Assembly (NCBI GenBank): GCA_019915015.1
Contig: JAHBBC010000006.1
Span: 124,001-188,000 of the forward strand
Length of the DNA: 64,000 nt
From: Auriscalpium vulgare
Lineage: Eukaryota > Basidiomycota > Agaricomycetes > Russulales > Auriscalpiaceae
Direction: 5' to 3'
Each line of letters starts with the position of its first letter. Within the stretch, counting starts at the first letter, position 1. Below the pieces are notes generated by a model, which was not told the DNA's origin, did not search any database, and was given only the letters and a program-made list of their open reading frames with translations. Positions 1-64,000 of this stretch are shown here, piece by piece. A program made the translations under genes and the position numbers.

Positions 1-19
1 GGCACAACGGCGTCGCCCA

Positions 20-110
20 ACGCGATGCATGGTCTGCCTGCATCGCCTTGCCGCGCGGCATCCATCTTGCGGTCCTCGAGCAAGTCGTGCAGAAAGGTGC
101 AGAAAGGCGC
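20..110 (-). pseudogene. TTC27/Emw1-like TPR gene, small fragment
   Basis: The minus strand reads a short stretch resembling DLLEDRKMDAARQGDAGRPC, which matches the same stretch in the longer TTC27-like fragments at 9605-9921 and 13400-14727. Only about 30 codons survive and both sides run into unrelated sequence. It is a decayed fragment; the family name rests on the longer fragments. Confidence 0.3.
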
Positions 111-129
111 AGTCGGCGGCACCTCGTAC

Positions 130-1000
130 GCTGACGATCCCGCGCATCCGAACGCGTCCGGCGCACCCAAAACACACTGCCCGCGCCGACCCCCATGTCG
201 ATCCAGATGGAGGCGAGGAGGCGAGGATGTGTCGTCGGGCACGAGCCGCTGTCGACGTACCACGTGGAACTCGTGGTCAGGGCTTGTGCAGTCCTTTCTT
301 TCAGCACCCAGCGGGAAGGTCCTGGCTGCGCAGCCTGTCAGGGCACTCGGTGTTGCTGAAACCGTGCCTCTCGGCCTAGTGGGCTGAGAATAGTCGAGGC
401 TGAGAAGTAGGTGAGGTGTGTGTTGGTAAAAATATGGGACGACGCACCAGTTGAGCAAAGTGAATGTAAACGCATGCACTTCGGGTGTGGAGGTGCAAGT
501 TGTGAAAGCACGGGCTGCTCGCTCGCCTAATGTTGACCGTCGAGCTCAGGCTGATGTCTGCAGATACATACAGATCAGTCATAAGTCCCCGAAAGATGCC
601 GATAGAGTACGCAGACATAATATTGAGCGTGCGCATGGCGCTGGTGCATCCAGGGAGCGCTATGGAGTCGAATCTGTCGGCTTTGGGTTAGCGTTTCGCG
701 GCAGTGGCAGGGCGAGCACGCACCTGCATTCCAGCACGGGCAGTTGGTGCAGCATACGCCAGAAGGCGTGCACAGAAGGGAGAGGTGAGAGGTAAGTTGG
801 AAGTGAAAGCGACGCCGCGGCGTGAGGGAAAAGGCATGTCGGGGACCAAGAACGAGCAAAGGCACTGGGGGAGGGAAGGGGACGAGAGGGAGAAGACTCG
901 AGAGCTATCGGGCGTAGCCGCGTACGTACAGCGGCCCGAGGGCCCGACGATGACGTTGTTTCACGTCCTTGCAAGGCTCGGAGAACGACGCGAGCTGTGA
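130..1000. repeat. Arm of a diverged inverted duplication (partner 16800-17690)
   Basis: Read on the minus strand, this segment follows the plus strand of 16800-17690 over most of its length. Shared landmarks are a block around 190-400 (CCCATGTCGATCCAG), the block around 430-590 (GCACCAGTTGA, CTGATCTGTA on the reverse) and the block around 920-950 (CGGGCCCTCGGGC on the reverse). Neither copy holds an open frame with recognisable domains, so both look like remnants of the same lost locus in opposite orientation. No other gene is supported here. Confidence 0.55.
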
Positions 1001-2989
1001 GTGTCTTGACATGTCCTCTTGCTGAGATCTCATCCTAGGTTTCATGAATAGATAAATCCAAGGGTACGAAACTACTGGGGAAGTGCCGACTGCGTCGGCG
1101 ACCACCTTGCTTGCCGTTTAGCCCAGGGCCTTGCAGGCAAGCATGGGAATGATACCGTCAAGTAGTTCAGTCGCAAGACTAGAGACGTACTGTACATAGT
1201 GCTTATAGTGGCAGTAGAATGATATACATAGACCTAAGTCTGTATGTGGTGGCACTTGACTGCAGATAGGTAGTATGTCCCGCGAATCCCTCGCGCAATA
1301 CAGCCGAATCACAGATCGAGCAGGCCATCTAAAATAAGTCCCCGCACCCCTGGCGTAGCACGCGCAGGAGATCGGAGCGCCCGTTTCTGCTGCCACATGC
1401 GCTGCTTCAACTCCTCCGCCTCCCACACAGTCCGCTCCGCCTCCTCCGTCACTTTGTTCTCTCCCTCTTGCTCTCTCGCAGGACCAACGCGGCCTTCTTC
1501 CGCGACGTGTCCGTCGCGGGCGGGTACTCGCCCTCCGTGACCGACAATGCGGGTGTGCGCATGGGCTGACCTCCGTGTCCGTCGAGGAGCTCGTAGACTG
1601 TGGCATACGCGGATGGTGCAGCTGGCGGGGCGTGGATGGCAGCGCGCGCATTTGGCCCACGCAAGCGCGCTCGGAGTGGTGGGAGCTGGGAGACGGTGGG
1701 CGCGTTGCGGCCTGCTGCACATCTTCATCCTCGCGCTTGACCGCGGCCGGGCGCGTCGCGGGCGCGTTCGCGACGCTTCATCCTCGGCACGCCCATGGCA
1801 GGAGCGAGGCCAGCTCGCGGGGACCTGTTCGACTGCCTCGGGCTTCGCTCTCAGCTCGCGCGACGCTCGACGCAACCTCTCGCCGGCACGGATCGCGTCT
1901 GCGCGAGTGGCGGTGCCCGTGCCCTCCCGTCGCATCGGGATCGCCCCGCGACAGTCGCCTCGGCTGTGCTGATGCAGAGGGCCCCAGCGCACGCGTCGGG
2001 CTGCCGAGGCATGTGCATGCAGTGAGGTCGCACTCTGAGCACGGCAGCTTCGGTTTGTGAACGTAGCGCGGCGGGGATACAATGCGGCGCCCCTCGCCCT
2101 TGACCTGCAAGCTACGCACGTCATGCTTTAAGCCGCTGTGGTACCTGCAGTGTGTGTGGCATCTCAAAGTCAGAAGAATGCACGGCGCGGCACGAGCAAA
2201 CTGACCGTCAGGCCTCCATAGACGGTGTCATCGAGCTTTGGACATCAGATTCGAATAATGAATCTCGATAGAAAAGGAGCGCGGCAGTGCAGGGGTTTGA
2301 GTGGGATACATTAGGTAGGGACATGGGACAGCGCCGCAGCGGGCCGACTCAGACAAGCGCCTTCAACAGAGGCACGTGAACAGCAGACTGTTTGCACTTG
2401 TTGTCCAGGGAGGTCGGGCGCTTATAATTACGGGGGTGCGAGAAACCTTGGCAAGCAAGGTAATGAGGTCGAGTGGATGAGAGCGACAAGCGGCAGAGGA
2501 GAGACAAGTGCGTGCCCGACCTCCTCGTATGCTCTGTGCTAACTTCTCGCAGCCCACTTGCGGTCGCGCACAGGCGAGCGAGCCCCGCCCCGTCGCCGCG
2601 TCCTCCGTCCCTAGCGCCGATCGCGAGCGCAGCCACCAAGAAACTCAAGCCCCGCGACGTGAACTTCAAACTCTCGATTTGCGATTCGCAAATGGGCTCT
2701 CGCATCTGGGTTTTGGGCACCAAGGAGAGCATCCGCGATTACAATATGCACTCCCGCCCTCACTGTACTGTAACCTGACACCCACTTGTACAATGTCAAT
2801 GCCCGCGACCAGACTGCGAATATATGATGTCTCCTTCGTACGAGGTCCGAGGGCGCACATTCGCGCAATAACTCGAGCTCCATCGAGATCTAACACCTGA
2901 GGTACGTCCTGGGGCGCACGCGCGATCCCGGTCAACGGTGAGGGCGGCATACATGCAGAGATGCTCACCTCCGGATCGCGGAAGACGTC
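1001..2989. other. No supported gene; GC-rich open frames only
   Basis: Long frames exist on both strands (for example 1309-2124 minus), but they follow from high GC content, overlap one another on opposite strands, start without a good context and resemble no family I know. One stretch at 1370-1480 on the minus strand reads Glu/Gln-rich and could be a coiled-coil remnant of a lost gene. No terminal repeats or RNA genes are visible. Confidence 0.4.
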
Positions 2990-3530
2990 GCGCGGGATTG
3001 ACGAACCCGGCTTGACAACCTCGACGAGCCGACGTTAGGCAGGGAGGGCTGCGTGTACGAGGGGAGGACGTGGCGCCATACACACTCCTCCGCCATCGCA
3101 CTCTGGGCCGGCGAGGTAGAGTACTATTGCTTCCTGTATATAAGCCGCCGGTCGACGTGTTCTATGTAGCTCAAGCTCGCCGCGCATCTGCCCACGCTCA
3201 CGGCGCTGCGCCTCGTCATCCACCCGACACTCCCGCACGCGTCCCCTGCGCCCTCTACCTGCAGCCCGCGCTGCTCGCCCGCCGCCCAACGCCATCTCTG
3301 CGCATCAGGCCCGCGCGCGCCGTGGACCCCGCCAACGTCAGCGCTGTGCGGGTGGAGTAGAAGGGAGGATGGGCCGGGGGGCGTGGACGAGGTCGTAGGA
3401 GGTGCGTGAGAGGCTGAAGTGGGTCGACATGGGGAACGGGCGACGCTGGGTGCGCTGGGTGCGTCGGCGGACGAGGTGTCGCGGCGAGCGTGGTGCCGTG
3501 CGCGTGCGCGCTAGGGACATGGTGCGTTAC
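2990..3530 (+). pseudogene. F-box/LRR-type gene remnant (copy 1)
   Basis: Plus-strand fragments read as leucine-rich strands (AAHLPTLTALRL around 3180-3230, then LCASGPRA around 3300), broken by frame changes. The segment is colinear with 17990-18480, where the same gene reads LTALTHLRISTARA. That phrase resembles LSSLTDLRISTASA in the F-box gene at 11952-12957. I read it as the 3' part of a decayed F-box/LRR gene at the start of duplication copy 1. Confidence 0.4.
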
Positions 3531-5472
3531 TCGTGCTTTTGCCTGTGTTTCTTTCTCTGAATTCGACTAGAGTACTTCCGGCGCGAGACGAAAACTGGGC
3601 GAACACGCACGCGCTACTCTGCGACGCGCCGCTCAGTTTGTCTACCACCCGCAGACCAAGCACCGTGGCGCCTGCTGCGCCGACCACCTGCGCCATCCAG
3701 CCCGAGCGCGGTCCATGGAAGCCTCACCATCGGCGAGCGCTGACTGTCCTCGTCGGCGGTCGGCTGAGGGTGGACAAGCCAAGTGCCCAAGGACTGCGGC
3801 CTCAGCCGACTCCTCGCGCAGCGCCATCTCCACCGTTCATCTACCCAGCACCCGCAGCAGACGCGCGCGGTGGTCTCCAGTGACGCCTCAGTGGCACGAT
3901 GTAGCAGCGCGCTGGTGCTCAAGGAAGAGCTCTGTGTGTCTTTCGTTCGTTTTCCCTGAGCTGTGCTGACCCTTTTCTTGAGCCCGCCTCGACGCCACCA
4001 CCTGTATGCCCACCACCCTCAGACCGCGGCTCGCGCTCCGCGTCTCCTTCACCCGGTCACCGCGCCTCACAATCGCCATCGACGTCGCATCTCCCCACGA
4101 CCTTTGTAGCCCACAATCTGCGCTGCCGCAACGCGTCACCGGCCAACCTGGTTCCTGAGCATGTACCCATTCGCAGGACGATCGATTGCGAAGTACCTCC
4201 AACTCAACTCACTCTTACTAACCGGGGCGCGCGCGCCGCGACTAGGTTGGGCGGCGCGGGAGATTGCTGTGAAGCGCATTCAGATCTCTCTCGCTCTGCG
4301 CGCGCCGATATGAACGCGTTGATGCGACGCGACACCTTTGATGGTTCTCTCAGGCTGTTCGTACATCGCCTCCAGACCACAGCTGTTGTGTGGCGCGTAT
4401 ATCCACACCACGTCGGTCTCCGGCTTCCTGTACCTTAGACGTCGTGCCAATAAAGTTTCTTGACGCAAGCGGCATTCTGTGATAATTGAAACCCATGCCA
4501 TTCAAAGTGAACGAGAACGATAATCTACGCGCTACGTTCGCGACAACAGTACACTAGCAAGACACGGCAAGGGCCGACGGCCCCACAAGCTCCATCGCAG
4601 TGGCACTGAAAATGAACGCGCTGGCGCGCCGTATGAGTACGATGAATCCGGCATTGTCTCCGTGGTTTGCCCCGTTGATCTTGGCTGCCTACCACGACAG
4701 GCTGCGTGCCCCGGGCCCGGTGAGCAGATCCCCCTCAGCGGCCTCGCGTCGTGGTCTTCTGCTCGGGCGCAAGCGCCACGTCATCAGTGCGAGACAGTCG
4801 GCTTGGAAGACGACTCGAGACCCAGGGGTAATGGCATTGAGGGCCATCGCTGTGCATGGCCATAGACGACCGTCGAGCCTGGATGGATGAGCGCTGCGAG
4901 TTTCACGGAGAGGACGTCGGGGGATGTGATTGTTCGACCGTGTTCTGTTGGCTGCGAAAGTGCGAGTTGACAGCAGGTCGTCACGCTACTGTAGGACACG
5001 CTGTGATCAGCAAAAGAAGGTAGACGAATGATAGACGAGATGCTCAACTGTGTATGCTACCAGAGCAGACAGGGGAATCTCGAGCTCGCCACGTTGAGTA
5101 GCGTTGAATACCGCGAGCGGAGGATTCGTTGTTCGGCGGAAGGGCGTGAATGCCTCGCCCAGCTTGGCAGCTGGTAAGCGTCGGAATTTGGACTATACGC
5201 ACTCAGTGCTCACCAGGACAACCGGGCTCTAGAACATGCCGTCTCAGTGCCAACTGCCATCCGTCCGATAGTGCTCTTGCCCGCAAGCCAAGCGAGAGGT
5301 ACAGCTATAGCACGTGTGCGTTTCACACGAATCTTCGATTCCCGTTCTTTGATTAGAGATAGGTATGGCTGGTGCTTTGAAAGCGACAAGGGAGTGAAAT
5401 GGATGTGATGCCTTCAAGACGGCCAGCTTGCAAGCCGGCGGCAAATCCCTTACGTAATGTCTTCGGAGTTGC

Positions 5473-5734
5473 ATAATAGCGCGCCAATATGAGCATCTCC
5501 ATCATGATGGACTGCGCTGCCTCTTTGCCATCAACCACCATCTCGTCGCTGTAAGTTGCTTCCCCGGGCCCATCACTGTGTCGGAGACAACCAATCTCAC
5601 ACCAAATATGTTTGCCAGGCAATGCTTCACCATATCTTCACCCAAGGAATCTACCAAAAACACAGTGAGCCAGTGATTGTATGAATTTCCATCAAGTCAC
5701 ACTAATAAGTAATATCTTTCCCCTAAATCAATAG
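5473..5734 (+). other. Probable upstream exons of the first TPR-CHAT gene
   Basis: Two short exons are conserved with the paralogue at 20 kb. One ends at 5550 (LFAINHHLVA, then GTAAGT); the next is 5619-5664 (AMLHHIFTQG, then GTGAGC). Introns would be 5551-5618 and 5665-5734. Spliced together they enter the main frame as K-DPIM-QLRF, matching N-PIT-ELR in the paralogue. How far the first exon extends upstream is unclear. Confidence 0.5.
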
Positions 5735-5745
5735 AGGACCCAATC

Positions 5746-8700
5746 ATGCAACTGAGATTTGAGCTTGACTTGCTGCATTTAGGACATCCAGATCGGCCAA
5801 GTCAGCTGGGTAACTTGGCAACTGCGTTGCGCGCCCAGTTTGAGCAGCTGGGCAGAATGTCAGATCTGGAGGAGGCTATTCTGCTCCACAGAGAGTCTTT
5901 GAATCTGAGACCTCCAGGGCATCCTGATCGCCCAGAGAGTCTCAATGGCCTGGCAGTAGCTGTGCACACCCAGTTTGAGCAGCTGGGTAGAATGTCAGAT
6001 CTGGAGGAGGCTATTCTGCTCCACAGAGAGTCTTTGAATCTGAGACCTCCAGGGCATCCTGATCGCCCAGAGAGTCTCAATGGCCTGGCAGTAGCTGTGC
6101 ACACCCAGTTTGAGCAGCTGGGTAGAATGTCAGATCTGGAGGAGGCTATTCTGCTCCACAGAGAGTCTTTGAATTTGAGACCTCCAGGGCATCCTGATCG
6201 CCCAATGAGTCTCAATAGCCTGGCAAATGCTGTGTTGACCCAGTTTGAGCAGCTGGGTAAAATATCAGATTTGGAGGAGGCCATTGTGCTGCACAGAGAG
6301 GCCTTGGCTTTAAGACCTGCAGGTCATCCTGGTCGCTCAACAAGTCTCCATAACCTGGCAAATGCTCTGTGGGCCCAGTTCAAGCAGCTGGGCAGAATGT
6401 CAGATCTGGAAGAGAGTGTTCTGCTAGAAAGAGAGGCCCTGAAATTGATGCCTCCAGGTCATCCTCATCGCCCAGATTGTCTTAATAACCTGGCAAATGC
6501 TGTGTCAACCCGGTTTGAGCAGCTAGGCAGAATGTCAGATTTGGAGGCGGCTATTGTGCTGCACAGAGAGGCCTTGGATTTGAAACCTCCAGGTCATCCT
6601 GATCGCTCAACGAGTCTCCATAACCTAGCAAATGCTCTGTTGACCGGGTTTGAGCAGCTGGGCAGAATGTCAGATCTGGAAGAGGCTGTTCTGCTGGAAA
6701 GAGAAACCCTGAATTTGAATTCTCCAGGCCATTTTAATCGCTCAGGGAATCTCAATAACTTGGCAACTGCTCTGTTAATACAGTTCGATCAGTTGGGCAG
6801 AATGTCAGATCTGGAGGAGGCTATTGTGCTGCATAGAGAGGCCCTGGATCTGAGACCTCCAGGTAATCCTGATAGATCAATAAGTTTATCTAACCTGGCA
6901 AATGCTCTACGGACCCAATTTAGTCAGCTGGGCAGAATGTTAGATATAGAGGAGGCTATTGTGCTGCAAGGAGAGGCCCTGAGATTGAGACCTCCAGGTC
7001 ATCCTGATCGCTCAATGAGTCTCCATAACCTGGCTGATACTGTGTGGACCCAGTTCAAGCAGCTGGGCAGAATGTCAGATTTGGAAGAGGCTGTTGTGCT
7101 GCACAGAGAGACCCTGAAGTTGAGACCATCAGGTCATCCCTCTAGCACTGGTCTCAATAACCTGGCAGATGTGATGCGAACCCAGTTTGAGCAGCTGGTC
7201 AGAATGTCAGATCTGGAGGCTGTGATTGTGCTTCACAGAGAGGCCCTGAAATTGATGCCTCCAGGTCATCCTCATCGCTCAAAGAGTCTCAATAGACTGG
7301 CAAATGCTATGAAGAAACAGTTTGAGCAGCTTGGCACAGTGTCAGATATTGAGGAGGCTATTGCGCTGCACAGAGAAGCCCTGAAATTGAATCCCCCAGG
7401 TCATCCTGATCGACCATCAGGTCTCAATGACCTAGCAAATGTTGTGCAGACCCAGTTTGATGCTCTGGGCAGAATGTCAGATCTGGAGGAGGCTATGGCT
7501 TTGTATACAGAAGCATATGCAGAATTCAGTGAGGGACATCCAGGTATTATCCATAGCCTACAAGGCCTTGGTCATTGTCTTATCAAAAGAGACAGTCAGT
7601 ATGGCCCAATTATTTCTGATCAGGCATGGGAGAACTTTGAACGTGCTAGTGATTATGTTGATGCTGGTCCAACAATCAGGCTGGAATATACTGTGACATG
7701 GATACAACTGGCACATCAATACAAGCACAGGTCTGCTAGACATGCCTATCGAAAGGCTCTACTGCTTCTTGAACAGTGCTTAACTATATTTCCTACCCCA
7801 GAGCTACAGCACAATTTCTTTCAGACATTTCAAGGAATATCAGAGTTGGCCTCAAATGCGGTGTCATGGGCAATTGAGAGTGGAGACTTAAAGGAAGCAG
7901 TTGAGGTTTGGGAACAAGGGCGAGGCATTCTATGGTCCAAGATGAGAGACTATAGATATCCAATTGAGCAGCTGAAAAACAAAAGTCTAGTGCTTGCTGA
8001 GCAGTTTGAAAATGTCACCCAGCAATTGGATCAATTGACAACCACCCATGATGCTGAATCTCAGTCATTGAGTGGTCGTGCTTTTGAGAGGCAATTGGCA
8101 AGAAAGAGACAATTGAATGACAGGTGGATTGATCTGGTCAGGGAGATACAATGTGTATCAGGATTTGAGACATTTTTGAGTATTCCATCTTTCTCAAGCA
8201 TTAGGAGAGTTGCTTTAGAAGGCCCTGTTATTCTAGTCAATGTCTCTCACAGTCGCTCTGATGCTTTGATTCTATATAATGTTGAGCCAGATCTCATCCA
8301 TGTGCCATTGCCAGACACTACCATAGGAACAGTATTCGAAATTGTTGGTTGGTTGGCAAAAGGATTAAAATTAGGACAGCTTTCCAAAAATCCAGCAGAA
8401 AGTTCATCAATAGCACTGGCACACGATGATGGCCGTATGGATGATACCATTCAAAAAGTCCTTAGTCATCTCTGGAAGTATATTGCATGTCACATTTTTG
8501 AGAAGTTGGATGAGCTGGGTTTGGCCAAGAACTCTAGAATTTGGTGGTGTCTCTCAGGGAAACTGTGTGCACTACCCATACATGCAGCACAGCCATTTTT
8601 TGGCCCTCAACAACAGCTCTCACAGAGATATATTCACTCATATGCTTCAACTCTTACCTCACTGATCAAAGCCAGAGAAGGCATTGATCAAAAGGAAAGG

Positions 8701-9300
8701 GGAACTACCCCAAAAATCCTTGCAATGGCAACAAGCTCTTTGGAAAAGGTCTATGAGGAGATTGAAGTTGTGCAGAATGTGGGCTGTGATGTACAGAAGC
8801 TGATTGGAAGTGAGGTGACTCATAGTACTATGATAGACAGCCTTGCAAAATCCCCTTGGATCCACTTTGCTTCTCATGGACACCTAGATACAAAGCAGCC
8901 ATTCAAGTCATCTTTTGAACTGCATGACAATGCAAGGTTCACTATACTTGATCTCTTGAAAGCCAATTTGCCAAATGCTGAGCTAGCTGTTCTGTCTGCT
9001 TGTCACACTGCTGCTGTTGACCAAGACAATACTCCAGATGAAGGGATCAGTCTGGCAGGTGGTATGCAGTTTTGTGGCTTCAGAGGTGTTGTTGGTACAC
9101 TATGGGCCATGGATGATCACATTGGACCCTTTTTGGCTAAAGAGTTCTACAAAAGAATGCTTCATCCTGAGAACAAAGACAAACCAGTTGACTTCAAAGA
9201 TGCTGCCAAATGTCTGAGGGCTGTCACAAAAGAGATGAGGAGAAGTGAGGAACTCAGAGCTTTGCATTGCTGGGTCCCCCTTGTTCACATTGGTGCATGA
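5746..9300 (+). CDS. TPR-CHAT protein 1 (caspase-like CHAT peptidase with TPR array)
   Basis: This frame encodes 1184 residues from the ATG at 5746. About the first 600 residues are some 14 tandem TPR-like units of 43 residues, with recurring blocks such as FEQLGRMSDLEEAI, LHREAL and PPGHPDR. A helical linker follows, then a C-terminal CHAT domain (caspase HetF associated with TPRs). The likely catalytic dyad is visible: His1044 in FASHGH and Cys1086 in LSACHTA, followed by GFRGVVGTLWAM. Family knowledge: CHAT domains are clan-CD-like cysteine proteases, and TPR-CHAT proteins are greatly expanded in agaricomycetes, usually with unknown substrates; the TPRs are presumed to bind the target or a regulator. 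No signal peptide or membrane segment is visible, so it is probably cytosolic. The ATG at 5746 is probably internal to the mature message because two conserved exons lie upstream. The paralogue is at 20223-23921. Confidence 0.9.
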   Translation: MQLRFELDLLHLGHPDRPSQLGNLATALRAQFEQLGRMSDLEEAILLHRESLNLRPPGHPDRPESLNGLAVAVHTQFEQLGRMSDLEEAILLHRESLNLRPPGHPDRPESLNGLAVAVHTQFEQLGRMSDLEEAILLHRESLNLRPPGHPDRPMSLNSLANAVLTQFEQLGKISDLEEAIVLHREALALRPAGHPGRSTSLHNLANALWAQFKQLGRMSDLEESVLLEREALKLMPPGHPHRPDCLNNLANAVSTRFEQLGRMSDLEAAIVLHREALDLKPPGHPDRSTSLHNLANALLTGFEQLGRMSDLEEAVLLERETLNLNSPGHFNRSGNLNNLATALLIQFDQLGRMSDLEEAIVLHREALDLRPPGNPDRSISLSNLANALRTQFSQLGRMLDIEEAIVLQGEALRLRPPGHPDRSMSLHNLADTVWTQFKQLGRMSDLEEAVVLHRETLKLRPSGHPSSTGLNNLADVMRTQFEQLVRMSDLEAVIVLHREALKLMPPGHPHRSKSLNRLANAMKKQFEQLGTVSDIEEAIALHREALKLNPPGHPDRPSGLNDLANVVQTQFDALGRMSDLEEAMALYTEAYAEFSEGHPGIIHSLQGLGHCLIKRDSQYGPIISDQAWENFERASDYVDAGPTIRLEYTVTWIQLAHQYKHRSARHAYRKALLLLEQCLTIFPTPELQHNFFQTFQGISELASNAVSWAIESGDLKEAVEVWEQGRGILWSKMRDYRYPIEQLKNKSLVLAEQFENVTQQLDQLTTTHDAESQSLSGRAFERQLARKRQLNDRWIDLVREIQCVSGFETFLSIPSFSSIRRVALEGPVILVNVSHSRSDALILYNVEPDLIHVPLPDTTIGTVFEIVGWLAKGLKLGQLSKNPAESSSIALAHDDGRMDDTIQKVLSHLWKYIACHIFEKLDELGLAKNSRIWWCLSGKLCALPIHAAQPFFGPQQQLSQRYIHSYASTLTSLIKAREGIDQKERGTTPKILAMATSSLEKVYEEIEVVQNVGCDVQKLIGSEVTHSTMIDSLAKSPWIHFASHGHLDTKQPFKSSFELHDNARFTILDLLKANLPNAELAVLSACHTAAVDQDNTPDEGISLAGGMQFCGFRGVVGTLWAMDDHIGPFLAKEFYKRMLHPENKDKPVDFKDAAKCLRAVTKEMRRSEELRALHCWVPLVHIGA
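5800..7540 (+). repeat. 129-bp tandem repeat (43-residue TPR units), about 14 copies
   Basis: The unit is 129 bp, so the frame is kept as copies are gained or lost. The units around 5860-5990 and 5990-6118 are essentially identical at the nucleotide level while others have diverged, which points to recent unit duplication. The repeat also creates long antisense open frames that are not genes. Confidence 0.85.
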
Positions 9301-9411
9301 AAACTTTGCTGGTGAGTGATTCATTAATATGTCTCTCACAGAACACTTGACTTACTTTTGTCAGATATAACCTTGAGCAGGGCTTAGTTGTGGATATGTC
9401 GGTAGTTACCG

Positions 9412-9468
9412 GTGCCTTGTGTTTTCTCTCATGTACTTGGGTGCCTTGTGTTTTCTCTCGTGTACTTG
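9412..9468. repeat. 29-bp direct repeat, two copies, 3' of CHAT gene 1
   Basis: A 28-base unit starting GTGCCTTGTG and ending GTACTTG occurs at 9412-9439 and again at 9441-9468 with one difference. The paralogous 3' flank near 24030 has a single diverged copy, so the duplication is specific to this copy. Confidence 0.7.
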
Positions 9469-9604
9469 TATACCATAGGCTAAAGATATTTCGTCTGATT
9501 CCTGTTTGTATGCACACAAGCAGCGCGCCGCAGGCAAACCACAGCCACCACGAACTCAATTCCAGCAAAGTACTAATACTAATAGCCACTACCTTGGAAC
9601 ACAC

Positions 9605-9921
9605 GCTTGACGTGCTCAGCTGCCTGCTCTCGCGCGATGCATGGTCTGCCTGCAACGTGCCGAGAGCCCGTATCGCCTTGCCGCGCGGCATCAGCCTTAC
9701 GGCCCTCGAGCAGGTCGCGCACCATGGCGAGCTCCTCGTCGCCTCTGTTCCATCGCCTGCCCTCGACAGCCTCCTACCACATCTCGAGGCACTTGAAGAT
9801 TTCCTGCGCGGACTTGACGACGCCAATCGAGAAGAAGAGGTGCGTGAGCAACTCTCACTTGCTCGGCAGCGGGATGCAGTGGACAAAGAGCAGACACTCT
9901 GACAGCGTTGAGTCGGTCGTG
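9605..9921 (-). pseudogene. TTC27/Emw1-like TPR gene, middle fragment
   Basis: On the minus strand, frames switch between recognisable blocks: a stretch near 9880 (PLPSKWE-like), an EIFKCLEMWEEAVEG block near 9790, and DLLEGRKADAARQG near 9710. These match the family around its CLEMWEE and RDLLEG motifs. The fragment stops at about 9605 and is directly abutted at 9922 by a 470-bp inserted element. The same gene resumes at 10392, so one pseudogene was split by that insertion. It is clearly non-functional. Confidence 0.45.
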
Positions 9922-10391
9922 GTTACGATTCCTATGAATCGTTGCTTATGTCATCTACATCCAGCTTTTTTTCGACCCATGCAACGACAGTCTGTGTCGC
10001 CTTTTTTGGAAATTCACTCCCACGCTTTGTCCACTCGCGCTTTCAGCTCCCTCACCAGCCTCACGTCTACTCGGGATGATACACTCACTGTACACATATT
10101 GTTGCCTATAAAGCATTCCACACACACAGTAATATTACTAGGATTGAGCGTATAGAACAGCAGAGCGTATAGAACAGCACGATTGCTAGCAAGAGATGAT
10201 GACGTCATTCCGGCTATTAAATTGCATTTAAAACCCGAAATGATGTCATTGCTCTTGAGCTCAAACCGCAGGGCAAAGATGTCAAATAAAGTAGTCTCTA
10301 ATACATATTCTTCCAATTTGAGAAGATTATTGAACCCCGTATTGCACCTGGAATCGTACTGCCGCGCTATGCGTCGGCCCACTCCCAGCAA
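9922..10391 (-). mobile_element. 470-bp mobile sequence, copy 1 (partner 45516-45985)
   Basis: This 470-bp block is the near-identical reverse complement of 45516-45985. On the minus strand it begins TTGCTGGGAGTGG and ends GGAATCGTAAC. It carries subterminal inverted repeats TACGATTCC/GGAATCGTA, one about 35 bases inside its start and one near its end. Here it interrupts a TTC27-like pseudogene; its partner interrupts a Mutator-like element whose empty site is preserved near 59460. The flanks share at most 2-3 bases (AC or AAC), so the insertion mechanism is unclear. Confidence 0.75.
10014..10391 (-). CDS. 125-aa conserved ORF inside the 470-bp element (copy 1)
   Basis: The ORF runs from an ATG near the element start to a stop after DKAWE. 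It differs from the copy at 45516-45893 by one residue (L/T in EYV-ETT). After the stop, another frame continues KKATQTVVAWVEKKLDVDD, suggesting a shared ancestral frameshift. The block ITVCVECFIGNNMCTVSVSS followed by a VRELKARVDKAW-like helix faintly recalls the ubiquitin-like header of Crinkler proteins. That is only a guess; I do not otherwise recognise it. Confidence 0.3.
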   Translation of the reverse strand: MLGVGRRIARQYDSRCNTGFNNLLKLEEYVLETTLFDIFALRFELKSNDIISGFKCNLIAGMTSSSLASNRAVLYALLFYTLNPSNITVCVECFIGNNMCTVSVSSRVDVRLVRELKARVDKAWE

Positions 10392-11589
10392 GTCATTTGC
10401 TCAATGAGTGCGTGGAGTTGGGGCATGGACCATTTGAGGTGCGCGTGCGGCCTGAGGCCTGACTTGAGACGCGCGCGCAGGGGAGCCACGGTGTGCACGG
10501 GCCAGTTCCCCGAGTATGATATGACGCGCGCAATATACGGCCTCATCTGCTTGTTTGGTGAGGTCTTGCGGACGTTGAGGCACGGAGAGAGAAGGATCGC
10601 GTGGTTGAGTAGGTGGAGGGCGGGCTGGGCTAACAGATCCAGGTGTCCAAGGATCCGGAGCGAGTTCGGCGCGGCGGGAGTCGAATACAGGAGCTCGGTC
10701 TGCTGGAGCAGAGAATCGTCGTTGAGCGCGAGCATCTCTGGTCTCTGGTACATTTGGTGCAATAACGACACCTGCGTCCCTAGGCTCCATCGGCAACGCC
10801 TCCGCGCGCTCTGGTCGCTTCAGACTTCCCGCGAGGAGCACCAGCTGTATGAGATCCAGTTGATGGAACTTCGTCCGCTATTGCCCAGCGAGCCGGTGAG
10901 TTCGCACTGCGGCGCCGTTGCCCGCCCTGCGAGGACGAAGCACTCAAGCACGGCTCAATCTTTCGCCAGGTGATGCTCCAGCAAGCCGCGCTTGAACTCA
11001 CGGCCGTCCCACGAAGTTCTGGTCAGACGATAGCGAGCCGAGGGACGGCGCGACTGGTCGTCCAAGATCTGCTGGTGCACGCGCAGCCACCACTGCCCGA
11101 AGCACTGACGAGCGCCCGTAGCTGGAGCACGGATTGTTCAACGGTGCTCGTGCGGGCCGATTCGAGCCATGCATAGGAGGAGAGCCACGGCGTGAACGGA
11201 TCATTTCTTGTGAAATAACGCCGGCGATATAAGGCGGGCATCCGCTCATGTGTGAGCCCGTGGGTAGGTGAGTTGTGGCGGACATAGAGTCACAGTGAGC
11301 GGAGGATCGCCTGGTGAAGTCGGTGAAGGGCAGGCTGCGCGGACGGGTCTACGTGTCCAAGAAGCGAGTCCGGCACGGCTGCATTCATAAGACGTGAACT
11401 TGATCTGGTCGAGCAGCATATTGTCGTAGAGCGCGAGCGTCCCTGGTACATTCAATGATGTATCGGCCCAGGCTTCTTCGGCAGCGCCTCCTTGTGCTCC
11501 TCTCGCTTGCAAATTTCCGCGAGCAGCACTAGCTGTGCGAGATCGTGTCGCTGGAGCTTCGCCCGTTTGTCCAGTGCACCGGTGAGTTT
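10392..11589 (-). pseudogene. TTC27/Emw1-like TPR gene, two shuffled N-terminal fragments
   Basis: Two overlapping partial copies lie in series on the minus strand. The one at about 10392-10975 reads LSPCLNVRKTSP, MRPYIARVISYSGNW and a block ending LHALIEQM. The one at about 10976-11589 reads SLCLYVRHNSPTHGLTHE, VEQSVLQLRALV and, out of order, a WWLRVHQQIL-like N-terminal block. Frames change repeatedly and in-frame stops occur. These blocks fit the N-terminal half of the TTC27/Emw1 family (TPR proteins with a conserved essential role in yeast). The first copy is the continuation of 9605-9921 across the 470-bp element. Confidence 0.45.
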
Positions 11590-11905
11590 CTACTGCAGCT
11601 CCGACGTGGCTCGATGGCTATTTCGCTGACACGACGAGGTTGGCTTGCAGGATAGTAGGGTCCTTCTTCTCCCGCGATTCCTTTTGAATCTCGTTTCCGA
11701 AGCTGGGCGAGTCCGCCGCCGCCCAGAAGCCTTGCGGTGCAAGTGCCGGGGATACAGGCGTGCGATGGTGTGTATACCGCTCTGCTCCACCCCGCGCCGT
11801 TGCCCATGCTAAGTTACTGCAGTGTTAGCAATCAAGCTAAAACGCCGCAGCAAAGGAAGGACTTACATCGAGTGCTGAGGTGGCGGTCTTCTCGACTTCC
11901 CGAAG
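11590..11905 (-). pseudogene. Boi-like SH3-SAM-PH gene, pseudogene fragment A
   Basis: The minus strand reads MGNGAGW, then YPRHLHRKASGR, then a SAM/PH-linker stretch. It matches 25870-26230 of the intact Boi-like gene (MGDGAEYS, LYPGHSHRKASGRPST). The plus strand at 11870 (GGTGGCGGTCTTCTCGAC) parallels 26210. The rest of this pseudogene is at 14728-16610, so about 2.8 kb carrying the F-box gene and another TTC27 fragment now lies inside it. Confidence 0.65.
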
Positions 11906-11951
11906 GCAACCAGGTGTGCCGGTGTTCGCGACATGCGGCCCAGACTTTCAA

Positions 11952-12957
11952 CTAGCCATCCATGCTCGTGGGAACCTCGTACTCGGTCTCATCCTGCGGA
12001 TCCGTGTGTGTGTGCCGTACCCAACGCACCCCTTCCGGACCTTCGCCAATCTCGATCCACTCCAGCAAATCGTGCCTCTTCACAAAGTCGTCGACATCGG
12101 CATCACGGAAATCGATACCCAGTTTCCGCACGACGAGGTACTTGAGCCTGGGCAGCGTTCCGCGTTGCACGAAAGTCCATAACTGGCTTGTGGCGGTGGG
12201 CACGTCGTTGACCAGCACCAGGGATGAGACGTTCACCACGTTCTCGAGAACGTACTGATCGACCGCGTAGTACCAAAAGTGGGACATCGCGACCCACAGG
12301 CCAGAGCCGCGCAGTAAGTTCGCGGCGCTTGCAGTGCTGATGCGAAGATCGGTGAGAGAGGATAGGGCGCGCAGGAATGCGGGCGTCCTGTAAAGCGAGT
12401 GGGAAACTGGCGTGAGGTTGGTCAGCGTCAAGGAGCGCAGATGGGGCGCCGCGTCGCCGACGGTGCTGAGCAGCGCGCGCTGCAGGTCCAGGGATGCGCC
12501 TGTGCGGTCCACTGGGTGGAATACGAAGCGGAATGATGTCAGGCCAGGCAGACGCGCTGCGGTCGTAAACGCCTCGACGAGCGGCTCCTCTACGGTAGGC
12601 TCGTAGCTCACATCCAGCGGGGCTAGAGGTGGACACCGCGTCAGCTTGGATACATACACAACTAGTGCAGTGGCTCTGCGCACCTCGATCGGCCGCATCC
12701 ACCAAGTGGCCGTGCTCGTCTGCGGCATAGTCACGGTACACAACCTCCTGCACATAGCTCGCGAGGTTTGATTGAAGCAGGCTCGCTAGGCCAAGGGCGC
12801 TGTCGCGTCGATTTGTGGCGCCCACGGTGCGGAAGGCGCGAGGCGTTGCAGCGGCACAGAAGGCTTTGTTGATGGCGCGGAGGTTGCGGCTATCATGAAG
12901 CGAAGTGACTTCATTCAAGATAGTGATGAGGATTTCGATGGGGAGAGAGGCGGCCAT
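11952..12957 (-). pseudogene. F-box/LRR-type protein gene with one frameshift
   Basis: The ATG at 12957 opens a frame with an F-box-like N-terminus (LPIEILITILNEVTS, then LRAINKAFCAAATPRAFRTV). At about 12690 coding moves to another frame (VRRATALVVYVSKLTRCPPL) and continues through LRR-like strands (LPGLTSFRFVF, LRSLTLTNLTP, LSSLTDLRIS, LPRLKYLVVRKLG) to the stop at 11952. The shift equals one extra base (or two missing) next to CGATCGAGGTGCGCAGAG, and no intron of realistic size fits. The restored length would be about 335 residues. F-box proteins recruit substrates to SCF ubiquitin ligases. Either this copy is a fresh pseudogene or there is a sequencing error. Decayed relatives lie at 3.0-3.5 and 18.0-18.5 kb. 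Confidence 0.65.
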
Positions 12958-13065
12958 GATGGTGTGAGAGAAGTGTGAGCAACAAGTTCGGGCGCTTACT
13001 GTGAGTCGCGCAAATTCGATGGTTGAGAGAGTCGAAGTCGGTGAACGGGACCCCCTGGCGGGTTG

Positions 13066-13454
13066 CTATCCTATCCTATCCTATCCTATCCACGAGAGTT
13101 TTCAGAGTAGCGCAAGGGAAAGAGTGGGGAAAGCACGTCGCGTTCTCGAAAAGACTGATGTGCATAGACAACTCCCAATGATTAAATACCATTATCTCTC
13201 GTCCACGGAGTCGCCCAGTGGCGACTCTCCTTTCTACCAGGCCTTCAAGCTTCACATCCCATTCAAATTCTCTCCTTCACCCCTTCACACAAAACACGAA
13301 TTGCCCGGCGCCGGAACAAAACACCCCGAATCCGATCAAGAAGACCACGATGATATAACCTGCTATATATCAAGCAGCGTGCGGCCGATACGGAATCAGC
13401 GGATGGCGCCTTACACTTACTGTGACTTTGAGGCTGGCATAGGATAGGATAGGA
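13066..13454. repeat. (CTATC)n and (GATAG)n microsatellites in inverted orientation
   Basis: Five CTATC units at 13066-13091 face three GGATA units at 13439-13454, enclosing about 350 bp just upstream of the F-box gene. They mark the junction between the F-box block and the next TTC27 fragment. The spacer has no convincing ORF. Confidence 0.6.
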
Positions 13455-14727
13455 TCCTTTATTTGGACCGGCTGGTAATGCACGTCCGCATCCGCGCTGT
13501 CCGTCCCAATCTTCGCGACGCGCTCCTCGTTGACACGCCCAAGCGGCGACAATGCCTCGAAGACCTCACCGACGTCGATGGCCACGAAAGCATAGTTCAT
13601 CCACATCTGCCACTTATCGTAGCTGAATTGAAGGCCTTGTGAATGCGAGCGGTTTGTTGCGTTCTGAGTGCCTTTTGGCTGGGAGGAGTGACCTCAAGTC
13701 CTTCACTTCCTTCCTGACTGTGCATTAGCAATGTATGGCGGCGAGTGTCAGGTAGTATGACGGCTCTCCTCATCCTTGCCGAGCGCCACGCAGCGGGCGA
13801 ACGTCTCCCGCGCGACATCCCACTGCTCCTCGCGGTCGCACGCGCAACCTGGAATAAACCACGAGCGTGAGAAAGGAGTGTCGATGCCGACAGCGCCGCA
13901 GACGGACCAACGCCTCCACGAGCTCGTTGTGTGGAAGTGATAGCCATCGAGCAAGGGCATCGCGCTCCCCGACGTGGCGCCCGACACGATCTACGCGCGT
14001 TTATAGTGCTCCGCCGCTTTGTCAGAATGGAGCTCGCCCAGGAGGCACCGCGGTTTTGCCTCGTGCAATGCGTAGTACGTAGCACAGCGAGAGCCCGATA
14101 TCGTTGTGCCGCGCACGAGTATGCTGTCCAGCTGTCCACCTCCGCCTTGCTGACCTCGAGAAGGTCGGGAACCGCAGCGAGTGCCTTGTCGCTCCGGTCC
14201 ATCGCCTGCTAACACTTGACAGCCTCCTCCCATGTCTCGAGGCGCTGGAAGATCTCCAGTGTGAACTCGACGACGATGGCAATCAAAAGAATCGGTGCGC
14301 GAGCTCACGCTCCACTTCCGACTTGCTCGGCACTGGGGTGCAGTGGCTGAAGAGCAGGCGCTCTGACAGCGTTGAGTTGCCTGTGGCATCTGCTCGACAG
14401 CTGCCTCGAGTTGGAGCACGGGTGCATTGACTGTGAGCGTGCGGCCTGATTCGAGAGGTCCGTGCGTAGGAGGAGTGCAACAGTGTGCACGAACCAGTTC
14501 TCCGGTTATCAGATAAGGCGCGCGATATATGACATCATTTGATATTTGTGAGACCGTGAATTGTGGACGTTGAGGCACAATGAGAGCAGGTGATGATGGT
14601 CAAGTGGGCGGAGGGCAGGCTGACCTGGCTGGGCGAACCGGTCCAGTTGGTCCAGGAGCGAGTCAGGCACGGTAAGACATTCGAAGAGTCTGGAAATCCG
14701 GTCTCCTCCAGCAAGAATCGTCACCAT
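13400..14727 (-). pseudogene. TTC27/Emw1-like TPR gene, largest decayed copy
   Basis: Colinear blocks of the family appear on the minus strand in shifting frames: LLSLCLNVHNSRS and MSYIARLI (14520-14600), SERLLFSHCTPVPSK (14330-14380), LEIFQRLETWEEAV (about 14240), a RCLLGELHSDKAAEHYKRA block (14000-14060), SRSWFIPGCACDREEQWDVA (about 13830-13880), and WMNYAFVAIDVGEV near 13590. This order matches TTC27/Emw1 from middle to C-terminal TPRs. Frameshifts and stops make it a clear pseudogene. It ends directly against Boi pseudogene fragment B at 14728. Confidence 0.55.
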
Positions 14728-16610
14728 CGTCGTCGTTGATTCCTTGGAGTTGCGGCTGGTGACATCCTAGTCCTTGTGCGCCAAAAATATCGATTCGTGG
14801 TGACCGAGCACGCCTTTGCGGCCCTTGGTCTTCTGCCCATACTTCTGCGCCGTCTCACTCTGCGAAACTATGAGTCTTTGCCAATAATGCGCAACAGCAG
14901 CGTAACGCACCTCGCTGAGGACCGCTCTCTCTTCTTCGCATTCTTCTGCAATGCTGCCCAAATCGGTCTTCGCCATTCCACCAGTGCCACCGTCTCCAGC
15001 AGTGCGCCATCGTGACCCGACACTTCTGGTCGAAAGGATGTCAGCGTCAGTGAAGTACGACAAGAAATTCGTACGTTTGTAGACTTGCCTAGATGCCCAG
15101 CGCCAGTCCGATATGTTATCGTCGACCTCGGCTGTCTCCAAATCGAGCTGGGACGACCCAGGTTCAGCATGCCACGGCCGGGAACGCCGGCGTCCTCGCT
15201 AGATCGGCTTAGTGCGGCGGGCTCTCGAGACACATAACCGAGTGTAAGCCAGCAGTACCCAGAGGGTCGACGGCGATGGCAGGGCTAGGACCTGTATTGT
15301 TGGTGTAGGAGCTATTCATAGATTGACGCGTAGAGCTCGCCGTCGAGGACTGGGAGTGGAAAAGGGATTGTGACTGCGAATGTGAATGAGCTGGTAAGTG
15401 GTCGGAGGAGATGACAGAGGGTGGGGCGTGCAATTGCGTTGACGATGCGCAAGGGTTGCCATAAGCTGTCTGTCTTCAGGACGTTATATCCACGTCGAGG
15501 AGTCCGTCGCCCGTTGTTTCTTGCTCTGTGCATCCTGTCAGCCGTCGCTCAAGCCCAAAATAACACCACGCACTCGTGAACTTTGCATACACCCTGGTCG
15601 GATCCCTTCGACTGCAGCCACTCCAGTACTTCGTCTACAGACAGATACGTGTGTTTTGTTTCGCTTGCATCCGAGACAGCGCCACCTGGGGAACGCGGGA
15701 TTGAACTTTCGACTGCGATGGACGAGATGACGCAGCGGCGCGCACAGATGGTTTGTGCTTGAGCACACTGGTGTGATCTAAACGGCAACAGTGGGCGAAT
15801 GGGACTCTGTCTTCTCTGAGAGAGTCATCCGAACAGACGATGGCTGGCTGGAGCTTGATGTAGAGGCGAGTGGGAAGTGCGTTTGAAACCCACGGCTGGG
15901 TCGACGCTACTGATATAGTATGGCCGTTTCCGAAGACCGGGGCAGGGGTCTCGAAGGTAGCGAAGGAGTGGCCCTGCATGAGTTGCTGACCTCCAGAGCA
16001 GGCACAGCGACGGCGTACTACTCTCTTGAAGTGGTAAGAGGCATTCGTCGCCGCGACTCCTCCACGCCTGCTCGATCGCCATTCGCGCACGGCTGCAAGC
16101 CTCTGGCGCATGTTCTTGTATAAGTCGACAATGCCGTCCTCAGCGTCTGTATCGTTCTCGGCTTTGTGGTTTGTCGCGTCCTCGTGCATGCTCAAGAGCG
16201 TGAAGCTCTGCGCACCATCGCGGTCCTCTTGCGGCCTGCCATCCGTTGTGGTCGCTTGCATGACCTCGCCATCGGTTGGAGAGAGGCTGGGGGCGGAAGC
16301 ACCGAGATCTGGTTCTTCTGCGAGGAAGTGGAATTGAGCGGGAAGACTGAGAGAGAGGTATGGTGGGGAGAGGCGCCGGAGTGAGGTGTCGGGATAGAGT
16401 GGAGGGCGGGTATGCACGCTTGTGTTGATTGTCGTTGACTTGTTGCTCAGATGCGCGAGCCCTTTTGTGCGTCGCACGTCGAGCATGGGCTCCTGTTATA
16501 TTGTCGCAGGGCTTTCTAGGCGGCAGCACACGCGATCGGACGCGGGGTGGGGTTCAATGATTCAATGTCTTGCGACGCCAAGGGGATAGTGGGGATATTA
16601 GACATACAAT
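14728..16610 (-). pseudogene. Boi-like SH3-SAM-PH gene, rearranged pseudogene fragment B
   Basis: From 16425 down to 14728 the minus strand follows the intact gene from about 28.3 to 26.35 kb, for example TDGEVMQATTTDG, AENDTDAEDG and DLYKNMRQRLA against TDGEVMRATMTDV, TENDTDAEDG and DFYKNTRQKLA. SAM-region and linker pieces follow, with stops and frameshifts. The part at 16435-16610 instead matches 25225-25420 (GACTTGTTGCTCAGATGCG in both), so a 3' piece now sits in front of the 5' piece. The copy is both decayed and rearranged. Confidence 0.7.
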
Positions 16611-16799
16611 AACCTGGCACAGTGTAAGAGGAGAACGCACCGAAGGATTCGCACTCGACGGTCAGTCTCTTCTCTCATCCATTTCCGTTCAGTAGCGGCA
16701 TCCTTCTCGTAGCTTTTGATCCATGATTTTGCCTTCTCGTCTCCTTTGTCCTATACCACTATAAAACTTAGGGATCTTCCAAGAAGTTGACGAGGCACT

Positions 16800-17690
16800 C
16801 ACAGCTCCGCTCATGCAAGGCCTGGGGTACTGATTGTCATGCGGGCGTCGGGCGAGGGAGCGACTCGGAGACCGTCGGGCCCTCGGGCCGTTGTACGCCC
16901 GGCGCTTGTTGGTCGGGCACGCCCTGTCTTCGAGTTCGCATCTGCAGTTCTTCCTTCTCCCTGCCCTCCCGTCCCTACCCTGCGCTCATTCTTTGGTCCA
17001 GAAAATCATGCTCTTCCTCACTGCAGCAAGTTCACGTCGACTTTCAAACCACATCTGCCTTCCGCGCGCGCCTTCTGGAGTATGTCTTGCACCAATCCTG
17101 TCCTGGACGCCAGGTGGTTGCGTGCCTTAGCTGCGGGGCCACCGCCAGCGCCGAACGGGGCGACAGATCCGCCCCCACAGTGACTTTGATAGCCCTAGCA
17201 CACACCCAGCATGAGTGCGTCCTCGGATTATCCATCTTTTGGAGAAATATGACTGATCTGTACGTTTCACCGTCTGCAGACATTGGCGTGAGCTCGACGT
17301 TCAACACGACGCGCCGAGCGAGCAAGTTGTTCCTTCGCAGCAACACGCCTACGCCCGAAGCGCAGGCCGTCACGCTCGCGATTTTCAACTGGTGCGCTGT
17401 CCCTTATTTCCACCAACATAAGTTACTCACCTACTTCTTAGCCACGACTACTCGCTGCGACGCACGGTTTCGGCAACGCCGAGTGCCCTGTCGGGCTGCG
17501 CAGTCAGGGTTTTTCCCCCTGGGTGCTGAAAACAAGGACTGCGACTCCGGAAGCCCGTACCACAAGTCCGACTTGGCTCCATCCAACGTCGACAGCGGAT
17601 TGTGCCCGACGGGCCACCCTCGCCTCTCCAGCTGGATCGACATGGGGGCGGCGCGGGAAATGTGCGCTGGATGCGGAACCGCGGGATGCG
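16800..17690. repeat. Arm of inverted duplication (partner 130-1000)
   Basis: This is the better-preserved partner of the segment at 130-1000, in opposite orientation. A long plus-strand frame (16787-17797) crosses it, but the partner does not keep that frame, so I do not call it a gene. On the minus strand a short block reads PMSIQLERRGWPVGH and then GAKSDLWYGLP, also partly conserved in the partner; its origin is unknown. Confidence 0.55.
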
Positions 17691-17989
17691 TGGGCGTACG
17701 CGGTGCCGGCGAGCGTGGCGCCGTGGGCATGCGCGCTGGGGGCAAATATTGGTGGGTTCCTTGTGCCTCTTGCAGCGTGTGTGTTCTCATCATCTAGCGG
17801 TAGCCTACAAACGACCATAAGAGATCTGGAGCCGACGCGACGCCCATCACGCTAAGGCCAAACACCGCGGCACCGACTCCTTCTGCGCCTCACGGTCGTC
17901 ATCTCCTCACGACCCTCCCAATCCCAATCTGCGTCGTCGCAACGCGCCACGGACGCCTATCTCCGAGCATTTGCCCGCGATCATCGATC

Positions 17990-18500
17990 ACGGCGCCTCG
18001 TTTTCCTCCCGAATCTCCCGTACGCTGTCTTCCTGCGCGCGAAAGCCTCTCCACCTGCACCGCGCGTGCTCGCCACCACCCCGCCCCTGCGCGCGCTGCA
18101 CGCCTCTCTGACTGCGCTCACGCATCTGCGCATCAGCACCGCGCGCGCCGTGGAATCTGCCGACACTGCATTGCGCTGGACGCGCGTCAGGAAATCTGAT
18201 AGAACGCGATGAATGCCGAACACGTCGCGCGGCTGCCCGAGCTAGCGGCCATCGCGCTGACGCTGCCCGCGCTCCAGTATCTTGCTGTGGGGAACGTGCG
18301 GATATGGGACGATGGGCAGGGAAGGGCGAGCGAGTTCGTGAGAGGCTGGAGGGGATCGACTAGGAGACGGCGCGGATGGTGTGCGCTGCCGAGCGTGGCG
18401 CCGTGCGCGTGTGCGCTGGGGCGACGGTGCGTTCATGTCTCTTTGCGTGGAGTGTTTTCCAATCTGATTCGACCAGAGTATATGGTCTACATGCATGTGA
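17990..18500 (+). pseudogene. F-box/LRR-type gene remnant (copy 2)
   Basis: The plus strand reads LTALTHLRISTARAVES near 18110-18160, then, after a frame change at about 18210, LPELAAIALTLPALQYLAV, followed by low-similarity sequence. The arrangement resembles the C-terminal half of the F-box gene at 11952-12957 (LSSLTDLRIS, LPRLKYLVV). No F-box or intact frame remains. Confidence 0.45.
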
Positions 18501-19956
18501 CGGCGTGCGAGATCGATCTCGAATCCCTCGGCGCGGGAGGCCGTGGCGCGAGATCGACGCGACGCTGATCAGACGAAACCCCCGATCTGCGCTGCCGCCG
18601 TCGACCACGCTTCTTGCGGAGATCCCTGCGGAGGACGACCGATCGTGTCCGAAGTCATCGGCCTCTTCGCAGGGCGCAGGAACGAGGCGTTCGAACGTCC
18701 GCAGTGTGCGACTGGTCACAGGATCCTCGCCGGCCCCACTCGACGAGATGGCCAGCAACGCCGACTCTCCTCCACGGGCGCGGGTGAGTTGGGCGGCGCG
18801 GGAGATCGCTGTGAACCGCGTGCTGAATGAACACGTCGACGCGACGCCGGCTCCATATTCCTCCATCGCCTCCAGACCGCAGCTGTGCGCCGCGTACTAT
18901 GTACATATTCACCGCGTCGGTCTCCGCCTTCCTGTATGTTAGAAATTGTGCCAATATATTTGCTTCGCACCAGCGGCATTCGGTGACAGTTGAAAGCCAT
19001 ACCATTCAATGCGAACGAGAACGATTCTACGCGCTACGTACATACACGTTCGCGGCAACAGTACACTAGGCAAGACGCCGAGTGCGCCGACGGCCCCAGT
19101 GGCTGAAAATGAATGCGCTGACGCGCTGTATGAGTACGATAGGTCCCACATTGTCGCCGTCGTTTGCCCCGTTGATCTTGGCTGCCATCAACGGCAGGTT
19201 GCGTGCCCGGTGAAAAGATCCCCTTCGGCAGCTTCGCGCGGTGGTCTTCTGCTCGGGCGCAATCGCCACGTCATCAGCGCGAAACAGCCGGCTCGGAAGA
19301 CGACTCGATGGGTAAGGGCATTGAGGGCCGTCGCTGTGCATGGCCATTGCCGAATGGGATAGGTTCATGGACAGGTCGGAGAGGTCGGGTGACGAGGGTG
19401 ATGTATTTGCTGCGAGAGAGCATGTTGAAACCCGGTGGTCGCGCTACTGTAGGAGATGCTGTGGATGGCAAAGGAAGGTAGACGAAGGATGCACGAGCTC
19501 AACTGTGTATGCAGACGAACGGATGTCCAGCTCGCCACGTGTCGAGTGCTATTGAACAACGATGCCTCCGCCATGCACGCGGAGACGCTCGCAGTCGCAC
19601 GATCTCTGCCCGCCGCCTATGTCGCCGCAGCCGCAGCTGCGACTGAAGGCCGTAAATGCTGCGCTGTGCGGACAGCCGGTGCGCGTCACAACTTGGACTG
19701 ACTGCTACTGACAGGCATACTCACCAGAACACTCGGACCCTCGAACATGATGCCGTCTCGGCGCCATCCCGCTCCCTCCGTTGAACCTTGCTTGCAAGCC
19801 ACACGAGAGGTAAGGCCATCGCAGGTGCGCGTTGTGACACGAATCTTCGATGCCCGTTGTTCGATGAGAAAAAGTCATGGCTTGTGCTCTTGAACTTTGA
19901 AAGGGAGCGAAATGGATGAGCTTGAGATGGAGGATGCGGGTGTGGCAGATTCCTTA

Positions 19957-20229
19957 CATAATATGCTGCGCGTCATCCGATGGGATCGATAAAGCTGCGC
20001 GCTGCCTCTTTGCCCTCAACCACCATCTCGTCGCAGTAAGTCGCCTCCCCGGACCCCTCAATGTGTCGGAGACAATCAATCTCACCCCAAATTATTTTGC
20101 CAGGCACTCATTCTCAACATCTTGACCAAAGAAATCCACCAGAGACACTGCCACAGTGAGCCAGTGATTGTATAAACTTTCCCTGAAGTCACCCTGATAA
20201 GTGATTGCTCTCATTTAAGGCAATGGCAG
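19957..20229 (+). other. Probable upstream exons of the second TPR-CHAT gene
   Basis: An exon ends at 20035 (CLFALNHHLVA, then GTAAGT). The next is 20104-20155 (ALILNILTKEIHQRH, then GTGAGC). The main exon would begin at 20230 after GGCAG. Intron positions and phases match copy 1 (introns 20036-20103 and 20156-20229), and the encoded residues are conserved, which supports real splicing. Confidence 0.5.
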
Positions 20230-23200
20230 ACCCAATCACAGAATTGAGATCTGAACCGGACTTGATGCCTTCAGGATATCCAAATCGGCCCTGGGGTCTG
20301 CACGACCTGGCAACCACATTGCAGACCCAATTTGAGCAGCTGGGCAGAATGTCAGATCTGGAGGAGGCTATTGTCCTGCACAGAGAGGCCCTGAATTTGA
20401 GACCTCCAGGTCATCCTGATCACTCATCGAGTCTCAATAACCTGGCAAATGCTGTGCAGACCCAATTTGAGCAGCTGGGCAGAATGTCAGATCTGGAGGA
20501 GGCTATTGTCCTGCACAGAGAGGCCCTGGAATTGAGACCTCCAGGCCATCCTAGTTGCTCAATGACTCTCAGTAATCTGGCAAGTGCTGTGCAGAAACGG
20601 TTTGAGCAGCTGGGCAGAATGTCAGATCTGGAGGAGGCTATTGTCCTGCACAGAGAGGCCCTGGAATTGAGACCTTCAGGCCATCCTGATCACTCAACAA
20701 GTCTCAATAACCTGGCAGGTGCAGTGCAGACTCAGTTCAAGCAGCTGGGCAGAATGTCAGATCTGGAGGAGGCTATTGTGCTGCACAGAGAGGCCCTGGA
20801 ATTGAGACCTCCAGGCCATCCTGATCGCTGGATGAGTCTCAATAACATTGCAAATGCTGTGCAGACTCAGTTTGAGCAGCTGGGCAGAATGTCAGATCTG
20901 GAGGAGGCTATTGTCCTGCACAGAGAGGCCCTGGAATTGACACCTCCAGGACATCGTGATCGCTGGATGAGTCTCAATAATCTGGCAAGTGCTGTGCAGA
21001 CCCAATTTGAGCAGCTGGGCAGAATGTCAGATCTGGAGGAGGCTATTGTCCTGCACAGAGAGGCCCTGGATTTAAGACCTCTAGGCAATCCTTATCGCTC
21101 AATGAGCCTCAATAACCTGGCAAATGCTGTGTGGACTCAGTTTGAGCAGCTGGGCAGAATGTCAGATCTGGAGGAGGCTATTGTCCTGCACAGAGAGGCC
21201 CTGGAATTGAGACCTCCAGGCCATCCTGATCACTCAACAAGTCTCAATAACCTGGCAGGTGCTGTGCAGACTCAGTTCAAGCAGCTGGGCAGAATGTCAG
21301 ATCTGGAGGAGGCTATTGTGCTGCACAGAGAGGCCCTGGATTTAAGACCTCTAGGCAATCCTTATCGCTCAATGAGCCTCAATAACCTGGCAAATGCTGT
21401 GTGGACTCAGTTTGAGCAGCTGGGCAGAATGTCAGATCTGGAGGAGGCTATTGTCCTGCACAGAGAGGCCCTGAATTTGAGACCTCCAGGTCATCCTGAT
21501 CGCTCATCGAGTCTCAATAACCTGGCAAATGCTGTGCAGACCCAATTTGAGCAGCTGGGCAGAATGTCAGATCTGGAGGAGGCTATTGTCCTGCACAGAG
21601 AGGCCCTGAATTTGAGACCTCCAGGTCATCCTGATCACTCATCGAGTCTCAATAACCTGGCAAATGCTGTGCAGACCCAATTTGAGCAGCTGGGCAGAAT
21701 GTCAGATCTGGAGGAGGCTATTGTCCTGCACAGAGAGGCCCTGAATTTGAGACCTCCAGGTCATCCTGATCACTCATCGAGTCTCAATAACCTGGCAAAT
21801 GCTGTGCAGACCCAATTTGAGCAGCTGGGCAGAATGTCAGATCTGGAGGAGGCTATTGTCCTGCACAGAGAGGCCCTGGAATTGAGACCTCCAGGCCATC
21901 CTAGTTGCTCAATGACTCTCAGTAATCTGGCAAGTGCTGTGCAGAAACGGTTTGAGCAGCTGGGCCAGATGTCCGATCTGGAGGAGGCTATTGTCCTGTA
22001 CAGAGAAGCCTTGAATTTGACACCTCCAGGCCATCCTAAACACCCAATGAGTCTCAATAACTTAGCAACTGCTGTGCAGACTCAGTTCAAGCAGCTGGGT
22101 AGAATGTCAGATCTGGAGGAGGCTATGTCTTTGTTTACAGAAGCATATACTGATTTTGGTGAGGGACATCCAGATGTCATCATTTGCCTGCAAAACCTTG
22201 GCCATTGTCTCATCAATAGAGACAGTCAGTATGGCCCAACTATTTCTAATGAGGCATGGGAGAACTTTGAACATGCTAGTGATTATATCTATGCTGCTCC
22301 GACAATGAGACTGAGATGTACTCTCACATGGACAAGACTGGCCCATCAATACAAGCACAAGTCTGCTACGCATGCTTATCGAAAGGCTCTATTGCTTCTT
22401 GAAGAGTGCTCAACTATATTTCCTACCCCAGAGCTACAGCACAATTTCTTCCAGACTGTGCAAGGAATATCAGAGTTGGCCTCAAATGCTGTTTCATGGG
22501 CAATTGAGAGTGGGGACTTGCAAGAAGCAGTTGAGGTCTGGGAACAAGGGCGAGGCATGTTATGGTCCAAGATGAGAGCATATAGATATCCAATGGAGCA
22601 GTTGAAAAATGCAAATTTATTGCTTGCTGAGCAGTTTGAAAGTGTCACTCAGCAGTTGAATCAATTGACAACCACTTATAATGATGGATCTCAGTATTTG
22701 AGCAGTCATGTGGAGTCTCAATTGACAAGAAAGAGACAGTTGAATGAAAGGTGGAATGAAGTTGTCAGAGAGATACAAGGTGTACCAGGATTTGAGTCAT
22801 TTCTTACCATTCCATCTTTCTCAAACATCAGAAAAGCTGCTTCAGAGGGACCTGTCATTCTTGTCAATGTCTCTTACCATCACTCTGATGCTTTGATTCT
22901 CTATAATGTTGAGGCAGATCCTATCAATGTGCCCCTGCCAGACACTACCATAGGAACAGTATTTGAAATTGTTGGTTGGTTGGCAAAAGGATTAAAATTA
23001 GGACAGCTTTCCAATCATCCAGCAGAGAGTTCATCACTAGTACATGATGATAGTTGTATGGATGAGACCATCCACAAAGTCATAAGTCATCTTTGGAAGT
23101 ATATTGTATGTCACATCTTCCTGAAGTTGGATGAGCTGGGTTTGGCCAAGAACTCTAGAATTTGGTGGTGTCTATCAGGAAAACTGTGTGCACTACCCAT

Positions 23201-23921
23201 ACATGCAGCACAGCCATTTATTGGCCCTCAGCAAATGCTTTCACAGAAATATATCCACTCCTATACTTCAACTCTTAGCTCACTAATCCAAGCTAGAAAA
23301 GGCATTGTAGAGAAAGAGAGAGGAGCTACACCAAAAATTCTTGCAATGGCAACAAGCTCTTTGCCAAAGGTCTATGAAGAGATTGAATATGTGCAGAATG
23401 TGGGCTGTGATATACAGAAGCTCATTGGAAGTGAAGTCACTCGTAGTAGTATGATTGAGAGCCTTGCCAAGTCCTCTTGGATTCACTTTGCTTCTCATGG
23501 ACATTTAGATACAGAGCAGCCATTCAAGTCATCATTTGAGCTGCATGATAATGCTAGGTTCACTATACTTGATCTTTTGAAAGCCAACTTGCCAAATGCT
23601 GAGCTAGCTGTTCTGTCTGCTTGTCACACTGCAGCTGTTGACCAAGACAATACCCCAGATGAAGGGATAAGTCTGGCCGCTGGTATGCAATTTTGTGGGT
23701 TCAGAGGTGTTGTTGGTACACTGTGGGCCATGAATGATGACATTGGACCCATTTTGGCTAAAGAGTTCTACAAAAGAATACTTCATACTGAAGACCAAGA
23801 CATGCCAGTGGACTTCAAAGATGCTGCCAAATGTCTGAGGGCCGCGACAAAAGAGATGAGAAGAAATGAGGAACTCAAAGCTTTGCATTGCTGGGTCCCC
23901 CTTGTTCACATTGGTGCATGA
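20223..23921 (+). CDS. TPR-CHAT protein 2 (caspase-like CHAT peptidase with TPR array)
   Basis: From the in-frame ATG at 20223 the frame encodes 1232 residues. About 15 tandem 43-residue TPR-like units are followed by a linker and a CHAT domain with likely catalytic His1092 (FASHGH) and Cys1134 (LSACHTA). The CHAT domain is nearly colinear with the paralogue at 5746-9300, and most differences are conservative. Many TPR units are almost identical in DNA sequence, and multi-unit blocks recur (for example 20340-20600 against 21540-21950), so the array has been expanded recently. The frame also opens upstream at a TTG, but splicing from conserved exons upstream is more likely, entering at 20230. 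The substrate is unknown; it is probably a cytosolic regulatory protease. Confidence 0.9.
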   Translation: MADPITELRSEPDLMPSGYPNRPWGLHDLATTLQTQFEQLGRMSDLEEAIVLHREALNLRPPGHPDHSSSLNNLANAVQTQFEQLGRMSDLEEAIVLHREALELRPPGHPSCSMTLSNLASAVQKRFEQLGRMSDLEEAIVLHREALELRPSGHPDHSTSLNNLAGAVQTQFKQLGRMSDLEEAIVLHREALELRPPGHPDRWMSLNNIANAVQTQFEQLGRMSDLEEAIVLHREALELTPPGHRDRWMSLNNLASAVQTQFEQLGRMSDLEEAIVLHREALDLRPLGNPYRSMSLNNLANAVWTQFEQLGRMSDLEEAIVLHREALELRPPGHPDHSTSLNNLAGAVQTQFKQLGRMSDLEEAIVLHREALDLRPLGNPYRSMSLNNLANAVWTQFEQLGRMSDLEEAIVLHREALNLRPPGHPDRSSSLNNLANAVQTQFEQLGRMSDLEEAIVLHREALNLRPPGHPDHSSSLNNLANAVQTQFEQLGRMSDLEEAIVLHREALNLRPPGHPDHSSSLNNLANAVQTQFEQLGRMSDLEEAIVLHREALELRPPGHPSCSMTLSNLASAVQKRFEQLGQMSDLEEAIVLYREALNLTPPGHPKHPMSLNNLATAVQTQFKQLGRMSDLEEAMSLFTEAYTDFGEGHPDVIICLQNLGHCLINRDSQYGPTISNEAWENFEHASDYIYAAPTMRLRCTLTWTRLAHQYKHKSATHAYRKALLLLEECSTIFPTPELQHNFFQTVQGISELASNAVSWAIESGDLQEAVEVWEQGRGMLWSKMRAYRYPMEQLKNANLLLAEQFESVTQQLNQLTTTYNDGSQYLSSHVESQLTRKRQLNERWNEVVREIQGVPGFESFLTIPSFSNIRKAASEGPVILVNVSYHHSDALILYNVEADPINVPLPDTTIGTVFEIVGWLAKGLKLGQLSNHPAESSSLVHDDSCMDETIHKVISHLWKYIVCHIFLKLDELGLAKNSRIWWCLSGKLCALPIHAAQPFIGPQQMLSQKYIHSYTSTLSSLIQARKGIVEKERGATPKILAMATSSLPKVYEEIEYVQNVGCDIQKLIGSEVTRSSMIESLAKSSWIHFASHGHLDTEQPFKSSFELHDNARFTILDLLKANLPNAELAVLSACHTAAVDQDNTPDEGISLAAGMQFCGFRGVVGTLWAMNDDIGPILAKEFYKRILHTEDQDMPVDFKDAAKCLRAATKEMRRNEELKALHCWVPLVHIGA

Positions 23922-23999
23922 AAGCTTGGCTGGTAAGTCATTGATCAATATTTTTCTCACATAATATTTGACCTGTACCTTTTCTTAGGTAGGGCTACA

Positions 24000-24628
24000 T
24001 TATGGATATCTACTAGGGAAGAGTGATATGTGCCTTGTACTTCTCTGATGTACATGTATGAGTATGATATAGGCTGAAGCTATCTTATCTCATCACTGTT
24101 TACGTCCGCACAAGTGCAGCATTATTCACTATTTGTGTGAGGCTATGGTATTAAATGCAGACGATTAGGTCAGGCTGGACGGGTTCCAGCTTTATATCCA
24201 CAGTGACAATGGGTGGGTACTGTGAGATCTAAGAGTGTTGGTGAGTTTGATTTCATTCACCATTTTTGTAATACTGTAAAGGTCAACTTAACTACCTGTT
24301 AGGAGAGTGCCTTGAAGTTGATGCTCATCGCGGTGAGGTTGCAAGATTTCATTGAGCAGGCTGGAAGTTAAAGAACCTTACCATCAGGTTATTAATTAGG
24401 GTCTCAACGGCTTTCTGCGCACTCGGTTCAGGCAACTGCGAGATTCACTCCGTATAGTGAAAGGAGAAAAGGAGAGTTAGTCGCTAACAATAACGACAGG
24501 AGAAAGCAGCTTAATCCAATAAAGACCCGTGTACGTAGAGTAGGAAAAGAAAAAAAGAGGAAAGGAGTGTTGTTGTACAAGCGAAACTATCCGTGACTGT
24601 CCCATCTACTCTCCTGCCAACATCCACC
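24000..24628. other. Intergenic, no gene seen
   Basis: AT-richer sequence lies between two convergent genes, the second CHAT gene (plus) and the Boi-like gene (minus). It presumably holds both 3' UTRs. No ORF, RNA gene or repeat stands out. Confidence 0.5.
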
Positions 24629-27600
24629 TCAGAAATTAGGAACAATGGGAGCCACAAACGGACCCGACGTCACCGCACCTTTCCCAATCGACTCAGAAAT
24701 CGTCCGTCGCTTGTCCTCCCAAGTCTTGAGCGCCTTGAGCAGCTGGATGATCTTGTCGCGCTTCCCCTGTCGGACGTCGTTAATGCTGACGCTCCCCATG
24801 CGCACGTCGTTGTCGAGAAGGAAGTCGAAGAGCCGGAACAGCCCATCCAGCTTGTCGTCGTTCGGCCCTGACGGGAAAGCGGAGTCGGGCACGGGCGGCG
24901 ACGCCGGGCGGCCTTTCACGCCCTCTGCGATGCGCATGAGCACGAGGCCGCCGCAGATTGCGCCCGACGTATCGGTAATCTGCAGATTCTTGGGGAGGTG
25001 CGCATTCGCCCAGTCGATCAGGCTCGAGTCCACTTCGATCTGCTAACGGTAAAAGTGAGATCGTCAGCCGATGACGGAGCGCAAATTCACGGCCTACATC
25101 GGAGATAATCCTGCGCATCTCTCGTGAGGGCCGCGACGGCGCCTTTGCCACCGCTTTTGGAGTCCGTGGAGCGTCTTCGGATAACGTGGTGCTCGTGAAG
25201 AATGACTCCAATCGCGGTCGCTCGTTTTCATTCTTATTGACTTGTTGCTCAGATGCGGGAAGGGTGCCCATCAGAATTTGCGCATCGCGCGTCGAGAGTT
25301 GATTCGTGTTTTCACGCCGCAGGGCCTTCTGAGTAGCAGCACGCGCAGTCGGCGACGGTGGACGCGGAGCTGGGTTCATGGCTTGCGCGACTGCAAGAGG
25401 AATAGTGGGAATGTTAACAGAAGACACAACGGGTTCTGCGAAAAGTTAGAAAGCTAAAGAGACCGCACGAGAAGTAGACGAACTCGTATAGTCTCTGTCG
25501 ATCGTCGCTTTCATCAAAGCTTTCATCCACTCCCGGATGACGACCTGCTCGCCTGAGCTGAAGTAGTGCGTCCGCTCCTTCTCGTGGAAAAGCTTGAATC
25601 CATAGCGGCCAGGATCGACCTTCTCGTCTGCGATTATTCGATAACCAACAATATTGATGTATCCTTTAATCTTGACTTCCTAGAATCCCATTCAATCTTT
25701 TGAGAGATCTCAACAATAGGATGACGAGGGCACTTACAACTCGGCTCTCGCTGCGAAGCCAATATAGATGCGGGCCCTTCAGAACGAAGTACCTATTCTT
25801 CCATGTATTGTAGCGTTCTCCCTTCTTGCGCATCCAACCATTGTGATCCGGAGAGCCGATCTGCTCCAAAATGCTCTTGCCCGCCTTCAATGTCGTCTGG
25901 CGGCTGGATGGCTGTTCCGCTGACGAGGAAGTTCGCTTGCGCAGAACAGCAGGGTCCTTCTTCTCCCGCGAATCCTTCGAGTCCTTTGAATTACGTTTTT
26001 CCGAGGCTAGACTGGCAGCAACGAGGGTGGGTGAGTCCGCCGTGGACGGCCGCCCTGAAGCCTTGCGGTGCGAATGCCCGGGGTACAAGCGCGAGAGGGA
26101 GAGTGTACCGCTCTTCTCTGGGGAGTACTCCGCGCCGTCGCCCACGCTGCTGCAGCGTTAGCAATCTAGCCAGATACGCGCAAAGGGAAGTACTTACGTC
26201 GAGTACCGAGGCGGCGGCTTTCTCGACTTGCCGATTGTACCGCCGAAGCCACCAAAGATGCTCAGGCGGTCGCCTCTGGTTCCATCCAAGCTACGCTTGC
26301 GGGCGCTGTGCTTCCCAGTGTCGTACAGAGGTGACGTTTCAGATAAGGGCGTCGTCGATTCTTTGGAATTGCGGCTGGCAACATCCTTGTCCTTGTGCTT
26401 CGAAGACGTCGATTCGTGGCGGCCGAACACGCCTTTGCGTTTGGTCTTCTGCTCGTACTTCTGCGCCGTCTCACTCTGCGATACGATTAGTGTCTGCCAA
26501 TGACACGCATCATGAGCGTGACACACCTCGCTAAGAACCGCTCTCTCTTCTTCGCCTTCTTCTGGAATGCTGCCTGAGACGGCCTTCACCGTCTCCGCCA
26601 GTGCGCCATCGCTACCCGACAGCATCAATTGAGCAGGCCGACCCTTCTGGTGTAAAGAATATCAGTGTCAGCTATGATTATATCTCAGTGGAAGCCGTAC
26701 GTTTGTCCTCCCGGGCGCACTCGACAATAGGCCCGCCGGGATGCCCAATCCCAGTCCAATCACTGGTCTGTTATCGTCCACCTCAGCGGTCTGCAAGTTG
26801 AGCTGAGACGACCCAGGATCAGAGTCGCGGCGGCCGGGTAACGCCGGCGTCCCCGCCAGATCGCCTGAGTGCGGTGGGCTCTCAGGGCTCATAACCGAGT
26901 GTAAGCCAGCAGAACCCAAAGGGTCGACGGCGGAAGCAGGGCTGAGACCAGTGTTGTTGGTGTAAGGGCTATTTAGAGACTGACGCGCAGAGCTCGCCGT
27001 CAATGACTGGGAGTGAGAAAGAGATTGCGACTGCGAATGTGAATGAGCTGGTAAGTGGTCCGAGGAGATGACAGAGGGTGGGCGTCGGAGCTCTGTTATT
27101 GCGTTGGCGATGCGCATGCGTTTGCCATAAGCTGTGATCCCGATCTCTGTTTTGAGGACGTTGATATCCAGATCGAGGAGAACATCGCCCGTGATTTCTT
27201 GCTCTGTGGATCCTGTCAGGCGTCGCACAAACCCAAGGTGAAGAGCACGCACCCGTGAACTTCTCACACACACCCTCGTCGAAGCCTTTAGACCGCAGCC
27301 ACTCCAGTACTTCGTCTACAGTCCAATCTGACGGATGCGAATTGTTCGATTTGCTTAGTGTTTGAGACAGCGCCACCTGGGGAACGCGGGATTGCGACTG
27401 CGACTGCGACAGAGGCGATGACGCAGCGGCGCGGAAGGACGAATTTGTGCTCGACACCGAATATCCCTGCATATGCCCGGCTGATGACGCAGCAGGCGAC
27501 GGCAACACGCTGGCGGGGTCCTGGGGAATTACAGCGGCTACAATGGGCGGATGAGAGGCTGTCTTCTCCGGCCAAGTCATCTGAGCAGATGAGGGCCGGC

Positions 27601-28848
27601 TGGAGCTTTCCTCTAATGTAGAGGCGAGACCTTGGGAGGAGCGTCTGAAGCCCGGGGACACGGGACTGGGTAACGATGCCCTAGACGCATGGCCGTTCTC
27701 GACGACCGGGGCGGACGTCTCGATGGTAGGGAAGGTGGACTGGGTGGCGGTGGGTATGTTCATGGGCTCCAGAGCAGGCACCGGGACCACGTAGCTCTCG
27801 GATGTGGTAAGAGACATTGGCCGCGGCGACTCGTCCACCTTCGGCATAGAAACTTGCAACATCGTCTCATCTTCCTCCGGAATGTGCGAGTGCCGTCGTT
27901 GACGTCCCGAACCGGGGTGGTGCTCATCGTCTTCACCGTCGCTCTCGTCACTCAACTCCACATCGATGGGTGGTGCCCGTAGTGAGTTCCGGTGGTCAGC
28001 AGCATCCCGCGCAGCAGCCTGCTCCACTGCCATCCGTGCACGGTCTGCAAGCTTCTGGCGCGTGTTCTTGTAGAAGTCGACGTCACCGTCCTCGGCGTCC
28101 GTATCGTTCTCCGTTTCGTGGTCGGTCATGTCCTCGTGCGTGCTCGAGAACGTGAAGCTCTGCGAACCGTCGTGGTCCTCCTTGCGCCCAAGCTGTTCGA
28201 TCGCCTTCTGGACATCCGTCATGGTCGCACGCATGACCTCGCCGTCGGTTTTAGAGGGACTAGGGGTGGAAGCACCGGTTTCGGGTTCTTCTGGGAGGGA
28301 CTGGAGTTGAGCAGCAACAGGGGGTGGGGAGTTCGGGCTGGGTGAAGCACCGGAGCGAGGTGTCGCGATAGAGTCGGGAGCTGCGGAAGGCGGGGCGGAG
28401 GGCGGAGCGGAGGTCTGGCCAGTCACACTAGGCGGGGCAGGGGCTGTATAACTTCTAGGAAAGAGTCCCACTTTGCCGGAGAGGTTTCGACCCTGGAAGA
28501 AGATACTAATGAGCCATCGGAATGGACGCATACGGGCATGTATAGGACGGAACTGGGCATGCGGGCCCTTATACATGGGCAGCCTTTGAACCAGCAGTCG
28601 ACAATAACCATCGACAACCAGGGAAACACATTCAGAGCCTCACGTCGATGTCGTATGAAGAAATGAGGCACCAATAGACACCGCGGACATGCTGCCGAGC
28701 CTCGCAATGAGATTGTGCTCACCTGCCACCACCCGTCACCGTATAAATCGTCTCTTTCCACCACTTCTATGCGCTCACCAGCGCGGAAGGACACCTCGTC
28801 GTCGTTCTCCGGTTCAAAGTCGTGCAAAGCGTAGACATATTCGACCAT
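24629..28848 (-). CDS. Boi1/Boi2/Pob1-like scaffold protein: SH3, SAM, PH and C-terminal CH domains
   Basis: The ATG at 28848 opens an SH3 domain (YVYALHDFEPENDDEVSF, GDGWWQ; then, after a 230-nt intron 28493-28722, GRNLSGKVGLFPRSY). A long Pro/Ser-rich linker follows, then a SAM domain (SDWTVDEVLEWLRSKG, split by intron 27213-27252, EITGDVLLDLD, GKRMRIANAI). Further introns separate a PH domain (GWMRKKGERYNTWKNRYFVL, then GYRIIADEK and REWMKALMKATIDRD). The last coding part, to the stop at 24629, is calponin-homology-like (LIDWANAHLPKNL, KLDGLFRLFDFLLDNDVRMG, DKIIQLLKALKTWEDKR). I estimate roughly 1,150-1,200 residues. Yeast and fission-yeast relatives act in polarised growth and exocytosis at the cell cortex with Rho/Cdc42. 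Some middle exon borders were not resolved base by base. A rearranged pseudogene copy lies at 11.6-16.6 kb. Confidence 0.85.
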
Positions 28849-29709
28849 GGCGCCAATGGATGTGGTACGATGCCTGCAAGGCGAGCTTGGACCTTGGGGT
28901 ATCACAAGCTGTTGAGAAACCCAGGCAGATACGGTGGGCAAGCTTCAGAGAAGGCGATTGTCGTCGCCGGGCGGGACGACGAGGAGAGGTGGGAGAGGGT
29001 GGGAGTCGGAGGTAGGAGACGGGCGCCTAGGGTCTTCGGCCGCCATGTGCGGGTGGGAATAGGATCCGCCATTCCATTGTCCCACTCGCCATTCCGTCCC
29101 GTTCCACATCGCGATCTCACTGGCAACAGAAGCAAATCAATTTGGACCTGTCGTTCTAGCCGTCGTTGAGAACTTGCGTCTGGCGCGAGCGAACAGCCAA
29201 GGTACGAAATTGGCCCTTCCTGGCATACGGTCTTCGACAACCTTGCGGAAGACAGTCGTTCCGCCAGCAAGTGCCGGCCTGGGTTGCTCCGACGTACTTC
29301 AGTCCTCGTGGATTATCAGTATGCCGGTGCCGTCGTCGCAGCGCATGGTTTCCCGGTGATTCAAGATTGTCCTTGGGCGGCGAAGTCGAGTATGAGTCCT
29401 GTCCAACTAGGCGGGTGCTAGCATGGGAGCTGGGAGCCCTACGTATTTTGCCCTACGTATTTTGTCTACCGCCGACAATGCCAGGAGTATATGCAGGCAA
29501 GTTCCATGGTATGCTGTCCGCAACCATACTTCAATCCATTATGATGAATGTTAAATAAGAATACAGTGGTTGGATCGGTAAATCTGCCAGTCAAGACATC
29601 TGCGACGGGGGTCATACGCAAAGGAATGTGCATGTACAGTATGTGGACAGGGTATCTACGCACAATTCGCTAACGCAGCATGGTAGGACCGGGAGGGACT
29701 ATAGAGAAG
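28849..29709. other. Intergenic, no gene seen
   Basis: This holds the 5' region of the Boi-like gene and the 3' region of the SAM gene. Short frames on both strands resemble nothing. A 16-base direct repeat (CCCTACGTATTTTG) sits at 29437-29465. Confidence 0.45.
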
Positions 29710-30935
29710 TTAAGGCGAGATTTCCGTGACCATTGCGACTTGATCGACTACACGAAAGAGTGCTCGATCAGATGCGACTCCATGCTCCGGCTTTCCAGAC
29801 GTCGTGCCCGTCTCATGTTCTCGTTCCTCGTTTTCCGGAGGATATTCGATAGAGACTCCGGTGTGATCGATGAGAGGGGAATCGGCCTCTAAGGTCGAAA
29901 CCGAATCGGAGTAGCCGGGCAACCAAACGGATGCGACGCTCTCCGTTTCGGCGCCCTGGATGGAGGTGGGGAAAGACGGGTGACGTGCTGTGGATGGGGC
30001 AGCGATATATAGCGAAGCAGCGGAGACGAAGCGTCGATTGGCGATGGGCGGCAGAGCTCCGTGATGGCGAGAGCAAGACGCATACGCTTGCCAATGACAC
30101 GAAGCCCGACTTCATCCCTAGACAGAATGGTGTCCAGCTCGAGAAGAACATCACCAGTGATTTCATGTTCTACATACACTCATTGTCAACCACACGTCGT
30201 GACAGATATGCGTATACGCACCTGCGAATTTCTTGCATATATCCTCATCCCATCCCCGCGACTGCAGCCAGGTAATCACCTCCTGTACAGTCCAATCCGA
30301 AGGGGTCCGCTGGGAACCATCGCCATCCAGTCCATATTCCGTCTCGCCACTGAACGTCTCCTCCTTTAACATCCACTGAGCTTGGATGCGAGACTGCGCC
30401 TCCGCCAGAACCTCCACTGGACGGTGAAAAGTGGGCTGGAACGGTAACAGTGGGGAGTGATCGCGCGATGTCCTCGCCAACCAAAGTCGTGGGCTTCGTG
30501 CTGGCGGCTATGGTCCTTAAGGAGCGTAGATCTGACAGGTAGGAGGAGAATCGAGAGGGAGGGTCACGAAGCGGACTCCTGGGCGGTAAGTACTAGGGAA
30601 CGTCCATAGGCATCTTTGTCCGGAGATGAAGGGTAATGGGCGCGATAGGGACGGAGAGGACTCCTGGGTAGGACACGTCCAGCCGTCTCATCTGCCTTGA
30701 GGTTGCTTGTGAGTGACCGCATGGACTCTCGGGAAAAGGAAGAGCGATACGTCAACGGATCCTCACCGTCTGCTGCAGGTTCATGAGTCTCGTAATTTAA
30801 GGGCCGCGCGAGGGACAGGCTGCCCACTGCCTGGCTATGTGGCCTCAAGGCACGTTCACCGCTAGAGGGACCACGATCTGGAGTGTCCTGGGCACGAGAT
30901 CGCTTTTGAAAGTCAGCGCGTCTGCCTTGCATCAT
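29710..30935 (-). CDS. Small SAM-domain protein
   Basis: The ATG at 30935 starts a Ser/Arg-rich N-terminus (LRPHSQAVGSLSLARPL, SRESMRSLTSNLKAD). An intron at about 30508-30593 leads into a SAM domain (SDWTVQEVITWLQSRGWDE, then intron, EHEITGDVLLELDT, IGKRMRLALAITEL). The SAM domain, including its intron position, matches that of the Boi-like neighbour, so the two look related by duplication. SAM domains mediate protein-protein contacts. The 3' end is uncertain: one frame stops at 29889, another continues with LIDHTGVSIEYPPENEE to 29710, so an intron or frameshift near 29900 is needed. No SH3, PH or CH domain is present. Confidence 0.6.
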
Positions 30936-31676
30936 GAAGAGTTGTCCTGTCGGGCTGGGAAATGGCAGGCAGCGCAGAGCGGGGTTTCTTTATAATTTGT
31001 GCGGGCTTCAAGTTCCTGTCAAGGATGCATGCCTGCGACAAGGAGTCAAGTACAGCCTTATTATATAGCACAGCCTGCATGCGCCGCGAGAGTATATTGC
31101 TCACCTTCCATCATCTGCCGACACCATCACACAGGCTATTGCTGTCAGGTTTCCTCCCGGTGACGACTAGTGCCAGCCTCAAGCGCTAAGACATATTCTG
31201 ACCACTAGGTCGCACGCGCCAGAAAGGTCTGACATGAAAAGCCATGTTGATGGGTGGGTGAGAAGTGGAGGCGGGCCGGCACCTGCCGGCACCGACTCCT
31301 CTCGAACGTCGTCGGACGAGCCGTCGACGCCGGCCACGATCCAAACCGCAAAATTTCTTCGCCTAACAATCCGCCTCAGGTCGAGATTTTCACATCCTAT
31401 GTGCGCTATAGGTAGCCTTGACTATGTGGTTGTATGGCCGTCAGACGGAATATATGACTAGCTACACTGCGCTGCCGCGACCAAGGTAACCAAGGTACGC
31501 CATACTACTACTCTGCCACGTGTCGAACCCTTTCCATTGACTCGTGTCTGCTTCTGTGAAGAGGCTAGGACACTGATATGAATACCGACACGCGCGAAGC
31601 ATGCTGCCCTACTCCCACAAACTCCCACAACCCTCATCCAATCAACATCCAATATCGCCGACATCTCCACCAAACT
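30936..31676. other. Intergenic between divergent genes
   Basis: Sequence between the SAM gene (minus) and the NLR (plus). It presumably carries both promoters. No ORF or repeat is worth calling. Confidence 0.45.
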
Positions 31677-34534
31677 ATGTCCCTACACCCGAGGCGAGAG
31701 GAGATCGGGAACGCTATCCAGCAATCTCTCGAACTACTGGAGACCCTGAGCAAAGCTGTCCCTGTGCCATATGTCGAGGCTCTCGCTGGAACAGCGAGAA
31801 AGGTTGCTGATCTGATCAGGGTGAGGCGGTTCATCCGACTTCATCGCCCTTGTCCTTCTCTAATCCTGATGGCTTTTTTTTTCAGGGAGCTGAGAGTAAC
31901 AAGAAGGCCTCTTATGATCTTGCCGATAGAATTGTCCGCTTGGTCAATGCTGCAATTTCCGAACTTCAAGACGAAGACGCGCGTCTAGCTCCGGGGATGG
32001 AGGCTCGGGTCGCGGCTCTCAACGAGTTGAGTGCAATCGAATTCGTTACCTTTTTAGTCGCTTGAACGCTAGTGCAGGTCACTCCTCAAACTTCATGGAA
32101 AGATGCAAGCCATCGCTAAGACAACACTGTTCCGTCGTGTTGTCAATAAAAGCGCAGACGCAGACATGATAAAGGTTGCGTTGGACGAAGTCAACTACGC
32201 CATGCACTTATTCGGAGTGGGTTCTTTTTCTTGGTTGATTTTTCGGAGGATGACCTATAACATCAGGTGAAGGCAGAGATTGCATTTGGACTGGACGTCA
32301 AGTTTCTCCGTGAGTACCCTTTCTGTCGGAGTCGACAATTTGCTGACGCATACGCAGGTGACGACGCAACCCGTAAGCGCGTCCTCGAAGGAGCCGATTT
32401 TGGAGGCTGGCGCGGTGACCGTCGATGCCTCGCTGGTACCCGCACCCGATACATCGACCGTATCGTATCCTGGTCGCACGACGCCAGCGCGCCGCGGGTG
32501 TGCTACCTACGGGGCGTCGCCGGCGCAGGAAAGAGTTCTTTGTTGCACGAAATTGCAGCGCTAGCCCACGAGGAAGATCACGCTTATTCTTGTTTTTTCT
32601 TCAAACGCGACGACTCTGCCATGGCTTCATCCGTCGTGGAACTCCTTGCCTTTGGGCTCTCCTTCATTCCCGGTATGCACTCCTTCGTCACACGCGCTAT
32701 GGAACAAATGCACGATACTCGGGTCTTCCTGACTCTGGACAAGCAGTTTGATGCCTTCGTCGCCCAGCCGTTACTAAGGTTCTCTGCCACACATCCGGCT
32801 GAGCACGTCTTACTCATCATCGACGCCGTGGACGAATGTCCTCCAGACATTCGCGCCGACTTCCTGAAAGCGATTCGCATCGGCATCTCTCAACTTCCAC
32901 TCAACGTCAAGATCCTTCTGACGAGCCGACCGCAGCACGATATTAACTCTGTTATCAAGTCTCTGTGCCCCCTTTGGATGTACATCGACGTCCATCCAGG
33001 CTCGGATGACGGTGACGTCGAGCGTTTCCTCAGTCACGAGTTGCGCCGTATACGCGAGGTGAGGGGCATTGAAGACACTTGGTCGGATGAAGAGGTCGAC
33101 AACGATGCAGCCGCGCTTGCAGTCAAGTCTTGCGGGCTGTTCCAGTGGGCTCGAGTCACATGCACACTCCTTCTCAATCGTTTTCGTCCAAGAGACATTA
33201 TCGACCGCATTTTGAAGCTCGACGACGCCTATCGGTCGGAGACGAAACTCGACGCGCTTTACTCCGAAGCTCTGCTGATCGTCCTTCCCGAAATGGCGGA
33301 GGACCAGGAACTGCGTCTCATCTACCTACACGTCATAGGCGCCGTCCTATCTGCGAAGGAACCCCTGGGTGTAGTCGCACTTAGCGCCCTCTGCAACACC
33401 GCGGACGAGTCCGAGGCCGCCGCCCTGCTCGACGTTCGCCGATTCCTCGTTGATCTCGGCTGCGTCATCACAGTCGAAGACGGGAGTAAAGAGATTGTGC
33501 GCATCGCACATCCGTCGTTCTTCGACTACATCACGAATCCATCCCGATGCATGTCTCCATTTCTAGTCGACTATTCGATGGCGAGTTGTACCCTCGGCTC
33601 CCAGTGCCTCACCCTTATGTGCAGACGACTCAAGTACAATATTTGCGACACAGGGTATCCTAGTCCGCCAGTCGATCGACTCGCAGGCAGCGTTCTCCTG
33701 CGTGGCATACCAGATGCTTTGCGCTATTCATGCAACTTTGGGCTCATGCATGTGCTGGAAGGTATTCCTGGGCAGTCTCGCCTGGCCGAAGAGCTGGACA
33801 TCTTCCTATTTGCAAAGCTGCTGGAGTGGGTTGAAGTCATGTCTCTTTTAGGGTCTTTGGACAGAGCTATCGATGTCTTGCGTCGGCTGCGACAGAAAGA
33901 AACAGAGGTATGTCATAATCTACCCTCGCTTATGGCCGTCATTCATATTAATCGCTGTCTGAAGGTGCCCAATCAGGATGCCCCACGATCCCGGCTGCTG
34001 TACGACGCCATCCGATTTCTTGGCCAGTTCGGGTCTGCAGTCTCAACTAACTCCCTCGATGTTTATTTCTGCGCCTTGCCATTTACCCCGCAGAACACTC
34101 TACTCTATCGCACTTTTGCCCCAAGGTACTCGCAATTCATTCCCCACGTGACAGTGGGCAACATGGAAGAATGGCCCGAGGATCTATTCACATTACAATT
34201 CGACGAAATCAAGGTGCTTCGGCACCTCTCTTTCTCGAATGATGGGACACGCTTGTCCTGGCTTGCGGATGGAGTAGCCTACATGGTGTCTGCATCGACG
34301 GGTGCCTGGATCTGGAGTTTGCCATATTCAACACCTGTGCAAGCATTCCAGTGCGGCACGACCCAAATTGTGTTGCTTCATGGCAGACACAATCTTGTGA
34401 GGGACTTCAGTAGCGTGCCAGACCGGGCGGGGCTGGTATGTGCAGCCCGCCTGGTCATGGCGCGGACCCCGCCCGTACCGCGCGGACCCAGCGCGCCCAG
34501 CAATGCTGGAGCAGCTCGAGCCCGTGCGCTGTGA
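31677..34534 (+). CDS. NLR-type protein: MLKL/HeLo-like N-terminus plus NACHT NTPase, 3'-truncated
   Basis: Five exons join in frame to 880 residues (introns 31821-31885, 32026-32077, 32217-32266, 32310-32357). Residues 1-160 are helical (VPYVEALAGTARKVADLI, SYDLADRIVRLVNAAI) and resemble the MLKL-type four-helix domain common at the N-terminus of fungal NLRs, a membrane-targeting cell-death module in that family. A NACHT follows: P-loop GVAGAGKSS near 208-216, Walker B LLIIDAVDEC near 307-316, and sensor-like ILLTSRPQHD. A helical winged region and one WD40-like strand pair (LSFSNDGTRLSW) come next. The frame then runs into Pro/Ala-rich nonsense (from about 34437) encoded by GC-rich repeats. 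Expected WD40 or TPR sensors are missing, so the 3' part appears lost or displaced. An in-frame ATG at 31578 is a possible alternative start. Confidence 0.8.
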
Positions 34535-34558
34535 GGGGATCCCGCCATGACCAGGCGG
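34447..34558. repeat. 16-bp perfect inverted repeat at the NLR breakpoint
   Basis: CCGCCTGGTCATGGCG at 34447-34462 and its exact complement at 34543-34558 enclose about 80 bases. They sit exactly where the NLR homology stops, so they may be part of the end of an inserted element or simply a hairpin. Confidence 0.7.
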
Positions 34559-34626
34559 CTTCCACCAGACCCCTGCTGGTGTTCGCCCCGGCCGCGCGCC
34601 CGCCAGGACTGTGCGCGCCCGCCAAG

Positions 34627-34910
34627 TCTGTGCGGCACCCAGTCTCGGCGCGCTGTCCCCACGCCTATGTCGTCGCGCGGGTGCGTCGGTCGTCGTCGCC
34701 CAGCCCGCCAGGACTGTGCGCGCCCGCCAAGTCTGTGCGGCGCCCAGTCTCGGCGCGCTCTCCCCACGCCTACGTCGTCGATCCGACCCCGCGCGTTCGT
34801 GTGTTGTCGTCGAGCCCCCGCCTGGTCTGTGCGGCGCCCAGTCTCGGCGCACTGTCCCCACGCCTACGTCGTCGATCCAGCCCCGCGTGTTCGTCGCCGT
34901 CGCCCTCCCT
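34627..34910. repeat. Tandem repeat, about 100-bp period, three copies
   Basis: A block beginning GTCTGTGCGG and containing CAGTCTCGGCGC and CCCCACGCCTA recurs at 34627, 34731 and 34829. It is GC-rich and opens frames on both strands that are not genes. Confidence 0.8.
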
Positions 34911-35359
34911 CTCGCCGTCCCCAGTAACCGCGCCGCGTGCTCCGTGTTCGTTGTCTGTGCGTGCTTGCTGAGCGCGTCGGTCGTCAGAATGTGCGCTGCG
35001 GGTTATATCGGCCCCAGACTGTGTGCTTACCTCGAGCTTGCCTCTGCCAGATCTTCCCGTGCGTCGAGGGTCGAGGGGTTGGAGGGGCGCTGCGGCGACC
35101 GGCTTCCGGTGGCATTCGCTGGTGGAGTAGACAAGTCAGATAAAGAAGGCCATGCGTCTATACTGGAAGGTCAACTAGGTAGATAAGAGGAACGGTCAAC
35201 AAGTACGCACATACGCCTCGTCCGTGCCCGAACCTTGAGGAGCGACGTCGACGGCAACGTGCAGAGACAGCCCCGCATGCACCGATTTTCGAGTTCGTCG
35301 CGGCGTACCCGGCCAGAGCCTTCCTCTGTGGCACTGAGCGCGCCGACCTGCCTGCCCTC

Positions 35360-36700
35360 AAGCGTGCGACCGCCTTCGTCCTCTCAAGCGTGCGACCGCC
35401 TTCGTCCTCTCACTGTCCCGCCACCGTTCATACCCACCTTCTTCTCTTTTCCATCTGTCGAGCGCGAGCTGAGACCTGTTCTGCTTCCATACCCCCACCA
35501 ATACCCCCACCACCCTGCGCTGTTCTCGTGCAGCCGTCTTCGGTGCGTTCTTGTTCCTGGATCCCTCGCCCACGCGCTGACATGCGCCCCTCCCCAGTAG
35601 CTCGGTCTTCTACAACCACACGCGAACGGACCCGCATCGTCGCCAACGGCGTCTTCGCGTCTGCAGGTGCGTGCTTCGTCCTCCTCCACCGCTCGCCCAC
35701 ACGCTGAGACGAACCCCGCCGCCGACGCCGCTTCCTCGTCCACTTCCACGTCCGTTCCTCCTCGGTGCGTCCTTGTCATCTTCCTCCATCGCTCGCCCAC
35801 ACGCTGAGACGAACCCCGCCGCCGACGCCGCTTCCTCGTCCACTTCCACGTCCCTTCCTCGGTGCGTTCTTGTTCCCCGATCACTCGACCACGCGCCGAC
35901 GCCGCTGCCTCGGTCACTTCGTCTGCTACTTCTCCACGTCGGTGCGTTCTTGTTCCTCGATCACTCGCCCACGCGCTGACACGCGCCCCTCCCCAGTAGC
36001 TCGGTCTTCTCCAACCCCAACCACCCGCCCACATCCGTTCCTCCTCGGTGCGTTCTTGTCATCTTCCTCCGTCGCTCGCACACACGCTGAGACGAACCCC
36101 GCCGCCGGCGCCGCTTCCTCGTCCACTTCCACGTCCGTTCCTCTCGTCTGCTAGTTCTCCACGTCGGTGCGTTCTTGTTCCTCGATCACTCGCCCACGCG
36201 CTGACACGCGCCCCTCCCCAGTAGCTCGGTCTTCTCCAACCACCCGCTCACGCGAACGGACCCGCATCGTCGCCTCGGTGCGTTCTTGTTCCCCGATCAC
36301 TCGACCACGCGCTGACACGCGCCCCTCCCCAGTAGCTCGGTCTTCTCCAACCACACGCGAACGGACCCGCATCGTCGCCAACGGCGTCTTCGCGTCTGCA
36401 GGTGCGTGCTTCATCCTCCGTCGGTGCGTTCTTAGTCCTTGAACACTCGCCCCCGCGCTGACACGCGCCCCTCTCCAGTAGCTCGATCTTCTCCAAACCC
36501 AACCACCCGCTCACGCGGACGGCCTCGCATTGTCGCCCACGGCGTCTTCGCGTCTGCAGGTGCGTGCTTCATCTTCCTCCATCGCTCGCCCACGCGCTGA
36601 CACGAACCCCGCCGCCGACGCCGCTTCCTCGTCCACTTCGTCTGCCAGTTCGCCACGTCCGTTCCTCCTCCTCGACCGATCTTCTTCCCTTCGCCGTCAC
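35360..36700. repeat. GC-rich minisatellite array upstream of the small gene at 36.7 kb
   Basis: The array has two 27-bp copies (CAAGCGTGCGACC) at 35360-35413, then at least eight irregular units of 80-150 bp. The units carry GGTGCGTTCTTG, CACTCGCCCACGCGCTGACA and CCCAGTAGCTCGG (near 35541, 35764, 35862, 35940, 36048, 36163, 36277 and 36424). Many units begin with GTGCGT and contain CCCAGTAG, which look like intron ends. The many overlapping frames on both strands here are not genes. Confidence 0.75.
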
Positions 36701-36714
36701 CAGCAAATCTCCAT

Positions 36715-37116
36715 ATGTCGAAAGACATGCGCAAAGCGATCCGCGCCTTCCTTGAGGTTTATCGCCGTTCCTTTGGGTATACCGGGCTTCGCTGACCTAT
36801 ATCTTGCCAGGACGTGGACATGTACCCCGACTTCGTGCGCCGAGCGTGCGAGGGCCGCGTCGATGAAGTCCTTTGGCCACAGCAAGGCAGCAAGCTTGGC
36901 GTGAAGTGGGAGATCGGCGGCTCGAACAGCAGCCCGGTCCGCGTGCTCGTCTTGCGCGTGCGCCGTGGGTTCGCCCAAAACCGCGCGCTGAAGAGAGTTC
37001 CCGCGCGTCGCGGGACCATTACCATCAACTTCAACACCGACGCGCCGCCTACCCTCCAGCGCTTCGTCGAGCAATGGCAGGCCAAAATCCGCGCGCCCTC
37101 GCCTGAAGAGCACTGA
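36715..37116 (+). CDS. Small protein of unknown function next to the KDZ transposase
   Basis: Two exons (36715-36756 and 36811-37116) join across a clean 54-nt GT-AG intron into a 115-residue protein. It starts MSKDMRKAIRAFLE and continues DVDMYPDFVRRACEGRVDE, with a basic middle (LRVRRGFAQNRALKRVPARR) and an ITINFNTDAPPTLQRF stretch. I do not recognise the family. It is convergent with the KDZ transposase, whose stop lies 118 bp away, and is preceded by the minisatellite array. The intron restoring a tidy frame, and the lack of stops, support a real gene that travels with the transposase. Confidence 0.6.
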
Positions 37117-37234
37117 AGCACCTGTGAGACATTAGCAAGACACGGTCCCAGACAAAAGCAGACACGCAGCACGACGGAGCGAAGCAACTGTACATACGGC
37201 CTTCCCAGCTCCTCATTGTAAATACAGAGAACTC

Positions 37235-40200
37235 CTACGTTATCAGGTAAACAGGGCTTGATATCTTGTCTTTGAACGCCTCGTCTGCGCCCTCCAGCAG
37301 CCTTCTGTATCTGAACGCCTGCCTGCGGACCAGGGGCGTGTTAGCCGCCAGATACCAACGACTGCCGATTACACCCACCTTCTCGCGTACGCTGCGCGTC
37401 CTGGGTCGCCGTCATCGGACTTGTGCGCAGTGTCCAGCCAAGAATCCCGGAAATGCTCGAAGGTCCGACGGACCCGCCTCATTTCTTCGTTGACTAGCAG
37501 GCTCTCTTCCCACCACCTCTTGTACAGCGAAGTCCGCCGGAACCAGAGTGCCTTCAGAGCTGCAAGCCGACGCGAACGTGAGCTGAGCCGCCAAACGACG
37601 CACCAAACGACGTACCGCTTCTGGTCCACGTGCTCAAAGACTTGTTCTTGGACGTCAGCAGGTTCTCAAACTTGGACCAAATCCACGACGTCTGACGCCT
37701 ACTCTCTCCGAGCTTCGCATCCGCGGTGTACACCGTGAAACTCTTGATGTCCTCTTTCTTCAAACGCGGACAATCCTCGTCCGTCTCCGACATGCCGAGG
37801 GCGATGCGGGCCTGCCGGGCTCGCCGGTACGTCGTCGTGTCTTGGTCGATGGTGTCTCGCTTCCGGTTGTCCATGGTCTTCGTTCGCGTCGCCATGCCTT
37901 GAGTGTGCTTGCTCTCCTTCTTGTACAAGGTGAAGCTGTAGCTGCTGATGAGCCCTACCCGCAGCCCGTCGAGCGCGTCATTGCACTGCCCCTCCCGTAG
38001 ACCGCGCTCAATGTCTGCCGCCTCCGCCATCGAGACATGCTCTATGACCTCCTTGTTGAAGCACGACGGCAATAGCACGCGGCGGTCGCGTACGTTCCCC
38101 AGCATCTCCCCGTTCGTCACCTCCTTCCGCGCCCGCCGTGACCGCGCCGGCTTCGACTCCTCGTCCTGCGCCCGCTTGTCCTGCTTGCCATCGCCTCTGT
38201 CGTCCGTCGCATCCTGGCCAGCCACCTTCTTCGTCTGTTTTTCCTTTGTGCCCGCCTGCGTTCCCTCAACGTCCTTGCTCTGCTTGCGCTTGCCGCTGTC
38301 CCGACCGTCGTCTGCTTCATCCCCTGCAGCGGCCTGTTCGTCATCCAACATGAAGGCGCTCAACCGATCACCGGGTTTGCCCGATGTGGCAGCTATCAGG
38401 AGGGGCAGGATGTACATATCGTGGCGGAGCTTCCACGCGGCCATGTCCGCCATGTATTTCTTGTACTCCTCGGCGACGAACGGGTCCCCGACCATATGCT
38501 TCGTTCTCAGCCGCCGGATCAAGTTTGACCTGCGCCAACACGATTAGCAAAGGCACACGGGCATGTGACTCGCCGGGGCCGCTTACCTCCTTGCGTCGAG
38601 GTCCACGCCATCTGAAATGGCTCTCGCCAGACCCGCCGTCCCGGAGTTCTTGTCCACACTGGCAATGTGGACCGCCAACGCATCCGCTTTCGTCATCACT
38701 GCGACGCGCGAGGCCGTCAGCGACTCGCCAGCTAATCATGGGCGACGCCCGCCAACGCACCTGCCGACTTTTCGGGCTCGAATGGGTTGCTCATGTCCTT
38801 GTGCTTCTTGATGTTGAGGACGTCGGCTTGCCACGTTGCCAGCTCCTTCCTCCATTCGATTACCGACTCCTTCGCCTCCCGCTCCACGAGTTCGAGCTCC
38901 TCCCGCACCCACACCAACGAGTCCGCGGCCTCATCGTGCTTCCTCGCCAGGTATTTCGCTGCGAGAACGTCAGTACACGACGCGCGTAAGTTGAGCAGCA
39001 GTCCGCACCAATGCCGTGGACTCTTCGCGCATTCAGGTCAGAAAGCATCGCGTTGATGAAGTCGTGCCTGTTGCCCGGCGTCATCTCCCTCGTGGCATTC
39101 CCGATGGAATTCAGTATCGCCCAGAGGCGTTCCGCGGCCTCGCCGTCCGTCATAGCACACCAGGGCAGAAAGTGGAAGGAGAAGAAGATGCGGCACGACG
39201 CGCAATGGGCGGGGAGATGAAATTTTCCCACCGCCGCCAATGTCAACGGAATGCGGTACTTCTGGATTGACCCTAGATCGGCAGTGTTCTCCCGCATCCA
39301 CTTCAATCGATCCTCGAGGTTGATGCGGTACTGACAGTTTATGTCGTAGCCGGATACGTGCGTCGTCAAGTCCATGTAGGGCTGCAGCGCCGTCAGCATT
39401 ACGTAGTAGACGTTGGCGAATCTGGCGCACCAAAGGCCGTGTCAGCATCCCGAATCCTCCAACGCAGCCACGTACGCACCTTTCGCCCTTCTGTAGATCC
39501 ACAAGCCCACCCGCTAACGCGAACATGTGTCTCTGGCAGTAGAGACCGACGACGCCAGACACTTTCCCGGTATGCGCCCCGTATCCCAGCGCCCCGAACT
39601 CATGGCATGTCGTTTCCTGCGATTATCATTCATGAGCGCTTTGCGGCCATGCAACGCTGCAGATAGTCGCCGCTTACCTCTGGCTCCTTTCTGGGGGGCA
39701 CCCGCGGCAGGAACTTCGTGTAGTCCCCCTCGTGGGCAAAGTAAGCGGCGCCCATGGTCAGAGGCGTGTCCGCCATGTCCATGGGCTTGATCTTCTGATT
39801 CAAATGGAAATTGCCATCTGTGGCGTAGTACATGGCGTCCAGGAATCTGCCCAACAGGTTCAGCTCGAGTGCTCCAAGCGCCAAAAGAATCTAACACCCA
39901 CCGCAAAGCATCCTCTCGCGTCTGCCAGTGAGGATCCATGTTGATGCCAGGTTGCGGGCATGCCGGGCACAGCACAGCCAGAGAACCCGCGTTCATGTCG
40001 CGACGCGGCTGTTCATTCGCGCGTTTGGTGGCAGAAAGGTACGCAAACTCTCGCTGTGAGATCATGTACTCCCGGTATCGGTCCTGCGAACCAATTTCAA
40101 TGATGTGCTGACGCCGATATAGCCGTACCACTCACGTCCACGTCGTCGGGGTCAATGTTGTCGCTCGATCTCGCCAGGTACCTCATGAGATCGCCGGCGG

Positions 40201-41088
40201 GCGCCTGTGTTTGCAACGCCAGTAATTGAAAGTCCTTCATCACCGCCAAGGTGAACGCCGTCATCGGTCGCACCCAGGACGCCGGGAACAGGTCGCAATC
40301 CATGAGCTGATCGAAGTCGGACGCGATCATTCTGGCATTGCCCTGGATGCACGCGCAGAATTTCACTTGGATGCGTTCAATACCTCGCCCATGTACGATG
40401 GTCATCTCTCGAAGATCGCCCCTGGTTTTGAAGGTCTTGCATGGCAGGCCTCCATGCCCGAGATTGAGGACGAGGCCGAGCTTGGATAAGGTCGTTCGCT
40501 GCCAGAATCGCTCCGAGGGCGACCATTCCTCCACGCGGTGGAACGGCAGCCACCGATGTCCATCCAGAAGGCATTCGCGACAGAGAGGGCGGCGGTGCAA
40601 GCAGTCGACACAGCGGTGCGTAGCCACACCCTTGCTTTCCGCGGGGCAGCGCGCGCATTGCTTGCCTTCGGGGCCGACCTCGCGGCGGAATAGGGCGGCC
40701 TGTGCGTTTTGAGCGTACTGCCCAAGAAACTGCGTCATGCGCTCGTTGGGTTTCTGTAGCGACGCGCGACCTCTCAGCATTCAAACCGCGCAGTAGGTCC
40801 GTCAACAGTACGCACAATGGTGTTGCTTGGTGCCTTCCCATCCTCGCCCGCCTCCACGCTGTTGCCCTCCGCCTGCTCCTGGGTATTGCCTTCCGTGCCG
40901 GTGGTGTCAAATGGATTAGGAGAAGCAGCGCGTACGAATGCAGGTACGGTCGCGGGGGCGGCCGTCGACTTCTCCACTGGCGACGGGCGAGCATGTTTTG
41001 CAGAATGAAACCAGCTCTCCAGGCTGAAGCCCTGTTGGCCAGTCGGCTGCAGACGAGCAGCCTTGGGTTTTCTAGGAGTCCGCCGCAT
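37235..41088 (-). CDS. KDZ-family transposase with CxC2-like cysteine cluster
   Basis: Eleven exons with introns of 50-62 nt join in frame from the ATG at 41088 to the stop at 37235, giving 1094 residues. Introns: 40754-40815, 40084-40135, 39847-39901, 39617-39677, 39422-39479, 38959-39008, 38699-38760, 38530-38586, 37560-37615, 37323-37378. A cysteine cluster lies at about 124-165 (CARCP, HRCVDCLHRRPLCRECLLDGH). The transposase core follows: LCPACPQPGIN, YYATDGNFHLNQK, a HEFGALGYGAHTGKVSGVVG block, GYDINCQY (acidic residue near 486), TDGEAAERLW (near 552) and TREM (near 572). A Lys/Asp-rich insert and a helical C-terminus (RRARQARIALGMSE, LYKRWWEESLLVNEEMRRV) complete it. The family (Kyakuja-Dileera-Zisupton) uses an RNase-H-like fold for cut-and-paste transposition. 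The frame has no stops, so it may still be functional. Four copies of the shared motif lie directly upstream. Confidence 0.92.
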
Positions 41089-41122
41089 GGATCTTCTCTG
41101 GCTCGGAACGTTCTAACCCACG

Positions 41123-41380
41123 GCGCGCGTCTGATAAACGCGGCGAGGTATGCTTGACGGTGGGTGCGCTCAACGCGCGCCTGATAAACGCGGCGAGGCG
41201 GGGCAAGATTGGCGGCGGGGACGGTTGCTGGCGGATGGCGAGCTCTGAGTCGCGGGGGCTCCGAGCGCGGCGAGGTAGGCTTGACGGTGGTGGATGCGCT
41301 CAACGCGCGCCTAATAAGCGCGGCGAGGCGGGGCACGTAGACGGCGGAGGGTGCGCTCAACGCGCGTCTGATAAACGCGG
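41123..41380 (-). promoter_or_regulatory. Four copies of the shared module motif upstream of the KDZ gene
   Basis: Copies at about 41123-41143, 41173-41193, 41303-41323 and 41361-41380 read, on the coding strand, CCGCG-TTTATCAG-CGCGC-like (consensus CGCGYTTNTCAGRCGYGCG). The first ends about 35 bases before the start codon. The same motif in the same relative orientation precedes five other genes in the module. Confidence 0.6.
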
Positions 41381-41514
41381 CGAGGCGGGGCACGATTGAC
41401 GGCGGGGATGGTTGCTGGTGGATGGCGAGCTCTGAATCGCGGGCGCCGTTGACGCGGCGCAAACAAACGACAACATCTGCATCGGGCCGGGTTCCCGCCG
41501 TCCCGGCTTCACAC

Positions 41515-41626
41515 TCTTTTTGGCGACAATACGGGTTTTTTTTTGTGACCACGACTACTTGTACATATAAATTTTGGCGACAATACGGGCGTTTTTTTGT
41601 GACCACGACTACTTGTACATGTAAAT
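41515..41626. repeat. 54-bp direct repeat, two copies
   Basis: A unit with TGGCGACAATACGGG, a T-run and GTGACCACGACTACTTGTACAT occurs at about 41520-41573 and again at 41574-41626. It lies between the KDZ upstream region and the 3' end of the next gene, possibly in its 3' UTR. Confidence 0.75.
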
Positions 41627-41706
41627 ACGGCAGGCTGTATATTAGTGGCATAGGGTGAACACGTTTTGAGGGCCGCGCCTCGATCCAACCCATCCCAGTT
41701 CAAGTA

Positions 41707-42751
41707 CTAACGAATGCGCGAAGTGGATGCGGCTTCCGCGGGCCGCGTAGAACTTCCCCCAGGATGGCCGTGCGCCCGCACAGGCGATCCGGCGCGGCGC
41801 GGAGGGGTCCTTGCGCGACGCGCTGAAGACCTGTCCCCGCGCCCAGGGGACGAGCTGCGCCTGGGTGAACCGTGACGTCGCGCCGGAGACAACTCCCGGC
41901 GGATGGGGGAGCGAGAGCGGTCCGGCGACCCATTGCGACGCTTGCGCGGCCTGCGACGCTTGGGTGCCTGCGCGCCGCCCGTGGGTGAGAGGGGCAACCC
42001 AGGGAGGGCTGCTGAGCCCATCTGCCCATGTAGCACAGGTGCCTCCGGGCCTGCCTTTTGCCCAGCAGGCGTCCAGAACTGCCCGCGCGCCGCGGCAGGG
42101 CCTGTCCAGTCCTCGGGCTCACCACCCATGCGCCGCCGCTGCTTCCACTCCTGCACTGACATCTTCCGGGTGGCAATCGATGGGGCGGCCGTCGACGGGG
42201 CGGCGGTCAAGGGAGCGGTCGTCGCGGTCGTCGCGGTCGTCGCGGTCGTCGCGGTCGTCGTGGTCGTCGCGGTCGTCGCGGTCGTCGCGGTCGTCGAAGG
42301 GGCTGCGCCCGGTGGGGCAACATTCGGGTCGTTGGAGGTACCTGTGTCGCAGGTTGCCGGCGCTGGGGCGACCACAGAGACCATCGCGAACCCTGCATTG
42401 CGATGAGCCGCGCAAGTCGGATTAATGAATGCACTACGCACCTGTCCCGTCGACGTCGCTATCGCCCCAGTAGTCGTCGTCCGAGTCGTGTGCGCCCTCC
42501 AGGAACTCGTCCAACACAAATGTGCCGTCTCCGCGTTTGGGGTAGTGCCGGAGAAAGACGTTGCGCTCGGAGTAGGTCCCTCTCTTTTTCTTGGAGATGA
42601 GCTCCGGCTCCGACGCTTCCGGGCCAGTCTTAGCACGCGAATCGAGCGTGTAGTAGCACCCGATGCCCTCGTAATTCGGCCCCTTTTGCGCTGGGCCATG
42701 GCCGGAACCGCGCCTTTGACGGCCCTTCTGCCAGCCTTGTCTCGCTTGCAT
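41707..42751 (-). CDS. Unknown protein with RS-rich tail (module gene H2)
   Basis: Two exons join across intron 42393-42441. The first reads YEGIGCYYTLDSRAKTG, SERNVFLRHYPKRGDGTF and an acidic end (HDSDDDYWGDSDVDG). The second holds a Thr/Ala low-complexity stretch from a 9-bp repeat (about 42215-42297), then MSVQEWKQRRRMGGEPEDW, and ends in an Arg/Ser-rich tail (RSRSPIRRELSPARR). From the ATG at 42751 the product is about 331 residues; the frame stays open a little further upstream and a CTGCAG there could be a splice acceptor, so the N-terminus is uncertain. An RS-rich basic tail suggests nuclear or nucleic-acid association, but that is inference. Family not recognised. Confidence 0.55.
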
Positions 42752-42841
42752 CGGGTGATCTGCAGGCAGCACAGATAGGGCTCTGGTGGGGAGCAGCGAG
42801 GGTTGGATGGCGGAGTGGATACGAGGAGCGGTGGTGGGGAT

Positions 42842-43110
42842 GTCAACGCGCGCCTGAAAAGCGCGGGGCAGAGTGCACGCGCGCCTGAGAAGCGCGGGCG
42901 GGGGTTCTGGTGCGAGGCAGGGAGGGTTGGATGGCGGGCGGAGGTCAGGGATACGGCCGGAGCGGTGGTGCAGCTCGCTGTCCGATCGTCAGAATGTCTA
43001 CATAGCGGATCGTGGTCACATACCTTGGCTGGAGAGCTTGGTCCTTGGGTTATAGGGTGAGGTGATGAGAGGGAGAGAGGGTGAGGAGCGAGGGCAAAGC
43101 TAGAGAGCGC
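42842..43110 (-). promoter_or_regulatory. Shared module upstream block of gene H2 (near-identical to 55590-55850)
   Basis: Two motif copies (about 42846-42866 and 42877-42898) are followed by some 200 bp that recur almost unchanged upstream of gene C at 55590-55850 (for example CTGTCCGATCGTCAGAATG and CACATACCTTGGCTGGAGA). Both blocks sit just before the start of a minus-strand gene, so they look like a duplicated promoter region. The remaining 43111-43361 holds nothing else I can name. Confidence 0.6.
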
Positions 43111-43361
43111 GAGCTGGTGGGCGACGGAGAAGCCGAGCGCCTATCAGGTCCCGGCATATACCGGAACCACGTGATCGTTTGTCTTCACCAGTGACCACTC
43201 ACATCACAACGTAGCGTAGTTGGTATAATCCACACGTTCACACCTTTCACATGGCACAGACAAGTTCTCATTAAAAACGAAACTGTATTTAAGAACAGAC
43301 GAAATGGAATTTGTGCTAAGAAATTATGTGCGCCCGTGAGCGACGTTGCATTGCCAGTGGC

Positions 43362-46300
43362 CTAGTCGGTACGCCTCCTTTTGGTAGGCTTTGTGAGGTC
43401 CCAAACCCTCACAAACTTGCCCCGAATCCACACCCACTCGGAGTGAAGGTCGTCGTCGTTGTCGCTGTCGCTGACGGTGCACGGGACGGCGTTGGACGTG
43501 GCCGACGAGGACGTGCCTGCGGTGGACGAGGACGCGGTGGTGGAGGACGTGCCTGCCCCCAATGCACGCGCGCCAAAAGCGGCGGAGGGCGTGGAGGACC
43601 TGGTCGCGGAGGACGTCGGCGCCCCAAACACTGGGGTGGACGGGCGACCGTTCGCGGGGACGGAGGACGTGGTGGCGGAGGACGTGCCTGCCCCCATTGC
43701 ACGCGCACCAAAAACGGCGGAGGGCGCGGCGGCGGGCGCGGGCACACGAGACCACGGGGCGGCGGACGTCGGCGCGGCGGATGAGAGGGCGGCGGGCGAT
43801 CGGGCATAGGTGCGGGCGGCGTCGGTCTTCTTGTCGAGCAGGGTCCGGCTGATGGAAGGCTCAGGAGATTGCTATTGACACACACAAACCATAGTACTCA
43901 CAGTCCAATCCCAGCCGCTCTGTCCGTAGCCTTACGCTCACGCCGTCCGACATCGGTCGCAGGCGGCGCATCGAGGGCACGTCTCTTAGATTGTGGTCCA
44001 GTCGACGAACCCTCCACGTGGTCGTCTTCGCCCGGCCTCTTGACACCACGTCCTTGCTGCGGTCCAGTCGACGAGCCCTCGCCACGCCCCATCGGCTGTA
44101 CACGCCCCCCGGCTGCGTTAGCCCAGATTCTCTCGATCGGCGGCGACCTCGTGGGCCTGAAGGCGCCTGGGACTACAAAACTCCACGGGCCCCTTCCCAG
44201 CTGATCCTCTCCGTAGAACGCCGTGTCGTGACACTGGAGCCGACGAGCCCGCAGAGCCTCCAAGTCGACCATCGGCGCGTCGTCACGACCGCGACCTCCG
44301 ACGACAGACGAGTACGGCGGCGGAGGGGAAATCGCCTGGGCGGCGTCAGCGCTCGTAGAACCGGCGGTGGCCCGCAGGGAAGGGGGAGGCGATGAAGGAG
44401 GAGGCGATTCGGTGGCGACAGTGGTGCCATCAGTGTCTTGGGTGGGGCTGTGGGGCTTAGTTTATTCACTATGTCCCTACAGTTGTAACAAGTGGGTGGT
44501 GTCATAGGCAGGCAGGATAGTGAAGTGCAAGTATAGGGCAGTATAGTGCACTATAGTGCACTATATTGCATATATCAGCACTATGGTGTCCTTGGATGCA
44601 CTATAGTAGTAGCATGACTGTAAGGACCATTGTATTTGTGCACCAATATAATGGGCTTTGAAAATGTTATAAATAATGGTGTAGATGCACAGGTGGAACT
44701 GCTATATAGATGTAATTCAGCAGAATATATCTGGTTAATGGTAGAGAGCTGTAGGGCAATCACTGTCCAATGGATCCCATGGGTTTATGTACTATAGTGA
44801 ATCAATAATATATTACAGAAATGCTGGGATATATGCACCTTCTCTCCTTTCAAATGAGCTCTATAAATTCGAATAATATTACAGCATGCGGCTTAGTATA
44901 GTGCATATGTAACCTGAATTTACCAGATTATAGGGGGTCATTTCTGAGGAGTTGTGCAGTGCACACTGTATCAGATATTCATCTACTATAGTGATGTTAT
45001 ACTCTTTAAAGCTTTCTTAATTTGTTATGGGATGACTGGACATTCATAAATCATGACGAAAAAGGTGGGCATATCTACCACGCATGCCACTGCTGTCTGA
45101 ATTTATCATAATATTTAAGGCTAATGGCAAGCCGCACCAATGCATATATACTTATACACTATAGTGTTATTTAGCTCGTTTCTATTCTCAAACTTTTTCA
45201 GCACTGAATAGCTCCTCAATACTTGGGGAAACAAATCCCTAAATATTCCAGAGCACTGTTACACCATGCCCCTTCCATCCCTGAAACTTTTGTATTCTTG
45301 CATACAATTGGTATATAGTACCGTACTTCTGATCCTTTGATACAGCCTAAATGATCCATATGTCCCTGTCCCATCTGCAGATACATCCAAGCATATGTGT
45401 GAACTGCAATGATTGTTTATTTTTCAATGAGCCATGATCCATGAAGCTTACTTGAGCACAAGCTCATCCTCTGTAAAAGAAATAGACATTTATATCCATA
45501 TGCCTGATCATAAACTTGCTGGGAGTGGGCCGACGCATAGCGCGGCAGTACGATTCCAGGTGCAATACGGGGTTCAATAATCTTCTCAAATTGGAAGAAT
45601 ATGTAACAGAGACTACTTTATTTGACATCTTTGCCCTGCGGTTTGAGCTCAAGAGCAATGACATCATTTCGGGTTTTAAATGCAATTTAATAGCCGGAAT
45701 GACGTCATCATCTCTTGCTAGCAATCGTGCTGTTCTATACGCTCTGCTGTTCTATACGCTCAATCCTAGTAATATTACTGTGTGTGTGGAATGCTTTATA
45801 GGCAACAATATGTGTACAGTGAGTGTATCATCCCGAGTAGACGTGAGGCTGGTGAGGGAGCTGAAAGCGCGAGTGGACAAAGCGTGGGAGTGAATTTCCA
45901 AAAAAGGCGACACAGACTGTCGTTGCATGGGTCGAAAAAAAGCTGGATGTAGATGACATAAGCAACGATTCATAGGAATCGTAACTGGATCACCCTGGGA
46001 CAAGGATACCTCAGACTTTACAGGCTGTATGAGAGTGGAACTACAGCACTTTCTGCCAACTCTAGGTAGAATTCCCATATTTTGAGCATTGGGTGGGGCA
46101 TGGTCTGTGAATGCTCTATAATATCTGTGGATAATATTGACCAAGTACTGGAGAGCTATTGGACATATCATATGCTTTTGTGGCCAACCAATTAGATCAC
46201 CACTATAGTGCACAAACATATATGCCTTGGAGTGGCTCACCAATGGCTTCAGATATTATGATAAATTCAGACAGCAGTGGCATGCGCGGTAGATATGCCT

Positions 46301-48368
46301 ACCTTTTTCGTCATGATTTATGAATGTCCAGTCATCCCATAACAAATTAAGAAAGTTTTAAAGAGTATAACATCACTATAGTAGATGAATATCTGATACA
46401 GTGTGCACTGCACAACTCCTCAGAAATGACCCCCTATAATCTGGTAAATTCAGGTTACATATGCACTATACTAAGCCGCATGCTGTAATATTATTCGAAT
46501 TTATAGAGCTCATTTGAAAGGAGAGAAGGTGCATATATCCCAGCATTTCTGTAATATATTATTGATTCACTATAGTACATAAACCCATGGGATCCATTGG
46601 ACAGTGATTGCCCTACAGCTCTCTACCATTAACCATATATATTCTGCTGAATTACATCTATATAGCAGTTCCACCTGTGCATCTACACCATTATTTATAA
46701 CATTTTCAAAGCCCATTATATTGGTGCACAAATACAATGGTCCTTACAGTCATGCTACTACTATAGTGCATCCAAGGACACCATAGTACTGATATATGCA
46801 ATATAGTGCACTATAGTGCACTATACTGCCCTATACTTGCACTTCACTATCCTGCCTGCCTATGACACCACCCACTTGTTACAACTGTAGGGACATAGTG
46901 CACTAAACTACTCCCCAGTGTTGTTGGGTGGGCTCCGGGAGGGGTTCGGCGGCAGTGGCGCCATCTGCGTCTTGGGTGGGCTCCGGGAGGGGTTCGACGG
47001 AGCCGTGCAGTCCGACGACGGTGAATGGCAGCCCTTCGAGTGGCGTCTGGCTCTCCAGCCACCGGACTTCCGTCCCGAAACTGTTGAGGACATCGCCGTG
47101 GGTGTCTCGCGCGCGAATCAGAACGTATTGCGCCGCATCCGGGAGTGGGATCGGGTCATCAAAGCGTTGGTAGTTATCCGGAGCCCACCTGGTGCGAGCG
47201 GGGTCCCAGTACTGGGTCTGGGTGTTGTTTGCGAACCCGGCGGCCTCCATCTCTTCCAAGGTGATCGCGTACGCAGGGATGAACTCGGCGGTGCACAGGA
47301 TGTGTCGAAAAGCGTAGCGTAGATGTCCCTGTTGACGGAGCCGATCAGCGTCAGCCTACAGCCTAAGTGGATGTCAGAACGCACCGCCCGCCACAACGTG
47401 ATCCGCATGCCCTTGTACGCTGGCGGGCTCACAGGAAGACCGCCAGCCTCATCGCCATCGCTCCGATCGCCGTCGTCTCTGTCATCGCCGGGTGCGTCGC
47501 CGTCGGCGGGAGCGTCGCCGTCGCCCGACGGGTCCCGCGAGCCATCCGCCTCTCCTCCATCGCTGCTCGTGCGCATCGTCTGCAAGACCTGCCATCAGAG
47601 AGCATCCCGGGGTGCGGCGCGTGGATGACTGCTTACCTCCTGGGTGACGGACTCTGGAACAACAGATGAGCTGCGTTCCGCGCCCTCGTCAGCGTCAGCG
47701 TCGACGAGGGCGAGCGCGATCGCCATGTCCTGGTCTATCTGCTCGGCTGCAGCGCGCACACCCGCAACCTCCTGCTCGGCAATCAAGGCGGCAAGGCGCG
47801 CGTCGCCGTCCATCTGCTCATCGCGCAGCGCACTGCCCTCGCCGCGCGACCCGCGGTTCTTGCGCGCGCGTCCACCCTGCGGCACGGTCAGTGAGTGGCG
47901 TGAAGCGGACAGAGTGGTACATACATTCGCCTTCGCCTTCAACGTTTTCGCGTGCTTCGCCTCGGTGGCCCTAGCGATCTTCTGCGTGGCCTTCGCCACC
48001 TCATCCGCCGCGCGGACGGCCTCGATGGCAGCGACCCTGTCAGCCGTAGGCATCTCCTGCGCCGGGTACCACGCTCGGGCCTTGCGCTCCGCCTTACGCC
48101 ACGGGCACTGCGCGTTCAGGCACTGCGAAATGCGTCCATTGAGCGGGGATAGAGGCCAAGCCGGTAAAGTGCCACTCACCACTGCGTGCCACTGGCCGGC
48201 ATGCTCAGGCTTGTATGTCATCGCCAGGCGTCCGTACGCGCCGCAGTGAGAGCAGGCGGAGGCCACGATGTCGGGTTTGCGGGCCTCGGCGTCCACGAAG
48301 CAAGCTCTCTTGAGACGGGAGCTGTACGCGAGAGACGAGTGCAGGACGGTGCGAGCGAGGCGGGCCAT
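43362..48368 (-). CDS. Module gene A: unknown protein with GRF-like zinc finger, interrupted by a Mutator-like element
   Basis: The ATG at 48368 starts a gene whose exons join in frame (introns 48123-48179, 47877-47924, 47580-47636, 47329-47384, 43849-43901). Apart from the transposon at 44447-46923, it encodes 749 residues. Near the N-terminus, ACSHCGAYGRL and EHAGQWHAVCLNAQCPW resemble a GRF-type zinc finger (CxxC ... CxxxxC). Then come Ala/Lys-rich helices, an acidic linker (DRDDGDRSDGDEAG), a globular part (GHLRYAFRHILCTAEF, TQTQYWDPARTRWAPDN) and, across the insertion, PLPEPTQ joined to DTDGTT. A basic RRERKATDRAAG block precedes a Ser/Thr/Ala-rich part and the C-terminus EWVWIRGKFVRVWD. 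The 9-bp duplication TTGGGTGGG flanks the insertion. Function unknown; probably nuclear. Confidence 0.65.
45516..45893 (+). CDS. 125-aa conserved ORF inside the 470-bp element (copy 2)
   Basis: One residue different from the copy at 10014-10391. The ORF starts essentially at the element border (MLGVGRRIARQYD) and ends at the same stop after DKAWE, with the same out-of-frame continuation. Conservation reflects recent copying, so it does not by itself show selection. Function unknown; a weak resemblance to the Crinkler N-terminal header is noted with the first copy. Confidence 0.3.
   Translation: MLGVGRRIARQYDSRCNTGFNNLLKLEEYVTETTLFDIFALRFELKSNDIISGFKCNLIAGMTSSSLASNRAVLYALLFYTLNPSNITVCVECFIGNNMCTVSVSSRVDVRLVRELKARVDKAWE
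45516..45985 (+). mobile_element. 470-bp mobile sequence, copy 2, nested in the Mutator-like element
   Basis: Near-identical to the reverse complement of 9922-10391. Copy 2 of the Mutator-like element lacks it: near 59455-59480 the sequence runs unbroken from GGGTGATCCA into GTTTATGATC, giving the empty site. The insertion falls between TAAAC and TGGATC, with at most AAC duplicated. An open frame of 125 codons fills most of it. Confidence 0.8.
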
Positions 48369-48736
48369 TGTCGACTAAGGATGGCAAGCGTTCTGAGCGT
48401 TCTGAAAGGTTGGTGCTGAGCTCTGGTGAGAATCCATCCGTTTAAATGTCTTGACGTGTCCATCCCCGTCGCGCATGATTCCCAGAGACCCGCACCTTCA
48501 AGCGCCAGGGCGGCCACCCATCCTCCTGGGCGGCCGTTCGGCGGCATTTCGAAGAATTTGTCTCTTGTCTGCCCCTACCCTCCCCTGCCCTGGTGCCCGA
48601 CGTGAGCGAGTACCTCGGCATGCACCACTGGAGCCTTACGAAAACCAAATCTCTCGATACGCGACGCCTTGCCGACGCCTTTAAAATAAATTCAGGGCAC
48701 ATTGTTCCGCTGAGTCGGCGGCAAAGCGGTCCCGTC

Positions 48737-48882
48737 GTCAGAGCAAAGAGGAGGTAGAGCTAGCGAAGCGACGCTTAGAGAATCTAGATTGGTAACAAAT
48801 TCGGGGATAGTCAGAGCAAAGAGGCGGTAGACGTAGCGAAGCGACCCTTAGAGAATCTAGATTGGTCACGAATTCGGGGATA
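48737..48882. repeat. 73-bp tandem repeat, two copies, 3' of gene B
   Basis: A unit starting GTCAGAGCAAAGAGG and containing AGAGAATCTAGATTGGT occurs at 48737-48809 and 48810-48882. It lies just beyond the stop of gene B and may be in its 3' UTR. Confidence 0.8.
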
Positions 48883-48892
48883 GGACCGCTGA

Positions 48893-50808
48893 TCATCGAC
48901 GATTGGGCATCGTCTTTCCGCGCACTCCGGCCTTCGCTCCTCGGGGTGCTATGGCCTCCCCTTGAGCTTGCACGAGCGCACGCTCCGCCTCCTGCCTCTC
49001 GGCTAACGTTTGACTAGCAACGTGTCAGTGTGCTGCGGGGAGTAATGACGGCTAGGGATACGCACAGTTCACGTCCTGCCGCTCTGTCCGATGCCTTGCG
49101 CACCCGCGCTCCAGGACGGTCCACCGGCGGCGCGGTAGGCACCGCAGCGGGGACCTTCGTGCGCGACTTCTTGGTTGTGCCCTGCTTCTCGCTCGTGCGC
49201 GGCTTCTTGGTGGCCGGGGCCTCCGTAGGGTCATGCGCGGCAGACTTCCGTTTCTTGGCTCCCTTGCGATTATTGTGCGAGGCAGCAGGTTGAGCCTCGG
49301 TGAGCATGACCGGAGCGGACTGCGGCTCCGAGGGGTCGGCAGCGTGCGTGGCAATCGGCCCGTCCGGTCCGGCCTCTGGCAGCGTCGAGGTGTCGGACGC
49401 GGCCTCTGGCAGCGTCGAGGTATCGGACGCGGCCGCAGTGTCGGGCGCAGTGGCCATGTTGTTGAGCGGGGAGTCAACCGTCGCAGCGTCTGCAACAGCG
49501 AGCGCGGTGTCGGCCACCGGCGTAATGTCCGACGCGGGCGCGGTGTCGAGCGCAGTGTCTGCTCCAGCGAGCGTGGTGTCGGCCACCGGCGTAATGTCCG
49601 ACGCGGCGGTGTCGGGCGCGGTGTCGGGCGCAGCGTCAATGTCGTTGAGCGGGGAGTCGACGGTCGCAGTGTGTGCAACAGGCACGTACACGCTCTCTGA
49701 GGACACCGCTGACGGCGCGACCGTCGTGGCGAGTGCGGGTCGGTTTCCTGTCGTCGGTACGTCAGTTCCTATTGCGCTGTCCCTCAGGTTGACTGCGTAC
49801 CGAAGATCTTCTCCATGAACGCGAGGAGTTCTATCCGGAGGTGTTGCGAAGTCCAATCTGGAGTGCGGCGTACAAGCCACTGCTTGAAGTCTTCCTCTTG
49901 CGGCGTCTGGCCTATCGGCATGCTACAATAACGCAATGAGAGGTGATTTGCGTGCGGGAGGCTCAACACGTACATGTGAGCACCGGTACGTCCACCTTCC
50001 AAAGGACCGCCCGCAATGTACAGACCGACCCAGCCCGTCTCCTCGTACCAATGCTGTGCCTGTCGATTAATAGCCTCAATCATGCCGGCAGCTTTTCTGG
50101 AGGGCAAAGGCGTCAGCGTCACTGCGCGATAAAGTGATGGACGGGGCATTACTTCTGGCGCTCCACCTCGGAGCTGCTGTTGCTGGGCGCCGCTTCCTCC
50201 GCACCGAGCGCCTCGAGCGCCTTGATATCATCTGCGCTCAGAGCATGGTAGGCGGCCGAGACCCTCTTCTGGTATGTCGCAGGTGATTCCCCCGGTTGAA
50301 TGACAGGTTTGTCACGGTGAGTGCAGTCTGCACTCTGGAAGACTTTCCACGCGGACCCCGCGGGCGCTGCAACTGGTGCGAGGCGAGTTATCTGCGGAGC
50401 AGCCAGAAGCGCTTTCGAATACCTCGCGCTCTGCCCGTCAAGGTAGCCCCTGATCCTCTGCGATAACAGGTCAAGCCGTGGCGACAGGGATGCGTACAGG
50501 CCACTCACCGTGGGGCACGCGGCAAGGCGCTGGAGACGCTCCTCGCCAGTCTCGCCGACGATCCGGAGGACTTTTCGATTTTTGTTCTTGTGCGATTTCT
50601 TGACGCGAGCTTGGTAGTCTTCCTCCGATTCCCCCTGGTGAGCGTCCTTGAAGTGCTCCTCGTAGAGGTCGGTGATCCTGGCAGCGATGTTGTCGAGAGA
50701 GTAGTAGGCGGCCTTAGGCGGCGCGAGCTCGCGCTCGGCGAATTCTTTGTCGGAAGCCTCTGCCAACCAGGCGGTCTCCTCTTTGTGCCATTTCCAGGAG
50801 GCGGGCAT
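48893..50808 (-). CDS. Module gene B: unknown protein, intact
   Basis: Five exons (introns 50097-50152, 49923-49973, 49748-49800, 49014-49065) join in frame from the ATG at 50808 to the stop at 48893, giving 567 residues. The N-terminal third is helical (MPASWKWHKEETAWLAEAS, ITDLYEEHFKDAHQGESEED, HKNKNRKVLRIVGETGEERL). Then come AQHWYEETGWVGLYIAGGP and FKQWLVRRTPDWTSQHLR, a degenerate Ala/Thr/Asp/Pro repeat part (ASDITPVADTAL), a basic nuclear-type stretch (KKPRTSEKQGTTKKSRTK), the block RVRKASDRAAGREL and a coiled-coil end (LAERQEAERALVQAQGEA). The RKASDRAAG block followed by a phase-2 intron is shared with gene A. Family unknown. All splice sites are canonical and there are no stops, so it is probably expressed. 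Confidence 0.65.
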
Positions 50809-51129
50809 GAATAATGACAGTGAAGGGTGTAGTGAGCGACGTGCGAACCAGCATTCGGGGGGGGGAGGGCTTAACTTTGCACTGTCTCTCTGCGCCCGCG
50901 CGCCGCACCGCACCACGTGACCGAGGCCCTGAATTCAAACAAGTCCGTAGTCCATTTCCGTACGCGCCGCCGCCCTGATAGATCAGCCCGCCGCCCTGCC
51001 CCTTGCAGGAGGCCCGGACGCTGTCAGTGTTCTTGTTAGCAAATTCAACCCCACTCATCTCGATCTGTCACAGGGCGGTTTCGCCGACGCATTTATACGG
51101 AGCATGACAAATACACGCCGAAAGTCGGC

Positions 51130-54100
51130 CTACTGATAATGACGAGACAATGAGCTAGGAGCGACGAGGGGGAACGATGGTAGGCGACCCGACACGGAAT
51201 AGAACTGGAAGCAGTAGAAACGGGCGATCTCTGCCTCGAAAAGATCCTGCGTGGTGCCCTCCGGTGTTTCCGGCAGCTTTCCGTTCGCGGCAGGCCAAGA
51301 ATTCAGCACACGCGCCCATCGCGTGAAGGCCCCAAGCCGCCTGCCGTCCGTAAGACTCTCAATCCCGCACATCACTTCACGGCGATCCCACATCGGCCGC
51401 ACCTTGCCGTCGCCCTCCCAGATCAGCATGACCTCCTCCTCGCGCGCCGTGCCCCAGCCCGACTCCTCGGAGTACGCAGCAGGATCCATGATGCGGTCGA
51501 GTGCCATGAGCTCGAGACGGAAATTCATGCAAGACAACTCCCACGTCACTTCCATCCAAACCCGCGTGTCCAAATCTGCCTGCGCGCGGGCAAGCCCCCG
51601 CGACCCCCAGAGTGGTTGAAACTCTTCCCGGTAGGGTTCAAAGCCGCCGTGCACACCGAAGCGGACGTTGACGTCGATGCGGTCGGCCGCGCGCCGCTGC
51701 GTGCGCCGGTCCGGGGCCCGCTGCGGGCCGGCGGCCGTGCCTGTTTTGGGTGGGGGCGGAGGCAGCTTGCCGATGTCGACGGACGACGACTGCGGCCGAA
51801 TGTCACGGTCGGCGGGGATGTCGATCCGGTAGTAGCGACCCTCCAGAGCTATGCGCCATTGGCCAGCCGTGAGAACCACCCTTCCCCCCTCCGGCGGCCT
51901 GACGGTTTGCGCGATGCACCATGGCCGGATTCTTAACCAATTGTGAATTCTGCCGCCCTGGATGCTGCCTTCATTGAAGAAAAGATGAATTGGAGGGAGG
52001 TGGTAAAGCTGCGGCCGGTGCGGATGTGCTACTGCGAGGGCAGGGTCTCGCGCGATGACAGCGGCCAAGAAGGCACACTCCGCGGTGAGCCATGCAGGCT
52101 TCGGTTCCGCCTTCGCCAAACGCTCAGACCCGGTCTTCTGAGCGCGCCCGACAGGCGGGCGAGGTGCTAGCATGAGGATAGCGATTGAGGTCAAATCGCG
52201 GCAACCCGCATGAACAGGAACGCTGACTTACCTGAACCTGAGGAAGGGCCCGGACCGTGCTGCGTGGCCGTCGCCTCCATCGCCGCTTCCTCCGCCTTCG
52301 CCGCTTCGAGGCGATCTTCCGCTCCCAGTGCGACCTTTGCGCTGACAAGCGGCTGACTGCTGAGGCTGAACCGAAAAAGCTGCTCGCTGAACCCTACCAT
52401 CATGGCGTCCAGACTCACCCCGTCTTCCCACGGAGGCGCCCTCCTGTACTTGTTACCCTCGATCATGAACTGCTTGTTGCTCAGGTACTTCGACACGGGT
52501 GTGGGGCGCACGGGTATGAGAACGGTCGTCGCGTCGCTGATGGTGTAGGGCTCCCGCACCAGCCAGACCGGGACTCCAACACGAAACATCGTCTCCGCGA
52601 GCAGCACCTTCTCCGTGATGATACCGCGGACGGGCAGGCAGTCGACGGCGTTGAAGCGCGGATCCTCGACCCTCGGCTTGACGACGAGCATGTAGGTAAC
52701 CCAGGCCCTGAGCTCGAGGAGGATGCGCTGGCTCTCCCGGAACCACTGGAGGACCTCGAACGACGCCATCGGCTCCCCGGCCAGCACACCGCTCACGGAC
52801 TTCGCCTTCGAGAGGAGCCTCTCAGCGAACTGCAGAGCGGGGTCGAGCTTGTCGCCGTCCAATGGGCGCTTAGACTGCTTGGGGAGTTCCGCGGCGATCT
52901 TGGCAACCATCTCGTTCACTTCAGAGTGAGCCTGCTGCAGGCGGAGCTTGACATCTTGAGCGAGGCACCCTATCGTCGCGCTGCTCGTGCGGCTCCATTC
53001 TTCGAGGAGCTTTGGCGACCACTGCATCCATGGCACGGCCGTGTCTTTGAATTGGACTGGCGAACGCCTGTCGTCGCAGACGGGAAGTGGAAGCAGTGAT
53101 GCGCTGACCCGGGTCATGACCTCGGTCATGACCCGTCACGAATCCTGACCCCAAGGTCATGACCGGGGTCAAAGGTCAACGGCAACTGATGCCAAGAGAC
53201 CGGGCTTGACAACGCGGTCAGTTATCCACGTCCGTGAGCGCCGAGTCACACGTGTGACCAAGAGTGACGCCGTGTACTACCTCTATTTTACTTACTCACA
53301 GGAAGGCTCAATATCTGGACAATGTTTGCGTAGTCTTATAATTATCATAAGAACATGCCTGCCAAGTTTTGTCCATTTAAACGACGATGCCGCGCCTGCA
53401 GAACAGGCCTTATAGGGTGTGACATTGAGCGCTTCATAAGCCCGTGCGGACGCAATGATAAGTTGGCACTCGACAAGAATATTTGTGTTTACTATATAGA
53501 CAGGGGATAGACTCCATGTAATCAAACCGGTGCAGCGGCAGGAGGATAGCAGACCTCCCTAGCAAGCTCCTCATGAAAGTCAACCTCTCGTCGCAAACCT
53601 TCCTCACCAGACTTCCAGGACTTCAAGAGGATGTCGAGCGAGGAATCCACTCGCAGGCCTGTGGTAGGATCTGGCAGCGAGAACAAATTCTCGAGCTGAA
53701 GATCAGTCGGAGAATATCCAAGCTCGGACGCAACAGCCGTCGACGCCGACGAGGAAGCGGCAGCCTCTGCTTCAGCCACTGCTGTAGCTGTAGCCACTAA
53801 CTCATCCGCCATCTCGTCAAATAGCCCTGGCGTGTTTGTGTCGCCGCCTTCTTCGACACTGTCCTCAGGCTCGCTGGTGTCTGGAGGAGCAGTTGGCGCA
53901 GTAGCCGAAACAGCAGCACTGTGAGTGGCTGTGGTGGTGGCAGGGGGAAGGAAACCTTCTTGAATATTGAGCATGTCGATGTCGTCAGCTAGAGCGCGCT
54001 TTGCACGTTTTGCGCGTGGGTAGTCCTTCTCGATCTGGTGCTTGACGAGAACAGTCTTCCGAACGCGCTCCGGCTCCATGCGATTTCGTAGCTTCGAGTG

Positions 54101-55416
54101 AACGATACCAAAGGCGCTGAACAAACGTTCCGTGCCGGCAGAGTCGGGGACAATGCTCAGGACGAGAAGAGCAAGTCGGACGAGGCCATTTGCGCCGGTC
54201 GTCACACCGCTGCGATCGTGTTCACGCCAGAGATGCAGAAGGTTGACGCTCTGACCCTGGGGCATTGGCGCAGATAAGTAAACCTATCCTCAAATGCAGA
54301 GGGGCAACAGTAACGCACCTGGGAATCATATAGCACCTGACGCAGTGAGTCCTTCCACAGTGCCATTCCCAATCTTGTATCTTATTTGGAGGTCTAGTAG
54401 GGCTCGGGACCGCACCCAAGTCTCGACGTTTTCGCATCGAGAAAGGTGCTTGTACAGATCGATGGGCTTCGCGCAGAAAGCCGTCTGATGTTGGTGAGGA
54501 CTGTGATATGTATGTAAGTCTCTGTAAACATTGACTAATTCTGAAGGCAACTCACGAGCTTCTCGGATCACAGTCTCCGTGCGTCGACCCATCTCCGGTC
54601 CCTGCAACTCCTGCTTCATTATATCCCGTATTTTCCCCAGCAAGCAGGCTTCACAGCGCGCCGCAGGAAAGTATCTGTTGGTCTTGTATTTCTCAGTGCT
54701 GATGTGAAAATTCGAGCGTGCCCACTGATGGACGGTGACTGGCCCCATCTTCGTGGTGTGACGGGCGCCCGGGGATGAATGAGAGGGTATTCTCGAGGTT
54801 GTTACTGGGCTCGTCGACCAAATCCAACGTCGGCGAGGCTTTTCGGCTCGTTTGACAGCCAGTATATAATTTGTGCAATAAAGGAAGTTATATTACAGAG
54901 CCAAGCTAGATCTACGGTCCCATATCCTGCGCTTGACCGTTGACCGGAGTCATGACCCTAGCTGACCCCCAGTCATGACCCTGACTGCGGTCAAAGGTCA
55001 TGACCCGGGTCAGGTTCCGACGCATCACTGAGTGGAAGCGCCGGGTTCAATGGGGCAGCACAGCTATGAGGATACATGGCGTCGTAGACCTGGGGCCACT
55101 TCATGAGCTCGAATGGCCCGAGCATGCCGTCGGCGAAGTAACTGAAGGTACGATGCTCGCGGTGGGTGGGTACCTCGGGAATCCATTTTGTATTCGGACT
55201 GGAGACGCACACGGAGCCCCGCCCACTATCCCAGCATGCGAGGACTTCGCAATCCATCGCGCGAAGGACATAGGTGACACCCCGGGCGGCGCTTCGCTGC
55301 GCCGCAGCGATGACGTCCTGATACGTGAACGTGGTGGAGGCTGTCTTGACGCTGCTGTCGTTGCCATTTTTGCTACTGCTGGCCTTCGCGGATGTTTTCA
55401 GGGTGTCGGGGGCCAT
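51130..55416 (-). CDS. Module gene C: unknown protein interrupted by a hAT element
   Basis: The ATG at 55416 opens TFTYQDVIAAAQRSAARGV and a compact N-terminal region ending NPALPL. There the hAT element (53094-55030) intervenes. With one copy of the 8-bp duplication AGTGGAAG the frame continues PVCDDRRSPVQFKDTAVPW, then VREPYTISDATTVLIPVRP and KYLSNKQFMIEGNKYRRAPPW. An intron at 52167-52231 joins SSGSG to APRPPVGRA, and the protein ends after YRIDIPADRDIRPQ and FGVHGGFEPYREEFQPLW at 51130. The total is 758 residues in one frame. I do not recognise the family. Motif copies and a promoter-like block lie directly upstream at 55456-55850. As it stands the gene is broken. Confidence 0.65.
53094..55030 (-). 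mobile_element. hAT-type DNA transposon, 1937 bp, with 8-bp target duplication
   Basis: The ends are CAGTGATGCG and CGCATCACTG. Just inside each lies an inverted block CTGACCCGGGTCATGACC, with several more GGTCATGACC palindromes within about 80 bases. AGTGGAAG is duplicated at 53086-53093 and 55031-55038. The element carries only the C-terminal part of a hAT transposase, so it is probably non-autonomous. It interrupts gene C. Confidence 0.9.
53522..54748 (-). pseudogene. hAT transposase C-terminal remnant
   Basis: The minus-strand frame contains the hAT dimerisation region (LALLVLSIVPDSAGTERLFS, AFGIVHSKLRNRM), followed by an Ala/Thr-rich acidic tail to the stop at 53522. Upstream, KDSLRQVLYDSQ joins to GQSVNLLHLWREHDR across an intron, and a further piece reads KTNRYFPAA and ETVIREARELPSELVNVY to about 54748. 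The BED finger and the RNase-H-like catalytic core are missing and there is a frame change near 54370. It is a truncated remnant. Confidence 0.7.
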
Positions 55417-55455
55417 GTTGGGTTTGGGAGCGCCGAACGCTTATCGGGGGTGTCG

Positions 55456-55850
55456 ACGCGCGCCTGAAAAGCGCGGGGCAGAGTGCACGCGCGCCTGAGA
55501 AGCGCGGACGGGGGCTCTGGTGCGAGGCAGGGAGGGTTGGATGGCGGGCGGAGGTCAGGGATACGAGGAGCGGTTGGTGGGGATGTCAACGCGCGCCTGA
55601 AAAGCGCGGGGCAGAGTGCACGCGCGCCTGAGAAGCGCGGGCGGGGGCTCTGGTGGTGGGCAGGGAGGGTTGGATGGCGGGCGGAGGTCAGGGATACGGC
55701 CGGAGCGGTGGTGCTGCTCGCTGTCCGATCGTCAGAATGTCTACATACCGGATCGTGGTCACATACCTTGGCTGGAGAGCTTGGTCCTTGGGTTATAGGT
55801 GAGGTGATGAGAGTGACAGAGGGTGAGGAGCGAGGGCAAAAGCTAAGAGC
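55456..55850 (-). promoter_or_regulatory. Shared module motif cluster and promoter-like block upstream of gene C
   Basis: Four motif copies (about 55456-55476, 55487-55508, 55591-55610, 55621-55640) occur because a segment of about 130 bp is tandemly duplicated. The rest, to 55850, is nearly identical to 42950-43110 upstream of gene H2. The nearest motif is about 40 bases from the gene C start codon. Confidence 0.6.
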
Positions 55851-55995
55851 GCGAGCTCAGCAGTGGTGGAGTGACGAGGCGACGGAGAAGACGATCAGAT
55901 CAGCAGGGCGCTTATCGCAAGCTTATCGCGGTCACCGTCAGAGCGCTAATCGCGGCCAGCGCTAACGACTTGCAACGTCGGAGCTTGATGTCGAA

Positions 55996-56067
55996 GTTCC
56001 TCCTTCAGCCAACCCTCTGCAGTCCATGGCAGTTCCTCCTTCAGCCAACCCTCTGCAGTCCATGGCA
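55996..56067. repeat. 36-bp tandem repeat, two copies
   Basis: Unit GTTCCTCCTTCAGCC followed by AACCCTCTGCAGTCC, repeated without gap between genes C and D. Confidence 0.8.
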
Positions 56068-56086
56068 ATTCTTTCTCGTTGCGCCT

Positions 56087-56445
56087 CGACTCGATGTAAC
56101 CGCAACACTCCGATCGACGCTCTACCGTCGCATCGTCAACGCCTTCCCCCGCAGTCCTGCAACCGAGCCCGCGTTTATCAGACGTGCGCGCATACTGTTG
56201 TGACTTTCCATGTACGACCCTCTTGCCCGCGTTTCTCAGACGTGCGCGCACAGATGTGAGTTGCGTTGGCGGCGACCACACTCTCATCGACGCTCTACCG
56301 TCGCATCGTCACCGCCTTCCCCCGCAGTCCAGCAACCGAGCCCGCGTTTATCAGACGTGCGCGCATACTGTTGTGACCTTCATGTACGACCCTCTTGCCC
56401 GCGTTTCTCAGACGTGCGCGCACAGATGTGAGCTGCGTTGGCGGC
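56087..56445 (+). promoter_or_regulatory. Tandem 175-bp repeat carrying four module motifs, upstream of gene D
   Basis: Two copies of a segment of about 175 bp (starting TCGACGCTCTACCGTCGCATC) each hold two motifs in plus-strand orientation (CCGCGTTTATCAGACGTGCG and CCGCGTTTCTCAGACGTGCG). They lie 100-370 bases before the start of gene D, in the same sense as that gene. Confidence 0.6.
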
Positions 56446-56539
56446 GACAGCGAGGTACGCGTGCAGATAAGCCGGTGAGCCGAGGGACGCCCGTCTGTTG
56501 GTCATGCCACGGTCGCACCGCTCTTTGCCTCCTGCCACC

Positions 56540-57048
56540 ATGTCCCCCACCATCAACCTCAACCTCAACGTGACCGTCGTCATGAGCGTCCCCGGCCGCT
56601 ACGTGCGTACACAAATTTTTATGTTCGGCTCGCATACTGAGTGGTTTTGCTGGCGCAGGAGCTTTCCATGCCCGAGCTCCAGTACGCAATCAGGAGCGAC
56701 ACGGGTGCGCACCCCTCACAGGCGCCCCCTACCCCGACGTCGTCGCGGGAACCCAACGCGGCGCCGTCCCACAACCCCACGGCGGCGACGACGCACGAGC
56801 ACTCCTCGCGCGCCCCACAAGCCCCATTCGTGCGCCGCGGCCGCGTTGGGCGACCACCCCCGGTTCAGACGGTCTGGCGCGACGACTCGCCAGAGCCTGC
56901 GGCGCGGCCAAGTGGCGGAATGCCGCCGCTGAGCGCCTGCGGGGAGAACGAGGGGCATATGGGCCTTCCCGCCCAGGAACTGGGCACCGGAGGTCCCTTT
57001 GACGGGTTTGTGGAGGTGCCGAGCGCGCAGGGAGAGCACACCCCCTAA
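56540..57048 (+). CDS. Module gene D: small Pro-rich protein of unknown function
   Basis: The ATG at 56540 has a strong context (GCCACCATG). Exon 1 (56540-56602) encodes MSPTINLNLNVTVVMSVPGR; intron 56603-56658 is canonical; exon 2 runs to the stop at 57048. The 150-residue product continues ELSMPELQYAIRSDTGAHP and then a Pro/Thr/Ser-rich disordered part with a basic FVRRGRVGRPPPVQTVW block. The short RRGRVGRPP stretch is reminiscent of an AT-hook-like basic patch, but that is a weak call. Family not recognised. Confidence 0.55.
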
Positions 57049-57523
57049 AAGGGTCGCCCGTCATTGGTACGTTGGTGCCCTTGTGCGTCTTGGCGTCTCA
57101 TTGAGTTTTCTCATCAGTCCTCGCCGTTTATTCCACACTGCTGCCCCTGCACGGATACCCCGCAGTCCCCCTAGCCTACGAGTCTCTCTGTCGTTACTGC
57201 ACGCGAAATACCATTCCTTCATGTGAAGATATGTGATAGTAAGCTGGGCGGCGTCTCCTCTGCGTGCCGGATGCGCGCCTGTTCGGGCCTCGGGGCACTA
57301 AGTCCACACACGGGCGTTGAGAGGCATCGCCGCTTGGACTCTGCGGACTCTGCGGGCAAGGTGCGCTCAATGTGGAAGTATGTTTTCCTCAATCCGCTTA
57401 TAGACAGAGCTTAAAAGCGACCCTCCAGTCCGCCTCGTGTCTTCCTGCAGGCTGCCTCCAACCACCATCTGCCCACCATCTGCCCACCATCTACCCACCG
57501 TCCGCCAAGCAGTCTACCAAGCT

Positions 57524-58097
57524 ATGTCTCAACAGTACGGCGTCATCGAGCCCCCTACGGGGCCCATGGTTCGTGGCATGAATCTCGACCCTGCCGCGAG
57601 ACCGCTAACTGCCATTTTCTAGTTCTTTTCGCTCACCCCCGTTTCCCAACTCGTCCATGATCCCCCGCGCAACGGTGACGGCTCGGCCACCCTCCTTCCC
57701 CCCCCTGCGGACGTGTATGATCGCAAAGATGTGGGGCGGCTCGTCACGAGCCTCCTGCACATCGTCTACACCCTGCTGGACAATGCAGAGCGTGACGACG
57801 TGACGCGCGAGGCCAATATACGTGTGGCCATAACAGCACGCGAGCGGATCGCTCGCGTCGAAATCGAGAACGTGGTCGTCGAGGAGATCGAAGACCCCGA
57901 GGTCGTGGTCGCTGGGTGCGTACATGCTGCGGCACATGCACGTTCCCCTTCGGCTGACACGTTTACAGTGGCTTCGAAATAGAGGAAGTCACGAACGAGG
58001 AGATGGAAGACCCCAACGTCGTGCTCGCCGGGTGCGTACATGCTGCGGCACCGCCAGGGTCCCCTTCGGCTGACATGTTTGCAGCGACGGCCAGTAG
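57524..58097 (+). CDS. Module gene E: small protein with a duplicated exon-intron unit
   Basis: Exons 57524-57568, 57623-57915, 57969-58031 and 58085-58097 join in frame into 137 residues: MSQQYGVIEPPTGPM, FFSLTPVSQLVHDPPRNGDG, a helical VGRLVTSLLHIVYTLLDNAE, and repeated acidic ends EEIEDPEVVVAG and EEMEDPNVVLAG. The two introns after these acidic blocks are both 53 nt and nearly identical in sequence (GTGCGTACATGCTGCGGCA), so an exon plus intron was duplicated as a unit. The product is small and acidic, with unknown function. It is convergent with the TET/JBP gene. Confidence 0.55.
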
Positions 58098-58391
58098 TCG
58101 CGGTCATCACATGACACAAAGACGGCTCAGCTCGTCCATTCTCGGCGGCTCCCTTGCTCTGCTACAATTGTACGATATCTTTGTTTGATGATGTTCGTGA
58201 TGCGCCGGGATCCATTGTACGTTCGCTATGTGTGTGTGGCTGTCGCTCTAGTTCTCGCAATGCATTGGATGACTTGACCCTCGAGTGAGATGGCTATGCA
58301 CGCACGCGTCCGCTCTCCGGTACTCGGCAAGCCGCACGCAATAAGTTTCATCGAGAGTACGCAAGATATATTGTAGAAAGTACACAATGTT

Positions 58392-61300
58392 CTACTTGGG
58401 TGGAAGAGATGGATAAGCGGCACGAAGCCCCTCGAACGTAGTGAACAGCGGGTGGGGGACTCCGTAATCATCAAGTATGTCCTTGTGCGTAAAATGCACT
58501 AGGCACAATCGCTGGCCTCCGGCGCTCCAGGGGCTGTGGGGCTTAGTTTATTCACTATGTCCCTACAGTTGTAACAAGTGGGTGGTGTTATAGGCAGATA
58601 GGATAGTGAAGTGCAAGTATAGGGCAGTATAGTGCACTCTAGTGCATATATCAGTACTATAGTGTCCTTGGATGCACTATAGTAGTAGCATGACTGTAAG
58701 GACCATTGTATTTTTGCACCAATATAATGGGCTTTGAAAATGTTATAAATAATGGTGTAGATGCACAGGTGGAACTGCTATATAAAGGTAATTTAGCAGA
58801 ATATATCTGGCTAACGGTAGAGAGCTGTAGGGCAATCACTGGCCAATGGATCCCATGGGTTTATGTACTATAGTGAATCAATAATATATTACAGAAATGC
58901 TGGGATATATGCACCTTCTCTCCTTTCAAATGAGCTCTATAAATTCGGATAATATTACAGCATGTGGCTTAGTAGAGTGCATATGTGACCTGAATTTACC
59001 AGAATAGAGGGGGTCAGTTCTGAGGAGTTGTGCAGTCCACACTGTATCAGATATTCATCTACTATAGTGATGTTATACTCTTTAAAGCTTTCTTAATTTG
59101 TTATGGGATGACTGGGCATTCATAAATGATGACAAAAAGGGTGAGCATATGTACTACACATGCCACTGCTGTCAGAATTTATCATAATATCTGAAGCCAT
59201 TGGTGAGCCACACCAAGGCATATAGATTTGTGCACTATAGTGGTGATCTAATTGGTTGGCCACAAAAGCATATGATGTGTCCAATAGCTCTCCAGTACTT
59301 GGTCAATATAATCAGAGATATCATAGAGCATTCACAGACCATGCCCCACCCAATGCTCAAAATATGGGAATTCTATCTAGAGTTGGCAGAAAGTGCCGTA
59401 CTTCCACTCTCATACAGCCTGTAATGTCTGAGGTATCCTTGTCCCAGGGTGATCCAGTTTATGATCAGGCATATGAATATAAATGGCTATTTCTTTTACA
59501 GAGGATGAGCTTGTGCTCAAGTAAGCTTCATGGATCATGGCTCATTGAAAAAGAAATAATCAGTTCAGTTCACACATATGCTTGGATAGATGGGACAGGG
59601 ACATATGGATCATTTAGGCTGTATCAAAGGATCAGAAGTATGGTACTATATACCAAGTGCATGCAAGGACACAAAACTTTCAGGGATGGAAGGGGCATGG
59701 TGTAATAGTGCTCTGGAATATCTAGGGATTTGTTTCCCCAAGTATTGAGGAGCTATTCAGTGCTGAAAAAGTTTGAGGATAGAAGCAAGCTAAATAACAC
59801 TATAGTGTATAAGTATATATGCATTGGTGTGGCTTGCCATTAGTCTTAAATATTATGATAAATTCAGACAGCAGTGGCATGCGTGGTACATATGCTCACC
59901 ATTTTCTTCATGGTTTATGAATGCCCAGTCATCCCATAACAAATTAAGAAAGCTTTAAAGAGTATAATATCACTATAGTAGATGAATATCTGATACAGTG
60001 TGCACTGCACAACTCCTCAGAAATGACCCCCTCTATTCTGGTAAATTCAGGTCACATATGCACTCTACTAAGCCACATGCTGTAATATTATCCGAATTTA
60101 TAGAGCTCATTTGAAAGGAGAGAAGGTGCATATATCCCAGCATTTCTGTAATATATTATTGATTCACTATAGTACATAAACCCATGGAATCCATTGGCCA
60201 GTGATTGCCCTACAGCTCTCTACCGTTAGCCAGATATATTCTGCTAAATTACCTCTATATAGCAGTTCCACCTGTGCATCTACACCATTATTTATAACAT
60301 TTTCAAAGCCCATTATATTGATGCAAAAATACAATGGTCCTTACAGTCATGCTACTACTATAGTGCATCCAAGGACACTATAGTACTGATATATGCACTA
60401 GAGTGCACTATACTGCCCTATACTTGCACTTCACTATCCTATCTGCCTATGACACCACCCACTTGTTACAACTGTAGGGACATAGTGCACTAAACTACTC
60501 CCCAGTGTTGGCTCCAGGGCATGACCTTATGAGGTACAATGCAGCCCACGAGGAGAAGGAGCGTACCGGATTCGTATCCCAAGCTCGTACGAAAGATGGG
60601 GAGGTCGAGGGTGCAACCATGGTACGGACCGACCGTCAACAGCGCGTCAACCCCAGCTAGACAACCCTTGGCGTCGCGATGGCTCGGTGTTTCGCGGTTG
60701 TAGATGATGGAAATGCCCTGGAATGATGACGACCAGCCGTTGGCGTGCACAGCAGTCTCCGTACCCTGGCGGAGGTGCTCCATGGCCTTGGAATACGCAC
60801 GGTGCGCATCGGGAGTGGCAATCTCGATCAAATGCTCGATCCGCATCTGAAAGATCTGGATCTGCGAAAGCAGGTGCTGTGTGGCAGCAGCGTGTGGCTT
60901 CGTGCCCGCCAACGAACCGCTGAACCGCAGCGGTTCATTCTGTGCCCGTCATTCAGCTGCTGTGGCCTGTGACAAAAGCAAGCGACGCACCGGTTTTCCT
61001 ATCTCCTTCCAGCCGGGTGAGATATGGTGGCACCCGACCTTGTTGTCTCCTTCACCGCGGTAGCCCTGCTTCGCGCCGCGCCCCAGCGTATCGGCCGACA
61101 TTTGGGGCGGGAATTTGTCCGCAAACTCATCGAGATACGTCGCATGGGCCCGCTTGAGAAGAGCACAAGGGTTAGCCAAGTGCAGGAGTAGCAGGGGATG
61201 GGAACGCACGCTGACAGAGGGCGAGAGGTATCCAGGGAAGTGGAACGCGATGAGCAAGCCGTTCCGGTCGAAAAAGGACCTGGGCTGCCCGTCCGTGAAA

Positions 61301-61820
61301 CTTTGCGGCTTAAGGTGGGCAAGCGGGCCGTCCAGGAGGTCCGCGACTCCTTCGTCGTTCAGCTCGCTTGCAACGGCGGCTAACTCGCGCAGGTCCACAT
61401 GGATAGTGACTGGGAAGTCCGTCAGATATACGAACGACATGACAACGTTCGGAGTGAACACACCTGCGTTGTCGAGCGCTGTCCGCAACAGCTTTTCGTT
61501 CCTGTCGTGGAAGCCCTTGAAAGCTTTGCCGATGCCGCGGTTCTTGAGCCGAGGAGTCGCGTCTACATGCGATTCATGAGGCGAGTGATAAGATAGTACG
61601 TCATAATCGACGCACCGGCAGTGTTGGGGCGCCTGAAAGACACCCCCGATTTTCGCGGCCGTCCGGAGTTGCGTGACCCGCCAGCAAGTGGTGGCAAACG
61701 CGCAGGCAATGGCGCCCGAAGAACACCAGGGACAGACTCGGGCACGACGGCGGGCAGACGAAGTCGCCCCCGAGAGGTGCTCTTCCTGCTAGAGGCGGCG
61801 GCACTGCTGTGTCCCGTCAT
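58392..61820 (-). CDS. TET/JBP-family 2OG-Fe(II) dioxygenase, interrupted by a Mutator-like element
   Basis: The ATG at 61820 starts exon 1 (61616-61820). Introns 61563-61615 and 60940-60990 are canonical. Exon 3 runs into the element at 58533-60510 and the last 132 bases are on its far side. With one copy of the 9-bp duplication GCTCCAGGG the frame is continuous, giving 445 residues. The double-stranded beta-helix oxygenase signature is complete: YNRETPSHRDAKG (HxD iron ligands, near 60677), VPHKV (distal His) and, beyond the insertion, GGQRLCLVHF (Arg for 2-oxoglutarate). Upstream are RLKNRGIGKAFKGFHDRNEK and HVDLRELAAV. This family oxidises 5-methyl-pyrimidines in DNA (5mC to 5hmC and beyond, or thymine in JBP); fungal members are known to co-occur with KDZ transposons. 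As it stands the insertion separates the Arg from the rest, so the encoded enzyme should be inactive. Confidence 0.85.
58533..60510. mobile_element. Mutator-like element with about 0.7-kb terminal inverted repeats, copy 2
   Basis: 1978 bp, with the same ends as copy 1 (GCTGTGGGGCTTAG and CCCCAGTGTTG). The inverted arms cover about 58533-59235 and 59803-60510. The 9-bp duplication GCTCCAGGG lies at 58524-58532 and 60511-60519. The centre (about 570 bp) has a 149-codon frame (59256-59705) that I do not recognise and that copy 1 does not keep intact. No transposase, so non-autonomous. This copy preserves the empty site of the 470-bp insertion. Confidence 0.88.
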
Positions 61821-61898
61821 CCAGCGCACCAGATAGGACCTACGAGTTGAGGAAAAGCGAGATGGGGCAACAGTGCGATGGGGGAACGGTGATGTCGA

Positions 61899-62020
61899 CG
61901 CGCGCCTGACAAGCGCGGGGCAGAGTGCACGCGCGCCTGAGAAGCGCGGGCGGGGGCTCTGGTGGGGGGCAGGGAGGGTTGGATGGCGGGCGGAGGTCAG
62001 GGATACGAGGAGCGGCGAGT
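61899..62020 (-). promoter_or_regulatory. Two module motifs upstream of the TET/JBP gene
   Basis: Copies at about 61899-61919 and 61931-61950, with the following GGGTTGGATGGCGGGCGGAG block, match the upstream regions of genes H2 and C. They end about 80 bases before the TET/JBP start codon and are oriented as in the other genes. Confidence 0.6.
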
Positions 62021-62650
62021 TGAGAAAAAAAACAGTGCGATGGGGGAACGGTGAGACCGTGAGATGGGGAACAGACGTCTGCCGGCGGTGCACAGCCGCT
62101 TCAAGTGGCTGTGCTACTGATGCTAGCTCAGCCGCATCAGTGGCTGTGCTGGTTGACGCGCTGGCACCGGGCGGGCCTGCGCGTCCTTTCAAATTTCACC
62201 ACCTACCTCCAACGACTGTCGACTCAACTCCCGCCGCCAACACCTCTCTGCGTCGAGCACACGGCGGCTTCGGAGCTGTCGCTCGGCGTGGATTGCTCCT
62301 TTTGCTGGTCATGGGGCCGCGGGGAGATGTGTGCATGTAGGCATGGTATGAGCGACTGGCTTTCTTCCACCTCCCCCAACACCTCTCTGCGTCCGCGCTC
62401 CTCAAGCTCAAGGCCTGGCTGGCCGTTTCCTCGTACGCACGACTCGCCCGCCCGCTATGCCGTTCTCTTGTGGCTCTGCACGTGCCCTCTCATCAGCGCT
62501 TATCTTGAGCGCTCTCGACTTCGGTTCACGCGCCCCTCTCTCTCCTCCCACCTGCCTTCCCCCTGAACCCTCGACCATACCAGCCCTCCCTCATCGCCGC
62601 TCGTCCGTCTCATCCCAGTTCAACACCGCAGCACGCACGATCGTGTGCCC
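62021..62650. other. Intergenic between divergent genes, no gene seen
   Basis: Overlapping GC-rich frames on both strands, no recognisable domain, and no clear exon structure between the TET/JBP gene (minus) and the next plus-strand gene. Confidence 0.4.
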
Positions 62651-62652
62651 GC

Positions 62653-63305
62653 CCCGCGTCTGTCAGACGTGCGTGGACGCTACAATGCCCCGCGTTTTTC
62701 AGGCGCGCGTGGCACATACCCGACAAGCATCGCGCCAAGCATCGCCCACGATCCTGTCCGATCGGACCCTATCAAAGACTCCCTCGGCCATGCCAATACT
62801 CCCTCGACGCATCACGCACGATCTTGTGCCCGCCCCGCGTTTGTCAGACGTGCGTGGACGGGTTTCCTACAATGCCCCGCGCTTTTCAGGCGCGCGCGCA
62901 TACGGTGGATCATCTCGGTGAAATCTCTGCGATGACGGTGCGTAGACTTCATTCTCATGCTCGCGCGCCTGCTGACTTCCATACCCGTACCAGCTCCCCT
63001 TCCTCGCGCTCCTCGCGCCTAGGTATCCGTAGTGCGGGATATGCGTTTGGTACTCCCTCGACGCAGCACGCACGATCTTGTGCCCGCCCCGCGTTTGTCA
63101 GACGTGCGTGGACGGGTTTCCTACAATGCCCCGCGTTCGCTTCTCAGGCGCGCGAGCATACGGTGGATCATCTCGGTGGAATCTCTGCGACGACGGTGCG
63201 TAGACTTCATTCTCATGATCGCGCGCCTGCTGACTTCCATACCGGTACCAGCTCCCCTTCCTCGCGCTCCTCGCGCCTAGGTATCCGTAGTGCGGGATAT
63301 GCGTT
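62653..63305 (+). promoter_or_regulatory. Six module motifs, partly in a 254-bp tandem duplication, upstream of gene F
   Basis: Motifs in plus orientation lie near 62653, 62690, 62834, 62876, 63087 and 63130. A segment of about 254 bp beginning CCCTCGACGCA is repeated (62801 and 63055). The next gene on this strand starts at 63570, so these match the motif-before-gene pattern of the module. Confidence 0.55.
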
Positions 63306-63569
63306 GCGCATGCCGGTGGCCGATTCAGTCAAGCCGAATGCTGCTTGCGAGGGCGCAGCGACTTCTCCGTGCCTCGCCCCCAGTTCTCCGTGCCTCGCCC
63401 CCAGCATCGAGGCCAAGCCGCATATCCTAACAGGTGCGTTTCTAGTCGCTGCTGGTGGCCCGTCTCAGCTATATAATGCAGGACAAGCTGCTCATCCCCC
63501 GCCTCCCATCCACCTCAGCATATCGCTGCCCTACTATTGTACGCAAGTCCTCGCGAAGTCGCCACGAAA

Positions 63570-64000
63570 ATGTCGCTTAGTACGGAGACTTATACCTGGC
63601 CGGACGAGGTACGTGGCGTATGCGTGCGTCGTATTGTCTTTTCTGACGCCATTCCAGCAGATGCCAACAATCGTGTACGCTCCGCCCTGGGCCACCCAGA
63701 TCACCGACCAGATCCACCCCCCGCCTTACTACCTCGACGAGCATCGCACTTTCAACCTGGCGCAGTTGGAACGGGTGGCCGCCATGAAGACGATGGCCAA
63801 CAGGGAGCGCTTGATTGTCGGAGACGATGCTTTCGTCAAGAAGCACAACTTGCAGTCCCTTTACGCCTTCCAGTCCGACCGCCAGCCGTTGATGCCTCCG
63901 GAGCCTGGGATGGCCGGCATCATGATGGGCCTCATCAGCCCGGACAAACAATTCCCGCCCGTCGAGACCGTCATTGCGAGGCTCGGGGCCAATCCGAACG
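63570..64000 (+). CDS. Module gene F: unknown protein, 5' part only
   Basis: The ATG at 63570 begins MSLSTETYTWPDE; an intron (63609-63657 or -63660) leads to MPTIVYAPPWATQITDQIHP, then EHRTFNLAQLERVAAMKTMA, a LIVGDDAFVKKHNLQSLYAF stretch and PPEPGMAGIMMGLISPDKQF. The frame remains open at the window end. I do not recognise the family. Single-frame coding with a canonical intron supports a real gene; motif copies lie upstream. Confidence 0.55.
   Translation, partial: MSLSTETYTWPDEVRGVCVRRIVFSDAIPADANNRVRSALGHPDHRPDPPPALLPRRASHFQPGAVGTGGRHEDDGQQGALDCRRRCFRQEAQLAVPLRLPVRPPAVDASGAWDGRHHDGPHQPGQTIPARRDRHCEARGQSE

Follow-up and report, generated by a model that had tools for sequence, protein, structure and literature searches.

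We consider it highly probable that the 64-kb stretch of Auriscalpium vulgare DNA analyzed here (the window) holds part of a roughly 30-kb DNA transposon, which has long terminal inverted repeats (TIRs), carries a KDZ transposase, a TET/JBP dioxygenase and several further genes that fit no known family, and probably transposes as a single unit. The window copy spans C6:158399-196038 on its contig, 37,640 bp in all, corresponding to window coordinates 34399 to 72038; its right end lies 8 kb past the window edge, and the in-window part is 34399-64000. Five closely matching loci were found in the genome, named here by their contigs: four long copies (C6, C10, C18, C53) and a short one (C8). Similarity to C18, C53, C10 and C8 starts at base 34399 in all four comparisons, where the TIR and the target-site duplication (TSD) place the boundary as well. 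The left TIR, of about 160 bp (34399-34566, plus strand), pairs with a right partner at approximately 71879-72038 (150/155 identical), and the termini read 5'-GAGGG..AGTAC-3'. The TIR of the C10 copy measures 155 bp, at 97.4% identity.

The 7-bp TSD of the window copy, ATCTTGT, occupies 34392-34398 on the left and 72039-72045 on the right, outside the window. Each of the four copies readable at both ends has its own duplication (ATCTTGT in C6, GGAACGG in C18, TTTACCT in C10, TCTCGGG in C8); the fifth ends at a contig edge and was excluded from this count. An interval of 37.6 kb whose borders carry inverted repeats of 97% identity and an exact 7-bp direct repeat, and which closely matches four further loci, is more than chance would give. 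The first-pass annotation had proposed one large cargo-bearing KDZ element carrying a TET/JBP gene, and the inverted repeats, the TSDs, the copies elsewhere and the restored empty site described below bear this out; the limits it gave, 34440 to 64000, had to be moved to 34399 and to 72038, beyond the window.

The insertion separated the two parts of a host gene. To the left, 32261-34398 (plus strand) encodes a NACHT part (NPHP3_N E 6.4e-17, NACHT E 8.8e-8); the WD40-like part of the same gene is found at L059:8047-9741, where WD40 propeller models match weakly, all below their curated cut-offs. When the flanks were joined with one copy of the TSD, an open frame of 1,278 codons was restored, with NACHT at its left and the weak WD40 propeller at its right. 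The interrupted NACHT-WD40 gene looks, from its predicted domains, like an immune receptor. This restoration also weighs against reading the long copies as segmental duplications, for example by subtelomeric exchange, in which the KDZ gene would be incidental. Such an origin would fit copies that are long and near-identical and that lie, for C6, C10 and C18, 100-215 kb from a contig end, but similarity stops at the inverted repeats, the flanks differ, a separate 7-bp duplication marks each readable site, and the C8 copy sits mid-contig (932 kb of 1.8 Mb), and we regard it as very improbable. As for placement, three of the long copies either are on a small contig or have a contig end 100-215 kb away, an observation that we count against the reading as a transposon moving as one unit.

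The least interrupted long copy is that of C10 (C10:100502-130437), which is complete at 29,936 bp and flanked by TTTACCT. We also read by eye at least 20 inverted TIR pairs lying 0.3-3.2 kb apart, which suggests that short non-autonomous relatives are present. The element would move by cut-and-paste, making 7-bp target duplications, with the predicted transposase acting on the repeats of about 160 bp.

The transposase gene was located on the minus strand at 37235-41088, with its ATG at 41088 and its stop near 37235, where the first-pass annotation had placed an intact KDZ frame. It combines a KDZ domain (PF18758 E 7.5e-41) with a CxC2 cysteine cluster (PF18803 E 1.8e-18) and is supported by A. 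vulgare proteins; one of these, P0010 (961 aa), aligns to it piecewise, over residues 1-572 and 601-961. Gene models are ab initio predictions from a predictor of our own making, and the 1094-aa length of the transposase and its exact splice sites are predicted. The KDZ domain stretch (profile positions 98-217 of 217) is open in 5/5 copies, among the matches listed. The marks of the KDZ superfamily are found in this element, both the transposase domain with a CxC cysteine cluster and the defined ends with a target-site duplication (TIRs, and a 7-bp TSD in 4/4 readable copies).

Several genes of unknown family lie around the transposase and on toward the TET gene, as the earlier annotation had claimed, although two of them, A and C, are split by inserts; the gene letters used here belong to our own models and do not match its H1, H2 and A-F one to one. 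Gene S is small, with two exons read from the sequence and its translations (36715-37116, plus strand); it has no Pfam match, and a diverged inverted relative lies near the right end. Gene X (41707-42751, minus strand) is an approximate ab initio model, its start read from the sequence, for a basic, Ser/Arg-rich protein without a Pfam match over cut-off. Gene A, modelled as one or two genes (43898-48368, minus strand), is interrupted by the insert at 44447-46931; all 19 of its matches fall inside the five copies of the element family. The same holds for gene B (49014-50808, minus strand; 16/16 matches), found only in this element family; it gave no Pfam match over cut-off and has an A. vulgare homologue, P0129, at 79% over the full query. 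Gene C (51130-55440, minus strand) is split by an insert at 53095-55039, and neither Pfam nor NCBIfam gave a match over cut-off.

The TET/JBP gene (about 58395-61788, minus strand) was read from the exons of the C10 copy, which match PF12851 (E 9.7e-16) and CcTet (7vpn, E 2.1e-16). HRD, PHKV and GQR of the C10 copy align to HRD, LHGV and GER of CcTet, residues that we take to be the HxD...H metal triad and the 2-oxoglutarate Arg. The HxD, His and Arg signatures noted by the first reading were thus recovered, all in the C10 copy; the uninterrupted span it had drawn was not, and the window copy has a nested insertion between the Arg and the other residues. The window-copy TET is not intact.

In the window copy, gene A, gene C and TET are each split by a later insertion, three in all. 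The first (44447-46931) belongs to a palindromic element family, with an extra piece of 467 bp, and includes one copy of a 9-bp duplication; its site is empty in C18, C10, C53 and C8. The second (53095-55039), empty in C10, C18 and C53, is a hAT-like fragment with a 9-bp duplication (PF05699 E 5.2e-6 in the ORF 53525-54283). The third (58533-60519), which likewise includes one 9-bp duplication copy, is a 1.98-kb palindromic element (58533-60511) in the TET catalytic exon; it aligns to its own reverse complement at 85%, has many copies genome-wide and lies between the Arg and the other two signatures, HxD and His.

TET is disrupted in three of the four long copies (C6, C18, C53) by three different events; therefore, not every copy needs TET, which may be decaying or selected against. 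The predicted activity of the enzyme, oxidation of 5-methylcytosine on the element, would make escape from silencing easier. In favour of the main reading, CpG transitions account for 24/66 substitutions between C10 and C6 over 28,221 aligned bases, CpG bases making up 22% of a 7.7-kb part. Against it, in a four-copy comparison of the transposase part they account for only 5/24 singletons, and the CpG observed/expected ratio of the element, about 1.1, is the same as in most of the sequence around it, which youth alone suffices to explain.

These disruptions speak for a further explanation, in which only the transposase matters (with S, X, A and B) and C, TET, DUF6697 (a domain gene at the window edge) and the ABC fragment of the right arm are passengers acquired once and now decaying. 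In agreement with it, the C8 copy, 16.1 kb long, is complete at both termini, is flanked by a TSD of its own and contains KDZ, A and B, with no match to C, TET, DUF6697 or ABC among the matches listed; of the ABC gene, moreover, the long form carries just a part. On the contrary, gene C and TET occur together, with open frames, in 6/6 copies of a second, diverged family, each with TET, KDZ about 4.3 kb away and gene C about 1.6 kb away, and an excerpt of Kojima 2025 (PMC12730594) describes fungal transposon-borne TET coding regions as mostly undisrupted. We consider the passenger explanation unlikely, if far from negligible. Because gene C adjoins KDZ-TET in the second family too, it probably serves KDZ-TET elements as an accessory factor, a role predicted from this neighbourhood. 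The earlier annotation had named conserved synteny of the unknown genes away from any KDZ transposase as evidence against its proposal; none was seen for the matches of A and B, but among 27 gene C loci grouped by eye, 10 were with KDZ and TET and 17 were without KDZ among the KDZ matches listed. Gene C represents a protein family without Pfam or NCBIfam match that accompanies KDZ and TET. Moreover, the genome offers a natural comparison for whether TET helps the element, with a 16-kb form without TET against a 30-kb form with it, three TET copies broken differently and a second family of six copies with an open TET frame.

At the right edge of the window, a DUF6697-domain gene starts at 63670 (63670-64000, plus strand; PF20411 E 1.5e-9) and runs past the window edge. 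Further right, in the right arm of the element, C6:191249-193042 matches C19:662648-664439 at 97% DNA identity in one alignment; this host ABC-transporter fragment encodes ABC domains. The element is thus a KDZ element shown to carry a recognisable host gene segment and, in the preferred reading, to move several genes at once. At the right end, the left end recurs in inverted and diverged form: a relative of gene S and a relic of the KDZ C-terminus lie there in reverse orientation, and the right 2.4 kb mirrors parts of the left 2.95 kb. Judging from this resemblance, the likely source of the right end is the left end of a related element, copied in inverted orientation, and the large form is therefore probably composite. 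In full, such an origin would have two related inverted KDZ ends come to flank host and mobile genes, with the transposase moving the whole interval. The 1.8-kb host segment between the ends and the compact C8 form, with its diverged right end (84% over about 320 bp beside the terminus), argue for it, but subterminal similarity may persist through transposase binding and the change between C8 and long forms could run in either direction; we hold the chances to be about even.

A broader reading, which we put forward tentatively and at somewhat less than an even chance, is that these are composite cargo transposons of mushrooms, a KDZ-driven counterpart of Starships, in which inverted KDZ ends would bracket replaceable cargo (TET, host pieces, new protein families), gene C would be an undescribed core partner, and nested elements would repeatedly knock out TET in young copies. 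Starships of Pezizomycotina, likewise large fungal elements with variable cargo, have a tyrosine recombinase captain (DUF3435), whereas the present element, from a likely basidiomycete, has a KDZ transposase together with TIRs and 7-bp TSDs. The Pfam matches of the gene pieces scanned, a subset of all ORFs, included no tyrosine recombinase. The dioxygenase resembles CcTet of Coprinopsis cinerea (PDB 7vpn, 7w5p) in its TET domain and aligned HRD, His and Arg, but it is transposon-borne, interrupted in the window copy by an insertion, and its activity is predicted.

TET-carrying Kyakuja transposons with 7-bp duplications were already published in 2025, from five orders of Agaricomycetes including Russulales, as the consulted part of Kojima 2025 reports (PMC12730594). 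The element described here shares with them a KDZ transposase and a TET/JBP gene in one element, the TET match at C10:111107-111541 lying inside the TSD-bounded unit of C10, and the 7-bp TSD. It differs in that the two Laccaria bicolor families are given there with 5'-CA..TG-3' ends and without TIRs (PMC12730594, same part), and in carrying several further genes. Its transposase may belong to the Kyakuja clade and its TET to the AG clade, a placement toward which TSD length and CcTet similarity point. New here are the long terminal repeats, the multi-gene cargo, the ends that appear to be composite, gene C, and the disruption of TET by different events in 3/4 long copies. The first-pass impression that the helper set is undescribed as a unit fits the literature examined, but the KDZ and TET pairing with 7-bp duplications is in print in the cited excerpt (PMC12730594). 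KDZ1-KDZ3 of Cryptococcus neoformans are also mobile, with a KDZ transposase and long TIRs (139-241 bp); according to the sections used (PMC12810828), they measure about 9-11 kb, have CxC1 where ours has CxC2, make TSDs of 8 bp (KDZ1) or 4-8 bp (KDZ2/KDZ3) where ours are 7 bp, and are described there with no mention of TET cargo, which ours carries.

We looked for the ends of the block in a genome assembly of 51.6 Mb in 96 contigs, where the window corresponds to C6:124001-188000. The likeness of the block to other genome regions starts at window position 34399, and the ~160-bp sequence of this left end is present inverted at the right terminus, at window coordinate 72038, beyond the window itself. 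The terminal inverted repeats (TIRs) of this copy (C6, 37,640 bp) are identical at 150 of 155 positions, and the 7-bp repeat ATCTTGT bounds it at the right terminus. Close copies were found on three other contigs, namely C10 (29,936 bp, assembled from overlapping loci), C18 (C18:859650-904169, including a 14.4-kb insert) and C53, and C8 carries a shorter form (C8:932082-948183, 16.1 kb). All four copies with both ends showed 7-bp duplications, read by eye as ATCTTGT, GGAACGG, TTTACCT and TCTCGGG; none can be read for C53, whose left terminus coincides with the contig end and whose right part breaks off within the TET gene. Inverted repeats, duplications and copies therefore bear out the mobile element that the first-pass annotation had placed at 34440..64000, but its extent is really from 34399 to 72038.

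Left of the window copy, an open frame matches NACHT models (NPHP3_N, E 6.4e-17), and when both flanks are fused with the duplication retained once, an open frame of 1,278 codons runs across the junction. The right-flank part matches WD40 propeller models, every one under its curated cut-off. Considering the open joined frame, with NACHT on the left and WD40 matches on the right, the window copy interrupted one NACHT-WD40 gene, presumably of the class of NLR-like receptors.

According to models from a simple self-written predictor, the element carries, from the left, gene S (+), the KDZ transposase (-), the basic gene X (-), and genes A (-), B (-) and C (-), followed by the TET dioxygenase (-), a DUF6697 gene (+) and an ABC-transporter fragment (+); a relic of the KDZ C-terminus and a gene S relative in inverted orientation lie near the right end. 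Annotated A. vulgare proteins back the KDZ, B and C models, being the best named matches of KDZ (98% over 53% of the query), C (92% over 69%) and B (79% over 100%). The B and C homologues have consecutive locus tags, both on 15,833-bp contig entries; P0003 (a gene C homologue) and P0010 (a 68% KDZ homologue) are both on 58,797-bp entries, which suggests, though it does not prove, that these two share one contig.

The pairing of KDZ with TET is already known, as TET+ Kyakuja elements have been published, with 7-bp duplications and an occurrence in five orders including Russulales (Kojima 2025, PMC12730594). The 7-bp duplication is common to both, whereas the ~160-bp TIRs found here differ from the two Laccaria TET+ Kyakuja families, both described as lacking TIRs (PMC12730594). 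The listings of a literature search that covered few subscription papers and no supplements showed no description of KDZ elements with such cargo, of Kyakuja elements combining long TIRs and TET, or of gene C.

We also asked where the cargo genes occur in the genome. Among 17 Tet_JBP matches, six, at six loci, have equal scores and frame lengths and belong to a second family, in which a listed KDZ match always lies ~4.3 kb from TET and gene C matches (35% identity) lie ~1.6 kb on its other side. Visual grouping of the 67 genome matches of gene C gave 27 loci: 4 in the element family, 6 in the second family and 17 elsewhere. For these 17, the KDZ matches listed include none of their own at up to 20 kb, an absence that is not firm since the 168 KDZ matches were partly listed and the best candidates alone scored; one of the 17 is 15 kb away from a KDZ of the second family. 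Some of the 17 have frame lengths in common and may be mobile by other means. Matches of genes A (19) and B (16) were found only in the element family, and 3 of the 18 DUF6697 matches fall in it and none in the second family. The earlier expectation that cargo genes recur with KDZ transposases thus holds for all matches of A and B and for C at 10 of 27 loci, but, among the KDZ matches listed, not for C at the other 17.

The right 2.4 kb of the element is a mirror image of portions of the left 2.95 kb, gene S and the C-terminus of KDZ among them; inside the terminal repeat (96%), the identity is 72-100% over short stretches. Between these arms lies a 1,794-bp segment that aligns to C19:662648-664439 in a single alignment at 97% and encodes ABC membrane and ATPase domains (protein match 96%). 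As this alignment is unbroken at the DNA level, the sequence suggests that the segment was captured as DNA, not RNA. A second piece of 0.8 kb matches C2:1437226-1438022 at 81%. The C8 form has no C, TET, DUF6697 or ABC among the matches listed and its right end is diverged; the large form may therefore be an expansion of a compact one, or the compact form a reduction of the large. At least 20 pairs of inverted terminal repeats, spanning 0.3-3.2 kb and with no KDZ inside among the matches listed, resemble short non-autonomous relatives.

In C10, the TET catalytic exon has HRD, PHKV and GQR at positions aligning to the Coprinopsis cinerea reference CcTet. The distinct breaks in C6, C18 and C53 show that a different event has disrupted TET in each of three of the four long copies. 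The window copy has a 1.98-kb palindromic element between PHKVM and PWSAGGQR. The 14.4-kb insertion of C18 (C18:879551-893983, 5-bp overlap) falls within the upstream open frame (window 61322); judged by its duplication length, this is perhaps an LTR retrotransposon. C53 breaks near window 60677, within the HRD codons, and past the break the opposite strand weakly matches the Copia-type reverse transcriptase RVT_2 (E 5.1e-5 over 27 residues, under its cut-off). By contrast, all five copies keep an open frame over the KDZ domain stretch listed (profile 98-217); the numbers are small, and the contrast was noticed post hoc. The window copy also has broken genes A and C.

The ~2-kb element, present at window 58533-60511 and 44447-46915, is palindromic over its full length (85% to its own minus strand), with 9-bp duplications, dozens of copies among the matches listed and CpG observed/expected of 0.08-0.36. 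A hAT-like fragment (window 53095-55039) has a C-terminal dimerisation match, and part of it corresponds to C19:558634-559880 at 99%. About 1 kb downstream of TET (window 57220-58305) is present in C6 and C53 and absent from C10 and C18, with different breakpoints (window 57260-58305 and 57220-58183, respectively).

With the first 1.77 kb, rich in repeats, set aside, 28,221 aligned bases of C10 and C6 show 66 differences, of which 24 are CpG transitions. In the transposase region, pairwise comparisons against C10, gaps not counted, gave 21/7,624 differing sites for C6, 8/7,699 for C53, 7/7,690 for C18 and 29/7,597 for C8, and 5 of 24 singletons are CpG transitions. CpG observed/expected is ~1.1 throughout the element, as in most of the surrounding sequence, and 0.36, 0.96 and 0.08 in the insertions nested in A (44447-46931), C (53095-55039) and TET (58533-60519). 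From base composition and substitutions, these data are consistent with, but do not prove, methylation of the element, the substrate that TET would need.

Elsewhere in the window, two TPR-CHAT frames are uninterrupted, at 5713-9300 (1,195 codons, CpG observed/expected 0.16) and 20205-23921 (1,238 codons, 0.12), in surroundings of ~1.1, as if both had long been methylated though kept open.
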